Virus record (IMG/VR): IMGVR_UViG_3300043775_001610
Coordinates: 1-64,000 of that record
DNA: 64,000 nt
Strand: one strand, 5' to 3'
Source of the DNA: a virus
In this document: in pieces, positions 1 through 64,000 of the stretch
Layout: every line of letters starts with the position of its first letter
How positions within the stretch are numbered: the first letter of the stretch is position 1
Position numbers and translations under genes: made by a program
Notes under the pieces: model-generated
Told to the model about the DNA's origin: nothing
The model's database searches: none
What the model saw: the letters and a program-made list of their open reading frames with translations, nothing else

Positions 1-116
1 TTGTTTTTATTGTAGTGGTGACCGCAAAAAGCTAACTCACCATCTACTAGTTTAACTAGATACATTGCATCTGCTGATCCACATGCATCACATGGAATGA
101 ACTCTCTGTCTCTCAT
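1..116 (-). CDS. DUF7455-like small zinc protein, partial
   Basis: The gene runs off the left edge, so only the first 38 residues are visible. They contain C9 and C12 in a CxxC pair, then C31 followed by H33/H34 in an FCGHH element, which suggests one zinc site. This pattern resembles the DUF7455 proteins common in actinobacteria and their phages (recognised by eye only). The ATG at 116 overlaps the stop of the preceding leftward gene in an ATGA quartet, so it is translationally coupled and is the most distal gene of the leftward operon seen here. Biochemical function is unknown. Confidence 0.6.
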   Translation of the reverse strand, partial: MRDREFIPCDACGSADAMYLVKLVDGELAFCGHHYNKN

Positions 117-259
117 AGAGAACCGCCCTCAATCATCTCAGAAAGACGGTCAAGAATCCAAGAATCAATATCGTTGATATCAATTTCTGATAACTTCTCC
201 ATTATTTCTTCACGGGCAAACTTATACCCGTCATCCCAGCCATCCTTATAGTCTGACAT
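113..259 (-). CDS. hypothetical acidic protein, 48 aa
   Basis: This short leftward ORF starts MSDYKDGWDDGYKFARE, a DGW-DGY-type N-terminus often seen in tiny phage proteins. It is rich in Asp, Glu and Ile, with no Cys and no membrane segment. A purine-rich AAGGAGAT ribosome site precedes the ATG at 259. Its TGA overlaps the ATG of the next gene by 4 bp. No function can be assigned. Confidence 0.6.
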   Translation of the reverse strand: MSDYKDGWDDGYKFAREEIMEKLSEIDINDIDSWILDRLSEMIEGGSL

Positions 260-268
260 AATATCTCC

Positions 269-472
269 TTAGTAACCTGTAGTTTCGTAGTCTGATATGT
301 AAGACTCAGTTAAGTTGTACTTATCACGAATCCTACTTACCTTCTCAATACTACCAGTTCCAATGTTGAATGTCAACGGAGACATTACCTGTGGGTCGAG
401 CCCTGTGATTTGTGCATCCCAATAGGCCATCTCCATGGATAGCCTATTAGGAGCAGTTAACTCAAAGTACAT
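269..472 (-). CDS. hypothetical protein, 67 aa
   Basis: The ATG at 472 shares its first base with the TAA of the upstream gene (TAATG), so translation is probably coupled. The protein is soluble, without Cys, and ends in a Tyr/Thr-rich tail. No family is recognised. It belongs to the same leftward operon as its neighbours, driven from the promoter near 1097-1125. Confidence 0.6.
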   Translation of the reverse strand: MYFELTAPNRLSMEMAYWDAQITGLDPQVMSPLTFNIGTGSIEKVSRIRDKYNLTESYISDYETTGY

Positions 473-1089
473 TAGTTAACCTCAACTGAATCTACAGATG
501 ATGACATATATGTAATAGGTTCATCATATGATACTGTGTCAAAGTCTGTTTCATGAATTGCATTGATAGCAGACTCCTCGTCACGAGCATTAACTGTAAC
601 TGAGTATTGAACTGTAACTTCTAACTCAAATTCTTGTGTTAGTTCAAAGCCACAGATGCTTGCAATCTCTTCTGCTTGAAACTCAGTCAATGAGTCATCA
701 TCAAGGCCCTCTAATGTAAAGACCTTCATGTTATCACGCAACTGATTTAGAACGCTTGCAGTATTGTAATCTCGTTGGGTTACACGCTGGATGTGCTCTT
801 CTAACTGTGTAATGCGGGCCTTGTTGTCAACTAACTGTGACTCAAGGAATTCTCGTGTCATATAGTGATTATCTGTTGTTGTTTCCATTTTATCCTCTTT
901 CGTTGTTGTTGGTGTAATTGTAGCATGCTCCACTGACAATAATGTGGTCTTGCGTCCGCATGGGCATGTGAGTTCTGTCACACCTGAAGGAAAGCCAAAT
1001 CCATCAGATGATGTTAGTTCTATTAATGAATCGCATTCATCTGGGTCACAGACAAATGTATACTTGCTTGATACTAGTTCGTTGGTCAT
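472..1089 (-). CDS. zinc-ribbon plus coiled-coil protein with internal start, 205 aa
   Basis: Residues 1-67 form a small zinc-ribbon-like module (C14, C19, and CPCG at 42-45). Residues 68-205 form an acidic helical part. ATG 1089 lies only 7 nt after a TATAAT box, so the long form would be made from a leaderless message. Residue 68 is an in-frame ATG at 888 preceded by AAAGAGG and by the ACAACGAAAG leader that precedes other start codons in this block. A shorter 138-residue product may therefore also be made. The linker TPTTTKEDK is that leader read as protein, which suggests two ancestral genes fused in frame. Function is unknown. Confidence 0.65.
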   Translation of the reverse strand: MTNELVSSKYTFVCDPDECDSLIELTSSDGFGFPSGVTELTCPCGRKTTLLSVEHATITPTTTKEDKMETTTDNHYMTREFLESQLVDNKARITQLEEHIQRVTQRDYNTASVLNQLRDNMKVFTLEGLDDDSLTEFQAEEIASICGFELTQEFELEVTVQYSVTVNARDEESAINAIHETDFDTVSYDEPITYMSSSVDSVEVN

Positions 1090-1096
1090 GAAGAGA

Positions 1097-1125
1097 ATTA
1101 TACAGGATCCGACTGACATTATCAA
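1097..1125 (-). promoter_or_regulatory. leftward promoter P1 (TGTCAG-N10-TATAAT)
   Basis: Read on the minus strand: TTGATA (1120-1125), 17 bp spacer, TATAAT (1097-1102). The element TGTCAG (1113-1118) lies exactly 10 bp upstream of the -10 box, as in nine other leftward promoters here. The predicted start is at about 1090, next to the ATG at 1089, so the message is probably leaderless. Confidence 0.75.
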
Positions 1126-1145
1126 GGATTTCCAGGGAATATTTA

Positions 1146-1161
1146 TGTGAGTCGTAACACA
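1146..1161. promoter_or_regulatory. CRP/GlxR-like palindrome, one mismatch
   Basis: TGTGA-N6-ACACA matches the TGTGA-N6-TCACA consensus except for one base. It is centred about 63 bp upstream of the predicted start of P1, the same relative position as the perfect copies elsewhere in the block. Confidence 0.45.
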
Positions 1162-1190
1162 CTTTTTGCCCCCTTAGCTTTGAGGGCGCT

Positions 1191-1267
1191 TGGCGATCCA
1201 TAACGGACTTGAACCGTCGACCTCTACCGTGACAGGGTAGCGCTCTAACCAACTGAGCTAATGGACC
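1191..1267 (-). tRNA. tRNA-Asp(GTC) with encoded CCA
   Basis: The minus strand folds as a full cloverleaf: acceptor GGTCCAT/ATGGATC, D arm GCTC/GAGC, anticodon stem CTACC/GGTAG with loop CTGTCAC, and T arm GACGG/CCGTT with loop TTCAAGT. The anticodon is GTC. The discriminator base is G, as expected for Asp, and it is followed by an encoded CCA. It sits between the DUF932 gene and the P1 operon on the same strand. Confidence 0.95.
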
Positions 1268-1315
1268 TAGAAAAAATTGTGAGCAGTTTTTATTCATGCT
1301 CAGGAATTTATTTAT

Positions 1316-2323
1316 TTAGAACGCAGAAATTAATTTCTTAATTTTATTTTTTTCTGCGGTTAGAATTGGGTCAAACCCTGATGCACCCGCCATGAGTGTT
1401 TCAGAATTTCCACGACCTGAACGATAGTAATCAAGGCGTTCAGTAAGTGCATTGAATGCACCCCACTTTGTTCCCTTGATGTTAGCGTTAGTTGGTGAGT
1501 TGTGATACAACTCGTCAAGCAACACGACTTTGTTTTCCCACTTAGTCAATGCAACTTTAGCAGCATCCTTATCAGGCTTAGGATAAATTGTCTGAATTAA
1601 CTTTGAGAATTCAGCATCAGTGATTGATTGAGAATAAAGAGCCTGAGCCTCTTTCTCGAATTCATCAAAGTACCCAAGAGCAAGCCCAAGAGTTTCACGA
1701 GCAACTTGGATGCGACCTTCAACAGATTGCGTGTGGCGAATCTTGAAAGATTGCTTAGCATTCTTCATTGCAAGGTTAAGAGTGTTTTGGCATACAACAC
1801 GAACAGGAGTAACAGCAGCCTGAACAGCAACTGAGCCATCGTGTGAAGTCCAAACAATTAGATACAACTTTGTTGCATCGTTTGCGCCTTGTGGGTCAAG
1901 CACCATTGTGCGAGGAATATCCACTGTACCGAATACAACCTTACCGCTACGAAGTGAGCCAGCAGATTCCCAACGGCAATCTGCATTCGCATCGTGAATT
2001 GCATCGGCGAATGCGAATAGTTCCTCATTCTGCACAGGCTTGTAACGCTTTCCAACAGTTGCAAGAACATCAGTTCCATTGTTGAATGGGTTGTCACGAA
2101 TAACTAATTGAGCATTAGATACATCGTTCCATGTTTCGGAGATATGGTCAGTTAGTGGAGACAAGCGAACATTCCAGTTGGAAAGTTTTGCCTCATCTAA
2201 CATCATTTGAGTTGTAACATCTTCATCTTGTGTAAAGATGCGATTTGCAAGGTTGTGCCATGCAGGTGCGCCACGAAGTGCGAATGCAACTTCGCCATTT
2301 TCCATTTCTAGATTATGAGCCAT
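1316..2323 (-). CDS. DUF932 / TIGR03299 phage-plasmid protein, 335 aa
   Basis: Length and sequence fit the DUF932 family (phage/plasmid-like protein TIGR03299). The protein has an N-terminal alpha/beta region around residues 40-200 with the conserved stretches VGKRYKPVQNEE and TPVRVVCQNTL, then a helical C-terminal half (GYFDEFEKEA, WGAFNALTERLDYYRSGRG). The family is common on phages and plasmids. Its biochemical role is not established. The ATG at 2323 is preceded by the AAACGAAAGG leader found before several genes in this block. It is the only gene between promoter P2 and the tRNA-Asp, so it is probably monocistronic. Confidence 0.85.
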   Translation of the reverse strand: MAHNLEMENGEVAFALRGAPAWHNLANRIFTQDEDVTTQMMLDEAKLSNWNVRLSPLTDHISETWNDVSNAQLVIRDNPFNNGTDVLATVGKRYKPVQNEELFAFADAIHDANADCRWESAGSLRSGKVVFGTVDIPRTMVLDPQGANDATKLYLIVWTSHDGSVAVQAAVTPVRVVCQNTLNLAMKNAKQSFKIRHTQSVEGRIQVARETLGLALGYFDEFEKEAQALYSQSITDAEFSKLIQTIYPKPDKDAAKVALTKWENKVVLLDELYHNSPTNANIKGTKWGAFNALTERLDYYRSGRGNSETLMAGASGFDPILTAEKNKIKKLISAF

Positions 2324-2354
2324 TTTTTACCTTTCGTTTGTTTGATTAGTTGTA

Positions 2355-2383
2355 AGTATAACAGACCCCACTGACATTGTCTA
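2355..2383 (-). promoter_or_regulatory. leftward promoter P2 for the DUF932 gene
   Basis: Minus strand: TAGACA (2378-2383), 17 bp spacer, TATACT (2355-2360), with TGTCAG at 2371-2376, exactly 10 bp before the -10 box. The -35 box matches TTGACA at five of six positions. Confidence 0.8.
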
Positions 2384-2414
2384 CGATTAATTACAATATG
2401 TCCGAATTGATCCA

Positions 2415-2430
2415 TGTGATTAATCTCACA
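2415..2430. promoter_or_regulatory. CRP/GlxR-like palindrome
   Basis: A perfect TGTGA-TTAATC-TCACA palindrome centred about 74 bp upstream of the predicted P2 start. The identical 16-mer recurs at 4190-4205 at the same distance from its promoter. The position is compatible with class I activation by a CRP/GlxR-family regulator. Confidence 0.65.
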
Positions 2431-2441
2431 AAATTCCAGGG

Positions 2442-2473
2442 TTATCCACAAGTGGTCGTAACCCTGTGGATAA
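2442..2473. repeat. inverted pair of DnaA-box sequences
   Basis: TTATCCACA (2442-2450) and its complement TGTGGATAA (2465-2473) are both exact matches to the classical DnaA box. They can also pair as a hairpin stem (GGGTTATCCAC/GTGGATAACCC). This is one of four such elements in the leftward block. It may be a DnaA binding site, a transcription terminator, or both. Confidence 0.55.
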
Positions 2474-2490
2474 CCCCTTAGCTTTGCGGG

Positions 2491-2510
2491 CCAGCTGCAT
2501 ATGCAGCTGG
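2491..2510. terminator. 20-bp perfect palindrome after leftward gene
   Basis: A perfect 20-bp palindrome (arms CCAGCTGCAT/ATGCAGCTGG) begins 11 bp downstream of the stop of the leftward gene ending at 2521. It can form a strong hairpin in the transcript. There is no T-run after it, so a termination role is likely but unproven. Confidence 0.5.
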
Positions 2511-2520
2511 TGTTGGATCT

Positions 2521-2775
2521 TTACAGACCTAACTCATCCCTGGTTAGTTTTGGATTGCGATTGAAGTTAATAACTTCGGACGGGAGGTAAAGAGCAGTAG
2601 TCTTAGTCTTCTTCAATGTATCATACACATAAGCACGAACATCACCAAAGAAGTTACGGCGATTAGAAAATGCTAACTCAGTTAAGTATTCCTTATCAAC
2701 GCCTTGCTCTGAATAAATTGTTACATCATTTGCTTTGTTTGCATCATAGATTTCTACTCTGAAACGATTTTTCAT
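2521..2775 (-). CDS. hypothetical protein, 84 aa
   Basis: Basic soluble protein beginning MKNRFRVEIYDANKAND. The beta-strand-like start and internal Arg/Lys clusters are compatible with a small alpha/beta fold, but no family is recognised. It follows the 140-residue coiled-coil gene by 71 bp on the same strand, and both would be transcribed from P3. Confidence 0.6.
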   Translation of the reverse strand: MKNRFRVEIYDANKANDVTIYSEQGVDKEYLTELAFSNRRNFFGDVRAYVYDTLKKTKTTALYLPSEVINFNRNPKLTRDELGL

Positions 2776-2846
2776 TTTGTTGCCTTTGTTAGTAGTTGTC
2801 CCAAAAGGGAGAGCAGTTTGGCGACATACTCAGGTCGTTGGATTAT

Positions 2847-3269
2847 TTAGAGATAACGAGCAATAGCATTGTAAGTGCTTGTGCTTACTGTTTCCTCATC
2901 TGTCATCTTTAGAATACGAATTGCGTTTTCCAATTCCTCTTTCATCTCATTGTATGAGTGGCGGTGGAGAACTTCGTAGTCCTTCTCAGGCTCTTTAGGA
3001 AAGTCTGACTCATTAACTGTTAAATCAAAATCAACATTAAGTGTCTTGTTCCATGAGCGATAGTTTGTGCGTAGGTTTTCTGCCTTAGCAAAATTAGCCA
3101 TAGCAAACTTTGCTACTTCTTTGCGCCACTTTTCTAAAGCCTTTTCGTGCTTTGCTTCGTTGGCTTCTTGTGATGCGTAATCGGCATTTAACTTTGTCAA
3201 GCGAGTTTCTAGTGCCTTGATTACCTTTGGTGTTGCGATTTTTACGCTAATTGCTTTCTGTCGTGCCAT
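2847..3269 (-). CDS. coiled-coil phage protein, 140 aa
   Basis: The protein is strongly helical and charged. Residues 15-65 (ETRLTKLNADYASQEANE onward) read as a coiled coil, followed by a linker and a short C-terminal helical part. The start MARQKAISVKI is preceded by GAAAGGAAA. Similar Lys/Glu-rich early proteins occur in actinophages, without known function. It is the first gene after promoter P3. Confidence 0.65.
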   Translation of the reverse strand: MARQKAISVKIATPKVIKALETRLTKLNADYASQEANEAKHEKALEKWRKEVAKFAMANFAKAENLRTNYRSWNKTLNVDFDLTVNESDFPKEPEKDYEVLHRHSYNEMKEELENAIRILKMTDEETVSTSTYNAIARYL

Positions 3270-3308
3270 TTGTTTCCTTCTTTCGTTGTGGGTTGGGTTG
3301 ATGAAGTA

Positions 3309-3330
3309 ATTATAGCAGGGGGGTCTGACA
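3309..3330 (-). promoter_or_regulatory. leftward promoter P3
   Basis: TATAAT (3309-3314, minus strand) with TGTCAG at 3325-3330 and a C-rich 10-bp interval. No convincing -35 hexamer is seen (GCAGAA at the 17-bp position). No CRP-like palindrome lies upstream, unlike most siblings. Confidence 0.7.
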
Positions 3331-3355
3331 TTTCTGCGACCCCCCTCCCATTAAA

Positions 3356-3538
3356 TTAAACGCCTAGTAGTGTTTGAGCGGATACGGAAGTCCAACGAGT
3401 TTCCTTGTTGGGCATTTCCAATAGCACACGCACCGAGCCAGATGTTTGTGGGTGGATTTCTTTAATCACACCTGTTTTCTTTGACTTAAGGGTAGTGAAT
3501 AAATCGCCTACCTGATACAACTTGTCGTTGATTGTCAT
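3356..3538 (-). CDS. small SH3-like hypothetical protein, 60 aa
   Basis: The sequence MTINDKLYQVGDLFTTLKS with later GVIKEIHPQ and VRVLLEMPN resembles the alternating beta-strands of small SH3-like or KOW-like barrels. It has no Cys and no membrane segment. It is transcribed from P4, about 30 bp upstream, with the conserved AAAGAGGCAAT ribosome site. No specific function can be given. Confidence 0.6.
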   Translation of the reverse strand: MTINDKLYQVGDLFTTLKSKKTGVIKEIHPQTSGSVRVLLEMPNKETRWTSVSAQTLLGV

Positions 3539-3567
3539 TTATTGCCTCTTTTCTTTGTTAGGGTTGT

Positions 3568-3589
3568 AGTATAGCATTGGGGTCTGACA
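3568..3589 (-). promoter_or_regulatory. leftward promoter P4
   Basis: TATACT (3568-3573) and TGTCAG (3584-3589) on the minus strand, again 10 bp apart. A TAGACT hexamer lies 18 bp upstream of the -10 box. Confidence 0.72.
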
Positions 3590-3627
3590 TTAGTCTAGCC
3601 CTGTCTCAGTATTTGAGAAAGTTATTG

Positions 3628-3643
3628 TGTGACCTTAGTCACT
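3628..3643. promoter_or_regulatory. CRP/GlxR-like palindrome, one mismatch
   Basis: TGTGA-CCTTAG-TCACT, one base from consensus, centred about 74 bp upstream of the predicted P4 start. It overlaps the last codons and stop of the gene ending at 3635, so the operator is embedded in coding sequence. Confidence 0.5.
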
Positions 3644-3898
3644 TTCAGGTAGCCAAGCGTGGAGATGGTGCTGCTCGATGATCGCCCACACTGGCGCACA
3701 TGTCTGCCCCTTGTAAGTAATTCCATCAGGCATTTCGATGGTTTCATCCCACATGTCATCATGAGCAAAATCTATTGCTTCGATACACACTGGAACCATA
3801 GAAAGTGGAACGGGTGGGTAATGATTACCCTGTAAGTGATAACCTAGTGCTACCTCTAAATCTAATTCAGTTAAATCTAATGCTGTATTGTATCCCAT
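3635..3898 (-). CDS. conserved small phage protein, 87 aa
   Basis: The distinctive stretch GYHLQGNHYPPVPLSMVPVC (residues 19-38) matches a small protein family I recall from many phages, whose function is unknown. The rest is acidic, with two Cys and a His-rich C-terminus (EQHHLHAWLP). Start ATG 3898 shares a base with the previous stop (TAATG). Confidence 0.7.
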   Translation of the reverse strand: MGYNTALDLTELDLEVALGYHLQGNHYPPVPLSMVPVCIEAIDFAHDDMWDETIEMPDGITYKGQTCAPVWAIIEQHHLHAWLPESD

Positions 3899-4101
3899 TA
3901 TTCTGCCACCTTTAGTATTGCGTAAGAGCCGTTAGCATTTATTTCATCAAGAATTGGTTGTAGGCGTGGTGCTACTAAATCTTTTAGCATAGACTCTAGC
4001 ATAAAGATACGAGTGGTTTCATCAAGTGCCATAACCTGTTGAGTTACTGGATGATTGTCTGCAAACTCTGTTACAAACTTTAGATTGTGTTCTACTATCA
4101 T
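3898..4101 (-). CDS. hypothetical helical protein, 67 aa
   Basis: Mostly helical and amphipathic, with QQVMALDETTRIFMLESMLK in the middle. It is the first gene after promoter P5 and is preceded by the AACAACGAAAGG leader. It is coupled to the 87-residue conserved gene downstream. No family is recognised. Confidence 0.6.
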   Translation of the reverse strand: MIVEHNLKFVTEFADNHPVTQQVMALDETTRIFMLESMLKDLVAPRLQPILDEINANGSYAILKVAE

Positions 4102-4130
4102 TTTTTGCCTTTCGTTGTTGGTATAAGAGT

Positions 4131-4152
4131 ATTATAGCCTATGCCACTGACA
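4131..4152 (-). promoter_or_regulatory. leftward promoter P5
   Basis: TATAAT (4131-4136) preceded by TGTCAG (4147-4152) with the invariant 10-bp interval. The leader AACAACGAAAGG follows, before the ATG at 4101. Confidence 0.75.
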
Positions 4153-4189
4153 AATTGTGCAACACGCCCAAGCTTTATCTAATTTATTT

Positions 4190-4205
4190 TGTGATTAATC
4201 TCACA
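4190..4205. promoter_or_regulatory. CRP/GlxR-like palindrome
   Basis: Perfect TGTGA-TTAATC-TCACA, identical to the copy at 2415-2430, centred about 73 bp upstream of the predicted P5 start. Confidence 0.65.
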
Positions 4206-4218
4206 AATTCCAGGGGGT

Positions 4219-4248
4219 TGTGGATAACCCCCGTAACCCTGTGGATAA
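4219..4248. repeat. direct pair of DnaA-box sequences
   Basis: Two exact TGTGGATAA boxes (4219-4227 and 4240-4248) lie 21 bp apart, about two helical turns. The first is embedded in a GGGGGTT/AACCCCC inverted repeat that can form a 7-bp stem. Confidence 0.55.
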
Positions 4249-4249
4249 C

Positions 4250-4281
4250 CCCGCAGTATTGCGGGCCTGCATAGCTATGCA
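4250..4281. terminator. hairpin cluster after leftward operon
   Basis: CCCGCA-GTAT-TGCGGG (4250-4265) and the perfect palindrome TGCATAGCTATGCA (4268-4281) directly follow the stop of the leftward gene ending at 4282. They probably form transcript hairpins at an operon end, though no T-run follows. Confidence 0.45.
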
Positions 4282-4413
4282 TCACTCTGTATATTTATTT
4301 TTATGTTTGATCTTTCGAAAATATTTTTTCTTATTACGAACAGGTTGCGCCGCATTACTGCGGCGCAATTCCTGAATTCGTTTTACTTTATCTCGAAGTG
4401 AATTTTGGGACAT
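4282..4413 (-). CDS. very basic hypothetical peptide, 43 aa
   Basis: The sequence begins MSQNSLRDKVKRIQELRRSN and ends in a run of Lys and Arg (RNKKKYFRKIKHKNKYTE). The charge suggests nucleic-acid contact, but no family is recognised. The ATG at 4413 lies inside the end of the preceding gene, overlapping by 26 bp, so expression depends on coupling. Confidence 0.5.
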   Translation of the reverse strand: MSQNSLRDKVKRIQELRRSNAAQPVRNKKKYFRKIKHKNKYTE

Positions 4414-4579
4414 GATACCCACTCGCTTCGTGAAATCTATTTACATCAAATCGTTCATTATCTTTTGCGAACATTTCCGCAAAATCATTTACCATTTTAG
4501 AAAATAACGCTGGGTGTGCTTTATCGCTTGCGAACTTTAAAATTTCTGCTACTGCGACATAATCTTTTCGTGTCATCAT
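4388..4579 (-). CDS. small conserved phage protein (FDVNRFHEASG type), 63 aa
   Basis: Begins MMTRKDYVAVAEILK, with the middle stretch FAEMFAKDNERFDVNRFHEA. I recognise this as a small family found in many phages (DYxxIAxxLK, then NxRFDxxRFxxAxG) with no known function. The start overlaps the stop of the previous gene in ATGA. Confidence 0.7.
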   Translation of the reverse strand: MMTRKDYVAVAEILKFASDKAHPALFSKMVNDFAEMFAKDNERFDVNRFHEASGYHVPKFTSR

Positions 4580-4779
4580 TTAACTGATACCATTCCTGTT
4601 CTATAAAAAACTTTTGTATAGCATTTGCCTGTTGGCGTGTAAATATTTACAGTTGAGTATTCGTTAGCAAATCCCCAATCGGTGAATAAGAAAAAGTTTT
4701 CCCAAGCACCCAATTCGCTTTCGTATTCTGCTGACCAATGAGGAGCGTGTCCGTCATAAGCACAAGTTAATTTATACAT
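4576..4779 (-). CDS. hypothetical protein, 67 aa
   Basis: Aromatic-rich soluble protein with ENFFLFTDWGFANEYSTVN in the centre and two Cys. The ATG at 4779 overlaps the upstream stop (TAATG) and its own stop overlaps the next ATG. It is part of the five-gene operon starting at 5086. No function is recognised. Confidence 0.6.
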   Translation of the reverse strand: MYKLTCAYDGHAPHWSAEYESELGAWENFFLFTDWGFANEYSTVNIYTPTGKCYTKVFYRTGMVSVK

Positions 4780-4922
4780 TAGTCATTTTCTCCGTTCCAA
4801 AATAGTGAGCCATCATCTACGCAATCGCAAGGTTCGCAATCAAAATCATTATCATCACCAAAAAAGATTACTCCGTGTCCGTGGCAATCTTGGCAATCTA
4901 TTGTTAATACTGAGTTAATCAT
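4779..4922 (-). CDS. DnaJ-type zinc-finger-like micro-protein, 47 aa
   Basis: The short sequence contains CQDCHGHG (residues 10-17), then CEPCDC (residues 29-34). CxxCxGxG followed by a second CxxC is the half-unit of the DnaJ cysteine-rich zinc domain. The protein is otherwise acidic. It probably binds a single zinc and may mediate protein contact, which is inference. Start and stop overlap the neighbouring genes as TAATG. Confidence 0.6.
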   Translation of the reverse strand: MINSVLTIDCQDCHGHGVIFFGDDNDFDCEPCDCVDDGSLFWNGEND

Positions 4923-5086
4923 TAGTGTTGTTCCTCGCAATCTTTGTCATAGTCAAATCCGCAAAAGTAGCAACCCATAAATTCTAGGTGTTCGATACAG
5001 TAATACTTAAATTGACTTTCATCACAACAAAAATGTTGCTCGTCTGCGATTTCATAGAAATCGGTTTTGTCGATTATGTTTAACAT
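4922..5086 (-). CDS. Cys-rich hypothetical protein, 54 aa
   Basis: Begins MLNIIDKTDFYEIADEQHF. It has six Cys, including CC, CxxC (GCYFCGFD) and a late DCEEQH. Metal binding is likely. It is the first gene after promoter P6, with the AAACGAAAGGAAAA leader. No family is recognised. Confidence 0.6.
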   Translation of the reverse strand: MLNIIDKTDFYEIADEQHFCCDESQFKYYCIEHLEFMGCYFCGFDYDKDCEEQH

Positions 5087-5114
5087 AGTTTTCCTTTCGT
5101 TTGTTTATTTAGTT

Positions 5115-5136
5115 ATTGTATCAGTTAGCACTGACA
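5115..5136 (-). promoter_or_regulatory. leftward promoter P6
   Basis: TACAAT (5115-5120) with TGTCAG (5131-5136) at the fixed 10-bp interval. No good CRP-like palindrome lies upstream. Only one half-site (TGTGA at 5142) is present. Confidence 0.68.
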
Positions 5137-5207
5137 AATTTTGTGAGGGTTCTTACTTACGACATTGGGCGAGGACTCCCTCTAAACTGCCCCTGTTTCG
5201 ATTTTAT

Positions 5208-5420
5208 TTAATCGGAAGTTTTTACGGCTAAATAGCGATAAGTATCTTTTAAATTTAGCGGTGCTGAGTAATGAGGTCTAACCTGAACCTTATAAGTTTC
5301 GCAATCCGCATACCATACGGAATTATCTTTTTCCGCTGAGATGATTTCACCCTTTAATGATTTTGAGTGATAGGTTTTTCCTACAAGTAGGCTTTCGATT
5401 GTATAGACATTTGCTGACAT
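5208..5420 (-). CDS. hypothetical beta-rich protein, 70 aa
   Basis: The ATG at 5420 (MSANVYTIESLLVG) was chosen because the AAACGAAAGGCGG leader ends just upstream. A longer frame would cross promoter P7. The protein reads as beta-rich (KTYHSKSLKGEIISAEKDN, YKVQVRPHYS). No function is recognised. The 70 bp between it and P6 show no gene. Confidence 0.6.
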   Translation of the reverse strand: MSANVYTIESLLVGKTYHSKSLKGEIISAEKDNSVWYADCETYKVQVRPHYSAPLNLKDTYRYLAVKTSD

Positions 5421-5452
5421 TTGAGTCCGCCTTTCGTTTGTTGATAGTAGCA

Positions 5453-5474
5453 ATTATAGCCTATGGCACTGACA
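5453..5474 (-). promoter_or_regulatory. leftward promoter P7
   Basis: TATAAT (5453-5458) and TGTCAG (5469-5474), interval 10 bp, followed by the AACAAACGAAAGG leader of the 70-residue gene. Confidence 0.75.
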
Positions 5475-5522
5475 TTTTCTAATTACTAGCCAGTAATTCC
5501 AAATAATGAGACGCTCAAGCCG

Positions 5523-5538
5523 TGTGATAAAAATCACA
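5523..5538. promoter_or_regulatory. CRP/GlxR-like palindrome
   Basis: Perfect TGTGA-TAAAAA-TCACA centred about 84 bp upstream of the predicted P7 start, roughly one helical turn further out than at P2 and P5. Confidence 0.62.
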
Positions 5539-5571
5539 AAATCTCGGGCGTGTCGGAAAATTCCAGGGGGT

Positions 5572-5601
5572 TGTGGATAACCCCCGTAACCCTGTGGATA
5601 A
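5572..5601. repeat. direct pair of DnaA-box sequences
   Basis: Two exact TGTGGATAA boxes (5572-5580, 5593-5601), 21 bp apart, matching the arrangement at 4219-4248. The first lies in a GGGGGTT/AACCCCC inverted repeat. A CCCGC/GCGGG hairpin follows at 5603-5618. Confidence 0.55.
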
Positions 5602-5652
5602 CCCCGCTCTTTTGCGGGCGCATCAACTTTTGTCAAGTCGACACGCCGTTAC

Positions 5653-5751
5653 TTATTCGAAATCTTTAAAAATTTCTTCAAGCTTTAAGATTTGCTCATC
5701 TGTTAAATGATCAATTTGAATTGATTTTTCAAATCCAAAAAAATCTGTCAT
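5653..5751 (-). CDS. hypothetical micro-protein, 32 aa
   Basis: Reads MTDFFGFEKSIQIDHLTDEQ, then a short acidic helix ending KDFE. Its ATG overlaps the preceding TGA (ATGA), so it is coupled to the 71-residue gene. Short but in the operon register. No function is recognised. Confidence 0.5.
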   Translation of the reverse strand: MTDFFGFEKSIQIDHLTDEQILKLEEIFKDFE

Positions 5752-5963
5752 TCGCTCATCAACCTTTCTAAATCGTCTGCGTTATCTTTCATGTAATTAT
5801 CTTGAAAATCTAAAAGTGCCTCATTGTAAGCAATCGGGTCACAATCTTTTAGAATTTGGGAGGGATAAAAAACAGCGTTACCCATTTCATAGACGGGATA
5901 ACAATCATCAAGCATTTCATCAAATAATTGTTTAATCGCAAAAGTAATTTCGAAATCTAGCAT
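5748..5963 (-). CDS. hypothetical acidic protein, 71 aa
   Basis: Helical, acidic and aromatic-rich (MLDFEITFAIKQLFDEMLDD). It has two Cys and no membrane helix. TAATG junction with the upstream gene and ATGA junction with the downstream one. No family is recognised. Confidence 0.6.
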   Translation of the reverse strand: MLDFEITFAIKQLFDEMLDDCYPVYEMGNAVFYPSQILKDCDPIAYNEALLDFQDNYMKDNADDLERLMSE

Positions 5964-6124
5964 TATGCGTTTTCCTTATCTTTTAGTATTCCTAGAATAA
6001 TCTCTAATTGTTTAGTAGAAAGAAGTGCTTGAGCACAACCCCACTTAAAGGCTAAATCCATTTCGCCATAGTGTTTTTTAGCAAGGTCGGTTATTTCTTG
6101 CGTTACCTCAAAATTACTTTTCAT
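5963..6124 (-). CDS. hypothetical helical protein, 53 aa
   Basis: Begins MKSNFEVTQEITDLAKKHYG and ends in a helix containing LEIILGILKDKENA. The start overlaps the previous stop in ATGA and its own stop overlaps the next start. It is part of the P8 operon. Function is unknown. Confidence 0.58.
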   Translation of the reverse strand: MKSNFEVTQEITDLAKKHYGEMDLAFKWGCAQALLSTKQLEIILGILKDKENA

Positions 6125-6294
6125 TTAGTTAAACTCCAATCTGTCCAAAATGGTAAGCGGTCATAGTCATCATAGATGTAAAATCTATCTATGTTCATTT
6201 CGCAAGTTTCGCAAAATGTGTATTGGAAATCTCCGACATTAGAAATGGACTCCATGTGTGGAGTATGTGTATGTGTATTTGTTAGTGTAGTCAT
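6121..6294 (-). CDS. hypothetical protein with His-rich N-terminus, 57 aa
   Basis: Start ATG 6294 was chosen because GAAAGGTGGTC, the leader also used at 7572, sits just upstream. The N-terminus is Thr/His-rich (TNTHTHTPH), followed by a CETC pair and an Asp/Tyr-rich region. Metal binding is possible. It is the first gene of the P8 operon. Confidence 0.6.
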   Translation of the reverse strand: MTTLTNTHTHTPHMESISNVGDFQYTFCETCEMNIDRFYIYDDYDRLPFWTDWSLTK

Positions 6295-6325
6295 TTTGAC
6301 CACCTTTCTTTTTCGTTATAGTGGA

Positions 6326-6347
6326 ATTGTAGCATGGGGGTCTGACA
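6326..6347 (-). promoter_or_regulatory. leftward promoter P8
   Basis: TACAAT (6326-6331) with TGTCAG (6342-6347), interval 10 bp. The interval sequence ACCCCCATGC is identical to that in P9. Confidence 0.74.
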
Positions 6348-6396
6348 TTTCTCTACTTACTAGCCAGTAATTCCAAGATGTGAGACGCTCAGCCTA

Positions 6397-6412
6397 TGTG
6401 ATAAATATCACA
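6397..6412. promoter_or_regulatory. CRP/GlxR-like palindrome
   Basis: Perfect TGTGA-TAAATA-TCACA centred about 85 bp upstream of the predicted P8 start. Confidence 0.62.
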
Positions 6413-6424
6413 AAAATTCTGGGG

Positions 6425-6456
6425 TTTTCCACAGATGCCCGTAACCCTGTGGATAA
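6425..6456. repeat. inverted DnaA-box pair, one degenerate
   Basis: TTTTCCACA (6425-6433, one mismatch) opposes an exact TGTGGATAA (6448-6456), the same inverted arrangement as at 2442-2473. Confidence 0.48.
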
Positions 6457-6458
6457 CT

Positions 6459-6474
6459 CCCGCAAGATTGCGGG
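6459..6474. terminator. GC-rich hairpin CCCGCA..TGCGGG
   Basis: CCCGCAAGATTGCGGG forms a tight stem-loop. It lies about 35 bp downstream of the leftward operon ending at 6510 and is probably a termination or processing hairpin. No T-run follows. Confidence 0.45.
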
Positions 6475-6509
6475 CCAGCTCGACATTGTCAAGCCGACAC
6501 GCCGTTAGG

Positions 6510-6632
6510 CTAGTGTGACTCTTGCCACATCTCTCTCATCTCTGCTTTAAAGTCATGCCACACGATCCTCGCCATGTATAGGGCGGGGAGGGCAAGGGAT
6601 AACTGCACTAGTGTAGTAAGTAGTCTATTCAT
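6510..6632 (-). CDS. small membrane protein, 40 aa
   Basis: Reads MNRLLTTLVQLSLALPALYM, then a charged tail rich in Glu, Met and His. One N-terminal hydrophobic segment (about residues 3-22) could span the membrane or anchor the peptide. The start overlaps the previous stop as TAATG. Its stop is near 6510, just before the repeat. Function is unknown. Confidence 0.55.
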   Translation of the reverse strand: MNRLLTTLVQLSLALPALYMARIVWHDFKAEMREMWQESH

Positions 6633-6802
6633 TACGCATTAACCTTATCTCTTAGTGATTGCATAGCGCTATCTATTTGATTATACGCATTAGCGCATGA
6701 GTAGCAATAGGTTTCGGTAATGATACCGCCTAATAGCATGGCATCTATTCCGCTATAAACTAAATCGGTATTGTTGCAGTTAATTACTTTACATTCTTTC
6801 AT
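6632..6802 (-). CDS. small Cys4 zinc-binding-like protein, 56 aa
   Basis: MKECKVINCNNTD at the N-terminus and TYCYSCANAYNQ later give four Cys in CxxxxC and CxxC spacing, consistent with one zinc site. Both ends overlap neighbouring genes as TAATG, so it lies within the P9 operon. No family name is recognised. Confidence 0.58.
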   Translation of the reverse strand: MKECKVINCNNTDLVYSGIDAMLLGGIITETYCYSCANAYNQIDSAMQSLRDKVNA

Positions 6803-6969
6803 TATGCGGTCACCTTTATGTCCATTACATTAGCGGTAAACTTTTTACCCTTGCCTAGTTCGCTATCATTAAGCGCATTTATTAGATTGTCGATTGCTTT
6901 TACATCTGTTGCGACATTGTCAATAGAGATTAGTTTAGAGCCTTGCCAAATTGAGTAAGTGATAGTCAT
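6802..6969 (-). CDS. hypothetical protein, 55 aa
   Basis: Start MTITYSIWQGSKLISI at 6969 is preceded by GGGAGAAC in a normal ribosome-site position, so it is preferred over the ATG 15 bp upstream. The protein reads as alpha/beta with a basic tail. TAATG junction with the downstream gene. Function is unknown. Confidence 0.58.
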   Translation of the reverse strand: MTITYSIWQGSKLISIDNVATDVKAIDNLINALNDSELGKGKKFTANVMDIKVTA

Positions 6970-6971
6970 TA

Positions 6972-7154
6972 TTAGTTCTCCCATGTTAGTTCGTATAGTT
7001 TTGCTAGTGCCTCATCATCTGAGTCATCAAATTCATCTAGTGGAGGTTGTTCCTCATCTACCTCATCAAGGTATGCGTATGCGTCTGCGACATCTGATTG
7101 GATAGTGTCCCACTTAGACACGCTGTTAGTTTCGTATGAGTATGCGTATGACAT
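6972..7154 (-). CDS. highly acidic protein, 60 aa
   Basis: Begins MSYAYSYETNSV. The C-terminal half is dominated by Asp and Glu (DEVDEEQPPLDEFDDSDDE). Strongly acidic small phage proteins sometimes mimic DNA, but that is only an analogy here. TAATG coupling to the upstream gene. Confidence 0.58.
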   Translation of the reverse strand: MSYAYSYETNSVSKWDTIQSDVADAYAYLDEVDEEQPPLDEFDDSDDEALAKLYELTWEN

Positions 7155-7267
7155 TATTTATTCATCTCCTCTGAGATAGCCTTAGACTTAGTTAGTGCCT
7201 CTAGGGCGATTGCTAGGGAGGCAAGGCGTTGAGCCTCTACCATTTGCTTGTATTCATCTAGTGTCAT
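7154..7267 (-). CDS. hypothetical helical micro-protein, 37 aa
   Basis: Reads MTLDEYKQMVEAQRLASLAI and continues as a single amphipathic helix. ATG 7267 is preceded by AACGAAAGGTCAG. It is the first gene of the P9 operon and is coupled to the acidic 60-residue gene. It was too short for a standard ORF cut-off, but start, ribosome site and junction all fit. Confidence 0.55.
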   Translation of the reverse strand: MTLDEYKQMVEAQRLASLAIALEALTKSKAISEEMNK

Positions 7268-7299
7268 TTATTCTGACCTTTCGTTGTTGTTATGTTGTA

Positions 7300-7321
7300 A
7301 GTGTAGCATGGGGGTCTGACA
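7300..7321 (-). promoter_or_regulatory. leftward promoter P9
   Basis: TACACT (7300-7305) and TGTCAG (7316-7321), interval 10 bp and identical in sequence to that of P8. It drives the six-gene operon from 7267 to 6510. Confidence 0.72.
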
Positions 7322-7349
7322 AATTGGGGAGGTTAGCCTATCGTGTCGG

Positions 7350-7365
7350 TGTGATACTAGTCACA
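7350..7365. promoter_or_regulatory. CRP/GlxR-like palindrome
   Basis: Perfect TGTGA-TACTAG-TCACA centred about 64 bp upstream of the predicted P9 start. It overlaps the stop codon of the gene ending at 7357. Confidence 0.6.
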
Positions 7366-7572
7366 CTCTCCACAAGGGCATTGAGGAAACTCTCGCTCTT
7401 GCTTGATACGATTAGCAAGAGTCATGACCTTGTTATAGGTCTCGGCACTAGCACCACGGAAGGAAACTAGTTCGCCATTGGCAACCATTTCAGCACCTAA
7501 GCGAATTCGTTGCTCTAGGTCAAGATGACCAAAGCGAGAGTGTTTAATTGTATTTTTATCTAGTGTAGTCAT
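7357..7572 (-). CDS. hypothetical protein with C-terminal CPCGEC, 71 aa
   Basis: ATG 7572 (MTTLDKNTIKHSRFG) follows the GAAAGGTGGTC leader shared with the gene at 6294. The body is helical (LDLEQRIRLGAEMVANGE). The last residues are CPCGECD, a possible metal-binding tail. It is the first gene downstream of promoter P10, the rightmost of the leftward block. Confidence 0.62.
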   Translation of the reverse strand: MTTLDKNTIKHSRFGHLDLEQRIRLGAEMVANGELVSFRGASAETYNKVMTLANRIKQEREFPQCPCGECD

Positions 7573-7613
7573 TTGAGACCACCTTTCTTTAATTTGTTTT
7601 TCTTTATACCTTA

Positions 7614-7635
7614 AGCATAACATGGGGGTCTGACA
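7614..7635 (-). promoter_or_regulatory. leftward promoter P10
   Basis: TATGCT (7614-7619) with TGTCAG (7630-7635), interval 10 bp. The -10 box is the weakest of the ten. It is divergent from the rightward promoter at 7817-7844. Confidence 0.62.
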
Positions 7636-7669
7636 AATTGCAACTTATAAATGCGTACAATTCGGACAT

Positions 7670-7710
7670 TGTGAGGTAAGTCACAAAAAAATCGTGTGAG
7701 ATAGGTCACA
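7670..7710. promoter_or_regulatory. tandem CRP/GlxR-like palindromes
   Basis: Two perfect sites, TGTGA-GGTAAG-TCACA (7670-7685) and TGTGA-GATAGG-TCACA (7695-7710), have centres 25 bp apart, about 70 and 95 bp upstream of the predicted P10 start. The pair also lies in the shared control region between divergent transcription units. Confidence 0.65.
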
Positions 7711-7816
7711 AATGACCATTCATTATGGGCGCACTATCCGAAATGTCCGTTTTGCCCAAATCGTGTATCATACATGTAAAAAATATATTAACATTTTCTT
7801 AAATCTGAAAAAGCAG

Positions 7817-7844
7817 TTGACTAGAATATATGGCGGTGTATAAT
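7817..7844 (+). promoter_or_regulatory. rightward leaderless promoter
   Basis: TTGACT (7817-7822), 16 bp, TATAAT (7839-7844). The next ATG (7851) is exactly 6 nt downstream, at the expected transcription start. The upstream in-frame ATG at 7830 lies inside the promoter and is unlikely to be used. Confidence 0.75.
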
Positions 7845-7850
7845 AAGAGC

Positions 7851-8579
7851 ATGGAACCATATGCATCTATAGTTAAAAATCAGATTGATCAAATTCTAGA
7901 AAAAGAACCTAATGCGGTTCTAATTGAAGATAACATAGTTGTATTAAAAAACTGGCTATCAGATGATCTTTGCGACAAACTAGTAAGCCATGTAGAATCA
8001 TTTGGAGAAGATATCTGGTGGGACAGAAATAAAAGAGAATGGTGGCATGGCAAGTTCTTTTTTATAGAAGATCCAGAACTTGATGAAGAGCTAAAACATA
8101 TGCGTATAAGGCTACAGGAGCTCTTTAGACAGGAGCTTTGGGTCGAAAGCATGAACTCTGTTCATAGAATGACCAAGGGGCAGTCTATGTTCTTACATGC
8201 TGATAATTTGTCGGAATCACTAGGTATGGATAATAAATGCGTATTTGGTGTAACACACTATCTAAGCAATTTTGACGGTGGTGAAATATCCTATCCAAAT
8301 GTTAAGTTTATGTATAAACCTGAAAAGGGAGATTTGCTGCTACATCCTGGATTTGAAAAATATGCACACTATACAGAAGAAGTAAAAGGTGATAGGGTTA
8401 GATATATTGTAGCTGGATTTGCTTCACTTCCAGAAGCGCAAGCATTAAGAGAAAATGACCAGCTATATGAGGGTATTAATGCAATTAAAATGTCTAGTGC
8501 TATAACTGGAGAATATGGCGAAAATGATTTGCCAAAGAATTTCTACACTTTGCCATTTGAACATTCGGAAAAAAAATAA
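7851..8579 (+). CDS. 2-oxoglutarate/Fe(II) dioxygenase, 242 aa
   Basis: A prolyl-4-hydroxylase-like jelly-roll oxygenase. The iron ligands H116-x-D118 (FLHADN) and H173, with R182 nine residues later for 2-oxoglutarate, are all present. The core signature NFDGGEISYP and the strand KPEKGDLLLHPG lie between them. Such enzymes couple 2-oxoglutarate and oxygen to hydroxylation, often of Pro or Lys in proteins. The substrate is unknown. ATG 7851 is chosen because it lies at the predicted transcription start of a leaderless promoter. It is the first of ten relatives in the window. Confidence 0.88.
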   Translation: MEPYASIVKNQIDQILEKEPNAVLIEDNIVVLKNWLSDDLCDKLVSHVESFGEDIWWDRNKREWWHGKFFFIEDPELDEELKHMRIRLQELFRQELWVESMNSVHRMTKGQSMFLHADNLSESLGMDNKCVFGVTHYLSNFDGGEISYPNVKFMYKPEKGDLLLHPGFEKYAHYTEEVKGDRVRYIVAGFASLPEAQALRENDQLYEGINAIKMSSAITGEYGENDLPKNFYTLPFEHSEKK

Positions 8580-8588
8580 ATTTAAGTA

Positions 8589-8618
8589 TTGACTTCAATA
8601 AAAGTTAAATGCTACACT
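8589..8618 (+). promoter_or_regulatory. rightward promoter before structured leader and tRNA-Ile
   Basis: TTGACT (8589-8594), 18 bp, extended -10 TGC-TACACT (8613-8618). The next gene-sized product is about 190 bp away, so the transcript would begin with a long untranslated or structured region and could include the micropeptide and tRNA. Confidence 0.55.
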
Positions 8619-8641
8619 TAGTTTGCTTTGTGGGGGCTTAC

Positions 8642-8686
8642 CCTGAAACTCAATATGTACCAGATATAATCTGTGGGTATTTCAGG
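8642..8686 (+). ncRNA. possible structured RNA or leader
   Basis: Nested complementary segments: CCTGAAA (8642-8648) with TTTCAGG (8680-8686), TACC with GGTA, and AGAT with ATCT around a 3-nt loop. It starts about 17 nt after the predicted transcript start. It is followed near 8720-8736 by two GGGGGG tracts. No known RNA family is recognised. The remainder of 8690-8812 shows no gene. Confidence 0.35.
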
Positions 8687-8812
8687 ACTGCTTCTCTATC
8701 TTTCCAAAAAGTTAAAATTTGGGGGGTAGGGGGGCTTTCCTAAAATCTAATATCCCCAGATAAATCATTAAAAAACATAAAGAAAATACATAAGAAAAGG
8801 CGGGATAGAAAG

Positions 8813-8890
8813 ATGAAGAATCTTATTGCAGTAGCCATAATAACTGTCATTACTTTTATCCTTGGCATACTCATACAGATAATAGGCTAA
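8813..8890 (+). CDS. single-helix membrane micropeptide, 25 aa
   Basis: Reads MKNLIAVAIITVITFILGIL plus a short hydrophobic end. It is almost entirely one transmembrane helix with a basic N-terminus. A GGCGGGA purine-rich site lies 12 nt upstream. It ends 5 bp before tRNA-Ile. It could be a small holin-like or regulatory membrane peptide, or chance; there are no paralogs in the window for support. Confidence 0.4.
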   Translation: MKNLIAVAIITVITFILGILIQIIG

Positions 8891-8895
8891 TATAA

Positions 8896-8970
8896 GGGCC
8901 TATAGCTTAATCTGGTTAAAGCAATTGTCTTATATGCAATCGACTTTGGGTTCAAATCCCAATAGGCCTA
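8896..8970 (+). tRNA. tRNA-Ile(TAT), reads AUA
   Basis: Cloverleaf: acceptor GGGCCTA/TAGGCCT, D arm GCTT/AAGC, anticodon stem ATTGT/GCAAT with loop CTTATAT, and T arm TTGGG/CCCAA with loop TTCAAAT. The discriminator is A. The anticodon is UAU, specific for the AUA isoleucine codon. CCA is not encoded. Most bacteria read AUA with a lysidine-modified CAU tRNA, so this is a true phage supplement for an AUA-rich coding set. Confidence 0.9.
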
Positions 8971-8971
8971 C

Positions 8972-9000
8972 TTGGTTTCTCATTTAATAAGGAGTATAAT
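8972..9000 (+). promoter_or_regulatory. rightward leaderless promoter
   Basis: TTGGTT (8972-8977), 17 bp, TATAAT (8995-9000). ATG 9007 follows exactly 6 nt after the -10 box. An AAGGAG at 8988-8993 overlaps the spacer and would not be transcribed. Confidence 0.55.
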
Positions 9001-9006
9001 ACTTAT

Positions 9007-9159
9007 ATGCTAGCTTATGATGTCCCTCTTTCCGCCCTCCTTTTTGTGATATGGGCTGGGTTACCAGCAGAATACACAGATCAGCCTACTGAGGAAGAAA
9101 TCCTGGCATATATCCAGATGTTGAAGAATATCATAGATAATGAAAATAATGGTCTCTAA
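9007..9159 (+). CDS. small membrane-associated hypothetical protein, 50 aa
   Basis: MLAYDVPLSALLFVIWAGLP is a hydrophobic N-terminal segment. An acidic helical tail with EEEILAYIQMLKNIID follows. It may be a membrane-anchored peptide. Expression from a leaderless start is predicted by the TATAAT-N6-ATG arrangement. No family is recognised. Confidence 0.5.
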   Translation: MLAYDVPLSALLFVIWAGLPAEYTDQPTEEEILAYIQMLKNIIDNENNGL

Positions 9160-9210
9160 TTTTCGGCTCACTTTTCGCCGCACTTTCTGAAATCAATAAG
9201 GAGATATGTT

Positions 9211-9963
9211 ATGTCTATAGAAGTTGAAATATACAACGATAAAATTTTTTATTTTAAAAATGCAATACCTAATTCTAAAGAAATTCTAAAGTATATAGAA
9301 TCTACGTCAAATGATATTATTACCGATTGGCTACCATGGGGAAATAAATATGCGTTTTCATTAGAGCAAAAAAAAGATTGGGAAGAATTAGGAATTACTC
9401 CAGAAGACTTTGGGTTAGCTAAATGTATATATGACCCAAACTGGTTTGACCCACATAAAAAAGATACTGAAAGTCATTGGGTATTTGAATCTATTAATAA
9501 AGCTGTTATAGATTGCTCAGATAAGTATGCAAATTATTTAGGGATAGACACTACCTTGAATCCTAGAATCCCATCGCCTGGGTATGTTATTGGTAAATAC
9601 AACTCTATGCAATCTAGAGGACTGCACACAGACTGCCCCTATGATGACCTAGAGCACTCCTTTGTCATATATTACAATGATGATTATTCTGATGGATATT
9701 TATATTTTCCAAACTATAATTTACAAATAAAACCAGAATCTGGAAGCATCATCATGTTTAAATCTTCGGATCTAGATAATGAACATGAAGCTGTTCCTAA
9801 TATAGGTTTTAAGTACATAACCCCACATTTTTGGAGAATGGGTCCATCACAAGGGTTTGTACCTTGGGGATTCAAAGATGTTAAATTACCAGAAGACATA
9901 ACTAATGATTTTTATAACTTAGAAACAGTAGAAAGAAATAAAAAACGGATATTTGGTGAATGA
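9211..9963 (+). CDS. 2-oxoglutarate/Fe(II) dioxygenase, 250 aa
   Basis: Iron ligands H139-x-D141 (LHTDCP) and H192 (NEHEAVP). A Lys (K201), not Arg, occupies the 2-oxoglutarate-binding position. The conserved YYNDDYSDGYLYFP and IKPESGSIIMFKS strands match the other paralogs, except that Gly-Tyr replaces the usual Gly-Glu. A normal AAGGAGATAT ribosome site precedes the ATG. The stop overlaps the start of the next oxygenase in ATGA. Protein substrate unknown. Confidence 0.87.
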   Translation: MSIEVEIYNDKIFYFKNAIPNSKEILKYIESTSNDIITDWLPWGNKYAFSLEQKKDWEELGITPEDFGLAKCIYDPNWFDPHKKDTESHWVFESINKAVIDCSDKYANYLGIDTTLNPRIPSPGYVIGKYNSMQSRGLHTDCPYDDLEHSFVIYYNDDYSDGYLYFPNYNLQIKPESGSIIMFKSSDLDNEHEAVPNIGFKYITPHFWRMGPSQGFVPWGFKDVKLPEDITNDFYNLETVERNKKRIFGE

Positions 9964-10556
9964 TGGATAAAGTATACTTAGATGAAAACATATTTTATAT
10001 AGAAGATTTTATATCTAAAGAAGATATTGCCAAAATTCAAAAATCTATAAAGTCTAATTCTTACATTGAAGATTATGGACATTTAGCTCACACATCTTTA
10101 ATTTTAACAGAAAAAAGTTTAGTTGAAACTTGGAATTTTTATTTATCTAAATTAGAGGATATTTTTAATAACTCAACCGAATGGTTAGTACGTCCATATA
10201 CAGACTTTATCTCATTAATTAAATATAGAAATATTGATTTTTTATCAAAAGACACTCCTATAGAGTTTTTAAACTCGGAATATATAATGCCACCGCATGC
10301 AGATGACGTTTCATACGATCTATCTGAAAAAGATTTAAATGAAAGAAAGTCTTTTGTATCAAAAGGTTTAGTTATATTTATTAATGATGATTTTGATGAC
10401 GGTGAAATTGTTTATGTTAATAAAGGCATATCTGTAAAGCCAAAATCTGGAACTCTAATTTGTCACCCTGGCACAAAAGAATACTCCCATGCAGTAAATA
10501 GATTTTATAATGGAGATAGAGTCATAGCGTCAATGTTTGTTCACAAAAAAATTTAA
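9960..10556 (+). CDS. 2-oxoglutarate/Fe(II) dioxygenase, 198 aa
   Basis: The shortest intact copy. It has H113-x-D115 (PPHADD), H177 (SHAVNR) and R187, with FINDDFDDGEIVYV and KPKSGTLICHPG between them. It is translationally coupled to the previous oxygenase (ATGATG at 9960), so the two may work together. A strong hairpin follows its stop. Confidence 0.86.
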   Translation: MMDKVYLDENIFYIEDFISKEDIAKIQKSIKSNSYIEDYGHLAHTSLILTEKSLVETWNFYLSKLEDIFNNSTEWLVRPYTDFISLIKYRNIDFLSKDTPIEFLNSEYIMPPHADDVSYDLSEKDLNERKSFVSKGLVIFINDDFDDGEIVYVNKGISVKPKSGTLICHPGTKEYSHAVNRFYNGDRVIASMFVHKKI

Positions 10557-10573
10557 TTATATAGATAAAAATA

Positions 10574-10607
10574 AAACCCCAATCAGAGGCGGATCCGATT
10601 GGGGTTT
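10574..10607. terminator. strong hairpin between converging units
   Basis: AAACCCCAATC and GATTGGGGTTT form a perfect 11-bp stem with a 12-nt loop. A second hairpin, CTTACGT-GCAT-ACGTAAG, lies at 10612-10629. It sits between the rightward oxygenase genes and the leftward cassette, so it may act as a bidirectional terminator. The classical T-run is lacking. Confidence 0.6.
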
Positions 10608-10654
10608 AGCACTTACGTGCATACGTAAGGAGTATTATCTCAACTTACGTAATT

Positions 10655-10795
10655 TTATTTTTTTCTTCTTATGCTAAAAAATCTAATAAAAAGATTTTCT
10701 ATTCTACATTCAAAACATTTACAAAGTGACAAAACCTGGTTATCCATTCTAAAGTATGGAGTTTTCATGACTTGGCTAAAATGTTTAGGTGACAT
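10655..10795 (-). CDS. small Cys-containing basic protein, 46 aa
   Basis: Begins MSPKHFSQVMKTPYFRMDNQ, then CKCFEC and a basic hydrophobic end. The CxCxxC cluster may bind metal. Its ATG lies exactly 6 nt after a TGATATAAT box on the same strand, the leaderless pattern seen at four other genes, which supports it as real. No family is known. Confidence 0.5.
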   Translation of the reverse strand: MSPKHFSQVMKTPYFRMDNQVLSLCKCFECRIENLFIRFFSIRRKK

Positions 10796-10801
10796 AAACT
10801 A

Positions 10802-10810
10802 ATTATATCA
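10802..10810 (-). promoter_or_regulatory. leftward leaderless promoter (TGA-TATAAT)
   Basis: Extended -10 TGATATAAT on the minus strand, 6 nt before ATG 10795. No -35 hexamer is evident. Confidence 0.5.
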
Positions 10811-10819
10811 CTTTTATAA

Positions 10820-11017
10820 TTATTGCTGAGCTAGTATATCATTTTCATCAAGCTTATTGTATATTTCAGACATAAAATAAACCATAGCTGGACGTGCTTC
10901 ATTTGTTTTTGATTCTACTTCTTCTTCAGTCATTCCAGACATCAAAGCCATTTTTGTATTTATAGTCTCATATACTGCAACCATAAGCTCTACTACTGAT
11001 TCTTTATCCTTATTCAT
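10820..11017 (-). CDS. hypothetical protein, 65 aa
   Basis: ATG 11017 (MNKDKESVVELMVAVYETIN) has GGAAG nine nt upstream and overlaps the preceding stop by 8 bp. A longer frame starting at 11074 lies inside the upstream gene. Helical, Met- and Glu-rich, no Cys. Function is unknown; it is the last of four overlapping leftward genes. Confidence 0.55.
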   Translation of the reverse strand: MNKDKESVVELMVAVYETINTKMALMSGMTEEEVESKTNEARPAMVYFMSEIYNKLDENDILAQQ

Positions 11018-11213
11018 TCTTTTCATCTTCCGCTCTAAATGCTGGGGAAGGTCCCAGCAAAAATCCATCTTCATGATATTTTACCATTTTTTCAATCTCA
11101 TTACTACCCCCATTTAATTTAGCTATTAGGCATAATACATCATATATCCTATGGAGCATTATGTAGTTAACCATAGGGAGATTGTCTTCTAAATTATTAC
11201 TCGGATTTTCCAT
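11010..11213 (-). CDS. hypothetical protein, 67 aa
   Basis: Mostly helical (MVNYIMLHRIYDVLCLIAKL), with one Cys. It overlaps both neighbours (16 bp at its start, 8 bp at its end), so it belongs to the coupled four-gene cassette 11584-10820. No family is recognised. Confidence 0.55.
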   Translation of the reverse strand: MENPSNNLEDNLPMVNYIMLHRIYDVLCLIAKLNGGSNEIEKMVKYHEDGFLLGPSPAFRAEDEKNE

Positions 11214-11400
11214 CTTTTACTTTCATATCTTCAAGCAATTCATCTATAGTTGTTAAGCCTCTAGATTTAGCTTCTTCAGCATATTCTTTAACTACAATAA
11301 GTGCTTTTTCTGCAAGAAGCAAACCAGGCATATGCATACATGGTATATTCCTTGCTACCTTAGCTCTTAAAGCCTCATCAAATTCGTTATTTAGCGGCAT
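11197..11400 (-). CDS. hypothetical protein, 67 aa
   Basis: Helical, with the central stretch HMPGLLLAEKALIVVKEYAE. It overlaps the upstream gene by 14 bp and the downstream gene by 17 bp. No membrane helix is clear and no function is recognised. Confidence 0.55.
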   Translation of the reverse strand: MPLNNEFDEALRAKVARNIPCMHMPGLLLAEKALIVVKEYAEEAKSRGLTTIDELLEDMKVKDGKSE

Positions 11401-11584
11401 TACTTACACTCTCCAGCATTTTTGAATAAACAGCACTTCCAATATAATTTTTATATTGGCAAGAAATACAGTATACAAATATTTTTTCTTTTTCGTCTTG
11501 ATTAGAAAAGAGAAGACCTTGGTCTAATGGACAAACCATCTCTGACACAAGGCCTTCCCTTGACAGAGCTAAATACTTAGACAC
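11387..11584 (-). CDS. zinc-ribbon-like hypothetical protein, 65 aa
   Basis: Uses a GTG start at 11584. It has CPLDQG (Cys18) and CISC (Cys39 and Cys42), a pattern like a partial zinc ribbon. The C-terminus is a short helix. It is first in the leftward cassette and sits about 25 bp downstream of the lysin stop, so it is probably co-transcribed with the lysin. Confidence 0.55.
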   Translation of the reverse strand: MSKYLALSREGLVSEMVCPLDQGLLFSNQDEKEKIFVYCISCQYKNYIGSAVYSKMLESVSNAAK

Positions 11585-11608
11585 TACTTGTATCTTAATA
11601 TTAACCCC

Positions 11609-12172
11609 TTACTCTTTTTTAGATGGAAACTTGTCTAACCACTCTTTTGTTCGAGGAGTTAAACCTTTCCATGACGACCAATCTTGACCGCCATTGGTCA
11701 TATAATACGTTATCTCTGCGTTGATTGCTGGATCGAATAACGAGTAGTTACTATCCAGTTTGAATTTTTCTTTACGATCATCACCTAGGTTTCCCAACAT
11801 GTTGATCTGAAAAATTCCATAGGAACTGTCTCCAGTTTTCCTGTTGCCGTTATAAGCCATTGGGCGTCCATTAGACTCCTTTTTAGCTACAGCCCACGCC
11901 ATTTTAAGGGCGCTACCCTCAAAGCCTACAGCCTTGAGAAGTTCAACCAATTCTTTGTCTGTTAAAGACTCTGATGGTTTCCACACAGTATTGCTGAATT
12001 GCTCCAGCTTTTCCTTGTTAAGTTGTGCTTCGGTTTTTACTTCTGGTTTTACAACCAGTGCAGATGCTGATTGAATTATTTCTGGTTGACCAGTAAATAA
12101 AAACAGTACAGCTACTGCTATTGCAACATAGTGATGTAAAACATCGCTAAGTTTTTGTTTTATATTCTCCAT
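11609..12172 (-). CDS. membrane-anchored lytic transglycosylase (lysin), 187 aa
   Basis: The N-terminal hydrophobic helix (about residues 14-28, HHYVAIAVAVLFLFTG) is followed by a linker and an SLT/lysozyme-like domain. Catalytic Glu99 sits in AWAVAKKESNGRP, and DSSYGIFQINM is the classical SLT second motif. It probably cleaves the glycan strands of peptidoglycan from the outer face of the membrane after signal-anchor release, or acts as a virion-independent lysin. ATG 12172 is chosen because GGAGG lies 8 nt upstream; the ATGs at 12187 and 12178 lack spacing. It is transcribed leftward, opposite to the structural genes. Confidence 0.8.
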   Translation of the reverse strand: MENIKQKLSDVLHHYVAIAVAVLFLFTGQPEIIQSASALVVKPEVKTEAQLNKEKLEQFSNTVWKPSESLTDKELVELLKAVGFEGSALKMAWAVAKKESNGRPMAYNGNRKTGDSSYGIFQINMLGNLGDDRKEKFKLDSNYSLFDPAINAEITYYMTNGGQDWSSWKGLTPRTKEWLDKFPSKKE

Positions 12173-12205
12173 AGGCATTTCCTCCAATAGAGATAACGAA
12201 CTATA

Positions 12206-12235
12206 AGAATACCATTAAACTTTACAATATGTCAA
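12206..12235 (-). promoter_or_regulatory. leftward promoter for lysin cassette
   Basis: Perfect TTGACA (12230-12235), 18 bp, extended -10 TGG-TATTCT (12206-12211). It lacks the TGTCAG element of the early promoters, so it is likely controlled differently. The rest of 12188-12380 shows no gene. Confidence 0.7.
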
Positions 12236-12380
12236 CCTAAAAATATGATTTTATTTATTCTAGTTAACTAATAATAGTGATTGTTTTAAAATTATTTTTT
12301 ACCCTTCCTTTCTATAAAGAACTTTGGTAGAATAGGACTCTTACTAAATTTTATGTGCCATATGGCGGAAAAGAGACAAA

Positions 12381-14471
12381 ATGACAAAAATAAAAAACTT
12401 TAATCAATCCTCAGACTACTTTGAGGAAAAGCCAATGGTAATGCTTCAGCCAAATTCTGATAGTGCATTGATAAATAACCCATATGAAAACTTTATAGCT
12501 ATTTCTAGATATGCAAGATGGATACCAGATCTTAATAGAAGAGAAACATGGAAAGAAACTGTAGATAGATACTTTGACTTTATGCTTAATAACTTGAAAG
12601 AAAATTTTAACTATACTCCAGATGATATATTGCTTTCTAATCTTAAGGATGCTGTATATAAGAGAAATGTAATGCCTTCTATGAGAGCTGTCATGACTTC
12701 TGGTCCCGCCTTAGAAAGAGATAATGTTGCTGGCTATAACTGTTCTTATTTGCCAGTAGATCACCCAAGAGCATTTGACGAAACCATGTATATCTTGATG
12801 TGTGGTTCTGGAGTTGGTTTCTCGGTAGAATATAAATATATTAATAAGCTCCCGTCTATTCCACAATCTTTAGAAAAAGTCTCTGATGTTATTGTTGTAG
12901 AAGATTCTAAAACTGGATGGGCAACAGCATATAAGCTACTATTGAAGAATTTGTGGGATGGAAAGATTCCATCTTTTGATGTTACAAAAGTTAGACCAGC
13001 AGGAGCCAGACTTAAAACTATGGGTGGAAGATCTTCTGGACCTCAACCGCTAGTTAACCTTTTTGATTTTACAATTGCAAAATTTAAGACTGCAGCTGGA
13101 AGACAGCTTAAGCCAATTGAAGCCCATGACATAATGTGTAAGATTGGCGAGGTTGTTGTTGTTGGAGGAGTTCGTAGATCAGCTATGATCTCCTTGTCTA
13201 ATATCAATGACATAGAGATGGCGCAAGCAAAGTCTGGAAACTGGTGGGAAAACAATCCTCAACGTGCTCTTTCAAACAACTCAGTAGCGTATTCTAGAAA
13301 ACCAGACATGGAGCAGTTTATATCTGAATGGAAGTCTTTGTATGATTCAAAGTCTGGAGAAAGAGGAATCTATAACGTTGCTGCAGCACAAAAACAAGCT
13401 GCATTAAGTGGAAGAGATCCAGAAATACATTATGGCACTAACCCATGCTCAGAAATCATATTGAGACCTAATCAGTTCTGTAATTTGTCAGAAGTTGTTA
13501 TTCGTGAAGATGATAATGAAGAGTCAGTTTCTTTAAAAGTTGAGCTTGCTTCAGTTCTTGGAACATGGCAATCAACATTGACAAACTTTAAGTACATCAG
13601 AGAGGTTTGGAAAAAGAATACAGAAGAAGAAAGACTTCTTGGTGTATCTCTAACTGGACAGTTTGGAAATTCTTATTTTTCTGGTAAGTATCAGGCACAC
13701 AAGCCAGAAGGCTACACATGCAGATATAGCTGTGAAGGAAATTGCAAAAATAAAGATCATATTAAAGAAGATGATCACCTACGTCTTGAGCATGCTCTAC
13801 AAAGACTTAAGGTCAGAGCCAAAGAAGCAAATGTTAAGGAAGCGTCAAATATAGGAATTAACCCATCAGCTTCAGTTACATGTGTAAAGCCTTCTGGAAC
13901 AGTTTCTCAACTTACTGGAGTTTCTTCTGGCATGCACCCTTGGCATTCTGAGTATTACATTAGAACTGTTCGTGGGTCTAAGGGAGATCCTATTTCAATT
14001 TTTCTTAAAGAGATTGGAATTCCAGTAGAAGACGATGTAATGAAGCCTAACGAAACTTATGTTTTTTCTTTCCCAGTAAAAGCACCAAATGGAGCAACAT
14101 TAAGAAAAGATCTCACTGCCATAGAGCACCTAGAGCTTTGGATGATTTATCAGAAGGCTTGGTGTGACCATAAGCCATCTATTACAGTTTCTGTTAAAGA
14201 TGATGAATGGATGGAGGTTGGTGCTTGGGTTTACAAAAACTTTGATGATCTTTCTGGAATCTCTTTCCTTCCATATTCTGATCATTCTTACAAGCAAGCT
14301 CCATATCAAGAAGTTGGTAAGGAAGAGTATGACGAGCTGGTGTCAAGAATGCCTAAAAGCATTAGATGGGAAGATTTATCTTTTTATGAAACAGAAGATG
14401 GTACCTCTATAAATGCTACACTTGCCTGTAGCTCTGATGGTAATTGTGAATTGGTAGATATTAGCGCATAG
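12381..14471 (+). CDS. nrdJ: adenosylcobalamin-dependent class II ribonucleotide reductase, 696 aa
   Basis: Reduces ribonucleotides to deoxyribonucleotides using a B12-generated thiyl radical. The fold is monomeric, like the Lactobacillus RTPR. C121 (YNCSYLP) and C367 (FCNLSE) form the reducing pair. C356 (NPCSEI) is the expected radical cysteine, 11 residues before C367 as in RTPR. CVKPSGTVSQLTG and SSGMHPWHSEYYIRTVRGSK are conserved. The C-terminal pair C683/C689 would recycle the disulfide, with a slightly longer spacing than RTPR. It needs host cobalamin and thioredoxin. No class I nrdA or nrdB is seen. Confidence 0.93.
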   Translation: MTKIKNFNQSSDYFEEKPMVMLQPNSDSALINNPYENFIAISRYARWIPDLNRRETWKETVDRYFDFMLNNLKENFNYTPDDILLSNLKDAVYKRNVMPSMRAVMTSGPALERDNVAGYNCSYLPVDHPRAFDETMYILMCGSGVGFSVEYKYINKLPSIPQSLEKVSDVIVVEDSKTGWATAYKLLLKNLWDGKIPSFDVTKVRPAGARLKTMGGRSSGPQPLVNLFDFTIAKFKTAAGRQLKPIEAHDIMCKIGEVVVVGGVRRSAMISLSNINDIEMAQAKSGNWWENNPQRALSNNSVAYSRKPDMEQFISEWKSLYDSKSGERGIYNVAAAQKQAALSGRDPEIHYGTNPCSEIILRPNQFCNLSEVVIREDDNEESVSLKVELASVLGTWQSTLTNFKYIREVWKKNTEEERLLGVSLTGQFGNSYFSGKYQAHKPEGYTCRYSCEGNCKNKDHIKEDDHLRLEHALQRLKVRAKEANVKEASNIGINPSASVTCVKPSGTVSQLTGVSSGMHPWHSEYYIRTVRGSKGDPISIFLKEIGIPVEDDVMKPNETYVFSFPVKAPNGATLRKDLTAIEHLELWMIYQKAWCDHKPSITVSVKDDEWMEVGAWVYKNFDDLSGISFLPYSDHSYKQAPYQEVGKEEYDELVSRMPKSIRWEDLSFYETEDGTSINATLACSSDGNCELVDISA

Positions 14472-14542
14472 TGGTACAATTATATAATTGGGCTTAGGCT
14501 CAAAATTCCTGGGCACACCGCCTAGAAATAAGGAGGATCAAA

Positions 14543-14776
14543 ATGGCAAAAGCTAAAGAAGATCTTAATGGAGATGGAAAGGTTACAATGCAAGAGAAGA
14601 TTCTAGCAGCACTAGCAAGTTATGGACGTCATTTTCTAGGAGCGGCAATCGCCCTATATATGACAGGCAACACCAGCCCAAGAGACCTACTACTTGGCGG
14701 ATTCGCTGCCACAGCACCCGTAATTTTGAAAGCACTAAACCCTAATGAACCATCATTTGGGTTTACCAACAAGTAA
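14543..14776 (+). CDS. small membrane protein with EF-hand loop (holin candidate), 77 aa
   Basis: Residues 7-18 (DLNGDGKVTMQE) are a canonical 12-residue EF-hand calcium loop. Residues about 25-45 and 47-66 form two weakly hydrophobic helices (FLGAAIALYMTG, LLLGGFAATAPVIL). Size and two helices fit a holin, but the calcium loop is atypical and the lysin lies on the other strand more than 2 kb away. AAGGAGG precedes the ATG. Confidence 0.5.
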   Translation: MAKAKEDLNGDGKVTMQEKILAALASYGRHFLGAAIALYMTGNTSPRDLLLGGFAATAPVILKALNPNEPSFGFTNK

Positions 14777-14852
14777 ACAAAAAATAGTCGATTAGAAATA
14801 CTCCTGTGCTAAAATTAGTACAGGAGTATTCCTATTTAGGAGACTATGGCAA

Positions 14853-15200
14853 ATGGCAGGACAAAAGAATTTCGAAGTAGATCAAAATGCAACATTTAGT
14901 TTTATAGTAGAATATAAAGACGAAAATGACGATGCGATTGATCTTACTGGTGCATCTGCAAAGATGCAGGTGCGTGATACAAAAGGCGGCAGCAAGTTAG
15001 CTGTTACATTAACATCACCATCTGGCGGAATTACAATTGATGGACCTAATGGTAAATTAACTGTAAAAATGACACCAACACAAACAAGCAAAATCTTTTA
15101 TCCTAAATCATCTTATGATGTTATGGTTGTAGATTCTAATGGGAATAAGATAAAGCTCCTTGAAGGGTTTATGACCCTAAATAGATCGGTAACTATTTAA
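14853..15200 (+). CDS. tail or baseplate beta-sandwich protein, 115 aa
   Basis: The beta-rich sequence (FEVDQNATFSFIVEYKDEND, ASAKMQVRDTKGG, YDVMVVDSNGNKIKLLEG) resembles the N-terminal domain of BppU-like baseplate upper proteins and fibre adaptor domains. It probably starts the fibre gene cluster and may link appendages to the tail. The TAA overlaps the next ATG. Confidence 0.6.
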   Translation: MAGQKNFEVDQNATFSFIVEYKDENDDAIDLTGASAKMQVRDTKGGSKLAVTLTSPSGGITIDGPNGKLTVKMTPTQTSKIFYPKSSYDVMVVDSNGNKIKLLEGFMTLNRSVTI

Positions 15201-15640
15201 TGACTGAATCCGTAGTTGTTCGAGAGCAAATAAATAAAGTAGTAATTTCTTCTCCAGGTCCACAAGGACCAAGAGGAAGAACCATTCTAAATGGAAATGG
15301 AGACCCAGCAGCAAATTTGGGTCTTACTGGAGATTTTTACTTTGATATGCTTTCAGCTGCATTTCACGGACCAAAGCTTTCTGATTTAAATTGGTCAGGA
15401 GCAAGCAAAATATTTTTAACAAATAATACACTAGCGTATCCTTGGGAATTAACCCAAGTTACTGGTCCTTTATCTGGAGTGTATTCTGTTGTTATTAATC
15501 ATGGACTAGGATATCAACCAAACGTAACAGTTAAGTCTAGTGCAGGGGATATTTTGGAAACTGGAATAGACTACAATAGTACTAATCAAATAACACTGAC
15601 TATGGCTCAACCATTTTCAGGGACAGCATACCTGTCATAA
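15200..15640 (+). CDS. tail fibre protein with short collagen-like motif, 146 aa
   Basis: A GPQGPRG collagen-like triplet run (residues 20-26) follows a short N-terminal strand. The C-terminal half (GVYSVVINHGLGYQPNVTV, then DYNSTNQITLTMAQPFSG) matches the small beta-domain that often caps phage fibres. The collagen-like prolines are of interest beside the prolyl-hydroxylase-like array. Coupled to its upstream neighbour. Confidence 0.65.
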   Translation: MTESVVVREQINKVVISSPGPQGPRGRTILNGNGDPAANLGLTGDFYFDMLSAAFHGPKLSDLNWSGASKIFLTNNTLAYPWELTQVTGPLSGVYSVVINHGLGYQPNVTVKSSAGDILETGIDYNSTNQITLTMAQPFSGTAYLS

Positions 15641-15651
15641 GGAGATAGCAA

Positions 15652-16932
15652 ATGGCAAGAAAATTTTTAGTTAGCGTTGATCTCAACAAGAATGAGTTGC
15701 TCAATGCTAGAATCCAAAACTTAGGCTCAGCGCCTTCAAATCCAGTATCTGGTCAAATATACTACAATACTGGCACAAATATTCTTTACTTCTACAATGG
15801 AACAGAGTGGACACCCGCATCTGGTTCTACAGAAGTAATTCAAGACATTATTGGTTCGTCCGTATTAGCAGGAACAGCTTTAACCGCAACATACGACGAT
15901 ACCGCAGGCACAACAACATTAAAACTTAATGATACAGCAGTAACTGCTGGATCTTATGGGTCAGCAACAGCAATTCCGACATTTACAGTTGACTCCCAAG
16001 GTCGTTTGACTGCAGCAGGAACAGTAAACGTAGCAACCAATCTTTCAGTTGCTGGAGACACTGGAACAGACACAGTTGACCTTCTTACAGACACACTCAC
16101 AGTTGCTGGCGGAGAAGGAATTGATGTAGCCGTAACGAATAACACAATTACAGTATCTGCAGAAGATGCAACATACACAAATAAAGGTGTTGCTTCATTT
16201 AGCTCAACAGACTTTACAGTCACAGCAGGAGCAGTATCTCTTAATAAAGATCCAGTAATTACACTTTCAGGAGATGTAACTGGTTCTGCAACAATGACCA
16301 ATTTGGGTGATGTAACAATATCAACAACAATTGAGCCAAACTCAGTTGTTCTTGGAACAGACACAACTGGAAGTTACATTTCAACAATTGCTGGAACATC
16401 TGGAGAAATTACAGTTTCAGGATCTGGATCAGAATCAGCAGCAGTAACTATTGGATTGCCAGATGATGTAACAGTTACTGGTAACTTAACCATTGGTGGA
16501 AACCTTGATGTTCAAGGATCTATTAACTCTATAAGCACAACAGAAGTTAATATTGTTGATAATAAAGTTGTTCTTAATACAAATGTTACTGGAGCCCCAT
16601 CAGCAGATGCTGGTCTTAAGGTAAACCGTGGAACCTCTGCAGATGTAGAAGTTTTATGGAATGAGGCGGCAGACCAATGGACATTAACAAATGACGGTAC
16701 AAATTATCATGAGATAACAAGAAAGTATAAGACAACTCTCAATACATCAGCAACATCTTATACAGTAACTCACAATTTAGCAACAAAAGATGTTGTAGTT
16801 TCTATATATGAAGTTGCAGCACCATATGCAGAGATTCTTACAGATATTGAGCATACATCAGACTCAGCAGTAACTATTAAGTTTGCAGTTGCACCAGCAT
16901 CTGGAGAATATAGAGTAGTTGTAATAGGCTAA
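15652..16932 (+). CDS. tail fibre protein, 426 aa
   Basis: The N-terminal PVSGQIYYNTGTNILYFYNG stretch is a common phage fibre module. A long Thr/Ala/Val beta-helix-like repeat region fills residues 60-330. The C-terminal domain contains TSYTVTHNLATKDVVVSIYE and ends SGEYRVVVIG, a recurrent fibre tip. It probably forms a trimeric fibre. A strong AAGGAGATAG ribosome site lies upstream. Confidence 0.75.
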   Translation: MARKFLVSVDLNKNELLNARIQNLGSAPSNPVSGQIYYNTGTNILYFYNGTEWTPASGSTEVIQDIIGSSVLAGTALTATYDDTAGTTTLKLNDTAVTAGSYGSATAIPTFTVDSQGRLTAAGTVNVATNLSVAGDTGTDTVDLLTDTLTVAGGEGIDVAVTNNTITVSAEDATYTNKGVASFSSTDFTVTAGAVSLNKDPVITLSGDVTGSATMTNLGDVTISTTIEPNSVVLGTDTTGSYISTIAGTSGEITVSGSGSESAAVTIGLPDDVTVTGNLTIGGNLDVQGSINSISTTEVNIVDNKVVLNTNVTGAPSADAGLKVNRGTSADVEVLWNEAADQWTLTNDGTNYHEITRKYKTTLNTSATSYTVTHNLATKDVVVSIYEVAAPYAEILTDIEHTSDSAVTIKFAVAPASGEYRVVVIG

Positions 16933-16939
16933 GTCAAAA

Positions 16940-17404
16940 ATGAAACTTAAGTCTTCGTTAAACCTTCTAACGCTTGCAGAGAATCCATCTGCAGCTTTAG
17001 AAGGTGACGTATACTTTAACATTTTAACAAAAAATATTAGAATATACAATGGAGCAGTTTGGGTAGACATTACTCCTAAAAGCGATGACCCTACTCCATT
17101 TTATATGCACACTCACGCATATGATGGTTCAGTACATACAGTTAATACACAAAATCCTATTAATTTTAAAAATACTAATACAGCACAAAGCGTTTTAGAG
17201 ACTACCCCGCTTGTTTTAGGATTTGACGGTGGTGGACCAGGTGATGAAGTAGATTTTCCTAGGTTTGAAAATCTATCATTACTTTCAGGAGGAGCACCAG
17301 ATTCTTTATACTATCCCGAATCTGATAGTATTGTAATTAATGGTGGGGACTCTTCTGATCAATATTCACCAGTAATAAATGGAGGGGATTCAAGTGGCAA
17401 CTAG
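16940..17404 (+). CDS. tail fibre-associated protein, 154 aa
   Basis: The N-terminal PSAALEGDVYFNILTKNIRI plus YNGAVWVDITP resembles the same module as the preceding fibre. The remainder is Gly/Asp/Ser-rich, with two GGDSSD-type repeats at the C-terminus. No enzyme motif. It lies 8 bp after the previous stop and overlaps the next start by 11 bp. Confidence 0.6.
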   Translation: MKLKSSLNLLTLAENPSAALEGDVYFNILTKNIRIYNGAVWVDITPKSDDPTPFYMHTHAYDGSVHTVNTQNPINFKNTNTAQSVLETTPLVLGFDGGGPGDEVDFPRFENLSLLSGGAPDSLYYPESDSIVINGGDSSDQYSPVINGGDSSGN

Positions 17405-19148
17405 AATTCAATTAAGAAGAGATGTAGAAGATGATTGGTTTAGAGATAACCCAATATTAAGATCTGGAGAAATTGGAATATCTTTAGATTTAAATACATT
17501 TAAAATTGGAGACGGACAAACTCCTTGGAGAGATCTTGATTACGCCTTGGCTGGCACAATTGATGAATATATTCCGTTAAATCAAAAATCAGTTCCTGGT
17601 GGAGTTGCAGCACTAGATTCTGCTGGCAAAGTACCAGATTCTCAAATTCCAGCAGGAATTGCAAGAGATTCAGAAGTATCTTTAGCAATTTCTACAGAGG
17701 TTGAAAATAGAAATTCAGCTATTACAAATGCTATATCAAACCTTATAGATACAGCACCTGATGCATTAAATACTTTAAATGAAATTGCCGCTGCAATTAA
17801 TGATGATGCTTCATACGCTGCAACTATAACAACAGCACTAGGAACAAAAGCTAATTTATCTGATGTTACAGCAGCAACTGCAGCAGCAGCAGCAGATGCT
17901 ACAACAAAGGCTAACGCAGCGCAAGCAGCCGCCGCATCAGATGCTACATCTAAAGCTAGCGCAGCGCAAGCCGCAGCAACTGCTGCAGCCGCATCAGATG
18001 CTACATCTAAAGCTAGCGCAGCTCAAGCAGCAGCTATCTCAGCAGCAGAAACAGATGCTACAACAAAAGCCAACGCAGCTCAAGCAGCAGCTATCTCAGC
18101 AGCAGCAACAGATGCTACAACAAAATCCAGCGCAGCTCAAGCAGCAGCAATATCTGCAGCAGCAACAGATGCTACAACAAAGGCTAACGCAGCACAAGCA
18201 GCAGCAATAACTGCAGCAGGAACAGACGCTACAACTAAGGTAGAAGCAGAAGCAGCACTAAGAGTATCAGGAGATGCAGCTTCAGTATCTACAGCAGCAG
18301 CAGATGCTACAACAAAGGCCAACGCCGCTCAAGCAGCAGCTATCTCAGCAGCAGCAGCAGATGCTACAACAAAGGCTAACGCCGCTCAAGCAGCAGCAAG
18401 CTCTGCGGCAGACACAAAGGTATCATCTGCAATAGCAGCACTTACAAAATCTTCAGTTGGGCTTGCAAATGTTGATAATACAGCAGATGCTTCAAAGCCA
18501 GTGTCTGCAGCACAAGCTACTGCAATCGCAACTGCTAAGTCAGAAGCAATTGCAGATGCAACAGCTCAGGTAAATGCAGTAATCGCATCAGCGCCAGCAG
18601 CACTTAATACTCTAGACGAGCTTGCAGCAGCACTTGGAGACGACGCAAGTTTTGCCGCTACAGTAACAGCTAATCTTTCATCTAAAGCCCCAATTGCCTC
18701 ACCAACATTTACTGGTACAGTATCAGGAATTACAAAGACTATGGTTGGGCTTGGTAATGTTGACAATACTTCTGATACCAACAAACCAATTTCTTCATTA
18801 ACTCAAACTGCTTTAAATGCAAAATCTGATAACTTAATATCTACAGCTGGAACAACAAGTACAAGCTATTCAATAACATCTTCTGATCTTTATAAAAGAA
18901 TAGAGTTTAATTCGGCATCACCAATTACGGTTACTATACCAGCAGATATTACTTTAAACCTACCAATTGGCTCTAGTATTGAATTGCTTCAAGCAAATAC
19001 TGGAAAGATAACTGTTCAGGGAGAGAGTGTATCTGTTTTAATTTATGGACCAGACAATCAATTTAAATCCAGAGTACAGTGGTCATCAATATTTATTGAA
19101 AAAAGAGCAGCAAACAGCTGGTTGGTAACTGGCGATACGGAAGCCTAA
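17394..19148 (+). CDS. tail fibre with Mtd-type N-terminus and Ala-rich coiled coil, 584 aa
   Basis: The GTG start at 17394 is chosen because GGAGGGG (17381-17387) is correctly spaced. Residues 2-48 (TRIQLRRDVEDDW, GEIGISLDLNTFKIGDG) form a major-tropism-determinant-like N-terminal domain. Residues about 155-345 are tandem ADATTKANAAQAAA-type repeats, predicted as trimeric coiled coil. A beta domain follows, containing DLYKRIEFNSASPITVTIPAD. It is probably a receptor-binding fibre. Confidence 0.78.
   Translation: MATRIQLRRDVEDDWFRDNPILRSGEIGISLDLNTFKIGDGQTPWRDLDYALAGTIDEYIPLNQKSVPGGVAALDSAGKVPDSQIPAGIARDSEVSLAISTEVENRNSAITNAISNLIDTAPDALNTLNEIAAAINDDASYAATITTALGTKANLSDVTAATAAAAADATTKANAAQAAAASDATSKASAAQAAATAAAASDATSKASAAQAAAISAAETDATTKANAAQAAAISAAATDATTKSSAAQAAAISAAATDATTKANAAQAAAITAAGTDATTKVEAEAALRVSGDAASVSTAAADATTKANAAQAAAISAAAADATTKANAAQAAASSAADTKVSSAIAALTKSSVGLANVDNTADASKPVSAAQATAIATAKSEAIADATAQVNAVIASAPAALNTLDELAAALGDDASFAATVTANLSSKAPIASPTFTGTVSGITKTMVGLGNVDNTSDTNKPISSLTQTALNAKSDNLISTAGTTSTSYSITSSDLYKRIEFNSASPITVTIPADITLNLPIGSSIELLQANTGKITVQGESVSVLIYGPDNQFKSRVQWSSIFIEKRAANSWLVTGDTEA
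17860..18420. repeat. Ala-rich direct repeats in fibre gene
   Basis: Multiple imperfect copies of a block reading GATGCTACAACAAAGGC, AACGCAGCTCAAGCAGCAGC and related units encode ADATTKANAAQAAA. Very similar DNA occurs in the fibre gene at 23030-23890, giving potential for recombination between fibres. Confidence 0.8.
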
Positions 19149-20731
19149 TGAGAAGTGCTAAAAAGAAAAGGGTTGTTAACTCTAAGCTTAAAGCATATCA
19201 GCAGTTTTTAGATAGTTTTGGCGGTGTAACATTAAAAGCTGGATGGAAGTCTTACAGGGGATCCTGGGTTCTAGGTACTGGAGTTGCTATAAGTAGCTCA
19301 GACCCATCTACATATGCAATATCTGGAGTTAAGCTTTCGCTTCCAAATCTTACTGCATCTGCTGGAGTTACTGGTGGAACGGGATTAACATATTGGGTAT
19401 CAGATGCTAATAGCTGGGTTGCTTCTGTTTCTTACAATACTACATCTACAAGCTATCCATGCAATACTGGTTTAGTAACTAATGGAAGTAATCCACCATC
19501 TGCAAATTGTTGTGGAGGCGTTTCAACAATAGCTGGATCTGCTCCATATCAGTATGCAGCACAATTAAACCCTGCTTATTCTTTTTCATATTCAGCGGAA
19601 TTAAATCCTGCTTATTCATTTTCATATTCAGCGCAATTAAATCCCGCTTATTCATTTTCATATTCAGCGCAACTTAGCCCTTCTTATTCTTTTTCTTACG
19701 GTGCTGCATACCAGAATCCTTCTTCATCTAGCTACGCAGCATACAATCAGCCAGCATCAAGTTTTACATATAGCGCAAGCAGTTCTTACACAGCCGAAAC
19801 AAGGTGTTGTGGAGTTTTTAATATTTCTAAGGATTTTTATCAAAGAACAAATGGAATACCTTTATGTTCTCAATGCAGCGGGCCATGTGAAGAAACATAT
19901 TCTTTTAGCCAATGTTGTCCTTCAGGTACAACAAAATCAGGTGCAACATGTTATTACCCAGCCTCAGTTACACTGTCTTGCCCTTCTGGAGGAACCTTGT
20001 CTGGAAGTACTTGTACTGTAAGTACGCCAGCATCAACCACCTGTCCTTCAGGAGGAACTTTATCTGGAAATAATTGCATAGTTGATGTGCCTGGATACTA
20101 CTATTGCCCTTCAGGTGGAAACCTAAGTGGGTCTACTTGCACTGTTTCTGTAGCTGCTAGCTACAGCTGCCCTTCAGGCGGTAGCCTAAGTGGGTCTACT
20201 TGCACTGTTTCTGTACCTGCTAGCTACAGCTGCCCTTCAGGTGGTAGCCTAAGTGGGTCTACTTGCACTGTTTCTGTACCTGCTAGCTACAGCTGCCCTT
20301 CAGGTGGTAGCCTAAGTGGGTCTACTTGCACTGTTTCTGTACCTGCTAGCTACAGCTGCCCTTCAGGTGGCTCTTTGTCTGGCACAACATGCTATGTTGG
20401 CCCTGGACCAACTCAGTACAGCTGTTACACTCAAACAACAACGCAAACAAATTATAATTATTATTTAAATGTAATAAAATCAATCGGAGGAGTAGTAAGC
20501 TCAGTCGGTACAGATGTTGCATTGCCTTCACAGCCACTAGCAATAAAAGTTATTATTTCAGGAACAAATGTAAGATCTATTGCATATTCTACAATAGGAA
20601 TGACTAATTCTATAGGAGAAAGATCAGACACAATTACTTCACCGAATAGGACAGGCGTGGTTGGAATAATAAAATCTCCGTCTCCATATAATCAAGGCTC
20701 GACAGTTTCTAACTTTTCTGCTACAATATAA
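19148..20731 (+). CDS. Cys-rich tandem-repeat surface protein, 527 aa
   Basis: Two repeat families are visible. LNPAYSFSYSAQ-type 12-mers, about four copies, lie around residues 140-180. CPSGGSLSGSTCTVSVPASYS-like units of about 21 residues, seven to eight copies, lie around residues 277-420, each with two Cys 11 apart. An additional Cys cluster (RCCGVF, CSQCSGPCEE, QCCPSG) precedes them. The architecture is adhesin-like. Disulfides would form only in an oxidising extracellular setting, fitting a virion appendage. The start overlaps the previous stop as TAATG. Confidence 0.65.
   Translation: MRSAKKKRVVNSKLKAYQQFLDSFGGVTLKAGWKSYRGSWVLGTGVAISSSDPSTYAISGVKLSLPNLTASAGVTGGTGLTYWVSDANSWVASVSYNTTSTSYPCNTGLVTNGSNPPSANCCGGVSTIAGSAPYQYAAQLNPAYSFSYSAELNPAYSFSYSAQLNPAYSFSYSAQLSPSYSFSYGAAYQNPSSSSYAAYNQPASSFTYSASSSYTAETRCCGVFNISKDFYQRTNGIPLCSQCSGPCEETYSFSQCCPSGTTKSGATCYYPASVTLSCPSGGTLSGSTCTVSTPASTTCPSGGTLSGNNCIVDVPGYYYCPSGGNLSGSTCTVSVAASYSCPSGGSLSGSTCTVSVPASYSCPSGGSLSGSTCTVSVPASYSCPSGGSLSGSTCTVSVPASYSCPSGGSLSGTTCYVGPGPTQYSCYTQTTTQTNYNYYLNVIKSIGGVVSSVGTDVALPSQPLAIKVIISGTNVRSIAYSTIGMTNSIGERSDTITSPNRTGVVGIIKSPSPYNQGSTVSNFSATI
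20098..20373 (+). repeat. 63-bp tandem repeats encoding Cys units
   Basis: A 63-bp unit (AGCTGCCCTTCAGGTGGTAG through GTACCTGCTAGCTAC) is repeated about four times with only a few base differences. Recent expansion or contraction by recombination is likely. Older, more diverged units lie just upstream. Confidence 0.85.
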
Positions 20732-20753
20732 ATATAAACAGAAAGAGATAATA

Positions 20754-21002
20754 ATGAAAAATCCATACATGAGGGGTGCCAGACCCTGGGATCTTTTTAA
20801 TAAAGAGCTTGGAAGGGTAGATGAAGATTTAGCCCAAGAGCGACTTGAGATATGTAAAGTTTGTCCAGAGCTTATTAAAGCAACATCTCAGTGTAAAAAG
20901 TGTGGATGTATCATGAATCTAAAAACAAAATTACCAAACGCCAGTTGCCCCCTAGGTAAGTGGTCTGCAGTTAATCCAGATGAAAATGAGGAAATTATAT
21001 AA
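20754..21002 (+). CDS. small Cys-rich zinc protein, copy 1, 82 aa
   Basis: Cys motifs ICKVCPELIK, QCKKCGCIMN and SCPLGKW match a small metal-binding family I recall from marine and freshwater phages. The N-terminus RPWDLFNKE is also conserved with the paralog at 28967. It probably binds one or two zinc ions. The genomic position among fibre genes suggests an assembly or regulatory partner, which is inference. The TAA overlaps the next ATG. Confidence 0.65.
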   Translation: MKNPYMRGARPWDLFNKELGRVDEDLAQERLEICKVCPELIKATSQCKKCGCIMNLKTKLPNASCPLGKWSAVNPDENEEII

Positions 21003-21280
21003 TGGAAAATCCACCAATTAAAGTTGCTTTTGTTATTGATGGCAAAGTTGTAGACGTTTTACACACAGATGAAAGACTCGCTTCAATATTTTTGAGTGAC
21101 CCAGTAGTTATAGATGTAACTGAAATTTATGCCAACGGAGGAGTTGGTATTAATATGACAAACTGGGATTGGGATGGAGAGAATTTTTCATACCCAGCAT
21201 CATCATCAATTGGCTCACCAACAGAAGAAGAGCTCTTAGCAGAAGATTTAGCAATAGAAGAAGCAGACAAGCAACTTTAA
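21002..21280 (+). CDS. hypothetical structural-region protein, 92 aa
   Basis: Reads as a small alpha/beta protein (IKVAFVIDGKVVDVLHTDER) with a Trp/Asp-rich middle (NWDWDGENFSYP) and an acidic tail. The 148-residue gene at 28521 has a similar position beside the second zinc-protein copy and shares an IVDGEIV-type strand, so the two may be functionally equivalent. No function is known. Confidence 0.55.
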   Translation: MENPPIKVAFVIDGKVVDVLHTDERLASIFLSDPVVIDVTEIYANGGVGINMTNWDWDGENFSYPASSSIGSPTEEELLAEDLAIEEADKQL

Positions 21281-21299
21281 TTATTTAGAAGGGTCGGAT

Positions 21300-21983
21300 A
21301 TGAAGAAAAAAATTCTTAAGTTTGCTATGTACGATGAAGTCTTTAGTCCGATAGTTCCAATAAAATCTTTAGTTCCTGACTGGTATAAGTCTATAGATAA
21401 GTTTAAAGATGGAGCAAAGCAGTATAGCCTTAACCCACCAAATGTAACGGTAAAAGTTTGTGGTCCATATATGGATTCAATGCTTACTGGTTATGCTTTA
21501 ACTGCACCTATAGATTTTTTAGTTGAAATAGAAGATGGAAAGCCAAAGATTAGACATAGGCTAGATGGACGTTTTTTTGGAGAAAGATCTGCAAACCAAG
21601 AAGTTCCAGCTCCTCCAGGATTTTATAGTCAGCAGTTTGCTTGGGAGTCAAAAGTTGCAATCAGCATACCAGAAGGTTATAGTTTTTTGTTTACCCATCC
21701 TTTAAATAGGGTTGACCTTCCATTCTATACCCTTTCTGGAATAGTAGATGGGCCGTATGACATGCAGCCAGGAAACTTCCCATTCTACATAAGAAAAGGA
21801 TTCTCTGGGGTAATTGAGGCTGGCACACCAATAGCTCAAATTATACCAATTAAAAGAGAGCCCTGGAAAGCTATTTCAGATTTAGATATCATTAAGGATG
21901 CAGAAAGAAACCATAAGCTTTCCAATAAGTCTATGATTGGCTGGTACAAGCAGAATATATGGCAAAGAAAGAGCTACGAGTAA
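21300..21983 (+). CDS. DUF6065-like protein, copy 1, 227 aa
   Basis: Beta-rich, cupin-like appearance with LTGYALTAPIDFLVEIEDGK, FFGERSANQEVPAPPGFY and AGTPIAQIIPIKREPW. It is clearly related to the protein at 30611 (same GTPxxQIIPxKRExW end). These resemble DUF6065-type proteins found with phage fibre genes; no activity is established. AAGGGTCGGAT precedes the ATG. Confidence 0.6.
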   Translation: MKKKILKFAMYDEVFSPIVPIKSLVPDWYKSIDKFKDGAKQYSLNPPNVTVKVCGPYMDSMLTGYALTAPIDFLVEIEDGKPKIRHRLDGRFFGERSANQEVPAPPGFYSQQFAWESKVAISIPEGYSFLFTHPLNRVDLPFYTLSGIVDGPYDMQPGNFPFYIRKGFSGVIEAGTPIAQIIPIKREPWKAISDLDIIKDAERNHKLSNKSMIGWYKQNIWQRKSYE

Positions 21984-22083
21984 TACAAGCTTTTATAAGC
22001 CCCTTCTTAAAAATAAAAAATATTTAAATTATAATTTTTTATAATGTATAATTAAACCATAAGCAACACTGCCTGGAGGCAAA

Positions 22084-22635
22084 ATGGCAACAAGTTACCC
22101 AACATCAAAAGACAATTTTACTAATCCTGCCGCAACTGAATCAATGGAAGGCCATGCAACGTTGCACGGCAACGTCAATGATGCAATTGAGGCAATTGAA
22201 AACAAGCTTGGCGTAAACGGATCAACAGATGTAAACTCGATAGACTACAAGGTTTCTCAGCTAGAAACAAGCTTAGCTACTCTTGATGCAGAAAACGCTT
22301 CAGAACTTTTGGGGCTAGATGGAAACAACGATCTAACTATAGACGGAATAGAAAACAAAACAGCTATAGATTCATTCTCAAAGACGGTATATAAGACAGT
22401 TAGATACTCCCTGCAGATTGATAAGTCTGTTGGAAACTTAACACACACTTCAACTATTGTACTGCTTAACGATGGAACCAATGTTTACATTTCAGAATCA
22501 GACATAGTGTCAAACACAGATTTATCTTTAGCTACAGTTACTTTTGAAGAAAATAGCGGTATAATAAGTTTGTGCGTAACTCCTGTTTCAGGATCAGTAA
22601 AAGTAAGATATTTTAGAACAGCATTAAAAGCATAA
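22084..22635 (+). CDS. tail fibre or adaptor protein, 183 aa
   Basis: The N-terminus MATSYPTSKDNFTNP with HATLHGNVNDAIEAIENKLG is a recurrent phage tail-protein module. A short coiled coil follows. The C-terminal beta domain (KTVRYSLQIDKSVGNLTHTS, then SGSVKVRYFRTALKA) resembles a fibre tip. CTGGAGGC is the ribosome site. Confidence 0.65.
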   Translation: MATSYPTSKDNFTNPAATESMEGHATLHGNVNDAIEAIENKLGVNGSTDVNSIDYKVSQLETSLATLDAENASELLGLDGNNDLTIDGIENKTAIDSFSKTVYKTVRYSLQIDKSVGNLTHTSTIVLLNDGTNVYISESDIVSNTDLSLATVTFEENSGIISLCVTPVSGSVKVRYFRTALKA

Positions 22636-22661
22636 AAAAGCAGTAAAAGGGAGTCATATCA

Positions 22662-24260
22662 ATGGCAACAGTAAATAAAAACTTTAGAATTAAAAATGGG
22701 CTTATCGTTGAGGGTGGCACAGCTACCGTTAACGGTTTTGGTGTATTAACCAAGGCCCAAGCAGACCAAGACTACATTGTTGGTATTATTGGTGGTACAG
22801 CAACTTCAGCCAATACAGCAAATACAGTAGTAAAACGCGATGCCAATGGCAATTTTGCCGCAGGAACAATTACTGCTACATTTGTTGGTAACCTTACTGG
22901 TGATGTAACAGGTACAGTTTCAAGTCTTTCAAATCATGACACAGCAGACCTTGCAGAAAATCCAGCAAACAAATATTTTACAGATGCTCGTGCATTGTCA
23001 GCAACAGCCGCAGCATACGATGCAGCAGGCTCAGCAGCAGCAGCACAGTCAGCAGCAATTACTGCAGCAGCAACAGATGCTACAACTAAGGTAGCAGCAG
23101 AAGCAGCACTTAGAGTATCAGGCGACGCAGCTTCAGTATCAACTGCAGCAGCAGATGCAACATCTAAGGCTAACGCAGCTCAAGCAGCAGCAGAAGCAAC
23201 CGCAGCAGCAGATGCAACATCTAAGGCTAACGCAGCTCAAGCAGCAGCTATCTCAGCAGCAGCAGCAGATGCTACTACAAAAGCCAACGCAGCACAGTCT
23301 GCAGCAGCAACAGATGCTACTACAAAAGCCAACGCCGCTCAAGCAGCAGCCGAAGCAACAGCAGCAGCAGCGCTTTCATCTGCAATCTCAACAGAGGTTT
23401 CAAACCGTAACTCAGCAATTTCAACTGCAGTAGATTCATTAGTGGATGGCGCACCATCACTTCTTAACACATTAAATGAATTAGCAGCAGCAATCAATGA
23501 TGATGCTAATTACACAACAACTATAACAACAGCCCTTGGAACAAAGGCTAACTCAGCTCAAGTAACAACAGATATCGCGGCAGCAGTTTCAACAGCCGCA
23601 TCAGATGCTACTACAAAAGCTAACGCAGCTCAAGCAGCAGCAGAAGCAACCGCAGCAGCAGATGCAACATCTAAGGCTAACGCAGCTCAAGCAGCAGCAG
23701 AAGCAACAGCAGCAGCAGCGCTTTCAACACACAGCGCAGATACAACAAACATTCACGGAATTGCAGATACTTCACTTCTAGCAACTACAGCAAATGTAGC
23801 AACAGCAGTCTCAACAGCCGCATCAGATGCTACTACAAAAGCTAACGCAGCTCAAGCAGCAGCAGAAGCAACAGCAGCAGCAGCTAATGCAGCTCAGCAA
23901 AATGGAACTACATCATTTACAGCAATTAATTACAATGATGTTGCTAAGCAGGTTGCAGCAACAACTGGAAATATTGCGGTGGCAGCAGAAACAACAGCTA
24001 TCTCATGGGTAGCAGCAGACTACAGAAGCGCTAAGTTTGTAGTAAAAGTAAAAAATGGTGTACATACTCAGGTTTCAGACCTAGTAGTAACCCTTGATAC
24101 TGCAAATAACGTAGCAGTTTCTGAATATGGAATTACATATTCAAACGGAACAGAATTGGCTGCAGTTTCAGCAGATTATTCTGGATCAGATGTAAGAATT
24201 AGAGTAACACCAGCAAACGCTAACACAGAAGTTGTGGTTGTTGGAACGCTAATTAAATAA
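22662..24260 (+). CDS. tail fibre with Ala-rich coiled coil, 532 aa
   Basis: The N-terminal MATVNKNFRIKNGLIVEGGT is shared with the gene at 24330 and typical of phage fibres. Residues about 120-410 are repeated ADATSKANAAQAAA units with a LLNTLNELAAAINDDANYTT module, also present in the 17394 and 24749 fibres. The C-terminal beta domain (TAISWVAADYRSAKFVVKVK to TEVVVVGTLIK) is a common tip. Likely a trimeric fibre. Confidence 0.75.
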   Translation: MATVNKNFRIKNGLIVEGGTATVNGFGVLTKAQADQDYIVGIIGGTATSANTANTVVKRDANGNFAAGTITATFVGNLTGDVTGTVSSLSNHDTADLAENPANKYFTDARALSATAAAYDAAGSAAAAQSAAITAAATDATTKVAAEAALRVSGDAASVSTAAADATSKANAAQAAAEATAAADATSKANAAQAAAISAAAADATTKANAAQSAAATDATTKANAAQAAAEATAAAALSSAISTEVSNRNSAISTAVDSLVDGAPSLLNTLNELAAAINDDANYTTTITTALGTKANSAQVTTDIAAAVSTAASDATTKANAAQAAAEATAAADATSKANAAQAAAEATAAAALSTHSADTTNIHGIADTSLLATTANVATAVSTAASDATTKANAAQAAAEATAAAANAAQQNGTTSFTAINYNDVAKQVAATTGNIAVAAETTAISWVAADYRSAKFVVKVKNGVHTQVSDLVVTLDTANNVAVSEYGITYSNGTELAAVSADYSGSDVRIRVTPANANTEVVVVGTLIK

Positions 24261-24274
24261 TTAAATAAAGGTTT

Positions 24275-24299
24275 TGGGGGATTCCTTAAAAATCCCCCA
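24275..24299 (+). terminator. hairpin after fibre gene
   Basis: TGGGGGATT and AATCCCCCA form a 9-bp stem around a 7-nt loop, 15 bp after the fibre stop. No T-run follows, so termination would be partial or factor-dependent. Confidence 0.5.
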
Positions 24300-24329
24300 C
24301 AAAAACAATTAGGGGATATGTGAACTTAA

Positions 24330-24695
24330 ATGGCAACAGTAGATAAAAATTTTAAAGTAAAAAATGGACTCAATGTAGCAGGCACTGCCACATTTGGGTC
24401 TAACGTCGTTTTAGGCGAAACACCCCTTAGATTTGATACAGCAACAAGCAAGCTACAAATACAGCTAAATGGAACATGGGTTCCAATAGCTTTCAATTCA
24501 GATATTCCAGATACAAGTACAACAATTAGTTTTATGGATATTGGATTAGCCATTGATTATAATGGTCAGCCAATATATACAGTACAGGCAAATGGAGTTA
24601 CTCCTGAAGCAACAAGCAAGTTTGTAGATGGCGGATCGCCATCATCTACAGATGCCGATGTTTCTATGGTTTTTGACTCTGGATCTATATCTTAA
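24330..24695 (+). CDS. short fibre-like protein, 121 aa
   Basis: Starts MATVDKNFKVKNGLNVAGTA, like the N-terminus of the 22662 fibre, then LQIQLNGTWVPIAFNSD, but has no repeat region or tip. It may be a truncated fibre or a base that pairs with another subunit. It ends in an acidic Ser/Asp tail. Confidence 0.6.
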   Translation: MATVDKNFKVKNGLNVAGTATFGSNVVLGETPLRFDTATSKLQIQLNGTWVPIAFNSDIPDTSTTISFMDIGLAIDYNGQPIYTVQANGVTPEATSKFVDGGSPSSTDADVSMVFDSGSIS

Positions 24696-24748
24696 AGCAA
24701 TAAATGATACAATAAGCAGTATAAATAAAATATATAAGGGGTAACAAA

Positions 24749-27361
24749 ATGGCAACAGTAAGATTACAGTTAAGAAGAGGTACAGAAGCTCAATGGGTGG
24801 CAGCAAACCCAACCCTAGCAGCTGGAGAAATTGGTATTGAAACAGATACTAATACATTTAAATTTGGAGATGGAAGCACTGCTTGGAACTCACTAAGTTA
24901 TGCTCTCTCACAAACAGTAGACGATTATATTCTTCTAAGCACTAAGGGGGTTGCCAATGGAGTTGCTTCATTAGACTCATCAGGATTTATCCCATCATCT
25001 CAACTTCCACCGCTTGCTAAAGTAACCGTAAGCGCTGTTGCAAACCAAGCAGCAAGACTAGCATTGACAGCAGAAGCTGGAGATATTGCTATTCAGTCAG
25101 ATAACGGACAGTCATATGTTCTTTCTGCATCACCTGCATCAACAGATGCAAACTGGAAAGCACTAGTTGGTTCAGAAGCTGTAGTCGATACCGTAGAAAC
25201 AGCATTAGTAGCTGGAACAGGATTAGACAAGACATATAATGATGAAGCAGGAACAATTACAATTGATATTGATTCAACAGTTGCAACACTAACTGGTACA
25301 CAAACACTTACAAATAAAACTTTAACATCTCCAGTTATTAATACACCAACTGGAATTACTAAGTCAGACGTTGGTCTTGCAAATGTTGATAATACAGCAG
25401 ACTCAGCAAAACCAGTATCAACAGCACAAGCATCAGCAATTGCAACTGCCAAGTCAGAAGCTCAAGGATATGCTGATGAGCAAATTGGATTAGTACTTGG
25501 TGCTGCACCAGCAGCGCTAAATACTCTTAACGAGTTAGCAACAGCACTTGGTAATGACGCAAACTTTTCAGGAACTATTACATCAAGCCTTGCAACAAAA
25601 GCTCCAATAAATGCACCAACATTTACTGGTTCTGTAACACTTCCTTCTACAACAACCATTGGCGATGTAAGCAATGTAGAGCTAGGTTATGTAAACGGAG
25701 TAACTTCTGGTATTCAGGTTCAGCTCGATGCAAAAGCACCACTAGCCTCACCAACACTTACTGGTACAGTAACTCTACCAGAATCAACTTCAATCGGTGA
25801 CGTTAGCAATCTAGAAATTGGTTATCTCAACGGCGTTACATCTTCAGTTCAAGGACAAATTGATGCTAAGTTAGCATCAGCAACTGCCGCAACAACTTAC
25901 GCACCACTAGCCTCACCAACACTTACTGGTACAGTAACTCTTCCAGCATCAACTTCAATCGGTGACGTTAGCAATCTAGAAATTGGTTATCTCAACGGCG
26001 TTACATCTTCAGTTCAAGGACAAATTGATGCTAAGTTAGCATCAGCAACTGCCGCAACAACTTACGCAACACTTGTAGCACCAACATTTACTGGAAATGT
26101 AACTCTTCCAGAATCAACTTCAATCGGTGATGTTAGCAACCTAGAAATAGGTTACCTAAACGGAGTAACATCTGGTATTCAAATACAACTAGATGCCAAG
26201 CAGGCAGTTGTTGCTAACGTTTCAGATGTTGAAATTGGCTACCTTGATGGAGTAACATCAGCAATTCAAACTCAATTAAATACCAAGCAGCCAGTTGTTG
26301 CCAACGTTTCAGATGTTGAAATCGGTTACCTTGATGGAGTAACATCATCTATTCAGACTCAAATTGATACTAAAGCACCACTTGCTTCCCCAACATTTAC
26401 AGGAACAGTAACACTTCCTGCAAATACAATTACTCAATCAATGATGTCAGATGATTCAGTTGGAACTGCAGAAATTATTGCAGCATCGGTAACTAGCTCA
26501 GAACTTGCAGTTGATTCAGTAACTGAATCAAAGATTGCAGATGGCGCAGTAACTTCAGCTAAAATTGCAAACGGAACAATCGTAGATGCAGACATTAATG
26601 CTTCTGCAGCAATTGCAACATCTAAGATTTCAGGACTCGATACAGCTCTTGGACTAAAAGCACCACTTGCCTCACCAACATTTACAGGCACAGTATCAGG
26701 AATTACAAAGACTATGGTTGGGCTTGGATCTGTTGATAATACAGCAGACTTAGCAAAGCCAGTATCAACAGCACAGGCTACTGCAATCGCAACTGCTAAG
26801 TCAGAAGCAATTGCAGATGCAACAGCACAGGTAAATGCAGTAATTGCATCTGCTCCAGCAGCACTCAACACACTTGATGAACTTGCTGCAGCACTTGGTG
26901 ATGACGCAAACTTTGCATCGACAGTTACAACTAATTTAGCAGCAAAAGCACCACTTGCTTCCCCAACATTTACTGGTACAGTAACAGTTGCAGCAGCAGG
27001 AGTAGCATTTACAGATGGCACTCAAACAAAAGCTGGTGTCCCATCACTTACAACAATTGGAACTGAAATCTCAGCAGCATATAACCTGTCAACAGGTGGC
27101 CTTGCCCTAAGAGATCAACTTATCCCAGTTGCAGGAACACAGGCAATTACAATACCAACAAATGCAACAACAGCTTTTCCGATTGGTACATCAATTGATT
27201 TTTACCAAGCATCAGGAACTGGCGCAAACTTTGTAGCAGCAGATGGTACAGTTACAATTCTTCGTACACCAGGATTAAAACTAAGAACAACACATTCATC
27301 AGCAACACTTACCAAGGTAGCAGTAAACACTTGGTTGCTAGCTGGAGACTTGACAGCATAA
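24749..27361 (+). CDS. large tail fibre with Mtd-type N-terminus and tandem modules, 870 aa
   Basis: Residues 1-47 (ATVRLQLRRGTEAQW, GEIGIETDTNTFKFGDG) repeat the Mtd-like N-terminus of the 17394 fibre. Residues about 290-560 contain six tandem modules with SIGDVSNLEIGYLNGVTSSV-type signatures separated by APLASPTLTGTV strands. The LNTLDELAAALGDDANFAST module is shared with other fibres. The beta-rich C-terminus (TAFPIGTSIDFYQASGTG) resembles that of 17394. Probable receptor-binding or side fibre. Confidence 0.78.
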   Translation: MATVRLQLRRGTEAQWVAANPTLAAGEIGIETDTNTFKFGDGSTAWNSLSYALSQTVDDYILLSTKGVANGVASLDSSGFIPSSQLPPLAKVTVSAVANQAARLALTAEAGDIAIQSDNGQSYVLSASPASTDANWKALVGSEAVVDTVETALVAGTGLDKTYNDEAGTITIDIDSTVATLTGTQTLTNKTLTSPVINTPTGITKSDVGLANVDNTADSAKPVSTAQASAIATAKSEAQGYADEQIGLVLGAAPAALNTLNELATALGNDANFSGTITSSLATKAPINAPTFTGSVTLPSTTTIGDVSNVELGYVNGVTSGIQVQLDAKAPLASPTLTGTVTLPESTSIGDVSNLEIGYLNGVTSSVQGQIDAKLASATAATTYAPLASPTLTGTVTLPASTSIGDVSNLEIGYLNGVTSSVQGQIDAKLASATAATTYATLVAPTFTGNVTLPESTSIGDVSNLEIGYLNGVTSGIQIQLDAKQAVVANVSDVEIGYLDGVTSAIQTQLNTKQPVVANVSDVEIGYLDGVTSSIQTQIDTKAPLASPTFTGTVTLPANTITQSMMSDDSVGTAEIIAASVTSSELAVDSVTESKIADGAVTSAKIANGTIVDADINASAAIATSKISGLDTALGLKAPLASPTFTGTVSGITKTMVGLGSVDNTADLAKPVSTAQATAIATAKSEAIADATAQVNAVIASAPAALNTLDELAAALGDDANFASTVTTNLAAKAPLASPTFTGTVTVAAAGVAFTDGTQTKAGVPSLTTIGTEISAAYNLSTGGLALRDQLIPVAGTQAITIPTNATTAFPIGTSIDFYQASGTGANFVAADGTVTILRTPGLKLRTTHSSATLTKVAVNTWLLAGDLTA
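25770..26150 (+). repeat. near-identical tandem modules in fibre gene
   Basis: A block of about 145 bp starting near ACTCTACCAGAATCAACTTC and containing ATCGGTGACGTTAGCAATCT is repeated two and a half times almost exactly. This implies recent duplication inside the fibre shaft. Confidence 0.75.
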
Positions 27362-27390
27362 TTAAAAAAATAAAGATAGGGGCTAAATAA

Positions 27391-28434
27391 ATGGCAAATA
27401 AGAGAATAGGTAGAAAATCCTCAGCGCAGGATAACTTCTTAGAACCAAGTGCAGTTACTTCCTTAACTGCAACAAATGTGGGTACTGGGCGGGCATATAA
27501 TAATGGCGCAGCATCTCTTACATGGTCTTTGCCAGCCGCATCACCCCCAGCAACACTTTATACCATTACATCAACCCCAGCAACAACAACACAAACTACT
27601 TCTAGCACTAGTTATACATTTACTGGATTAGCAAGTGCCACGGCTTATACTTTTACAGTTGTTGCTTCAAACGCTGCGGGATCATCTCAGCCAACAACAT
27701 CAGGATCAATAACTGCTACAACAGTTCCGCAAGCTCCAAACGCATCTGTTTCAACAAGTGCCGCTGGGCCAACCCCAGTCCCAGCTTCTGGCTTTGACAG
27801 AATTACTTTTTCTGCAAACGCTACAGGTGGAAGCGCAATAACTACTTTTCAAATTACTTCTAGCATTCGTGGATCTTTGTCTGCTTCTGCAACATCTCCA
27901 TTTGATACAGCATCTCCAAACTCTGAAACTTATACTGTTTACGCAACGAATGCAAATGGACAGTCTGCTGGCACGACAACTGGAACTGTAGAAACTTTTA
28001 CGCCACCACACTTCCCACCGTTCTTCCCACCGTTCTTCCCACCACATTTCCCACCATTCTTCCCACCTTTCTTCCCACCACACTTCCCACCGTTCTTCCC
28101 ACCACACTTCCCACCGTTCTTCCCACCGTTCTTCCCACCACATTTCCCACCATTCTTCCCACCACACTTCCCACCATTCTTCCCACCATTCTTCCCACCG
28201 TTCTTCCCACCGTTCTTCCCACCACACTTCCCACCGTTCTTCCCACCACACTTCCCACCGTTCTTCCCACCGTTCTTCCCACCGTTCTTCCCACCGTTCT
28301 TCCCACCTTACTTCCCACCGTTCTTCCCACCACACTTCCCACCGTTCTTCCCACCGTTCTTCCCGCCACACTTTGTAGGAGGATCCTACTTCTGCCCATG
28401 GTGTGATTGCGCAGGGTCTAACTGGTACTGCTAA
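27391..28434 (+). CDS. fibronectin-like protein with ~30 [F/H/Y]FPP repeats, 347 aa
   Basis: Residues about 15-110 and 112-203 are two fibronectin-III-like beta sandwiches ([34 protein letters not shown]). Residues about 205-327 consist of roughly thirty four-residue units FFPP, HFPP or YFPP. The C-terminus is short and Cys-rich ([13 protein letters not shown]). Half of the repeat is proline, so an extended polyproline-II rod with an aromatic/His surface is likely. It lies between fibre genes and the main cluster of prolyl-hydroxylase-like oxygenases. It is probably a virion appendage; its function is not known. Confidence 0.7.
28003..28370 (+). repeat. 12-bp tandem repeat encoding [F/H/Y]FPP
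   Basis: About thirty near-identical 12-bp units (TTCTTCCCACCG, CACTTCCCACCA and variants) run without a break. Third-position differences show the array is under some drift, yet every unit keeps the -FPP triplet, and most variation is confined to the first residue. Confidence 0.92.
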
Positions 28435-28444
28435 TTAATACTAA

Positions 28445-28470
28445 CTGGGGCAATAGAAATATTGCCCCAG
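28445..28470 (+). terminator. hairpin after FFPP-repeat gene
   Basis: CTGGGGCAAT and ATTGCCCCAG form a perfect 10-bp stem with a 6-nt loop, 11 bp after the stop. A TTG-TACAAT -10-like box (28496-28503) follows before the next gene, so the transcript is probably restarted here. Confidence 0.6.
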
Positions 28471-28520
28471 GGTATTGATAAAAAATAAAAAATATTGTAC
28501 AATTATTAAAAGGAGATATA

Positions 28521-28967
28521 ATGCCATACTTTGGATATGTAAGAGACGGAATAGTCAAATACGTTCAGCTTGTAACAAGCTCTACCCCCGCACAGTCAAA
28601 ATGGATAGCGCTAAATAGATCAGGAGTTATCTTAAAAGACTCAAGTAATTACGATGTAATGCCAGGAGACTTGTTTACTGATGGTAAATTTTATAAAAAA
28701 GACGCCGAAACTAATAATACAACTTTACTAGAAGATGGTGCATTTACTCTCCCAAACGCAATAAGAGTTGCTGGAATTGTTGATGGCGAAATAGTCGGAC
28801 AATGGGGAATGGGAACAGAACTCTTTGAAAACATAGAAGAAGCTCATCAGTTTATTGATGATATAGTTAACTCTCAAATAGTTGAAATAGAACAAGAGCA
28901 GCAGTTTTTAGTTGAAAAAGGTTGGCTTTATGATGGAGTCAATTTTACTAACCCAGACAATGCTTGA
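28521..28967 (+). CDS. hypothetical structural-region protein, 148 aa
   Basis: Beta-rich start (YFGYVRDGIVKYVQLVTSS) and an acidic helical C-terminus (FIDDIVNSQIVEIEQEQQ). It contains a VAGIVDGEIVGQW strand reminiscent of the 92-residue protein at 21002, which also sits beside a zinc-protein copy. AAAAGGAGATATA is the ribosome site. Function is unknown. Confidence 0.55.
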   Translation: MPYFGYVRDGIVKYVQLVTSSTPAQSKWIALNRSGVILKDSSNYDVMPGDLFTDGKFYKKDAETNNTTLLEDGAFTLPNAIRVAGIVDGEIVGQWGMGTELFENIEEAHQFIDDIVNSQIVEIEQEQQFLVEKGWLYDGVNFTNPDNA

Positions 28968-29221
28968 TGAGCAGCGATAGCAAAAAAAGTGCTTGGGAAA
29001 AGTATAAAGAAAGTCTAGGAGACTCCAGACCTTGGGATTTTTTAGATCCAAATACAAAATATGTAGATAAATCTGTATCTGAAAAAAGATACAGTATTTG
29101 TCTATCTTGTCCAGAATTTATAAAAACAACAAAACAGTGTAAAAAATGTGGCTGTGTAATGACTTTAAAAACTAAACTTAGTAACGCTGAGTGTCCAATA
29201 GAAAAATGGGGAAAAGAATGA
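28967..29221 (+). CDS. small Cys-rich zinc protein, copy 2, 84 aa
   Basis: Paralog of the 20754 gene: PWDFLDPNTK, ICLSCPEFIK, QCKKCGCVMTLKTKL and ECPIEKW align throughout. ATG 28967 is used rather than the TTG three bases upstream; it overlaps the previous stop as TGATG. It is directly coupled to an oxygenase gene downstream by ATGA, which links the zinc protein to the modification cluster. Confidence 0.65.
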   Translation: MSSDSKKSAWEKYKESLGDSRPWDFLDPNTKYVDKSVSEKRYSICLSCPEFIKTTKQCKKCGCVMTLKTKLSNAECPIEKWGKE

Positions 29222-29880
29222 TGTATGAAAAAGAAGAGCTATTTCCAGGACTTTGGGTATATAGAAACGTAATTACTCCAGAGATGGATATAATTAATAG
29301 GCTAGAAAACGCTATAAGTAATTCCAAAGGTATGCATACTTGGAAAGAAGCAACAGTCGGATACAGAGAAAAAATGCCTGACTATAGAGATTGCGTAGAC
29401 TTTAAATGGAAAAAGTTCGATGATGATTTTGGAAACAAATACAATACCGAAGTGAATTCAGTATGGCAAGATGTATATGATGTTCAGGCTGTTGCACTAA
29501 ATGATTACTCTTCTTTTTACAATATTGAGTTAAAGTATTGGGAAGCAATGAATTTTATTAAATATGGAGAAGGTCAACATTTTTCTTACCATTCAGATCA
29601 TGGTTGGTCATATATATCAACAGTATCAATGGTTGCATATATTAACGATGATTATGAAGAGGGCGGACTAAGATTTGATAAGCTTGATTTAACAATAAAA
29701 CCAAAAGCTGGAGACCTATACATATTCCCATCTACATATTTATTTTCACACGCTGCTCTTCCAGTAAAATCTGGTATTAAATATTCAATTGTTACAATGA
29801 CAGATTATAATGATGCTACACATACAGAATCTTTTTATAGACAATTTATGTCTGAAAAGTCAATGAAAGATGGGTACTGA
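29218..29880 (+). CDS. 2-oxoglutarate/Fe(II) dioxygenase, 220 aa
   Basis: H125-x-D127 (SYHSDHG), H178 (FSHAALP) and K188, ten residues after the distal His as in collagen prolyl 4-hydroxylases. AYINDDYEEGGLRFD and IKPKAGDLYIFPS are the conserved core. ATG 29218 overlaps the preceding TGA. It is the first of the main six-enzyme run, and it is likely to act on protein, with substrate unknown. Confidence 0.87.
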   Translation: MMYEKEELFPGLWVYRNVITPEMDIINRLENAISNSKGMHTWKEATVGYREKMPDYRDCVDFKWKKFDDDFGNKYNTEVNSVWQDVYDVQAVALNDYSSFYNIELKYWEAMNFIKYGEGQHFSYHSDHGWSYISTVSMVAYINDDYEEGGLRFDKLDLTIKPKAGDLYIFPSTYLFSHAALPVKSGIKYSIVTMTDYNDATHTESFYRQFMSEKSMKDGY

Positions 29881-30614
29881 TGAACTTTGATGTTTATAAA
29901 GTTTATCCAAATCAATCAGCAAATATCCAGCCTTTAGGTGTAAAAAGAGAATGGATGGATGAGACATCTGATAAGCATGCTTATCATTGTTTTCCAGTAA
30001 GCTTATCAAATACTTTAGGTTGGGGAATTTCTTTTCCAGTTGATATTGAATTTATTTGGGACGGTATATCAGATTCAACGGATACTCATGTTAAGGTTTT
30101 AAAGGGTCACGAGTATGTTTCAACCTCAAGGGCTAATGCAACCATTAGCTTTAATACAAATTTGGTAATAAGAAGCGAAGAAAATGTAAGTATGCTGGCT
30201 ATGCCGACACCAAACTGGCCAATAGATGGCGTTTGGCCTTTTACAACGTTAATAAGCACTTCATTTTTTAAAGGAACATTTCCTGTTGCATGGAGAATAA
30301 CAAAGGCTAACGAAGTTATTACTATACCAGCTAACACGCCAGTAGCATCAGTAATTCCTATATCTTTATCTAACTTAAACAATTCAGTAGCAACAATAAA
30401 AGGATACAAAGACTTGCCTATAGACTTTTTCCCAAAAGAAGACTACGGTAAAATTGTTAGCGATATTAATAAATCTGGAAAATGGACTGACTTCTATAGA
30501 AATGCTGTAGACCATAAGAATAATAAAATTGGATCTCATGAGGTAAAATCTTTAAGATTAAAAAATGATGAAACTTTCATAGATGGTCCAGAAGGCTGCG
30601 GTATACCAAAATGA
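29880..30614 (+). CDS. DUF6065 family protein, copy 2, 244 aa
   Basis: The N-terminus (VYKVYPNQSANIQPLGVKRE, WMDETSDKHAYHCFPVSLSN) and the middle (PVDIEFIWDG, GVWPFTTLISTSFFKGTFP) match what I recall of DUF6065. It ends with VITIPANTPVASVIPISLS. No catalytic motif is identified. It is translationally coupled to an oxygenase upstream and another DUF6065-like gene downstream, suggesting cooperation, perhaps as a binding or structural partner. Confidence 0.68.
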   Translation: MNFDVYKVYPNQSANIQPLGVKREWMDETSDKHAYHCFPVSLSNTLGWGISFPVDIEFIWDGISDSTDTHVKVLKGHEYVSTSRANATISFNTNLVIRSEENVSMLAMPTPNWPIDGVWPFTTLISTSFFKGTFPVAWRITKANEVITIPANTPVASVIPISLSNLNNSVATIKGYKDLPIDFFPKEDYGKIVSDINKSGKWTDFYRNAVDHKNNKIGSHEVKSLRLKNDETFIDGPEGCGIPK

Positions 30615-31330
30615 ACAAGATAACATTTCATTCTAACAAGCATTATAATGATACAGAAACAGCACCCTGCCCAACTGCAAAAGTTATACCAAAATGGTGG
30701 CATGATGCTGATATTTATATAAAAGATTTTTATGGCAATCCAGTTTCTAATGCAAATAAAGACGGCGGTAAGATGCTAAACTTTAAAGCATGTCCAGCTA
30801 TGCTTGATACATTTACAACAGGATACACACTTGTTACACCTTGTGATATAGAATTTTATGAAAAAAATAATAGAATCAAAGCAAAAGTTCCATTAAAGTT
30901 TGATGATTTTGTTGGAGAGAGGCCAGCATCTGATGGATTCCAAGTTCCTTTTGGCTATGATAAGAATCATTTTCATTGGTATGCTAATTGGGCTCCACAG
31001 CTACCAGAAGGGTACAGCTCTTTGTATGTTCAGCCTATAAATCATTTTGATTTACCATGGCTTACTGTTGGTGGTATAATAGATAGTGATAAGGTTACAA
31101 CCTCTGGGCTGATACCGTTTTTTATACAAAATGGATTTACTGGCGTTGTTCCAGCAGGGACACCATATTTACAAATAATACCATTTAAAAGAGAAGATTG
31201 GGAATCAGATTTTATTTTTCATAAGCCAATTGATATTATGCAAAAAGCTATGAAGACGTCAGAGACTTTTAGAACACCAGAGGGTGGAGTCTATAAGAAG
31301 AAATTTTGGACTAGAAGGAGATATAAGTAA
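30611..31330 (+). CDS. DUF6065-like protein, copy 3, 239 aa
   Basis: Closer to copy 1 than to copy 2: AKVIPKWWHDADIYIKDFYG, FTTGYTLVTPCDIEFYEKNN, FVGERPASDGFQVPFGYD and AGTPYLQIIPFKREDW. Beta-rich, probably jelly-roll. Start overlaps the previous stop (ATGA) and its stop abuts the next ATG. Function is unknown. Confidence 0.6.
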   Translation: MNKITFHSNKHYNDTETAPCPTAKVIPKWWHDADIYIKDFYGNPVSNANKDGGKMLNFKACPAMLDTFTTGYTLVTPCDIEFYEKNNRIKAKVPLKFDDFVGERPASDGFQVPFGYDKNHFHWYANWAPQLPEGYSSLYVQPINHFDLPWLTVGGIIDSDKVTTSGLIPFFIQNGFTGVVPAGTPYLQIIPFKREDWESDFIFHKPIDIMQKAMKTSETFRTPEGGVYKKKFWTRRRYK

Positions 31331-32020
31331 ATGGAAAAAAGATTAAATACCAATAAAACTCACGACTACAGGTCTTTGGGATCTATAACTCCATCTGGAT
31401 TCTTTGGCGCAGGACCTGAAAATATTGTAGAGTTAAAAAACTTTTTAACAGATGAAGAAAGAGTAAGACTCACCCACTTTGCTAAAAACAATACAACTTG
31501 GGATATTACAGATTCTCACGTAAATGAAAATGGAACTGTGATATATGATGCTAACGCTTGGCACGACAGAGTTTGCACTCGTAGATCTATGGAAATTTCT
31601 GCTGACCCACATATTGTAGATGTTGTAGACAACCTAATATCCAGACTGCAGGTAGAGGTAGAAAAATTTTTTAACGTTAAGGTACAAGCAACAGGCCCAG
31701 CTATTGTTAGATGGCCAATAGGGTCAAGACAGGATCCACACGCAGACAAAGAGCTTCACGAAGGTCCAGATGCAGGAACTCCAAACGATTTTCCACATTA
31801 CGATATAGCTTCATTATTTTATTTTAACGATGACTACGAAGGCGGAGAATTGTTTTTCCCTGTTCAAGGAATAGAATTTAAACCTGTTGGGGGATCAGCA
31901 TATTTTTTCCCAGGAGATAAAAATTATATTCATGGAGTAAGACCAATTATCGCAGGAGGAAGATACACCTCACCATTCTTTTGGCAGATACTTGAGCACA
32001 CTGGTGACATAAAGCCATGA
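31331..32020 (+). CDS. 2-oxoglutarate/Fe(II) dioxygenase, 229 aa
   Basis: H137-x-D139 (DPHADKE), H201 (YIHGVRP) and R211. FYFNDDYEGGELFFPVQG and KPVGGSAYFFPGD complete the double-stranded beta-helix core. It is an Arg-type member, resembling bacterial peptidyl hydroxylases. Coupled to the genes on both sides. Substrate unknown. Confidence 0.88.
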   Translation: MEKRLNTNKTHDYRSLGSITPSGFFGAGPENIVELKNFLTDEERVRLTHFAKNNTTWDITDSHVNENGTVIYDANAWHDRVCTRRSMEISADPHIVDVVDNLISRLQVEVEKFFNVKVQATGPAIVRWPIGSRQDPHADKELHEGPDAGTPNDFPHYDIASLFYFNDDYEGGELFFPVQGIEFKPVGGSAYFFPGDKNYIHGVRPIIAGGRYTSPFFWQILEHTGDIKP

Positions 32021-32871
32021 CCCTTGAATATAAAGAGATATATCCAAAGATATGGGTATTTAAAAATCCATGGAAAGACATAGACCTATTAACAAAAACA
32101 ATAATTGATTCGGAACAAAACCCAGAAGGCTCTGCTTTAAATTGGCATGGCTGGTACACCTTTGGAAAAGAAGCTGATCAGTTTAACCATTCAATTGAAT
32201 CATCTGAAAGAACTGAATTAGAAAAACGTTTCTGGGATGAAATAATTGAGGTTTTTAATAAAACAACAAGTCAGTATGCGGATACTTTTAGCGTACCACT
32301 TGATAGAGACGCAATAGTTTTTAACGAAGAAACTGGAAACGATGATCCTATGTGGAAAAGAATGGGACCTTCAATATGTAAGTATGAAGTCGATGGAGGA
32401 ATTGAAGATTCCGACCTTGCAATGCATGTACATACAGACTACCAAAGAGACTATCATGATTTTAGAGGATATAAGTTTACGTTTACCTGCACCATGTATT
32501 TAAATGGAGACTATGAAGGCGGAGGACTTACTTTTTTGGTAGACAATAAAACTCTTTATTACAAACCAGAAAAGGGCGACATTTTGTTATTCCCAGCAGG
32601 AGACCCAGATTTTCTTTCCGATGCTGGACAATTTTATATGCATGGAGTTGAAAAAGTTAAGGGCACCCCTAAGTATTTTGTAAGAAACCATTGGGTTAGA
32701 TTTTATCCTGGATCGCCAGAATGGCTAGAAAACGAAAAACTTTATGGAAAAGAAATATGGAAAGAAATGGAAATTGCCAGAACTAAAGAAGAAAGAAAGT
32801 CTGGAGCTTATCAAACAATAAACTATGATGAACTTAAAAAGCTAGAAAGGATTAATTTAAATGACATTTAA
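32017..32871 (+). CDS. 2-oxoglutarate/Fe(II) dioxygenase, 284 aa
   Basis: The longest copy. H139-x-D141 (VHTDYQ), H209 (MHGVEK) and K219 are preserved, with MYLNGDYEGGGLTFLVDN and YKPEKGDILLFPAGD between them. About 45 extra C-terminal residues form a charged helix (EIWKEMEIARTKEERKS). The start overlaps the previous stop in ATGA. Confidence 0.87.
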   Translation: MTLEYKEIYPKIWVFKNPWKDIDLLTKTIIDSEQNPEGSALNWHGWYTFGKEADQFNHSIESSERTELEKRFWDEIIEVFNKTTSQYADTFSVPLDRDAIVFNEETGNDDPMWKRMGPSICKYEVDGGIEDSDLAMHVHTDYQRDYHDFRGYKFTFTCTMYLNGDYEGGGLTFLVDNKTLYYKPEKGDILLFPAGDPDFLSDAGQFYMHGVEKVKGTPKYFVRNHWVRFYPGSPEWLENEKLYGKEIWKEMEIARTKEERKSGAYQTINYDELKKLERINLNDI

Positions 32872-33613
32872 TTTAGAAAATCAGAATAGAGTTAAAGAAG
32901 ACATAGTGTTTTTTGAAAATTTTCTTAGTCCAGAAGATTGCGAAAAAGTTATTAAATATTGGGAGCATTCTGTAGAAAAAGGAACTCTTCCATGGGCACC
33001 AATATCATTCTACGATTCCTTTGCTTCAAATTTACCAGACGATGAAGACAAGGAAAAGTTTGGCCTTCCTTCTGATTTTTTTACTAAGCTTCAAGATAAA
33101 ATACAAGAGGCTACAGAAATATGTAGAGGCGATAAGGTTAGACTAGTTAGCTATCACGCACAGAAATGGGTAGAGGGAGCTTATGCAGGTTACCATTCAG
33201 ACAATACCCCAATAGATTCTCCAGAATACAACTCTTTTGAAAGAAGCAAGTGGGCAGCATTCCTTTACTTAAATGATGATTTTGAAGGTGGCGTTTTAAA
33301 CTTTAGGGATCATGATATTTCTTTGCAGCCAAAAACTGGAATGCTAGCAGCATTTGCTGGAGGTCATCACAATATACATGAAGTACAAATGATTACTAAG
33401 GGAACAAGAATAACTATAGGATCATTTTGGGATAATGAAGAGGCTGTTTATAGCGAAGAAAAGCAGGCTATGTGGGAAACCGATATAGCAGATCAAAGAA
33501 AAAGACAGGCAGAGGACGCAGAGCTTTGGGCAGAACTTAAAGCAAGAGGTGAAAGACTAAAGCCTGGACCAGATCAAACTGCTAAAAAAGAAGTAGCATT
33601 GGAGATAGAATGA
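32861..33613 (+). CDS. 2-oxoglutarate/Fe(II) dioxygenase, 250 aa
   Basis: H112-x-D114 (YHSDNTP), H173 (NIHEVQM) and R183. LYLNDDFEGGVLNFRDHD and LQPKTGMLAAFAGGHH are conserved. A charged C-terminal helical extension (QRKRQAEDAELWAELKARGE) follows residue 195. It overlaps the upstream gene by 11 bp. Confidence 0.87.
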   Translation: MTFNLENQNRVKEDIVFFENFLSPEDCEKVIKYWEHSVEKGTLPWAPISFYDSFASNLPDDEDKEKFGLPSDFFTKLQDKIQEATEICRGDKVRLVSYHAQKWVEGAYAGYHSDNTPIDSPEYNSFERSKWAAFLYLNDDFEGGVLNFRDHDISLQPKTGMLAAFAGGHHNIHEVQMITKGTRITIGSFWDNEEAVYSEEKQAMWETDIADQRKRQAEDAELWAELKARGERLKPGPDQTAKKEVALEIE

Positions 33614-34419
33614 TAAAAACGACTGTATTAGAAAACGGAATGATTAGAGAAGAGCTTCACCCGCAAGTTTATTATTATAGAAATGCTATCCCTAATGTAA
33701 AAGAATGGCTAGATCTTGTAAATGATTCTGAAAATCATGAAGACCTTTATTCGATTATCACACCATGGAACACATGGGATGTAGATGAAAACAGAGCTTT
33801 TGGAAACCCTTATGTTTACGGATATAAAAAATTATGTTTGTTAAATAGTGTTTTTAATATAGATAAAGACGTCACAGAAGAAACAAAAGAGTTCTTTATT
33901 AAAATTAGAGATCCACTTTTTAATGCAATTAAGGCAGTTTGTGAAGATTATAAAGAGTCTCAAGGAATTAAAGAAGATATTATATTGCTAGAGCAATTTG
34001 GAGTTCATAGATATAGGTCTGGTAACTTTATGGGAGTTCATCATGATTCACAAGAAGGTGACACTAGACTTCTTTATTCCATGGTAGTTTGGCCTAATGA
34101 TGACTATGAAGGTGGAGAACTATCTTTTTCTATAAAAGACGGAGTTCTTACTAGCACAGAGCTTTCTTTGCAGGGCGATCTTTTTGATCCTAAAAATGAA
34201 GGCTTGTATGATTTTTATATTAAGCCAGAAGCGGGGAGCATAGTAATATTCCCTTCACCTTCTCCATTTAGCCATACAGCACATGTTGTTAAATCTGGAT
34301 GGAAGTATATGTTACCAATGTTTTGGATAGACCCTAATGGAGAAGATGCATTGTTTAAGCAAGATCCAGAGTGGCGGCCAGAGTTTGTTTACCCAGATAA
34401 AGAAGATTTATTTAAGTAA
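33610..34419 (+). CDS. 2-oxoglutarate/Fe(II) dioxygenase, 269 aa
   Basis: H144-x-D146 (VHHDSQEGDTR), H222 (SHTAHVV) and K232. WPNDDYEGGELSFSIKDG is followed by a 30-residue insertion before IKPEAGSIVIFPS. It is very similar to the next gene at 34465, including the QEGDxRLxYSM run, so the two are recent duplicates. Lys at +10 from the distal His matches the collagen-type prolyl 4-hydroxylase arrangement. Confidence 0.88.
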   Translation: MIKTTVLENGMIREELHPQVYYYRNAIPNVKEWLDLVNDSENHEDLYSIITPWNTWDVDENRAFGNPYVYGYKKLCLLNSVFNIDKDVTEETKEFFIKIRDPLFNAIKAVCEDYKESQGIKEDIILLEQFGVHRYRSGNFMGVHHDSQEGDTRLLYSMVVWPNDDYEGGELSFSIKDGVLTSTELSLQGDLFDPKNEGLYDFYIKPEAGSIVIFPSPSPFSHTAHVVKSGWKYMLPMFWIDPNGEDALFKQDPEWRPEFVYPDKEDLFK

Positions 34420-34426
34420 AAATATC

Positions 34427-34435
34427 TGGTACAAT
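34427..34435 (+). promoter_or_regulatory. extended -10 promoter before oxygenase gene
   Basis: TGG-TACAAT (34427-34435) in the 45-bp gap between two oxygenase genes, about 30 bp before the ATG, with an AGGAGG ribosome site. No clear -35 hexamer. Confidence 0.4.
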
Positions 34436-34464
34436 TATTACAAAAGTTATAAATAGGAGGAAGT

Positions 34465-35181
34465 ATGAAAAGCGAAGAATTATTTGATAAGGTGTATTAC
34501 TACACGGATGTTATAAAGGAGCCTAAAAAGCTTGTTGATTTAATCGAATCAACAGAATCTGATAAATACTCAAGCTTCATCACCCCCTGGGAAGAGTGGG
34601 GTGCATGTAGTGGACAAATGTACATTTATGGATCACACAAAAGAATAAAGTGTTTGTCTTCTGAAGATATAGAAAAAAATATATCCGAAGATGTTATAGA
34701 TGATTGCAACTATATTTTCAATGAGATATTTGATGGTATGAAAAATGTCTGTGAAGATTATGCTTCAAAAATCGGTGATGATGCTGAGATAATTTTAATG
34801 ACAGATACAGCAATTAAGAAATACATGCCTGGAACTTTTATGGGATCCCACTTTGATCAGCAGGAGGGGGATAGAAGACTTAGGTATTCTATGGTAATGT
34901 ATTTAAATGATGATTACGAAGGCGGAGAAATATCTTTTAATGTAAAAGATGGAGTATTGACTTCTACAGATGATGCCGCTGCAGAAGATTTTGATAGCCC
35001 ACTTAATCATGATAGAATTATGTTTCACGTTAAGCCGAAGGCTGGAAGCGTAATAATCTTTCCTTCAACAGATCCATATAGTCATACAGCACACCTTATA
35101 AAAGGCGGATCTAAGTATATGGTCCCTTCGTTTTGGCTTAACACTGGTAAATTCGTAGATGGCGTTTTTATTCCAAACTAG
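34465..35181 (+). CDS. 2-oxoglutarate/Fe(II) dioxygenase, 238 aa
   Basis: H129-x-D131 (SHFDQQEGDRR), H207 (SHTAHLI) and K217, with MYLNDDYEGGEISFNVKDG and VKPKAGSVIIFPS. It is a close paralog of the preceding enzyme with the same insertion between strands. The AGGAGGAAGT ribosome site and its own promoter-like box suggest independent expression. Confidence 0.88.
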   Translation: MKSEELFDKVYYYTDVIKEPKKLVDLIESTESDKYSSFITPWEEWGACSGQMYIYGSHKRIKCLSSEDIEKNISEDVIDDCNYIFNEIFDGMKNVCEDYASKIGDDAEIILMTDTAIKKYMPGTFMGSHFDQQEGDRRLRYSMVMYLNDDYEGGEISFNVKDGVLTSTDDAAAEDFDSPLNHDRIMFHVKPKAGSVIIFPSTDPYSHTAHLIKGGSKYMVPSFWLNTGKFVDGVFIPN

Positions 35182-35193
35182 AAAGAGTTAATT

Positions 35194-35739
35194 ATGGCAA
35201 TGTACGTTTTTCAAGAAATTGCACCAAAGACATTTTATTTTACATATTGTCTTCAAGAGATTGGGAACTATATAAGCTTCCTTGAAGAAAGCGAAAAGAA
35301 TCCAAGTAATTTAATTAGTCAGTGGCAAGACACAGAGTATGGATATGAGAAGAAGGTATCTTCTGATTTTTCTAACGAGTCTGGTCCAGTAGACACTCGT
35401 AGCCTTTTTATTATTAATAACTTGAAGGCGACATTCCATCACTGTTTTAGTCAGTATAAGATATTTAACAATATAGAAGAAGAAGTTAATCTAAGCACCG
35501 ACTATTTTGTAAGAAAACATAATGAAGGACAAGTAAAAAATAATTGTGGAGCAAAGGGCAAGTATACTGCTAGACTATATATTAACGATTCTTTTTCTGG
35601 TGGAGAAATTTCAATACCTGGAAAGCCTAAGTTTAAGCCAGAGGCAGGCAGCATAATTATCTCTCCATCAGATGTACAGGTGACAGCAGAACCAGCAAAT
35701 GGTAATTCAAGATACATTGCAATAGGTCATTGGGTTTAA
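35194..35739 (+). CDS. degenerate 2OG-oxygenase relative (pseudoenzyme), 181 aa
   Basis: The late core is clear: LYINDSFSGGEISIPG, FKPEAGSIIISPSD and SRYIAIGHW line up with the paralogs. However, the HxD iron motif is absent (NNCGAKGKY at the equivalent place) and the distal His is replaced (VTAEPANGNSRY), although the Arg remains. The frame is intact, so the loss looks selected rather than random decay. It may act as a non-catalytic partner. The alternative is a fast-evolving remnant. Confidence 0.72.
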   Translation: MAMYVFQEIAPKTFYFTYCLQEIGNYISFLEESEKNPSNLISQWQDTEYGYEKKVSSDFSNESGPVDTRSLFIINNLKATFHHCFSQYKIFNNIEEEVNLSTDYFVRKHNEGQVKNNCGAKGKYTARLYINDSFSGGEISIPGKPKFKPEAGSIIISPSDVQVTAEPANGNSRYIAIGHWV

Positions 35740-35750
35740 TTCCCACCCTC

Positions 35751-35759
35751 TGATATAAT
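35751..35759 (+). promoter_or_regulatory. leaderless extended -10 promoter
   Basis: TGA-TATAAT (35751-35759) with ATG 35766 exactly 6 nt downstream and no ribosome site. No obvious -35 hexamer. Confidence 0.55.
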
Positions 35760-35765
35760 TAAAAG

Positions 35766-37526
35766 ATGTCATACTACCTAGATGTAATAAAAGATTCTCC
35801 GATTGGCTTGTGGAAGTTAGATGAGCTTTCTGGGTCTATTGCTTATGATATTTCTGGTTGCGACAATCATGCATCTTACGTAGGTCAGATAGTTAAATTT
35901 GGAATGCCAATCGTATCGGGTGGAAACCATTCAAATAAAATTGATAGTTCTAATTATATACAGTTTACTATATCAAAAGACTTTTCTGGGACAAATGGAA
36001 CTGGAGGATTTGCAACATCGGATACTTACGATAATGATTTCTCCCTTGAAGCATGGATTCATCCCAAAACATTAACATCTCTTACGCCAATTTTAGCAGA
36101 TTCTTCTGGGATTGGATTATATTGGGATAACGGAAATGTTGTATTTAAATTAGAATCCGAAAGAATTGATTATTCTGTGCCTAATCCAAATAGAGTTATT
36201 CATGTCGTTGGAGTTTACTCTATAAGATCAATGAGTCTTTATGTAGATGGGCTACTTGTAGCAACGCAAAGTGTATCTAATAAATTTACAAATACCAGCG
36301 TTACTCTTTTATCTGGACCGACTACTGCTGGTCAATATTTCTTAATCGACAGTCCAGCTGTGTACAGGTACGCCTTGTCTAACAAATCTATATCTTCACA
36401 CTATAATAATTTGTTTTTAGACAAAGATGAGCAAATTGTTGTCCCAGATTTTGGTCAGCTACTTGTTGTTTCAGAAAAACATTACAATCCAGAAACAGAA
36501 TATCTTTATCCAGAAAGAGAAAGTTGGAGGTCCCTATCTTTTGATAGTACCAACCTTTCTTACAATGAAAAAAATAATAGTTTATGCTTAAGCTCTGGAT
36601 CTTCTGGAGAAATGATAAAAGTTTTAGGTTTAAATATTATAAAGCCTTATGTGTCTTCAAAGATTGATTGGGTTGCCTCTACTGGAGTTTCTATTTATGT
36701 TTCAGATGTTTCTGAGGCTGGGCCATGGAGCATATGTACAAATGGATCCTCTATACCAGGATTTACACAAGGGTCTAACTTTTCTACAAAAAAAATTCTA
36801 TATTTTAAAATTCAATTTGCTTCTTCAAATTTAAATATTTATATGCCAGAGTTATACTCCTTAAAAATTTCTTTTTACAATGAGAAAAAGGTGTTTGCAC
36901 ATAATGGGGGCAATATCCTATCGGTGCCACAGCCAACATCTGGATCCACTTGGGATGTAGATTTGTCAAGCAATAGCTATCCAGTAAGAACTAAAAATTA
37001 TTATAATGGAGTTAGGCCTAAATCCTCAGTGTTTTGCGTAAGCTTATCAGAAGAAGCAAAAAGCTTAGAGATGATATTTACCCCCAAGTCCCTGTCTAGC
37101 GGATTTCTTTTATTTAATAAAACTGGTCTAGTTGAAACCTACCTATCCTGGTCGGCTAACGGCGACATAACAAAATCAAATATTAGTAGCATATATATAA
37201 ATGGGCAAGATATATCCTCAGCAACTAACATTTCTTCTTATCTATATTTAGATGATCCAAACTATATATTTATTAAGGCCTCCTCTTTGTTTTCTGGAGA
37301 ATTATGGTTAAACGGCAAACAATTATTAGGGGTAAGGTCTGGAGTTCTAGACGACAACTTATACCAAAATATTGCCACCTATCTGTCAGACACGATCAAC
37401 CCATCTGAGCATTATAATCTTTATATTGGAAAATCAGCAGCAATTGGCCAGGGTTCGTCTATATCGATGACAGAAGAGTCTGTTTCTACGTACTCTAGAG
37501 ACAGGGTTGTGTTCCAAATCATATAA
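35766..37526 (+). CDS. LamG/concanavalin-like tail protein, 586 aa
   Basis: Residues 1-215 form a LamG-type jelly roll: DSPIGLWKLDELSGSIAYDI, FSLEAWIHPKTL, and NRVIHVVGVYSIRSMSLYVDG. The remaining two thirds are beta-rich, with a second possible jelly roll near residues 380-586 (LFSGELWLNGKQLLG, HYNLYIGKSAAIG). It is a probable carbohydrate-binding minor tail or appendage protein. Expressed from a leaderless start. Confidence 0.72.
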   Translation: MSYYLDVIKDSPIGLWKLDELSGSIAYDISGCDNHASYVGQIVKFGMPIVSGGNHSNKIDSSNYIQFTISKDFSGTNGTGGFATSDTYDNDFSLEAWIHPKTLTSLTPILADSSGIGLYWDNGNVVFKLESERIDYSVPNPNRVIHVVGVYSIRSMSLYVDGLLVATQSVSNKFTNTSVTLLSGPTTAGQYFLIDSPAVYRYALSNKSISSHYNNLFLDKDEQIVVPDFGQLLVVSEKHYNPETEYLYPERESWRSLSFDSTNLSYNEKNNSLCLSSGSSGEMIKVLGLNIIKPYVSSKIDWVASTGVSIYVSDVSEAGPWSICTNGSSIPGFTQGSNFSTKKILYFKIQFASSNLNIYMPELYSLKISFYNEKKVFAHNGGNILSVPQPTSGSTWDVDLSSNSYPVRTKNYYNGVRPKSSVFCVSLSEEAKSLEMIFTPKSLSSGFLLFNKTGLVETYLSWSANGDITKSNISSIYINGQDISSATNISSYLYLDDPNYIFIKASSLFSGELWLNGKQLLGVRSGVLDDNLYQNIATYLSDTINPSEHYNLYIGKSAAIGQGSSISMTEESVSTYSRDRVVFQII

Positions 37527-37540
37527 TTTTGTCAGGCTAG

Positions 37541-37609
37541 ATGACAAAAAGCTGGACTTATGTCTACAAAGATGGTAAAATAATTAACTATGGATATAAA
37601 AAGAATTAA
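37541..37609 (+). CDS. possible micropeptide, 22 aa
   Basis: Reads MTKSWTYVYKDGKIINYGYK. Its composition looks protein-like, but it overlaps the start of the next gene by 20 bp and no ribosome site is evident. It could be a short decayed protein end. Weakly supported. Confidence 0.25.
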   Translation: MTKSWTYVYKDGKIINYGYKKN

Positions 37610-37934
37610 TGCTCAAATGAAGTCTGGTGAAACCAGGCTTGGGGTTTATGTATGGGAAATGCCTGACGGACGTTGGGTTGGCGACGAAGACAATAACTTT
37701 TTATCCATACAATCAATGATAGGTAATAAAGAGAGAATTGCCCTTTTAGCTTCAGCTGTAGCACACTATGGAATTGATGTTGGTCAGCCTAAGTTTATTG
37801 AAGGAAGCCGACAAATTGATGAAGAAGAATTCGAGTACCAAAAGCAAAGATTAAGATGGGGATTGACTCCAGATCCATTAGACATTGGTGTTCATAAAGA
37901 AGAGATGGCTAGACTGAATGGTGGTAAAAAATGA
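37590..37934 (+). CDS. hypothetical protein upstream of portal, 114 aa
   Basis: Helical and charged; MPDGRWVGDEDNNFLSIQSM in the middle and YQKQRLRWGLTPDPLD near the end. It is directly coupled to the portal gene (ATGA overlap), so a packaging or connector role is possible. I do not recognise it as a small terminase. No ribosome site is seen; a TAAAAT box lies 8 nt upstream. Confidence 0.6.
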   Translation: MDIKRINAQMKSGETRLGVYVWEMPDGRWVGDEDNNFLSIQSMIGNKERIALLASAVAHYGIDVGQPKFIEGSRQIDEEEFEYQKQRLRWGLTPDPLDIGVHKEEMARLNGGKK

Positions 37935-39511
37935 AAGAATATGAAGAGAATTTAGTTTCTAACAATGTAGAGATATCTAATGTTGCGGATTGGATGAGAT
38001 TTAGCAATCCTACAACACAAAAATCTGACGACTTGTTTGATATAGATGCCGAAGAAGTTTTAAAGCTATCGGGCCTTGGGGCATCATTTAGAAGAAAAGT
38101 ATCTAGAGATATTCAGAAAGCATTTACTGGTAAAGATGGATCTGTAAGCCAGCAACTTCAGCACCAACAAGCAGTTAGCGGATACGCGACCTTTGACTTA
38201 ATTCAGCCAGAATACAACCTTGACTATTTGTCAACAATTTATGAAATTTCTCCATATAACTATGCAGCCATAAATGCAAAAGTTGCAAATATTGTCGGAC
38301 TAGGATTTGATTTTATCGAGTCAAAAAAGACAACAGATGCACTAGACGAAATTACCGATGAGAAGCAATTAGAAAGAGCACGTAAAAAGCTAAATAGAAT
38401 TAAGCAAGACTTGCACAGATGGCTTGAAGATTGCAATGAAGATGAAACTTTCAAGGAAACTCTTATCAAGTTCTACACCGACATAGAGGCTACTGGTAAT
38501 GGCTATCTGGAGGTCGGTAGAACGACAACTGGTAAGATTGGGTACATCGGCCATATCCCTTCAAAGACAATGCGTGTAAGACGCCTTAGAGACGGTTTTA
38601 TACAGCTTCTTTATGGCAAGGCGGTATACTTTAGAAACTTCGGGGACACAGAAACAATAAACCCTATAGCAGGTCAAGAAGATAGACCTAATGAAATTAT
38701 TCACTTGAAGAAGTACACCCCAAAGAATAACTATTACGGAATCCCAGATATTATTGCTGCACAAAATGCAATGGCTGGAAATGAATTTGCTGGTAAATAT
38801 AACCTAGACTATTTTGAAAATAAGGCAGTCCCACGATATATCATTACAGTTAAGGGAGCAAAGCTTTCTACAGAATCTGAAAGAAAACTACTTGAATTTT
38901 TCCAGGTTGGGCTAAAGGGCAAAAACCACAGATCTTTGTATATCCCTCTGCCACCAGACTCTCCAGACTCAAAAACTGAATTTAAAATGGAGCCAATTGA
39001 GGCAGGAGCGCAAGAAGGCTCATTTGAAAAATATAGAAATTCAAATAGAGATGAAATCCTAATGGCTCATAGAGTTCCAATTAATAAAATTGGAACTCCA
39101 GCTGGAATAAACTTAGCCGCAGCTAGAGATGCAGACAAGACATTTAAGGAGCAGGTTTGCCTTCCAGCACAACAAAATCTAGAAAAGAAATTAAATAAAA
39201 TAATTCAAGAAATGACTGATGCCTTGGAGCTTAAGTTCAACGAGCTTTCCTTGACCGATGCAGATACTCAGTCTAAGATCGATGAAAGATATCTTAGATT
39301 CCAGGTAATTACTCCAAATGAAATTAGGGTAAGAATGGGAATGGTTCCAAGAGAAGGCGGGGATGTCCCAGTAGATCTTGCAGCCCAAGCAGCCGAAGTT
39401 AAGGCTCAGGCAAATCAAAGCAGAGCTCGTGACCAAGAAAGGTCAGCAAATTCTCCAGATAAATCGGGTGAAGGCAGAAATGCTAAGGGAGATGGAAGAC
39501 AAGTCAACTAG
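37931..39511 (+). CDS. portal protein, 526 aa
   Basis: Forms the dodecameric DNA entry ring. It has typical portal features: a clip/wing region with ISPYNYAAINAKVANIVGLG and NEIIHLKKYTPKNNYYGIPD, a stem with VPRYIITVKGAKLSTESERK, and the crown-proximal LLxxHRVP-type sequence (EILMAHRVPINKIGTPAG). The C-terminus is Gln/Arg-rich and disordered. Its position just before the protease and capsid genes is canonical. The large terminase normally upstream is not in this window. Confidence 0.88.
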   Translation: MKEYEENLVSNNVEISNVADWMRFSNPTTQKSDDLFDIDAEEVLKLSGLGASFRRKVSRDIQKAFTGKDGSVSQQLQHQQAVSGYATFDLIQPEYNLDYLSTIYEISPYNYAAINAKVANIVGLGFDFIESKKTTDALDEITDEKQLERARKKLNRIKQDLHRWLEDCNEDETFKETLIKFYTDIEATGNGYLEVGRTTTGKIGYIGHIPSKTMRVRRLRDGFIQLLYGKAVYFRNFGDTETINPIAGQEDRPNEIIHLKKYTPKNNYYGIPDIIAAQNAMAGNEFAGKYNLDYFENKAVPRYIITVKGAKLSTESERKLLEFFQVGLKGKNHRSLYIPLPPDSPDSKTEFKMEPIEAGAQEGSFEKYRNSNRDEILMAHRVPINKIGTPAGINLAAARDADKTFKEQVCLPAQQNLEKKLNKIIQEMTDALELKFNELSLTDADTQSKIDERYLRFQVITPNEIRVRMGMVPREGGDVPVDLAAQAAEVKAQANQSRARDQERSANSPDKSGEGRNAKGDGRQVN

Positions 39512-39567
39512 TCCTACTCAACTAGTTATTTGCCTTTTGATACAACAATCTCTATAATATATAACAT

Positions 39568-40881
39568 ATGATCATAGAAAAGTCACATTGGTCTTCTAAT
39601 GGAAATGCTATTAATTTATCAGTTCCTTTTACGAAGGTCAACAGAGAAAAAAGAACAGTCTCAGGTTTTGCAACATTAGATAACCTGGATCAGACTGGTG
39701 ATGTCGTTACCCAAGAAGCTAGCATGAAAGCGTTTGAAAGCTTTAGAGGTAATCTAAGAGAGATGCATCAACCTCTTGCAGTTGGTAAGGTTGCATCATT
39801 CAGACCAGAAACCTTTTATGATCCAACAACAAAAGAGTTTTACAATGGAGTTTATGTAGACGCTTATATCTCAAAAGGCGCACAAGACACATGGGAAAAA
39901 GTTTTGGACGGGACCTTAACAGGATTTTCAATCGGCGGAAAGATTCTTGATTCAGAAAACGAAGTAAACAAATCAACAGGAGCATCAGTAAGATTTATTA
40001 AAGATTACGCACTAGTTGAATTATCAATCGTTGATTCACCAGCAAATGAACTATGTAACATTCTATCTATTGAAAAAGTAAACGGACAAATGATTTTTAA
40101 AGGCATCGCAGCAGATGTTAAAATGGAAAATATTTTTTATTGTGCAGATAGTGATTCTGTTTTTATGTCAACAGAATCAGAATACCTTTCTCCAGTTACT
40201 GGTAAAAAAACAGAACTAATTGGATGGGTAGAATCAAACGACGTAAACAAAGCAAAAGAAATAGAGAAGATTCTTGATTCACGTAGATCAAGATTGCAAA
40301 CATTGCCTGACAACACAAACATAAATATGGCAATTGCAGAAGGAGGAAATGAAGTGGAAAAGCTTAATGTAACAGAAGCAACTCCAGTAGTAGAAGAAGC
40401 AGTTGTAGAAACACCTGCAGAAATTATTGAAGAAGTTGCACCAGTAGAACAAGAGTCTGCTGAAGTTGTAGCTGAAGTAACTTCTGCCGAAGTTCTGGAA
40501 AAATCAGCAGAACTAACAGAACAGGAATCACCTGACTTTGTTAAGATGCTAGGCGACCTTAAGGGTTTCTTCTCAGAGACTTTGGAAAAGGCCTCTGAGG
40601 CAAACGCTGCTCAGGTTTCAACAATCAAGGAGACAGTCGAAGCTTTTAGCAAGAATGTTGATTTGAGAATTTCAGAATTAGCAGAGAAGCACACAGAACT
40701 CTCAACAGCAGTTGATTCAATTAAGTCCATCATGGACACAGTTGAAAAAAGAGTAGACGCAGTAGAATCAGACACTGCAATTAAGAAGTCCTCTGACCTT
40801 GGCGGGTCAACAGGAGTAACAATCAAAAAATCAAAATGGAACGGCACTTTCCTCGGTTCCGTTAGCGAATTAACAAAATAA
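39568..40881 (+). CDS. prohead protease fused to scaffold, 437 aa
   Basis: Residues 15-170 are an HK97/XkdF-type prohead serine protease: NREKRTVSGFATLDNLDQTG, catalytic-type H67 (REMHQPL) and S121 (TGFSIGG), and ALVELSIVDSPANE. Residues from about 263 are acidic and coiled-coil, with the EEAVVETPAEIIEEVAPVEQ start expected of scaffold. It processes the procapsid and is then lost. A TATAAT box lies 9 nt before the ATG with no ribosome site, so translation may be almost leaderless. Confidence 0.83.
   Translation: MIIEKSHWSSNGNAINLSVPFTKVNREKRTVSGFATLDNLDQTGDVVTQEASMKAFESFRGNLREMHQPLAVGKVASFRPETFYDPTTKEFYNGVYVDAYISKGAQDTWEKVLDGTLTGFSIGGKILDSENEVNKSTGASVRFIKDYALVELSIVDSPANELCNILSIEKVNGQMIFKGIAADVKMENIFYCADSDSVFMSTESEYLSPVTGKKTELIGWVESNDVNKAKEIEKILDSRRSRLQTLPDNTNINMAIAEGGNEVEKLNVTEATPVVEEAVVETPAEIIEEVAPVEQESAEVVAEVTSAEVLEKSAELTEQESPDFVKMLGDLKGFFSETLEKASEANAAQVSTIKETVEAFSKNVDLRISELAEKHTELSTAVDSIKSIMDTVEKRVDAVESDTAIKKSSDLGGSTGVTIKKSKWNGTFLGSVSELTK
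40354..40881 (+). CDS. nested scaffold protein, internal GTG start, 175 aa
   Basis: In frame within the protease gene, GTG 40354 is preceded by AGGAGG (40341-40346) at a 7-nt spacing, a far better ribosome site than that of the full gene. The product would contain only the acidic and coiled-coil scaffold part. Separate scaffold from an internal start is known for lambda C/Nu3, and this arrangement looks analogous. Confidence 0.6.
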   Translation: MEKLNVTEATPVVEEAVVETPAEIIEEVAPVEQESAEVVAEVTSAEVLEKSAELTEQESPDFVKMLGDLKGFFSETLEKASEANAAQVSTIKETVEAFSKNVDLRISELAEKHTELSTAVDSIKSIMDTVEKRVDAVESDTAIKKSSDLGGSTGVTIKKSKWNGTFLGSVSELTK

Positions 40882-40899
40882 GGGTATGGTGAAAAACTA

Positions 40900-41949
40900 A
40901 TGAGTAATGAACTATTAGCAAAAGCAGCTGAAGCAGGCACAACACTAACAGGTGGAATGACTGGCGCAGCAAACCCTACCGACGGAATTCACGTAGGTTC
41001 CGAGGGTAAGGGAGGCTTGCTCAATCCTGAGCAATCCGCAAGATTCCTAGATTACATGTTCGATGCAACAGTAATCGGTAAGGTAGCACGTACAGTTCGA
41101 ATGAGAGCTGACACTACAGAGATTGATCGTATCGGCGTCGGAGAGAAGCTTATGAAGCTTGCATCCGAAGCAGAGAACACTGGCTCAAACGCAGCAGTAC
41201 AGTTCTCAAAGATTTCTCTCACAACAAAGAAGCTTCGCCTAGATTGGGAACTTTCAACTGAGTCTCTAGAAGACAACATTGAAGGTGCAGATCTAGAAGA
41301 TCACATTGCAAGACTGATGGCAACACAGGCTGGTAATGACCTAGAGGACGTAGTCCTTAACGGTAACACAGCTCTATCTTCAGATAACCTATACAAGGCA
41401 TTTGATGGTATTGTCAAGATTGCAAAGACAAATGGTCGTGTAGTAGCTGGAGCGGGCGCAAACGTGTCTCGTGACATCTTCAACAAGGCACTAAAGGCTA
41501 TGCCACGTAAGTACAAGCAGCGTCGTCCAGACCTACGCTTCCTTGCAGGCTCAAACCTAATTCAAGACTACTTGTACTCAACATCACAGAACATCCAGAA
41601 CGTTAACCCACAAGATATTGCTTCAAGCATTATCCGTGGAGACCAGGGTGGTCTAGGTGGTCCAGCAGGATATGTGGCACCATTCGCATTTGGTATTCCA
41701 ATTGTTGAAGTTCCACTACTTAAGGAAACACAGACAGGTTCATATGCAACACCAACAGGAGAGCACGGAGACGTCCACTTGACATTCCCAAATAACGTTG
41801 TTATTGGTATCAAGCGTGATGTAACTGTTTACCGCTTCTTCTGGCCAAAGAAGGACTCAATCGAATATACAATGTATACTCGTGTGGGTACCCAAATTGA
41901 GCAGGCAGATGCATGGGTAGTCGTAAAAGACGTTAAGGTTGCTTCTTAA
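40900..41949 (+). CDS. major capsid protein, HK97 fold, 349 aa
   Basis: Follows protease-scaffold directly. The short N-terminal region is followed by GLLNPEQSARFLDYMFDATV, an E-loop/P-domain-like stretch (KKLRLDWELSTESLEDNIEG) and a C-terminal region DVTVYRFFWPKKDSIEYTMY typical of HK97-fold capsids. Codon use differs strikingly: Arg is mostly CGT/CGC rather than AGA and no AUA codon is present, the mark of very high expression. A strong terminator follows. Confidence 0.88.
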   Translation: MSNELLAKAAEAGTTLTGGMTGAANPTDGIHVGSEGKGGLLNPEQSARFLDYMFDATVIGKVARTVRMRADTTEIDRIGVGEKLMKLASEAENTGSNAAVQFSKISLTTKKLRLDWELSTESLEDNIEGADLEDHIARLMATQAGNDLEDVVLNGNTALSSDNLYKAFDGIVKIAKTNGRVVAGAGANVSRDIFNKALKAMPRKYKQRRPDLRFLAGSNLIQDYLYSTSQNIQNVNPQDIASSIIRGDQGGLGGPAGYVAPFAFGIPIVEVPLLKETQTGSYATPTGEHGDVHLTFPNNVVIGIKRDVTVYRFFWPKKDSIEYTMYTRVGTQIEQADAWVVVKDVKVAS

Positions 41950-41970
41950 TTAAATAAGAAATAACTACCG

Positions 41971-42000
41971 AAAGGCCCCCAATTAATTTTGGGGGCTTTT
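41971..42000 (+). terminator. rho-independent terminator after capsid gene
   Basis: GCCCCC (41975-41980) and GGGGGC (41991-41996) form the stem, preceded by AAA and followed by TTTT, 22 bp after the capsid stop. It would cut off capsid mRNA from the connector genes. Confidence 0.85.
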
Positions 42001-42016
42001 CATTTTAATTTTATAG

Positions 42017-42025
42017 TGCTATAAT
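42017..42025 (+). promoter_or_regulatory. extended -10 promoter for connector operon
   Basis: TGC-TATAAT (42017-42025) directly after the capsid terminator, with TTTTCA at the -35 position. An AAAGGAG ribosome site precedes ATG 42053. Confidence 0.62.
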
Positions 42026-42052
42026 TTATATACATACCAAAGGAGTATACAC

Positions 42053-42451
42053 ATGTCATTTGACACACTTAAGGTCAAAGATCTAAAGACATTAGCAGCG
42101 GACTTCGCAGTTGATGTTGATGGACTAAAAAATAAAGCAGATGTTATTGCAGCCCTAACAGAAGAAGGAGTAACTTGGTCAGTTTATCAAGGTACACTCA
42201 AAAACATAGAGAACGCAAAAGAAGATGCAGATGAAATTCTTCCTAGACTTGATCCAAATCAAAAGCTTGATGAAGATATGGTTCTTGTAAAGATGGATCG
42301 ACCAAACTACAGATATGATGCACTTGGATTTACATTCACGATTGAGCACCCATTTGTAGCAATGAAGCCAGATTTGGCTCAAGAAATTTTTGATAAGGAG
42401 GAAGGGTTTAGATTGGCTACACCTAGAGAAGTACAGGAGTACTACAACTAA
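42053..42451 (+). CDS. head-associated protein, SAP/HeH-like N-terminus, 132 aa
   Basis: Residues 5-40 (LKVKDLKTLAADFAVDVDGL, KNKADVIAALTEEG) resemble the helix-extended-loop-helix or SAP motif often found in phage head proteins after the capsid gene. The C-terminal part (YRYDALGFTFTIEHPFVAMK) is beta-rich. It probably decorates or completes the head. Expressed from the promoter after the capsid terminator. Confidence 0.65.
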   Translation: MSFDTLKVKDLKTLAADFAVDVDGLKNKADVIAALTEEGVTWSVYQGTLKNIENAKEDADEILPRLDPNQKLDEDMVLVKMDRPNYRYDALGFTFTIEHPFVAMKPDLAQEIFDKEEGFRLATPREVQEYYN

Positions 42452-42460
42452 GCCTAATAC

Positions 42461-43444
42461 ATGGCAGAGATATACATAAACACAAGCACGGCAGCAACAA
42501 CAAAACTTTACGTAAAAGGTGAAGCTGTAACGCCAACATCATCAGTAGTTGTAAAATTCTATGACATAACTGGAGATCCGCTTGTTTCACCACAAATTAG
42601 CCCCTCATCGATTGTTGCAACTGTAACAGCAGAAGCAAGCGAAGTTGATCAAGGATCCTTTAGTGCTTATCTGCCAGTGCAGCATGCAACAAGAAATAGA
42701 AAGTTTAAGTTAGTATGGGATTGGCAGTTCAACTCAGTTGAATACTCCACTACAACTTACCTAGATGTTGTTACTCCATACGTTGATATTCAAGAGGCAG
42801 CTCAAGAGATGGGTCTTGGTTCAGATGCAAATGATCCAAGTCATAAAACATACCAGGAATTAAAGCTAGCGGAAAGATATGCTAGAAACATAATTGATGG
42901 ACATACTGGGCAAAAGTTTTATTTGCATGATGATAGCTTTTTTACGATAGGAAGTGATTCAGATACACTTTCAATGCCTAAAAAAATAAATCGGCTACAT
43001 ACGCTACATGCCAATGATGAATTGCTTATAGACAATATCAATAACATTAATAATGTTGGAATATCTGTTGAAAATACAGTAAGCGGTTTTGGAATAAGAG
43101 CAAGCCATACATCATTATTAGACAATGATGTATATATTGCAAATGGAATGGTTCCGCCATCTATCAATGATTTATCTCCAAATATTTTTAGAAGATCAAA
43201 GTCGTACAAGGTTTATGCAAGATTTGGTTGGGACTATGTACCAAATGAAATTAGAGATGCAGCAGTTGAACTAATGAAGATGTACTTTGCAAAAGATCGT
43301 ATATGGAGAGAAAGATATGTTAAAAAGATATCTACAACAGACTGGGATTTTGAATATTCTTCAGAGGCGTTTGGCGGAACTGGATCTTCTTACGCAGATA
43401 AACTTCTAGCAGATTATGTTATAACACAAATGGTATTGGTATAA
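42461..43444 (+). CDS. head-tail connector/adaptor protein, 327 aa
   Basis: The N-terminal 110 residues are an Ig-like beta domain (TKLYVKGEAVTPTSSVVVKF). Residues from 115 (VDIQEAAQEMGLGSDAND, AERYARNIIDGHTGQKFYLH) and the helical end (PNEIRDAAVELMKMYFAKDR) fit head-tail adaptor proteins of the gp6/gp15 type. Position after the capsid genes supports this. The stop overlaps the next ATG. Confidence 0.68.
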   Translation: MAEIYINTSTAATTKLYVKGEAVTPTSSVVVKFYDITGDPLVSPQISPSSIVATVTAEASEVDQGSFSAYLPVQHATRNRKFKLVWDWQFNSVEYSTTTYLDVVTPYVDIQEAAQEMGLGSDANDPSHKTYQELKLAERYARNIIDGHTGQKFYLHDDSFFTIGSDSDTLSMPKKINRLHTLHANDELLIDNINNINNVGISVENTVSGFGIRASHTSLLDNDVYIANGMVPPSINDLSPNIFRRSKSYKVYARFGWDYVPNEIRDAAVELMKMYFAKDRIWRERYVKKISTTDWDFEYSSEAFGGTGSSYADKLLADYVITQMVLV

Positions 43445-43869
43445 TGTTTGAAATAGTTGATGGTTTAATGACCATGAAAATGGATGTCTATCGTCAATCT
43501 GAACGGCAAGATCCAAATACTGGTGCAATGGTTAGAGAGTTTTCTTATATAAAAACAATAGACTGCTATGCTAGAGGAGTAATTACAGAAAGCCGAAATA
43601 GATCTAACGATAGCCAAAAGTTTTCAAACAAGTATTCAAATAACCAATATATAGAGGTCAGAACATCTGAAAGGCTAACTGCCAGAGATAAGGTTAAAAA
43701 TATTGTTGATGTTAATGGTAAACCAATTTGGTATGAGTTAAACTATCCAAACGATACCGACACAGTGTTTGATGTTATAGGAACAACTCCAATAGCAGAA
43801 CCATTTGGAAATGTCGTTGGGTATAACTCATCACTACAAAGAGCGGAGAATCAGCAAATTGGCATCTGA
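43444..43869 (+). CDS. head closure protein candidate, 141 aa
   Basis: Small beta-rich protein with MDVYRQSERQDPNTGAMVRE, TIDCYARGVI and a GKPIWYELNYPNDTDTVFDV stretch, the look of phage stopper/head-closure proteins (SPP1 gp16-like). Assignment is by position and size. It overlaps the next gene by 11 bp. Confidence 0.6.
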   Translation: MFEIVDGLMTMKMDVYRQSERQDPNTGAMVREFSYIKTIDCYARGVITESRNRSNDSQKFSNKYSNNQYIEVRTSERLTARDKVKNIVDVNGKPIWYELNYPNDTDTVFDVIGTTPIAEPFGNVVGYNSSLQRAENQQIGI

Positions 43870-44650
43870 AATTTTAGCTATTAAAGCAGCAAGCGGTCTA
43901 GTTAGCTTAATGTCTAACAAGCCCGCAAGCGGTGCTATAAAAGATAGCACAGTAGCTCAGATATCTGCAGCATTATTTTATAAAACAAATGTTATGGCAA
44001 AGCTAGCATCAAATCCTCAATTTCAATCTGCATTTAGAAATATAATTTTTGATCAGTTGCAAGTTGATTTTGGAGACTACATTGATGCAAAATCAAGAAC
44101 TTCACCAAAGTCTTTTCACCACGTTTATGAGTGGGGTAGAATTGGCGAAGATGAAGCAAGACTATTTAAACTAAAAAAGCTACCAGCAGATGGACTATCT
44201 CTAAAAGTTAATTATGAATTGACTGACTCTAAATCTTTTGTACCATCTGAAAATTCTAATAATAAACATGTCTTTGTAAAAAAGGCTGAAATAATGGAGC
44301 AGGGAAAGACTGTAGTTATTGCTCCAAGATTTTCAGAAAGACTTGTTTTTGATATAGATGGATATACTGTATTCATGCCAAAGGGACAATCGGTTACTGT
44401 TAGAAAGCCAGGCGGAGCGGCAACTAAAAATGCATTTTTTGCACAGTATAGGTATTTCTTTACTGGACAGCTAGTCAACATGTCAATAAAAAAATCGGGA
44501 TTTCAAAGATTATTTAACTCATCATTATCTAGAGCATTAGGTGTTCCAGCACAAGTTAGAACAGTTAAATATAGCTTCTCGCCAAATCAGCTGGCAAATG
44601 AAGCAGAAGCTGCCACATCAGCAGCATTTGCGAGGTTCGTAAATGGCTAA
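43859..44650 (+). CDS. neck/tail-completion protein candidate, 263 aa
   Basis: The TTG start at 43859 is chosen because GGAG (43845-43848) is properly spaced and the longer frame from 43805 overlaps the previous gene heavily. The protein contains SFHHVYEWGRIGEDEARLFK, beta strands with GKTVVIAPRFSERLVFDIDG, and a basic C-terminus. Position matches a neck or HK97-gp10-like component, but the length is greater than usual. Confidence 0.55.
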   Translation: MASEILAIKAASGLVSLMSNKPASGAIKDSTVAQISAALFYKTNVMAKLASNPQFQSAFRNIIFDQLQVDFGDYIDAKSRTSPKSFHHVYEWGRIGEDEARLFKLKKLPADGLSLKVNYELTDSKSFVPSENSNNKHVFVKKAEIMEQGKTVVIAPRFSERLVFDIDGYTVFMPKGQSVTVRKPGGAATKNAFFAQYRYFFTGQLVNMSIKKSGFQRLFNSSLSRALGVPAQVRTVKYSFSPNQLANEAEAATSAAFARFVNG

Positions 44651-45152
44651 TTATAAATTAGATTCAATGTTTGAAATAAGAAAGTTTTTATGGAACAGAC
44701 TAACTTGGCTTGGCATATTTGACGAGAATGATTATTATTCAGACAACCTAGGCGAAGCCCTTATCCCAATAGTACCAGTTCAACAACAGCCAGAAATGAA
44801 TCAATTCTTAAGCGGCAAGAAGCACATAGTCTACGACAAGGTAGGAATGTCCTATGAGAATAACTGGATGATATGTTGCGAGCAAATCCTATTAACCCTA
44901 TATTCACCAGACATCTTGGATATTGTTGAAATAAGAAACTTCCTAACTGATGAATTTAGAAGAATGGATGAGTCTGCCAGAGATGTCAATAAATGGACGG
45001 GATTATCAGATAAGTTCAAGTTTCATAGCATCCAGGTAGCAGACATATCATCTACATCACCATCAGAAGAGATCCAAGGATTCTATGCAGCAGATGTAGT
45101 ATTGGAGATAAAATACTCCAGAATACTGGATGGCAAAGGCAGGTTTGCCTAG
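44643..45152 (+). CDS. tail terminator protein candidate, 169 aa
   Basis: Alpha/beta protein with MFEIRKFLWNRLTWLGIFDE, CEQILLTLYSPDILDIVEIR and GFYAADVVLEIKYSRIL, consistent with tail terminator proteins that cap the tube before head joining. It sits immediately before the tail tube gene. It overlaps the previous gene by 8 bp. Confidence 0.6.
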   Translation: MANYKLDSMFEIRKFLWNRLTWLGIFDENDYYSDNLGEALIPIVPVQQQPEMNQFLSGKKHIVYDKVGMSYENNWMICCEQILLTLYSPDILDIVEIRNFLTDEFRRMDESARDVNKWTGLSDKFKFHSIQVADISSTSPSEEIQGFYAADVVLEIKYSRILDGKGRFA

Positions 45153-45162
45153 TTTGCCTTTT
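45135..45162 (+). terminator. terminator-like hairpin at end of neck operon
   Basis: AAAGGCA (45135-45141) pairs with TGCCTTT (45155-45161). The internal AGGCA-GGTT-TGCCT can form an alternative stem. It overlaps the stop codon and is followed by T-rich sequence. Confidence 0.55.
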
Positions 45163-45255
45163 ATAAGCTAGTAGAGTAAAATTAGAACAGAGGAAAGGGC
45201 CTAGCCAGCCAAATATATATATTAATTTCATATGAAATCAGGAGGAAATACAATT

Positions 45256-46038
45256 ATGGCATATCAAAATACAGGTGACGCTAAGAATATTCTTGTTGGC
45301 GCATCACCACTATTTTTGTCAGTAGAAGACTCAACAACATCAGGTTACAACACAAACATGGAAGCGGGACTAGCGAAAGCTTTCGTTGCAGATAAAAACC
45401 GTCTTGTACCAGCATTTGTAGAAGCAGAGTCTTATACTACAACACTAAACAAAGTTTTACCAGTTACAGCAGCTACACAACAGACAACACCAACAGAGGC
45501 AAACCCTCTAAAGGGTGCAGCATACCGTAACGTTGGTTACACAAATAACGGTCTTCAGATCAGTTACCAACCAACATACGATTCTGTAACAGTTGATCAG
45601 CTTCTAGATACAGCTAAGCTATTTAAATCTGCAATGCAGGTTCAAATTTCAACTGAAATGGCAGAAGGAACCCTAGAAAATATTCTTGCAGTATTTGGAC
45701 AGAAGTCAGATACACTAAAGCCAAAGAAGGGTGGAACTCCAGAAGCAGTCCTAACAGGACTAGCAGCAGAAGATCACCTTGGCCTAGAAGCAGGTGCACT
45801 TGGTTCAGCTCCAACAGAGCGTCAACTAATTGCAATTGGACAGGCTCCAACATCAGAAGCAGCAGAAACTGAGCGTGTATACTATGCACGTCGTGTTTTG
45901 TCTGTTGAGCAGTCACAGTTCTCTTTGGCTCGTACAGCAGCAACAACATTCCCAGTAACATTCCGTCTTCTACCAGACGGTAATTATGCTGGTTCAGAAT
46001 ACGGTAAGATTATTGACCGTGTACTAAGACTAAACTAA
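45256..46038 (+). CDS. major tail tube protein, 260 aa
   Basis: ATG 45256 follows GGAGG (45241-45245); the frame from 45232 crosses it. The sequence has Ala/Thr-rich beta strands (NILVGASPLFLSVEDSTTSG; NNGLQISYQPTYDSVTVDQL; FPVTFRLLPDG). Codon use resembles the capsid gene, with CGT for Arg, and shows high expression. Isolated between terminators, as usual for a tube gene. Confidence 0.8.
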   Translation: MAYQNTGDAKNILVGASPLFLSVEDSTTSGYNTNMEAGLAKAFVADKNRLVPAFVEAESYTTTLNKVLPVTAATQQTTPTEANPLKGAAYRNVGYTNNGLQISYQPTYDSVTVDQLLDTAKLFKSAMQVQISTEMAEGTLENILAVFGQKSDTLKPKKGGTPEAVLTGLAAEDHLGLEAGALGSAPTERQLIAIGQAPTSEAAETERVYYARRVLSVEQSQFSLARTAATTFPVTFRLLPDGNYAGSEYGKIIDRVLRLN

Positions 46039-46056
46039 TTATATAAATAATTATAA

Positions 46057-46086
46057 GTAAAGCCTCCAAGAAATTGGGGGCTTTAC
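46057..46086 (+). terminator. terminator after tail tube gene
   Basis: GTAAAGCCTCC (46057-46067) pairs with GGGGGCTTTAC (46076-46086), an 11-bp stem with one G-U and an 8-nt loop. It is followed by TGTTGT rather than a T-run. Confidence 0.75.
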
Positions 46087-46088
46087 TG

Positions 46089-46117
46089 TTGTATCCGTAT
46101 AATGGTTATGCTATAAT
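46089..46117 (+). promoter_or_regulatory. promoter for chaperone and tape measure operon
   Basis: TTGTAT (46089-46094), 17 bp, extended -10 TGC-TATAAT (46112-46117 for the hexamer). It begins 3 bp after the tube-gene terminator and restarts transcription into the tail-chaperone and tape-measure genes. Confidence 0.75.
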
Positions 46118-46145
46118 AATTTAGACGATCCTTAAGGAGGATAAA

Positions 46146-46478
46146 TTGGCAACAACAGTATATGATGTAGAAGAGATTGAACTACAAAGCGGAGCTAAAG
46201 TAAAGCTCAAGCCATTATCAATCAAGCAACTGCGTAAGTTTATGGAAGTAATCAAGAAGGTTCAAGATGCGGAAGATGAAGCTGCTACTCTTGGAATTTT
46301 AGTTGAAGCATGCGGAGTTGCACTAGAAGTTCAGCTGCCAGATCTTGTTCAAGATATCGATAAGCTTGAAGAAGCATTAGATGTTCCAACAATTAATCGC
46401 ATCCTTGAAGTTTGCGGAGGAATTAAGATGGACGACCCAAACCTAATAGCGGCAGCGGTACTGGCTGGTCAGAACTAG
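46146..46478 (+). CDS. tail assembly chaperone G, 110 aa
   Basis: The TTG start at 46146 has AAGGAGGATAAA directly upstream. Helical and acidic (KPLSIKQLRKFMEVIKKVQD). It is the in-frame product of the two-ORF chaperone pair placed before the tape measure, where it binds and protects the tape measure until the tube polymerises around it. Confidence 0.8.
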   Translation: MATTVYDVEEIELQSGAKVKLKPLSIKQLRKFMEVIKKVQDAEDEAATLGILVEACGVALEVQLPDLVQDIDKLEEALDVPTINRILEVCGGIKMDDPNLIAAAVLAGQN

Positions 46479-46813
46479 ATTTAGCCGCTTTAGAAGGCCA
46501 AGTTTTTCTTTTAGGTCACTGGAAGAATTACGAAGAGCTAGAAGAAAATTTATCGATGCCAGAATTGGTTCAAACCATAACAGCGATAAATGAAAAAGAG
46601 CATAACCAAAGAAGATTCGCAGCATCTCTAAAAGGAATACAATTAGATGATGATGTAGAAGAAAAAGAAAAAGGTTCTACCTTTGAGGATATCCAAAGAA
46701 GAGCTCTTGGAATTAAAGCATCAGCAGATGATGTTGTTGGTTTACAAGGTCCCTTCGCAGCGCAAGCTGGATTTGGAATTGGCGCAGGGTTAGGATACTC
46801 TAGGAGTAATTAG
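46146..46813 (+). CDS. tail assembly chaperone GT, -1 frameshift product, ~222 aa
   Basis: Ribosomes slipping back one base at CCCAAAC (46436-46442) leave frame 1 after residue 99 and read a second frame open from 46427 to the TAG at 46811-46813. The extension begins PNSGSGTGWSELDLAALEG and ends GLGYSRSN. Without the slip, the second ORF would need a start inside it at 46556 with poor context. The domain contains EDIQRRALGIKASADDVVG and a Gly-rich end. Confidence 0.82.
46436..46442 (+). other. slippery heptamer CCCAAAC for -1 frameshift
   Basis: It is read as C-CCA-AAC in the zero frame, the exact XXXYYYZ phase. It lies 37 bp before the zero-frame stop at 46476. Confidence 0.85.
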
Positions 46814-49800
46814 TGGCTGACGAACAAATCGTAACCAGTATAGTCGCCAAAGCCGACTTGTCTAGCCTTGTGTCTGAAGTACACAGGGCTAGCGCTAGTC
46901 TACAACAATTACAAAGAGAGCTTCTTTCTTCAAACAGAGCAATAGCTGCTTCAACAAAGTTAGCAAATAACTTATTTAGAGATACACTGACTGGTAGTGG
47001 ACAATACTCCAGCCACTTTGTAAACCTTAATTCTGATGTAGATAAGTTTGGTAAAAACTTAGACGCTGGTAGATTAAAACTTAAAAACTATTTTTCAACA
47101 TTTAGAGAGCATGCTACAACACAAAAGGGCATGATCAGGGAGCTTGCCAAAGAGCAGGTAATGCTTCAGAATGCAGTACTTCAACCATTGGGTAGAAATG
47201 CTCAAGGTTTAATGCAGTACAATGTTATGATTCCTAGAGGTTTAGATGCTGTAAGAAATAGCGCACAACTAGCTCGAATGGAAATGCAGATAATGAATCG
47301 TGCATTGTCTGAAGGAGCAGGATCTTTAATTAACTGGGGTAAGAATACTCAGTGGGCAGGTAGACAGCTAACAGTTGGATTAACCGTTCCACTTACAATG
47401 TTTGGAGCGGCAGCTGGTAAAGCATTTAGAGAAGCAGATGCTGAATTAGTAAGATTAACAAAGGTTTACGGAGGACTAGCATCAACATCTGCACAAGATC
47501 TCAAAGCAATTAGAGAAGAAGTTGTGCAAACAGCAAAGTCTTTATCCCAAACAATGGGAGCCTCATTTAAAGATACAATTGCATTGGGTGCTGATATTGC
47601 AGCGACTGGAAAGATGGGCAACGATCTTTTAGAGTCAATTTCAGAAACTACTAGACTTTCTATTTTGGGTGAAGTTGACAGACAAGATGCTATGAAAGCA
47701 ACTCTATCAATTCAAACAGCATTTAAACAGAATACAGAAGAGCTTACAGAATCAATTAACTTTTTAAACGCAGTTGAAAACCAGACATCAACTACACTTG
47801 CGGATTTAGTAGAAGCAATTCCAAAAGCAGGTCCAGTAATTCAGCAACTAGGCGGAGATGTCAAAGACTTAGCTCTTTATTTGACAGCAATGCGAGAAGG
47901 TGGAATTAATGCATCAGAAGGTGCTAACGCATTAAAGTCTGGACTTGCATCTCTTATAAACCCAACAAAACAAACTGTCGGTATGATGTCAGACTTTGGC
48001 ATAGATGTTATGGGTATGGTTGCAAAAAATACTGGAGACACAACAGGCTTATTAACAGACTTACAAAAAGCTTTAGACAGCCTTGACCCGTTAAGCAAAG
48101 CAAGGGCAATGGAGCAAATGTTTGGAAAGTTTCAGTTTGCAAGAATGAGCGCCTTGCTTAATAACCTAGGCAAAGAAGGTAGCCAGACACTTCAGGTTAT
48201 GGAATTGATGAAAGCAAGCACTTCAGATTTAGCAGGAATTGCTGAGCGAGAATTAGGAATGATAACGGAATCCGCTTCTGGAAAATATAGAAGAGCTATG
48301 GAATCCCTAAAAGCATCTCTGGCAGATATTGGAGAAGATTTCCTACCAGTTGCAACAAAGCTTGTAAATGCAGCAGCAAAGATATTAGACTTCTTTAGTA
48401 ATTTACCATCCCCAATTAAAAAAGCAGTTACTTTCTTAGCAGGATTTACCGCATTAGTTGGACCACTTATTATGTTAACTGGTGTTCTTGCTAACTTCTT
48501 TGGATACATAACTAAGGGTATTGTTCAACTAAGAGCATTCTTTATGAAAGCTAATGGATGGAAGATGCTTACTCCAGAAATTATTGCCGCTCAAAAAGCA
48601 GCAGAAATGGTGGAGAACGCATTTTATTCAGATGCAGCAGCAGCTCAAGTTCTTCACAATGCATTACAAAAACTTGTTTTAGATTATCAAAATTTGCAAG
48701 CAGCTTCGATGAAAAATGCTGTTCCTGTAAACCCAGGAGTAAGTACAGTTGGCGGTGCACCAGTAATGGTTGCTGGAAGAAGAGTTGTTGACCCTAATGA
48801 TCCTTATGTAGGAGATGTTAACACTAGAGCAATGTCTCACATTAACCCTAGAGATCCTAATAATCCTGCAACAATATTTGGTGGTGTTCCTGGCGCAGTT
48901 CCAGTTAACAGAGGAATATCAAGAACCCCTCAAGTATACATGCATGATAGACTTCCAAATATTGAAGGACTAACAAGTATAAAAGGAATATCGACAGGAA
49001 TTGTTCCAGGAGAAGCAGCTAAATTTCACGCATTGATGGCAACACTTGGTATGCAAACCAAGCAAGAGGTTGCGGAATTAAAGAAAACAATTGCTATGGG
49101 TGGAACAGTAAGCAGAGAGCTACTAGACACATTTGATGACATATTGCCAATAACTCAAAGATTTGCAGATAGTGCAGCAACACAAGCAGCAGTAATTGTG
49201 CAGCAAATGAGAAATGCAGAAATAACAGTTGAGCAGGCAAAGGCAAGAATCTTAGCACTCAATGCACAAATAGAGGCAGACATGGGTACAGCGGTAAGCA
49301 TGTATGCTGCAGGCCGAGGAAGAACGCTAGATTTAACAAGAGCTCCGATGATGGATCAACCAGTTGTTGATGCAAATGGTCAGTTTACACTAAGAGATCT
49401 TTATAAGAAAAAAGCAAATGCTTCTGTGATGGAAGAGTTTGGAAGACTTCGTGGAGTAAGAACATTCGGCGCACCATATAGTATTCAAACAACAAGAATG
49501 CCTAGATTTAATACTGGAGGAGACGTAGAGTCGTTTGGCCCAAATAAAACTATGGTGTCTGGTCCATCTTCAATTAACTATGACGATAGGTTGGGAGAGG
49601 TCCCTCTCGGTGGATATGTTTTAAATCAGCAGGCTTCCATGGATCCAGCAAATGCTGATTTGGTTGCTATGGCTCCATCTACTTATTTGAATAATGGTGG
49701 AAGCATTACCGCAGCTCTTACCCCACGGGAGGTTGTCTTTGGTCCACAAATTCAAAGAATGCCTGAGCTTTATGCAGCCGTAGATGCAGCAAATAGTGGA

Positions 49801-52800
49801 TATAATTTCGGCGGGCAGATTATGGCTGGTATTACTGGATATGGAAAGAAAACATCTAATACTCCAGGAAGCAAAATGGATGAAAGACTGTTTAAAAAAC
49901 AGTACAAGGAATATTTAAGATTTATTAATAACCCACGATATGAAGATGACATGAGAGTAAGAATGATCATGTTGGACGCAGCAGAACTATCTTATACAGC
50001 AAAGATGCCTATGGATCAAGCTATAAAGACAGCAACATCTAATTTTGATTCTGCTAAAATACAATCTGGTGGATCTGATGAGAAATTTGTAAAGATAAGA
50101 ATTAAACAGGTACAAGATTTAGAAAAAAAGCATAAAGAGCTAAAAGTTAAAAATGCTAGAACTGCCGACACAAGCAGTAGCAAGGCTCTTAACTATAATT
50201 TAAACAAGGTCAGAGATGCAATGCTGGCTGACAAAAGCTTTGCTGCCGTCCATGATTTAATAAAAGATGTTTCCCCAACAACATTTAAAAATCGTAAAGG
50301 AATGCCAATCATCCAAGGATTGCATGATAGAGCACACTTTAGGCGTCGAGGTACACTTGGTTATATGACCAGCGGATACATGGGTCTTGCTGCAGTTATG
50401 CCTTCAGGAATAAATAATATAATGAGCAGGCTTGAAACTCTAGGACTATCAAGAGATGTTTTAAATTTAAATGCAGCAGATGCAAGAGAAAATTTTGCAT
50501 TAGCTTTAAAGAAAACAGGTATGGATAAGTTTGCAACAGTAGACGATCTTTATGCAGCAGTTATGGACGACGGTAAGTTTAAGACCAAGGCGCAAATAGA
50601 GTCTGGTAATGTTGTAAGAGCAAATAGAAAGCAGAGAGATTCTTGGAGCATGTTCTTACGAGCTGCAGCAACAAGACAGAAATGGATTCCAGGAAGACCA
50701 CCTAGACTTGTACCAGCTGGATACAACCTTGGCGGAATGATTCCAGGAGGGGCTATATCTAGAAATAGATTAAACTACGGCAACATCGCTCCGCTGCTTA
50801 GGTTATTAACACCAAGTCAACAGCTAAAGGTTTTAGGTCATGCCCGTGCAATGTCTTTTACAGGACGTTCTCCATACCCAAATACATCATATAGCCACAT
50901 AATATCGCCAAGCACAGGTCGTAGTTTCCCTGTACCTGGAGTTGGTGGAGTTTATGATGATGATCAAAAGAACAGAGTGTTTTTTAAAGCGGTTCCAAAT
51001 GAAAAAAGTTTAGTTGCAGAAACTCATGGAACAGCGATAGGAAGAATACTAAAAGTAATTACTCCAGTTCAAACTAGAAAAACAATTCCTAACCCACTAG
51101 ATCCAACTGGAAAATCAAAGTTCCTTGGTGCAGAATCACCTTATGATGAAGGATTTATTAATCCTAATACATCTATACCTGGAAAATTTAGTCAAGATGA
51201 AGTTTTAGATCAGCTTATTACATCTCTTATTTTTGGAAATAAAGATTTATCAAGAGCAAATGTTCATGGAAGACGACTAGCCGATGTTGGAAATGGAGGA
51301 GTATTAGCTAAGGCATCTATGAATGATGACTATGCAAAAACAATGCCTTCTATGGAAGAGATGGCAATGATCAATTTGCTGCAAGTTCGTGGAGGGGCTA
51401 GAAAAGATTTTGCTCATGACACCGCTCCTATTATTGCACAAATGACTCCAAAGCAGTATGGGGATGCCATAAGAGAAAAAATGAAAGCGGCTTATCCAGA
51501 ACTAAAGAAATATATACTTGCTATTCCTAAAAAAGAAAGAAAGCCTTACTTAGCTATGCTTGAAAGGTTTGAAACTGGCATGGATGTCGATTGGGCCAAA
51601 TATCATTCTATGCATGCTAATCCTAAATTTAATGCTGGAGGACCAGTTGGTGGAGGTCCAGTTCAAAGAAACAGATATGCTTATGGACGCAAAAAAGATG
51701 GATCAAGAAGACTAGGTAACCCAGCTGCAAGAGCAGCGCAAGAAAGAGCAAGAGCAGAGAGATCTGCAGCTTATAACCCAAGCAGCGGATCTTCATATAC
51801 AGCGACTGGAAATCCTCAGATGCAGGTAGCACGTGTTCCGTTTGTTGGAGGAACTGGAGTTCGTGGTAATGCTTACACTGGAGTTCCTACTGAATCTATG
51901 GCCAGAACAGTTGGTGTGATGAGACTTGCACAATTCCCTCATATGAATATGCCAACAATGCCAATGAATATTCCAGGAATAGGTAACACGTCAGCAATAA
52001 CAGCAGCATTTGCATCAATGGGAAATTCAATTAAAAGAGATTCAATGCAATTAGCAAAAGCTATAAAATTTAATGCACAATATATCTCTATGTCAACTAA
52101 AGAAAGTGCAATGTCTATTGTTAATAGAACAAAGTCTGCAGCAAATACAGTAATGACTTATACAAAAGCTATATCAAGTCAAGTTCTGGCTTCATCAAAA
52201 GCACAAGTTTCAAGACTTAAATCAGCTGGTTCAAGGTTTTATAATTCAATTGTAGCTGAGCAAAATGCTTACGCAGCAACAAGATATCCAGTTGGACAAG
52301 CCCCACCACAAGGATTTTTTGGCCCAGGCTATGTTGGTAAATATAAAGATTTAGGTGAGGGGCTACAGTCTAGAAAAGTAGGAAGCCTAGGTTTTAGAAG
52401 AACAGAGTATCTAGTTAATGGCGTAAGCATGACTGCAAAGCAGGCAAAAGCAGAGGGAGTTAGAATACCTCAAAGAGCCAATGGAATGAGCGTGGGTGCT
52501 CAAATGGGAATTGGTATGGCTGGATCAATGGGTGGCATGGCATTGATGCAACAAGAAAAGGTAAAGGTTTTTGGAACAGAGATGTCTGGAATGACTGCTG
52601 GAATGGGATTAATGGCTGCTACATCAATAATTCCAATGCTCCCTTTGGCAAAAATGCTTGCTGGAATTAAAGCTGGTGCAGCTTCAGCTAAAGCTGCAAT
52701 ACAGGGATTCTCAATGACAATGAAAGGCCTAAGAGCAGGAATTGCTTTACTAGCCAGATTTGCAAAAGGCTTTGGCCCAATTGGAATAGCTATAACAATA

Positions 52801-55800
52801 GCAACAGCAGGATTTAAAATTTATAAGGCAATTCAAGATGACTGGCAAGATGCCAGAATGGGTCTTTCAATGACTGCAAAAGCTGCAGAACAGGCAGGAG
52901 TGAAATACTTTAACTTGCAAGAAACAATGCAAGGCTATCTAGATAAGCAAAAAGCTGTAGCAGTTGCAGCTAAAGCATCACAATTTAATTCAATAGGAAT
53001 GCCTGGACTTCCTAAATCTGTAGAAGATGTAAAAAAGGCTAAAGAAGAAGGAAAGGCCTTAAAAGAAGTTATTGAGTCTATTAATAGATCAACTAGTACA
53101 GAAGAAACAAAGAGACTTCTATCAACTCAAAAGGCTCAATATATTGCAGGCGGAATGAGTGTTGAAGAAGCAAACAGAAAGCTATATGGGGCATTGCTTA
53201 ATAGTAATAAGGCTATGCAGGCATATGACATTCTAGGAAACAGTGCATTTGGAAAAATTGTAGACAAAGCAACGGCTGCAGAGTATGCTGTTGGAAACTT
53301 GATAAACACATTAAACAAAGGCTCAGGAACAGCTGATTGGTATAAAGAGGTTGCTGTAGGATTTGAAGGATTGATAAATACTTTCCAGGCAGCAACATCA
53401 AGCTTAATTGGAACAAAAGATGCAATGGGAAATGTTATAGATGATTATAAGGCTTATGACATGGTCATGTCTAGTTCAGAAAAAATGTATCCAGGGTTTA
53501 CTGCCCCAATTGGTGAAGAGGCATATGATAACCTTAGCAAGACAAACAAGCTGTTGGCTGGAATTGTAACTAAATCAGATAGCGTAAAAAGTATATTAGC
53601 AAAATGGAGTTTATTTACATCTGGAGTTAGTTATGATTTAAGTAAGATTGGTCCAGAGTTGGCAATTCAGTTAGCTGGATTTTCTGAAGCAGTTGGATCA
53701 GGAATTACTCAATTAACTAAGGCAGGTGGAGACGCTACTACTTTTGGAAAAGTTGGGTCTGCTTTAGAAAAATTGAAAAAGCAAGTAAATGCTGTTAGCG
53801 CCGCTTCTCAAAGGGCTGCAGCTGCAGCTCAAAGAAGCGCACAAGAAGAATTAAAGCTGCTTGATAAAAAACTTAAAGCTATTGATGATGAAAAAAATAA
53901 AAAACTAGAATCTTTAAGAGCAACTCAAGAGGCATCAAATTACGCATTAGAGTTACAGAAACTTCAGATTGAGTATGCTGATGCTGTTTCTCGTGGAGAT
54001 ATGGCAGCAGCAAATCGTGCCCAATTAGAAATAGACCAGCTTACTTTAAACAGACAGTCAGAACTTGCTCAAAAAGCAATTGAAGATGCAGCAAATAGGG
54101 CAAAAGCTCCTATAGAAAAATCTAAAAATGCTATACAAGATAAAGCTGACAGAGATAATAACGCTAATCAAAATGCTACAGATAATGCAGCACAAGCGGC
54201 AGAAGTTTCTGAAAAGCTAGTTGGCTTCCAGCAATCATATAATGAGTTAATTGAGCGTGGAATAAAGGCAAAGCTTATGCCAGACCCAGAAAGAATAAGA
54301 GAAGAAAAGAAAGTGCAGGAAGGTCTCCTTGCACTAGCCAAAGAACTTCAGACAGCTGGAACTGGAAACACAGCACTTGCTAAAGCAGTTCGTGAAGGAT
54401 TCCAAAAATTAAAACTATTTGATAAAGATGGAAATCCTGTAAGCCTTACAACAAAAGCGCCAGCAACAACTGGATCTGGAATGCCAAAAATTGGTCCAGA
54501 TGGAAAAGTTGTAACTCCATCTCCAATAATAAACCCAGATCTTCTTAAGCAATTTAGTAAAGATATGTTGGCAGTATCTGATATTGCAGAAAAAATAACT
54601 GGTGGTAAAACTAACTTAGATAGACTTAGAGTAGATTTGCTTCAAGCTTTAGGAGTTAATCCAGACAAATTATCAAAGACTGGTGTTGCTGGAAAAACTA
54701 CTGGAACAGGTTTGCCAGGAGATCCTAAAAAATATTTTGATTCATCTGGCAGAGAGATATCAGAAAAAGAATATAAGAGTCTACCAGTAGGAGCACCTAA
54801 AGGCGCAAATGGTGTATCTGGAGAAACTTATATAGTCCCTATAAAAGGTCTAAGCAATAGAGAGTTTACAGGATATCCCGATGTTAGCTTAAAATTTGCT
54901 AAAGCAAATGGTGGCAAACTTACTTTCCAGGATACAAACGGATACATTTACTATTCAAATGGTAAAGTTACGAAGGATGGAAAAACAGTTGGCGCATGGC
55001 TTGCTGCTCTACCAGGTGGAAACGGAAGATTAAAGTCTTACCATGAAGGCGGAAAAGTATTTGGCGAAGGAACTGCAACATCAGATTCTATTCCAGCAAT
55101 GCTTTCGGATGGAGAATATGTATTTAGTGCAAAGGCTGTAGACGCTGCTGGCGGACCAGATGTTGTTGACAACTGGCACAAAGCACTTAGAAGAGCAGAT
55201 GGCGGACCAATTTATCCTTTAGGTAAAAAACCAAAGTCTGCATACAACTCTAAGAATCAACCTACTGGAAGTCCTTACGGAAGATACTGGGGAGAATTAG
55301 AAAGACTATATCAAAGCTCACCAATCGGTTTTGATAAAAATGGAAAGCCTATATTTAATAATGCTGGAAAAGATCCATGGGGCGGAGTAGAGATACCAGG
55401 ACTTCCATTTAGTGGCAAGGTAGGACAATTCTCAGATTACTGGCATCAGCTAGCAGAGCAACCAAGAAAGTATAGCGGTCCTGGAATGGGTCTTGACAAG
55501 GATCCAATGCGTTACGCAGGCTCTGGAGCTTCTATGGGAGGCATTGGAAACGGTGCTTACGGAGTTGGTCCACTTATGTTCCACGCAGGTGGGGCAGTCG
55601 GTCATAAGCATGATGTAAATCCAATTACAAAGGCATTTAGGTTCTTTAAGAATGCAATGAATAATGGAACAAATCCAGCATCATCAATGATTATGGATAT
55701 TATAAATCAGGCAGGGTACTTAGGGCAAACTGGCCTAAGCAGCCTGACAAAGGGCATAGTTCCTAAGCCTACTAAAGTCCAAGATAAGGATTTCCAAGAG

Positions 55801-57357
55801 TTTACAGGAATACCTTCAATATATAGATCTGTCACTAATAAAACAGATGAGGGCCCAGTTGGACAAGTTGATCCTACTGCTGGAAAGATTGTAGATTACG
55901 CTGGGGCATTAACATTTTTAACTCCGTGGCGTTCATCTAGTCGTATGGCTGCAAATGCCGCAGCTTCTGCAGCACTACCAGCAGCTCCACCATTATCACC
56001 AATCGAAATGTTCAGAGGACAGTTTGATAGTTTTGATGTAAGTGGGTTACCAAAAGGCACTATGAGCACAGGACCAAGAGTAAAACCTTGGGAATATGAA
56101 ACATACAAAAAAATACTTGCAAGACATTATTTAGCGAAAAAACCAGACCCAAGAACATTGACTCAACACGAAGTCGCAGTTCTTGCACACCAGAAGGTTC
56201 CTGGCTTTGAAGGGTTAAGGGTTCATGACGAATACACTGCAGAGTCAATTGCCGACAGCTTAAAGTTAAGAGCTACCTTTAATTACACTTCTCCATTGAC
56301 GAAATCGGTATCCACAGTAGAAGAGCTTTTAAGCAAGTCTTTATTTCATGGTGGAAACCTACCAACGGTAGATGGAAAAATTGATTTAAAAAATAGAACT
56401 GGATTAAACAGCTGGTACGGCGGTCAGATGTTTGCCGCAGAAGATTACAAGCAGGCCTTAGCATACCTTATGAGATCTCCAGAGAATACAGTCTATTCTG
56501 TTACATCTGCATTAAAGAAAGAAGATGTAATAGACCTTAGACATAATGCAAACACGCTAGCTTCACAGCAGCCTTATGTATTTGCAAAATTACTAAGAGA
56601 CATAGAGTCTGGTAAAATTGCACTTCAAGACCATCAGTCAAAGGACTATGTTATACAAATGTTGATAGGTCAAGAGGGTGGAAGATATCCACGTGCTGCA
56701 GGCTCTGGAGCACTTAGAGATAGAATTTTCCAAAGATACTTCCAAGACATTTCTCCATGGTTAGCAGAAAACGGAATAAAGGCAATTATTCATAGAAATG
56801 GAACAAGAGTTGCTATCCCAGAAATAGGAAAATCCGTAGCAGATAACCCAACTAAGGTGCAAGATTTTAGCGAGCTAGGTACCGATGCAATAGCCTACAC
56901 CACGGTAGAAAATTCAATTGCACAAATACAAAAGCATACTATAACTGGCCAAATGGTTAAGGATCTTATTGAAAAAATGGGCAAGGGACAACTACCCTCC
57001 TCACTTGAGTCACAAATACTTGCAATGCTTAGAAATCCTACATTAGTACCTCATAAAGCATTAGGTGGATTAATTAAATCAACAGGAATGAGACTACCTA
57101 AATTTGAGGCGGGAATCAATATGGTTCCACAAGACATGCTAGCGTTAATTCATAAAAATGAAGCTGTGATCCCAGCCAATATGAATCCATTTAATCCAAA
57201 TGCTAAATCTTCAGCAGTAGCATCAGGATCAGTATATAATATTAATGTAGAGCTAAATGGAACTACAGTAACAGCAAAAGACGTTGCAATGGAAATACAT
57301 AGAGAAATGAGAATTAAAGAAATGGCATCTGGAGTAAATAGAAAGGTTGGTGGGTGA
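46813..57357 (+). CDS. giant tape measure protein with embedded domains, 3514 aa
   Basis: GTG 46813 overlaps the chaperone stop. Residues about 160-560 form a TP901-type tape-measure core (WAGRQLTVGLTVPLTMFGAA, AMEQMFGKFQFARMSALLNN), ending in a hydrophobic segment around 536-572. Another hydrophobic stretch covers about 1890-2006, and a coiled coil covers 2330-2450. Residues about 1140-1600 include a kinase-like region (K1392, E1403, D1478, N1483, D1491). Residues about 3120-3400 include a possible ADP-ribosyltransferase-like fold (H3179, Y3202). Gly-rich GGxV..SDSIPAMLSDGEYV modules recur near 900-990 and 2750-2800. It sets tail length and is injected or ejected ahead of DNA. Confidence 0.9.
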   Translation: MADEQIVTSIVAKADLSSLVSEVHRASASLQQLQRELLSSNRAIAASTKLANNLFRDTLTGSGQYSSHFVNLNSDVDKFGKNLDAGRLKLKNYFSTFREHATTQKGMIRELAKEQVMLQNAVLQPLGRNAQGLMQYNVMIPRGLDAVRNSAQLARMEMQIMNRALSEGAGSLINWGKNTQWAGRQLTVGLTVPLTMFGAAAGKAFREADAELVRLTKVYGGLASTSAQDLKAIREEVVQTAKSLSQTMGASFKDTIALGADIAATGKMGNDLLESISETTRLSILGEVDRQDAMKATLSIQTAFKQNTEELTESINFLNAVENQTSTTLADLVEAIPKAGPVIQQLGGDVKDLALYLTAMREGGINASEGANALKSGLASLINPTKQTVGMMSDFGIDVMGMVAKNTGDTTGLLTDLQKALDSLDPLSKARAMEQMFGKFQFARMSALLNNLGKEGSQTLQVMELMKASTSDLAGIAERELGMITESASGKYRRAMESLKASLADIGEDFLPVATKLVNAAAKILDFFSNLPSPIKKAVTFLAGFTALVGPLIMLTGVLANFFGYITKGIVQLRAFFMKANGWKMLTPEIIAAQKAAEMVENAFYSDAAAAQVLHNALQKLVLDYQNLQAASMKNAVPVNPGVSTVGGAPVMVAGRRVVDPNDPYVGDVNTRAMSHINPRDPNNPATIFGGVPGAVPVNRGISRTPQVYMHDRLPNIEGLTSIKGISTGIVPGEAAKFHALMATLGMQTKQEVAELKKTIAMGGTVSRELLDTFDDILPITQRFADSAATQAAVIVQQMRNAEITVEQAKARILALNAQIEADMGTAVSMYAAGRGRTLDLTRAPMMDQPVVDANGQFTLRDLYKKKANASVMEEFGRLRGVRTFGAPYSIQTTRMPRFNTGGDVESFGPNKTMVSGPSSINYDDRLGEVPLGGYVLNQQASMDPANADLVAMAPSTYLNNGGSITAALTPREVVFGPQIQRMPELYAAVDAANSGYNFGGQIMAGITGYGKKTSNTPGSKMDERLFKKQYKEYLRFINNPRYEDDMRVRMIMLDAAELSYTAKMPMDQAIKTATSNFDSAKIQSGGSDEKFVKIRIKQVQDLEKKHKELKVKNARTADTSSSKALNYNLNKVRDAMLADKSFAAVHDLIKDVSPTTFKNRKGMPIIQGLHDRAHFRRRGTLGYMTSGYMGLAAVMPSGINNIMSRLETLGLSRDVLNLNAADARENFALALKKTGMDKFATVDDLYAAVMDDGKFKTKAQIESGNVVRANRKQRDSWSMFLRAAATRQKWIPGRPPRLVPAGYNLGGMIPGGAISRNRLNYGNIAPLLRLLTPSQQLKVLGHARAMSFTGRSPYPNTSYSHIISPSTGRSFPVPGVGGVYDDDQKNRVFFKAVPNEKSLVAETHGTAIGRILKVITPVQTRKTIPNPLDPTGKSKFLGAESPYDEGFINPNTSIPGKFSQDEVLDQLITSLIFGNKDLSRANVHGRRLADVGNGGVLAKASMNDDYAKTMPSMEEMAMINLLQVRGGARKDFAHDTAPIIAQMTPKQYGDAIREKMKAAYPELKKYILAIPKKERKPYLAMLERFETGMDVDWAKYHSMHANPKFNAGGPVGGGPVQRNRYAYGRKKDGSRRLGNPAARAAQERARAERSAAYNPSSGSSYTATGNPQMQVARVPFVGGTGVRGNAYTGVPTESMARTVGVMRLAQFPHMNMPTMPMNIPGIGNTSAITAAFASMGNSIKRDSMQLAKAIKFNAQYISMSTKESAMSIVNRTKSAANTVMTYTKAISSQVLASSKAQVSRLKSAGSRFYNSIVAEQNAYAATRYPVGQAPPQGFFGPGYVGKYKDLGEGLQSRKVGSLGFRRTEYLVNGVSMTAKQAKAEGVRIPQRANGMSVGAQMGIGMAGSMGGMALMQQEKVKVFGTEMSGMTAGMGLMAATSIIPMLPLAKMLAGIKAGAASAKAAIQGFSMTMKGLRAGIALLARFAKGFGPIGIAITIATAGFKIYKAIQDDWQDARMGLSMTAKAAEQAGVKYFNLQETMQGYLDKQKAVAVAAKASQFNSIGMPGLPKSVEDVKKAKEEGKALKEVIESINRSTSTEETKRLLSTQKAQYIAGGMSVEEANRKLYGALLNSNKAMQAYDILGNSAFGKIVDKATAAEYAVGNLINTLNKGSGTADWYKEVAVGFEGLINTFQAATSSLIGTKDAMGNVIDDYKAYDMVMSSSEKMYPGFTAPIGEEAYDNLSKTNKLLAGIVTKSDSVKSILAKWSLFTSGVSYDLSKIGPELAIQLAGFSEAVGSGITQLTKAGGDATTFGKVGSALEKLKKQVNAVSAASQRAAAAAQRSAQEELKLLDKKLKAIDDEKNKKLESLRATQEASNYALELQKLQIEYADAVSRGDMAAANRAQLEIDQLTLNRQSELAQKAIEDAANRAKAPIEKSKNAIQDKADRDNNANQNATDNAAQAAEVSEKLVGFQQSYNELIERGIKAKLMPDPERIREEKKVQEGLLALAKELQTAGTGNTALAKAVREGFQKLKLFDKDGNPVSLTTKAPATTGSGMPKIGPDGKVVTPSPIINPDLLKQFSKDMLAVSDIAEKITGGKTNLDRLRVDLLQALGVNPDKLSKTGVAGKTTGTGLPGDPKKYFDSSGREISEKEYKSLPVGAPKGANGVSGETYIVPIKGLSNREFTGYPDVSLKFAKANGGKLTFQDTNGYIYYSNGKVTKDGKTVGAWLAALPGGNGRLKSYHEGGKVFGEGTATSDSIPAMLSDGEYVFSAKAVDAAGGPDVVDNWHKALRRADGGPIYPLGKKPKSAYNSKNQPTGSPYGRYWGELERLYQSSPIGFDKNGKPIFNNAGKDPWGGVEIPGLPFSGKVGQFSDYWHQLAEQPRKYSGPGMGLDKDPMRYAGSGASMGGIGNGAYGVGPLMFHAGGAVGHKHDVNPITKAFRFFKNAMNNGTNPASSMIMDIINQAGYLGQTGLSSLTKGIVPKPTKVQDKDFQEFTGIPSIYRSVTNKTDEGPVGQVDPTAGKIVDYAGALTFLTPWRSSSRMAANAAASAALPAAPPLSPIEMFRGQFDSFDVSGLPKGTMSTGPRVKPWEYETYKKILARHYLAKKPDPRTLTQHEVAVLAHQKVPGFEGLRVHDEYTAESIADSLKLRATFNYTSPLTKSVSTVEELLSKSLFHGGNLPTVDGKIDLKNRTGLNSWYGGQMFAAEDYKQALAYLMRSPENTVYSVTSALKKEDVIDLRHNANTLASQQPYVFAKLLRDIESGKIALQDHQSKDYVIQMLIGQEGGRYPRAAGSGALRDRIFQRYFQDISPWLAENGIKAIIHRNGTRVAIPEIGKSVADNPTKVQDFSELGTDAIAYTTVENSIAQIQKHTITGQMVKDLIEKMGKGQLPSSLESQILAMLRNPTLVPHKALGGLIKSTGMRLPKFEAGINMVPQDMLALIHKNEAVIPANMNPFNPNAKSSAVASGSVYNINVELNGTTVTAKDVAMEIHREMRIKEMASGVNRKVGG

Positions 57358-57950
57358 TGAGTTTTCAAAATCTATCTAAAGGGTCAATATTATACATAGA
57401 AGCACCAGACCCATTTGCAATTGATTCAGCTACTAACACATTTGACTACAAAGGAGCAACAGTAACTGCTCCAGGAAACACATATGATGCTACAACTGCA
57501 ACTAGAAACGGCCTTGCATATGCTAATAAAACAACTACGACAAAGTTTAGGAGAGTTACTGAGCACAATAGAGGCCCACTGACATTAGATAACACTAGAA
57601 TTGAGCAGTCAGCCAGAATGTCAAATGGAACTATGAGAAAGTATTTTATTGCAGACAAGATAAGTGTTAGCGCTTCTTGGGACATGCTTCCTTCTTTTAG
57701 AAACGAAACAGTTGATGGTGGCTGGGGAGCGGAAGATATAAAGAATTTTTATGAAAGCGCAGCTGGTAGAGGAGCATTTAAAATAAAGCTTAACCCAACC
57801 GTTTTTTCAACAGATCTTATAGAGCAATCAGACGGAGCTCTTGCAGATGACTACACTTATACCGTAATGTTTACATCTGCTGATTTTACAGTTGCAAAAA
57901 GAGGACTTCAGACTTATTGGGATGTAAGTATAACTTTGGAGCAGGTATGA
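57357..57950 (+). CDS. distal tail protein candidate, 197 aa
   Basis: ATG 57357 is preferred to the GTG three bases earlier; it overlaps the tape-measure stop by one base. Beta-rich, with SFQNLSKGSILYIEAPDPFA, FRRVTEHNRGPLTLD and a C-terminus TYWDVSITLEQV. Position immediately after the tape measure suggests a Dit-like hub. Assignment by position. Confidence 0.6.
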   Translation: MSFQNLSKGSILYIEAPDPFAIDSATNTFDYKGATVTAPGNTYDATTATRNGLAYANKTTTTKFRRVTEHNRGPLTLDNTRIEQSARMSNGTMRKYFIADKISVSASWDMLPSFRNETVDGGWGAEDIKNFYESAAGRGAFKIKLNPTVFSTDLIEQSDGALADDYTYTVMFTSADFTVAKRGLQTYWDVSITLEQV

Positions 57951-60900
57951 TATCCGTAACAACCGCTACAAGCGATTTGCTTAAAAAGGGATATTCAGTT
58001 TCAACATCAGCTGGTGCTACAATTGAGTATAATTTAAACACAATGGTGGAATATATAACTGCAACATCTGATGCAATGGAAAACAACTATACAGTTGCTT
58101 TCCAAAAGTTGTTTCCAATAGACACAATATATAAACCATTCAGGCCTTTATCTGCAGGCATTAAATATTTAGTTCATACAACTGGATACACAGATACTCC
58201 AGTAGATTCTTTTGAAAATCCTAGAGATATACAAATGGGAACAAAACCAAGACTCTACTATCCTGGCCCAGACATGGTATACAAATATTGGCTTGCCCCT
58301 AAGAATGAAGACATTAATATATCATTGCAATATTTTTCCGATGAGGCAAAAACTACAGCCAAGCTAATACCTACAAATAAAATTATTGCTAGGTTTGAAA
58401 TTAATCACGATACCCCAACTTCTTGGACCATAACTGGAGTAAAGGAAGATAATACAGCTATACCTTTAGCAACTGGTCCTGGCTCTGCGATTAACATAAT
58501 AACTGGTGAAGTAGCAATATATTATAATGGATCAACATGGTCAACTGACTCATCAACAATAAATTATACTAGTTCTCAAAAATTAAAAAAGATATCTTTG
58601 TCTGCAGTAAATTCTAATAATGACAAGCTAATTGGTGTTATTGAGCTTAGCCCTAGGTGGGTACTTTCCCTTGATTCAGACGTTGTTTCATTTTTAGTTA
58701 ATAAAGAAACTACGTCAGATGATACATCTGTTGTTCCAGTAGGAGTAATAACAGCAAACTATTTAAACTTATCTATAATAAAACCACACTCTACATCTAA
58801 ATCAATTATTGAGTATGATAGGTTTTCTACTACAATAGATGACACTAAAATTTACTTGTTTAAAAATGCTATTATCAGACCTTATGTAAATATAGGCGAA
58901 GGCTCTTCAAGTCAAAAGGTTTACCAAGGCCTATTTTATATAAACTCTTGGAGCCTTTCAGAATTTGGAGAAGCTTCAATAGATGCTACAGACTCAGCAA
59001 AAATATTACAAGATACTTTATGCCCACAATTGCTAGTTGAAGACTCACCAGTAACTTCAATTATTAAAAGAATACTAGACTCAGTTGGATTTTCTACTTA
59101 TAAAATTAATTTAAAAAGAGGGCTTTTGAATAAAGTTGATGATAACTCAATACCATCACTAGCATATTGGTGGTCAGATGGAGATAAAACAGTTTGGGAC
59201 GTGCTGCAAGAATTATGCAGAGATATTCAAATGAACGCTGTAGTTGATGAGAATAACATTTTAAACTTCTATAGTAGAGATTTTATGTATGATAAGAATA
59301 GATCTTCTGTTTGGACATTTACTAGTGAAGATATAAAATCTGGAACAAATTTATTATACGCACCAAACATACAGTCTTTATCAACAAAAGAACTTTTTTC
59401 TGCAAATCAAGTTAGAGTAAGGTATGCAACAGCATTTACATCTACAAATAATGAATCATCTTCACCATTATGGAAATCAGATACATCGTTTCTAGGAGCT
59501 GGGGCGCTTGCAAAACCAATAACACTTTCTAGTACAGACTTCGAGCTTAATCCAAATACGGTAATTGGCGCCAGAACAGATAGAATCATGGATCAGTTCA
59601 ACGGATATGTTTTAATTAATGGAGAAATTATTGAATATGATGGAGTATATTATCAATATGTGCCAAAGGGAGAAGATGAATTTGCACCTCCAGTTCTAAT
59701 TAAAACTCAGTCAGATATATGGAAATATTCATCATTAGCAAAACCAGGATATGAATTTTTTAAGCCAATAAATAAATACAATATTAAAACAAGAGGAGCA
59801 TTGAAAACTTCTCCAGATACACATGATCCAGCGCCAGATTCATATATAAATGAAAAACCACCTGCCACGCAATATCCAAACAAGTTTAACATGTTGGGTA
59901 TAACTTTGGCCACACCAGATACCGCTAAGTCTAAAAAAGAATCAGGAAATTATTATATTCCATCTGCACAAGAAGGAAGAAAGATTAAAAAGGGATTTTT
60001 GTCAATTCCTAATTTAGATAAAGACAAAAAAAGTTTTAGTATTGCTGTTAAAGAATTTAACTCAATTGACACATCTAAAAACTATTTTGCATTTGGAACA
60101 AGAATGTTTTTTGAAAGCCAGCTTAACACTATAGAGCAAGTAGGAGGAATAGGATTTTGTTTAAACTCTACTGGAACTAATGGATACTTTTTACTAGTAA
60201 GAACAACAGCATTTGCAGGATTACAGAAAAACATAATGATTGTAAGAGTTAATCAAAATGGAAAACTTACAGTTTTAAAAGATAGTCAGCAAATTTCTAC
60301 AAAAACAATGGGAGCAGTAGATCCTGGAGTAGAGTACGGAATCGACGTGTTTGTTAAAAAAACTAGCCCACTTAAAAATGAAATAACAGTTTTTATTAAT
60401 GGGTTTAAGATAACAGCAACCGATAGCGGATCAGATTCCCCAAGTACTTATATACCTCCAATAGCAATTACTAAAAATGTAGGACTTCACTGTGGTCAAG
60501 GAACTGCTTATTTTGAGTATGTTTATGCAGATGACATTACTGAAGAGGTATATGAAAAGAATAAAAGCCGTTCTGCTTATGAGCATAATGGTGTTTATTC
60601 AGACGATACCCTTTCAATGCTTTATGGAGATATCATTTATAATGATGGAGATACTAATTCGGATAATGCTGGACCAGTCTTTGAGTTTGGAACAACAGCT
60701 AGAGAAATTAAAAAAACAAAAATTTCATATGATGACAGGCCAGCAAAGCCTATTATGTTTAGAACATCTTTAAATAAATATGTAACTCTTTTAGACCAAA
60801 AATTGCAGCCATTTGGAGCAGAAGGATATGTTCTAAATAATAGCTCTGTAACAGTACCACTAGACGATAGCAACAACACAAGCTTTTACGTACTTGGAAA

Positions 60901-61231
60901 TTCAATTACTAGGTCTGGTTTTATAGATTACGATACAGATCAGTCAGAAGATTCTTCAAATAAAGAGCCAGTAATATTTCAATCAACCTGGATTCAATCA
61001 GAAGCAGACGCTAAAGCGCTAGCAGAATGGATAAAGGCAAGCGTATTGAACAAAGGAAGAGTTGTTGAGATGAGCGTGTTTGGCAATCCTTTAATATCTG
61101 CTGGAGATATGGTTAGCATAAGCTACCCAATATTGGGCATGACAGAATTAAACAATAAATATATAGTCACAAAATGCACACTAGAATATAGGGAAGGATT
61201 AACTACCTCAATTTCGTGTAGAGCAATCTAA
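57947..61231 (+). CDS. tail hub / minor tail protein, 1094 aa
   Basis: ATG 57947 overlaps the preceding TGA (ATGA); the longer frame begins inside the previous gene. The middle (FSTTIDDTKIYLFKNAIIRP, WWSDGDKTVWDVLQELCRDI, YVLINGEIIEYDGVYYQYVP) is a recurring tail-hub region. Residues about 650-890 form a LamG-like jelly roll with KNYFAFGTRMFFESQLNTIE, likely binding carbohydrate. The C-terminal part ends in MTELNNKYIVTKCTLEYREG, typical of hub proteins. Confidence 0.7.
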   Translation: MISVTTATSDLLKKGYSVSTSAGATIEYNLNTMVEYITATSDAMENNYTVAFQKLFPIDTIYKPFRPLSAGIKYLVHTTGYTDTPVDSFENPRDIQMGTKPRLYYPGPDMVYKYWLAPKNEDINISLQYFSDEAKTTAKLIPTNKIIARFEINHDTPTSWTITGVKEDNTAIPLATGPGSAINIITGEVAIYYNGSTWSTDSSTINYTSSQKLKKISLSAVNSNNDKLIGVIELSPRWVLSLDSDVVSFLVNKETTSDDTSVVPVGVITANYLNLSIIKPHSTSKSIIEYDRFSTTIDDTKIYLFKNAIIRPYVNIGEGSSSQKVYQGLFYINSWSLSEFGEASIDATDSAKILQDTLCPQLLVEDSPVTSIIKRILDSVGFSTYKINLKRGLLNKVDDNSIPSLAYWWSDGDKTVWDVLQELCRDIQMNAVVDENNILNFYSRDFMYDKNRSSVWTFTSEDIKSGTNLLYAPNIQSLSTKELFSANQVRVRYATAFTSTNNESSSPLWKSDTSFLGAGALAKPITLSSTDFELNPNTVIGARTDRIMDQFNGYVLINGEIIEYDGVYYQYVPKGEDEFAPPVLIKTQSDIWKYSSLAKPGYEFFKPINKYNIKTRGALKTSPDTHDPAPDSYINEKPPATQYPNKFNMLGITLATPDTAKSKKESGNYYIPSAQEGRKIKKGFLSIPNLDKDKKSFSIAVKEFNSIDTSKNYFAFGTRMFFESQLNTIEQVGGIGFCLNSTGTNGYFLLVRTTAFAGLQKNIMIVRVNQNGKLTVLKDSQQISTKTMGAVDPGVEYGIDVFVKKTSPLKNEITVFINGFKITATDSGSDSPSTYIPPIAITKNVGLHCGQGTAYFEYVYADDITEEVYEKNKSRSAYEHNGVYSDDTLSMLYGDIIYNDGDTNSDNAGPVFEFGTTAREIKKTKISYDDRPAKPIMFRTSLNKYVTLLDQKLQPFGAEGYVLNNSSVTVPLDDSNNTSFYVLGNSITRSGFIDYDTDQSEDSSNKEPVIFQSTWIQSEADAKALAEWIKASVLNKGRVVEMSVFGNPLISAGDMVSISYPILGMTELNNKYIVTKCTLEYREGLTTSISCRAI

Positions 61232-61239
61232 TAGCGTAA

Positions 61240-61248
61240 TGGTATAAT
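61240..61248 (+). promoter_or_regulatory. leaderless extended -10 promoter
   Basis: TGG-TATAAT (61240-61248), ATG 61255 exactly 6 nt downstream, no ribosome site. No clear -35 hexamer. Confidence 0.5.
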
Positions 61249-61254
61249 AAATAA

Positions 61255-61578
61255 ATGGGAATTCAATCAGGAAAGATATCCGTAATATATGACGATGATC
61301 CACGCCTAGCCGATGTTTGGAAGGGTAATATTGGAGACACTAAATCTGTTGGAGAGTCAGATGGCTTTGGCGGAGGCGGGGGCGGAGATGATGGCCCAGG
61401 AGGCCCAGAAAGACCACAACTCAGCGATATAATTTTTAAAGGGTTTCTTCCTTATAGCGACTCTTCTAATGTACAAAGAATAAAAGCAAAATTTAGAATT
61501 TACAATTCAAGCAAAGAAGAGATAGATGGGTTCGCTCTTGCACTAACTAAGCCAGACACACAGGGAGGAAGACCGTGA
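61255..61578 (+). CDS. Gly-rich minor tail protein, 107 aa
   Basis: Begins MGIQSGKISVIYDDDPRLAD, followed by a flexible Gly/Asp linker (FGGGGGGDDGPGGPERP) and a beta-rich end. Probably a small tail-tip adaptor. The end is coupled to the next gene by GTGA. Confidence 0.55.
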   Translation: MGIQSGKISVIYDDDPRLADVWKGNIGDTKSVGESDGFGGGGGGDDGPGGPERPQLSDIIFKGFLPYSDSSNVQRIKAKFRIYNSSKEEIDGFALALTKPDTQGGRP

Positions 61579-62435
61579 TAACAAAATTTGGAAAAAGATT
61601 TTTAACTAGCTATATTGCAGGAACCTCCTCTCTGGATTCAAAAGAGATGGCTTTGGGTATTGCAACAAATTCTGAGTATCCAATATCTGATACAAACTCA
61701 AGATTAGGGTTTGAATTCTATAGGGTTCCAATTAGGCAAGGCGGAATTAATATTGATACAACAACATCTCCAACAACTTATACCGTAATTTTTTCTGCTA
61801 CTCTTCCTACAAACATATCTGGAAAAATTAATGAGATTGGTATATATTCTGGACAATCATATGCTAGACATCTTTATAGCAGCAAGTTTATTTCAAATTT
61901 CGAATTGCCTTATGAATGGACTCCAGAGCCAGCGCTAGATCAAGTTAACAGTAGAGTTTTAGATAGCTCTTTAACGTTTACTTCAAACTCTACATCCCCA
62001 CAAGAGTATACTTATCCACTGTCAAATTTAGATATTTCTGGGTATAACCCACTTGATACAATGTGCCTTTGCTATAAAGCAAATGATGCAAACCTGTCTT
62101 CTATAAAAGTTAGACTCTACAGTTCTGATTCAGACTATATACAGTTTACTTTTTCTGGTCATTCGGTAGGAGATAACATTAAGTCTGTATTTATGTCTAG
62201 CGGAGTAACAACAGGAACATTTAATCCAGAGAGCGTTAGTAAGGTTGGAGTAATAATTACACCAACATCAGCTCAAACATCTGTATCTATGGATGGCCTT
62301 AGAATAAATGACGAGGACACCTTTGACCCAGAATACGGATTAATTGCCAGATCGATACTTGACTCAACAATGATCAAGGTCCTTGGAAGAGAATCTAAGA
62401 TAGAGTTTAAACTAGATCTGTCGTTTGGAGTCTAG
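61575..62435 (+). CDS. minor tail protein, 286 aa
   Basis: GTG 61575 is preceded by GGAGG at 61564-61568. MITKFGKRFLTSYIAGTSSL and the phrase MALGIATNSEYPISDTNSRL are typical of tail-tip proteins that bind polysaccharide or anchor fibres. TINEIGIYSG-like wording (NISGKINEIGIYSGQSYARH) also occurs in tail collar proteins. Beta-rich C-terminus. Confidence 0.65.
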   Translation: MITKFGKRFLTSYIAGTSSLDSKEMALGIATNSEYPISDTNSRLGFEFYRVPIRQGGINIDTTTSPTTYTVIFSATLPTNISGKINEIGIYSGQSYARHLYSSKFISNFELPYEWTPEPALDQVNSRVLDSSLTFTSNSTSPQEYTYPLSNLDISGYNPLDTMCLCYKANDANLSSIKVRLYSSDSDYIQFTFSGHSVGDNIKSVFMSSGVTTGTFNPESVSKVGVIITPTSAQTSVSMDGLRINDEDTFDPEYGLIARSILDSTMIKVLGRESKIEFKLDLSFGV

Positions 62436-62436
62436 T

Positions 62437-64000
62437 GTGACTGAACAGTATAAAGATTTAGGAAGAATTACCCAGAGTAAAGACGGAGACTACTGGGAGG
62501 TAGAGATATCCGATTTAGATTTTGATACTCAATACTCTCTAGAAGCAGCCTGGGTATTTTCAGATAAGACCAAAGGCACAAGCCCTTTTTCAGATCCATA
62601 TAATTTTACAACACCTGAACAAGAAGGCCTTCTGGCCCCACAGTTTAGAGAACAAGACTTAGATGCAATAAGCTCAATACTATACATCAACTGGAGCGGA
62701 TTAAACTCTAGCCTTGTTCCGTATGATTCTTCAATATTTAAACAAGTTAATGTCTGGATTAAAGGCGGAGATTTTGGAGAACAGTATGTACGCTATGCAT
62801 CATTTTTTACAAAGGCGGGAACGATACAGATCAATGCAACAAAAGTATCTACATACTGCGTAAAACTTCAGGCAGAAACTAAAGATGGAAAATTTTCACC
62901 ATTTTCAAATGAATTTTGTGTGACCCTATTAGAGCAGCCAGATCCAGTTTATGAAGTTAGACATGAATGGGTTAAAAGAGATTTGGTTTTATTTTGGAAA
63001 TTCCCTGTAAATTTGCCTAAAAACAGCATGGCTGACTCGTTTGCAGTTCAACTAATTGCGGATGGCAAAGACATTACTTTGTATACAAGTGTTGATAAAA
63101 CTAAAATTCCTCCATTAGAGCATAAAATTGTATTTACCGAAGGACGACTGGCAGCTATATTTGGTCAAGTAACTGCATTTCAAACAGACTATGACGCATT
63201 TATTTTTGTAAGAGATAAAAATCTGCAAACAAGCACAGTAGTTGGATACAATGTGACTGCATATGTAGATCCACTAACACCACCAGTTATTTCAGCAATA
63301 AAAGGTCCCATGTCCTATAGTGTTTCATTTACAAATAACTCTGAGTTTGATAGAATATATATAGAAGATAGCACAGACAACGGAGTTACTTGGGTAGATC
63401 AGGGCTCGTCTACTTCAAATCCAGTTTATGTTCAACCTACAAACTCTCTTACACGTCAAGTAAGAGCAAGATTTTCTAGAGTGCGTGGAGGGCTTACTGG
63501 GTATAGCAATATAGTTTCTGTCACTCCAGATAAAATTGATCCAACAGATGAAACTCCGCCAGCAGTACCCACAGTCAACTTCGTATCTTCAACATCATCA
63601 ACTATAACTGTTAATATTGTTAACTCAGATACAAGTACTAAAGCTCATAGATTAAGATTTAGAGAGAGTGGCGCTACCCTTTACCAAACAGACATTGTTC
63701 CGTATACAGCAGCAACTACCCCATATACTTTTGGCGGGCTAAAGCCAAATACAACCTACAATATATCAGCAGCATCATATGATAGCTTAAATAATTTGAG
63801 CGCATTTTCTTCAGATATAAATAGCGTAACGCAATCATTAGCGGCAAATCCTCCAAGTTCAGTTTCTTTAACTGCTGCAGCATCTGGAGTTCTAGGCTCA
63901 TGGACAGCGCCATCAGTTCAGCCAGCAAGAGTTGACAGGTATAAGATAGAGCTGTGGCAAGATTTATCAACTGATGTTTTAATTACTACACAATTTGCCT
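62437..64000 (+). CDS. fibronectin-III minor tail protein, partial
   Basis: The frame is open from GTG 62437, with GGAG at 62427-62430, to the right edge, so the stop is beyond the window; about 521 residues are visible. Repeated fibronectin-III-like units are seen: YSLEAAWVFSDKT, then PVISAIKGPMSYSVSFTNNS, TPPAVPTVNFVSSTSSTITV and PNTTYNISAASYDSLNNLSA. Likely a tail-tip appendage that contacts the host surface. Coupled to the preceding gene. Confidence 0.75.
   Translation, partial: MTEQYKDLGRITQSKDGDYWEVEISDLDFDTQYSLEAAWVFSDKTKGTSPFSDPYNFTTPEQEGLLAPQFREQDLDAISSILYINWSGLNSSLVPYDSSIFKQVNVWIKGGDFGEQYVRYASFFTKAGTIQINATKVSTYCVKLQAETKDGKFSPFSNEFCVTLLEQPDPVYEVRHEWVKRDLVLFWKFPVNLPKNSMADSFAVQLIADGKDITLYTSVDKTKIPPLEHKIVFTEGRLAAIFGQVTAFQTDYDAFIFVRDKNLQTSTVVGYNVTAYVDPLTPPVISAIKGPMSYSVSFTNNSEFDRIYIEDSTDNGVTWVDQGSSTSNPVYVQPTNSLTRQVRARFSRVRGGLTGYSNIVSVTPDKIDPTDETPPAVPTVNFVSSTSSTITVNIVNSDTSTKAHRLRFRESGATLYQTDIVPYTAATTPYTFGGLKPNTTYNISAASYDSLNNLSAFSSDINSVTQSLAANPPSSVSLTAAASGVLGSWTAPSVQPARVDRYKIELWQDLSTDVLITTQFA

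Follow-up and report, generated by a model that had tools for sequence, protein, structure and literature searches.

A viral DNA stretch of 64,000 nt (hereafter the window) carries an operon-like array of 2OG-Fe(II) oxygenase genes directly behind the gene for a rod of aromatic-proline repeats, and in related phages the rod and the array are present or absent together. Rod and array probably constitute a self-modification cassette, in which the array oxygenases would hydroxylate the phage's own aromatic-proline appendage, presumably on proline.

Ten ORFs in the window encode 2OG-Fe(II) oxygenases, nine of them intact and one degenerate. In the nine, His, Asp, the distal His and a Lys or Arg are conserved in the same alignment columns, and this basic 2OG residue is located 9 to 11 residues past the distal His. 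Pfam PF13640 matched nine of the ten ORFs, six of which exceed the curated cut-off of 27 bits, and phrog_61 matched eight at an E-value of 0.01 or better, the exceptions being those at 9211 and 9960. ORFs, alignment columns and PF13640 therefore agree with the first-pass annotation, which had counted nine proteins with HxD, a distal His and Lys/Arg plus one degenerate copy. The whole 110,252-bp record yielded ten PF13640 matches, of which those at 104046 and 105375 lie beyond the window; adding the gene at 9211, which was matched in the window search only, and the degenerate copy, the record encodes twelve oxygenases. Seven of the twelve make up a single operon-like array at 29218-35739, in which six are intact and one is degenerate, and five stand away from the rod gene. 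Three of these five are on the plus strand at the left of the window: 7830..8579 (H123, D125, H180, R191), which opens at 7830 rather than at 7851 as originally annotated and scored 24.9 bits in the window search, under the cut-off, and 27.3 bits in the whole-record search; 9211..9963 (H139, D141, H192, K201; PF13640 8e-4, under the cut-off); and 9960..10556 (H113, D115, H177, R187; PF13640 1.4e-3, under the cut-off). No appendage gene was found among the ORFs beside them; the earlier statement that several oxygenases lie next to proline-rich appendage genes applies to the array behind the rod and not to the genes at 7830-10556.

The array is part of an appendage island on the plus strand. The rod protein (27391..28434), our candidate substrate, consists of an FN3 domain (fn3, 2e-9), 30 [F/H/Y]FPP units at about 28003-28370, matching the ~30 copies estimated before, and a Cys/Trp-rich end. 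Behind it are a small protein without a Pfam match that is variable among relatives (28521..28967) and a Cys-rich DUF6171 protein (28964..29221; 4e-6), whose gene shares its last 4 bases with that of the first array enzyme. The prolyl-4-hydroxylase-like OX1 (29218..29880; H125, D127, H178, K188) is followed by a DUF6065 protein (29880..30614; 1e-32), a DUF6065-like protein (30611..31330), OX2 (31331..32020; H137, D139, H201, R211), OX3 (32017..32871; H139, D141, H209, K219), OX4 (32861..33613; H112, D114, H173, R183), OX5 (33610..34419; H144, D146, H222, K232), OX6 (34465..35181; H129, D131, H207, K217) and the degenerate OX7 (35194..35739), and a LamG/concanavalin-like gene (35766..37526; 5e-15) closes the island ahead of the portal gene. 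From 28964 to 34419 each gene overlaps the next by 1 to 11 bases or abuts it, and the 9211/9960 pair overlaps by 4 bases, which bears out the gene coupling noted at first. The DUF6065-like protein, which has no Pfam match of its own, was considered as an extra oxygenase, for which no support was obtained: its model showed a weak dUTPase-like fold match, and there was no match under E 0.001.

Structure prediction, suggested in the first-pass annotation for all ten enzymes, was run for OX1 as the sole array enzyme, and there the model (pLDDT 93.6) predicts a P4H-like double-stranded beta-helix fold. Its top fold match is Chlamydomonas P4H-1 (2jig; 3gze with a Ser-Pro peptide), aligned with 3gze over 173 residues (Z 19.9, 2.2 A). 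Entries for animal PHD-type enzymes and for the P4H of Pseudomonas putida fall within 1 Z unit of 3gze, and PBCV-1 vCPH (5c5t) is the third-best Foldseek match (VIA Z 17.4, 2.3 A, 159 residues). Sequence profiles of four array enzymes found prolyl hydroxylases, namely those of OX1, OX2 (prolyl 3-hydroxylase 1 at 2e-7, P4H at 1e-6), OX3 (P4H at 0.0035) and OX4 (prolyl 3-hydroxylase 1 at 2e-9, P4H at 7e-6). The OX1 profile matched peptide hydroxylases, including the mimivirus lysyl hydroxylase 6ax6 at 9e-4, and the profiles of OX5 and OX6 found no solved relative among PDB sequences. Nucleic-acid repair or base modification of the AlkB/TET type has been read into such genes, as some of the matched families are labelled 'DNA endonuclease' in PHROGs and DNA repair is quoted as a role of phage 2OG genes in passages of PMC9146016 and PMC3037559. 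We regard this function as very improbable for the array: the profile and fold matches are mostly prolyl and lysyl hydroxylases, the genes sit in an appendage island, and the PHROGs labels come from annotation rather than from tests. The Pfam matches listed at 0.1 and the OX1 fold matches listed include no AlkB family, an absence that does not by itself speak against such a function.

Across the OX2-OX6 alignments the catalytic residues do not vary; in the OX1 alignment this holds for three of them, and the Lys is present at 90% or more. The dN/dS of OX1-OX6 ranged from 0.02 to 0.19, leaving aside one pair with a value of 0 and two for which the ratio was undefined. OX7 has a gap or Val in the catalytic columns, and the full catalytic residue set is absent from all 14 rows of its alignment; it had no PF13640 match in Pfam and matched phrog_61 only (5e-6). 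Seven comparisons gave it a dN/dS of 0.06-0.17, another gave 0 and in a further one the ratio was undefined; judging from these values OX7 is apparently conserved under purifying selection despite the lost catalytic residues. Many paralogues, one of them devoid of catalytic residues, are what neutral expansion would leave if a duplicated cassette spread by recombination and most copies did little. This explanation is hardly credible given that OX1-OX6 retain their catalytic residues, that the dN/dS of all seven array genes is far below 1 wherever measurable, and that the order of the enzymes is constant in the compared loci as far as each extends, with extra copies in L058.

We compared 33 loci of portal relatives with at least 9 kb ahead of the portal gene. 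One of them (L199), in which the rod region is not covered, was not decidable and was set aside. Of the remaining 32 loci, 19 harbor both rod and array (16 directly, two by looking upstream and one via loci on the same contig) and 13 harbor neither (six inspected further upstream, seven in 9-10 kb only), as expected from the co-occurrence of FFPP-type genes and oxygenase arrays that had been put forward as a check. The association is strong when kinship is ignored (Fisher 3e-9). On the portal tree the rod/array state switches five times on the best tree and, counting well-supported branches only, three times or more; a kinship-aware test comprised only 3 pairs (p 0.25), and because the rod was assigned the states of the array, which were observed to be identical, this test only counts changes. 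This all-or-none pattern among relatives strongly supports the rod as the target of the oxygenases. Linkage by itself is not chemistry, and co-occurring neighbours can reflect a cassette that moves as one piece.

Whole records were then counted for 34 selected loci, from which G087-G091, G102, G109 and G110, whose pre-portal region is absent or incomplete, were dropped (PF13640 matches 0, 0, 0, 0, 0, 0, 1 and 0, respectively). The 18 rod-bearing records, three of which had been found via an oxygenase, contain 116 PF13640 matches (5-10 each), and the eight rod-less records (332 kb) contain 1 in total (0-1 each). By manual reading, 9 of the 18 rod-bearing records have matches at a distance of over 10 kb from the array, together 18 of the 116; thus, oxygenase copies away from the cassette also track the rod. 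Rod-less relatives retain LamG, relatives of the 24749 fibre and the GPQ protein, and rod-less G080 also retains DUF6065-like, DUF6171-like and small companion genes; among the island genes examined, it is the rod that accompanies the oxygenases. It is conceivable that the enzymes modify other virion proteins of the island, such as fibres, LamG or the Cys-repeat protein, with the rod as a hitchhiker: LamG lies directly behind the array, and cyanophage oxygenase genes follow tail-fibre genes without F/P repeats. We consider this unlikely, since PF13640 was not found in seven of the eight rod-less records keeping these other island genes.

The first-pass annotation had named a collagen-like 'GPQGPRG' fibre as a further hydroxylation target. 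The longest Gly-X-Y run in this ORF (15200-15640) is three triplets. Among the ORFs of at least 60 aa in the window, the two that contain a GPx-GPx motif reach three triplets, and no run of eight or more was found. The window scan thus revealed no collagen-like Gly-X-Y partner of the kind known from hydroxylation systems of the PBCV-1 or mimivirus type. An orthologue of the GPQ protein is present in rod-less relatives in which no PF13640 match was found, and this candidate was rejected. The proposal that the phage modifies fibres of its own with these oxygenases thus gains strong comparative support for the FFPP rod and is not supported for the collagen-like fibre.

Searches that started from the rod alone or an oxygenase alone gave a similar picture, with rods defined by a regular expression and oxygenases in loci called by a home-built profile made from the present array and its relatives. 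Of 50 viral records carrying the FPP pattern (picked from 80 listed, longer contigs for the most part), 46 had a PF13640 match, compared with one of the 29 control records found by an arbitrary 15-mer (702 kb; habitat and length unmatched). The four records without a match are fragments of 16-39 kb, and in two of them, L139 and L142, the home-built profile gave one match each. When loci were collected with OX2 only, 48 of the 49 with at least 1.5 kb ahead of the first oxygenase had a rod and the 49th starts inside the array; an array lacking a Pro-rich appendage gene, named earlier as the refuting case, was not encountered among them. Where less than 1.5 kb was available (n=31), 12 loci had a rod and 19 did not.

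The search with the rod DNA pattern revealed an oxygenase in 84 of the 120 loci listed, and within 5 kb of these rods 190 oxygenases are downstream vs 3 upstream, near-identical contigs included. Compared with control ORFs, which include genes within arrays, an oxygenase followed the rod within 150 bp in 26/94 cases (controls 80/427), within 1 kb in 48/78 (115/387), within 3 kb in 51/63 (141/298) and within 6 kb in 34/38 (121/173). In a set of 183 rods that includes loci found via an oxygenase, the 3 kb downstream contain an oxygenase in 134 cases and, with that DNA visible, none in 20; one rod carrier group (n=18) has a nearby oxygenase in 2 members and visibly none in 9. Oxygenases without a visible rod occur in L235 (two) and L228 (a single one), the latter being among the 13 portal-relative loci without rod and array, and in L336 and L349 other genes occupy the 1.3 kb ahead of OX1. 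The repeat sequence differs among relatives, for example FF(G/A/S)PP or FFPFFPP, and the rod-oxygenase pairing stays; in L260 a second appendage, made up of APPDFTP repeats, is directly followed by an OX1-like enzyme of its own. Some rods end in C-terminal segments that we take by eye to be Hint-like; no Hint-like domain was matched by Pfam on three scanned rods. In bacterial genomes, four of 15 rod-pattern matches resemble real rods, each beside phage-like fibre/oxygenase genes; three have oxygenases and the fourth sequence ends just behind the rod.

Several known enzymes invite comparison. PBCV-1 vCPH is, like OX1, a virus-encoded enzyme of the P4H fold; its substrates are proline-rich peptides, and we know of no rod-coupled array in PBCV-1. 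Chlamydomonas P4H-1 has a cell-wall role and, unlike the phage array enzymes, is algal, with 21% identity to OX1 in the structural alignment. The mimivirus lysyl hydroxylase acts on the viral collagens of a giant virus, modifying the lysine of their Gly-X-Y repeats. In an analysis cited by a review (PMC7019647), purified particles of PBCV-1 reportedly lacked hydroxyproline despite the P4H of this virus, which counts against the proposed hydroxylation of the rod.

The multi-copy 2OG-Fe(II) oxygenases of cyanophages (phrog_61, T4-GC_104/412 and others) belong to the same Pfam family as the array, at about 24-36% identity among the matches listed, and some are located directly behind tail-fibre-type genes, as the array follows the rod; no F/P rods were found in three cyanophage regions with oxygenase genes near tail-fibre genes. 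Cyanophage ACG-2014h has ten PF13640 matches. Oxygenases of this kind are common among phage accessory genes: excerpts of the respective papers give nine oxygenase copies for S-SZBM1 (PMC9146016), report the superfamily from 14 of 16 cyanophages (PMC3037559) and count a P4H gene among the abundant phage accessory genes in Baltic water (PMC9301287). Neither the enzyme family as such nor its multiplication within single phage genomes is new. The same excerpts propose DNA repair and 2-oxoglutarate use for the cyanophage genes (PMC9146016, PMC3037559), and together leave the role of phage 2OG oxygenases open between DNA repair, 2-oxoglutarate/nitrogen control and 'cryptic' (PMC9146016, PMC3037559, PMC9301287). 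For the array, one might suppose that the enzymes hydroxylate a host protein such as EF-Tu, the bacterial P4H-EF-Tu complex 4iw3 being among the best OX1 fold matches, or lower or exploit 2-oxoglutarate during infection, in line with the 2-oxoglutarate and nitrogen role proposed for cyanophages in part of PMC3037559. We judge this improbable because it leaves unexplained why the set goes with the rod, why it is ordered behind the rod and why a locus has up to eleven copies (L116, home-built profile).

Among phage records, no close isolate relative was detected by megablast with 26000-36000 or by tblastn with 33610, and the isolates among the matches listed, mostly cyanophages, carry remote oxygenases only. 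Streptomyces phage Yaboi (131 kb), among the nearest named relatives by portal (58.5%), has no PF13640 match and no appendage island. The literature searched (mainly open-access, without bioRxiv) did not reveal any description of phages in which such a rod is coupled to hydroxylases, and the rod-coupled array is the part for which this literature gave no precedent.

For the self-modification cassette we propose the following course. The rod gene would encode a tail or fibre protein of the virion, anchored by its N-terminal FN3 part, in which the aromatic-proline repeat forms a very hydrophobic rod. With 2-oxoglutarate and O2 as co-substrates, the several prolyl-hydroxylase-type oxygenases encoded directly behind it would hydroxylate the repeat inside the infected cell, either ahead of assembly or while it proceeds. 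Proline would be the most likely residue, at C4 and perhaps C3, with different paralogues acting on different positions; His or an aromatic residue is possibly hydroxylated as well, at the beta-carbon. Hydroxylation may render the rod soluble, stiff or adhesive, to the presumed benefit of the phage, and OX7 may bind the substrate or partner enzymes. A broader reading, which we offer tentatively and hold to be rather doubtful, is that of a widespread phage class whose aromatic-proline appendage becomes functional only after multi-site hydroxylation, with one enzyme per repeat position and the dead paralogue as a scaffold.

Mussel-adhesive and plant cell-wall hydroxyproline proteins are parallels to a hydroxylated rod. 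If the multi-site reading is true, the rod would be their phage counterpart, and the quality of the phage particle would be tied to host oxygen, iron and 2-oxoglutarate. The tight rod-array pairing provides a concrete candidate substrate for phage 2OG-Fe(II) oxygenases and, if the proposal is true, post-translational hydroxylation of structural repeats would extend to bacterial viruses. The joint presence or absence of rod and enzymes in related phages suggests that the chemical finishing of surface fibres is, in some phages, carried out by enzymes of the phage itself.

The host is probably an actinobacterium, as judged from a portal protein with 58.5% identity to its counterparts in Streptomyces phage Yaboi and relatives of that phage, and from a WhiB-family protein (Pfam 3e-12) that another part of the 110,252-bp record encodes. 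ORF, Pfam, PHROGs and alignment checks recovered all ten oxygenase-related ORFs described by the first-pass annotation in the window. Nine carry HxD, the distal His and Lys/Arg in the same alignment columns, and the tenth (OX7, 35194-35739) is degenerate, with its motif residues absent from those columns. Two more genes matching PF13640, the Pfam 2OG-Fe(II) oxygenase family, lie beyond the window at ~103.7-105.7 kb of the record. The 3514-aa ORF with a GTG start at 46813-57357 is, by position, probably the tape measure protein.

The rod, encoded at 27391-28434, begins with an FN3 domain, continues with 30 [F/H/Y]FPP units and ends in a Cys/Trp-rich part. It is followed by genes for a small protein, DUF6171, the oxygenase OX1, DUF6065 and a DUF6065-like protein, the oxygenases OX2-OX6, OX7, LamG, a small gene and the portal. 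Neighboring genes abut or overlap between 28964 and 34419, and OX6 and OX7 come after gaps of 45 and 12 bases. The enzyme order is constant in 46 viral loci found by OX5 alone, as far as each extends. The small genes behind the rod differ between loci (L039 and L058 lack a DUF6171-like match), L058 has additional oxygenase copies, and in L054 and L060 additional genes separate OX7 from LamG. The isolate Yaboi has the ribonucleotide reductase first, then an endolysin, one LamG-like and one small gene, and the portal; the ~21-kb island of fibre, rod and oxygenases is not in Yaboi, and PF13640 has no match in its whole 131-kb genome. Four DUF6065-like proteins are encoded at 21300-21983 and 29880-31330 of the window and at L011:8642-9418, and the Pfam family is matched only by that at 29880. 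The model of the one at 30611 weakly resembles the dUTPase/dCTP-deaminase fold (E 1e-3), and haloarchaeal tailed viruses carry its relatives.

A search by the portal alone gave at least 599 loci; we compared the 80 best, 33 of which extend 9 kb or more upstream of the portal. In a first table of these 33, rod and array occurred together in 16, neither in 13, an array without visible rod in four and a rod without array in none. Rods were present in the fetched upstream DNA of two of the four (L293 and L294), and a third was settled as rod-bearing via further loci on its contig (L060 and L319). With L199 left out because it cannot be judged, 19 of 32 decidable loci harbor both and 13 neither (Fisher 3e-9, kinship ignored), and the co-occurrence anticipated in relatives was observed. 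For six of the 13, the DNA further upstream was checked and contained no rod and no oxygenase. The best portal tree has five state changes, at least three of them on well-supported branches; there are only three kinship-independent pairs, alike in direction. PF13640 matched 116 times in 18 rod-bearing records (875 kb; 5-10 each) and once in eight rod-less records (332 kb).

LamG (35766-37526), relatives of the fibre at 24749 and the GPQ protein (15200-15640) persist in rod-less relatives, as do DUF6065-like and DUF6171-like genes in record G080; these genes therefore do not call for oxygenases. The first-pass annotation had inferred that the oxygenases serve the phage's own fibres; this is partly supported, with the aromatic-proline rod, not collagen, as the probable partner. 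The locus L260:5982-7756 encodes a second appendage that contains APPDFTP repeats and, by eye, a Hint-like tail. The last base of this appendage's gene is also the first of an OX1-like gene. In the rod-less relative L228, a single oxygenase is located by eye amid epimerase-like and glycosyltransferase-like genes (2758-7513), perhaps representing a sugar-based alternative.

An array without a rod, the case that the first-pass annotation had set against its own proposal, was sought using OX2 as the only query. A rod was visible in 60 of the best 80 loci: in 48 of the 49 in which 1.5 kb or more precede the first oxygenase, the remaining one (L326) starting inside the array, and in 12 of the 31 with less. 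Among the 19 short loci without visible rod, L336 and L349 have other genes filling the 1.3 kb before OX1; directly ahead of the array, a sulfotransferase-like protein was noted by eye (HIPRTSG near the start; L336:107-811, L349:1-774). Same-strand oxygenases within 5 kb of FPP rods numbered 190 downstream versus 3 upstream, in 353 versus 279 kb of available DNA (binomial 1e-43, contigs including redundant ones). PF13640 was found in 46 of 50 FPP records, which were hand-picked from the 80 listed; of 29 comparison records retrieved with an arbitrary 15-mer, one had it.

A search of viral contigs by the DNA pattern underlying the FPP-type repeat yielded at least 120 stretches. In 126 non-identical segments (loci L066 onwards), a set biased by the search pattern, the repeats are 40% Pro and 38.5% Phe, and Pro-Pro is preceded by Phe 1498, Ala 75 and Ser 57 times. 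The N-terminal parts that carry the rods are of several unrelated kinds: 183 rods, some of them from loci originally found via an oxygenase, form 16 groups, and in eight of these groups at least one member is followed by an oxygenase within 3 kb. Such an oxygenase follows 134 of the 183 rods (124 of 141 in the largest group), and 20 have visible DNA but none; in an exceptional group of 18, two have it and nine visibly do not. Between portal-related phages the repeat type changes strongly (GFFSPP; FFPFFPP; RFFSPP) with the rod-array pairing unchanged.

By eye, the rod is followed by a Hint-/intein-like stretch in the same protein in L198, L206, L216, L222, L249, L261 and L215; the three scanned (L198, L249 and L215) gave no Hint-/intein-type Pfam match. 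Between rod and array of a GFFAPP-type phage, L198:1110-1658 has a weak GNAT acetyltransferase match below cut-off. Rods beside phage-type fibre or oxygenase genes also occur in the MAG contigs L388, L392, L398 and L399, labeled Verrucomicrobiales, Gammaproteobacteria (two) and Chitinophagaceae, which probably represent phage DNA that was sorted into these MAGs during binning. Other repeat proteins include a tail-region protein of the window (19148-20731) with AQLNPAYSFSYS repeats and CPSGGSLSGSTCTVSVPASYS Cys repeats and no Pfam match, and a second Pro-rich protein of the L010 phage (7326-9527) that has long PTPEP repeats and apparently a signal peptide.

The array oxygenases (OX1-OX6, 29218-35181) are members of a known enzyme superfamily. 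A profile of 80 OX1 relatives matched prolyl 4-hydroxylases best (1.3e-10), followed by PKHD-type hydroxylases, lysyl hydroxylase LH3, the PBCV-1 enzyme and prolyl 3-hydroxylase 1. The last was the top match of the OX2 (2.3e-7) and OX4 (2.1e-9) profiles; OX3 weakly matched prolyl 4-hydroxylase (0.0035), and OX5 and OX6 had no match in the same searches. The AlphaFold model of OX1 (mean pLDDT 93.6; 79 alignment rows) resembles algal, viral, bacterial and animal prolyl hydroxylases most closely (3gze, Z 19.9, rmsd 2.2 over 173 residues, several others tied). No catalytic residue varies in the OX2-OX6 alignments; in that of OX1 three are invariant and Lys is conserved in at least 90%. HxD/E, the distal His and Lys/Arg occur together in none of 14 aligned OX7 rows, the final two of which are only 22-23% identical to the first. 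Compared with the window copy, OX7 has a dN/dS of 0.06-0.17 in seven cases; one near-identical pair gives 0 and one comparison is undefined. Therefore, OX7 is kept, not decaying.

PBCV-1 and mimivirus provide a precedent for viral hydroxylation of viral repeat proteins. Hydroxyproline was not found in PBCV-1 particles, according to a reference-list entry in PMC7019647. Other reports describe many oxygenase copies per cyanophage, nine in S-SZBM1 (PMC9146016), suggest roles in DNA repair or 2-oxoglutarate modulation (PMC3037559; PMC10611076), place pelagiphage oxygenase genes next to ferrochelatase genes (PMC9599517), and term the role 'cryptic' (PMC9301287).

As for the substrate, residue, timing and benefit of rod hydroxylation, we infer the following course. 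The rod and the enzymes encoded behind it would be produced together late in infection, and the enzymes would modify the repeat either ahead of assembly or while it proceeds, with proline as their foremost target and with Fe(II), O2 and 2-oxoglutarate supplied by the host. The presence of several paralogues suggests more than one site or order of attack. A long Phe/Pro run should be poorly soluble, and hydroxyl groups would alter its solubility or set its stiffness or stickiness.

Oxygenase genes lie directly behind a short tail fibre gene in cyanophage ACG-2014h and directly behind an S74-peptidase-domain gene, a fibre type, in Sf-FS3, and start ~6 kb behind a gene annotated as tail fibre in P-RSM4; these three regions contain no F/P rods. 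The wider rule may be fibre modification, with the rod system as its clearest case, and the rod-array pairing gives a strong, testable prediction.
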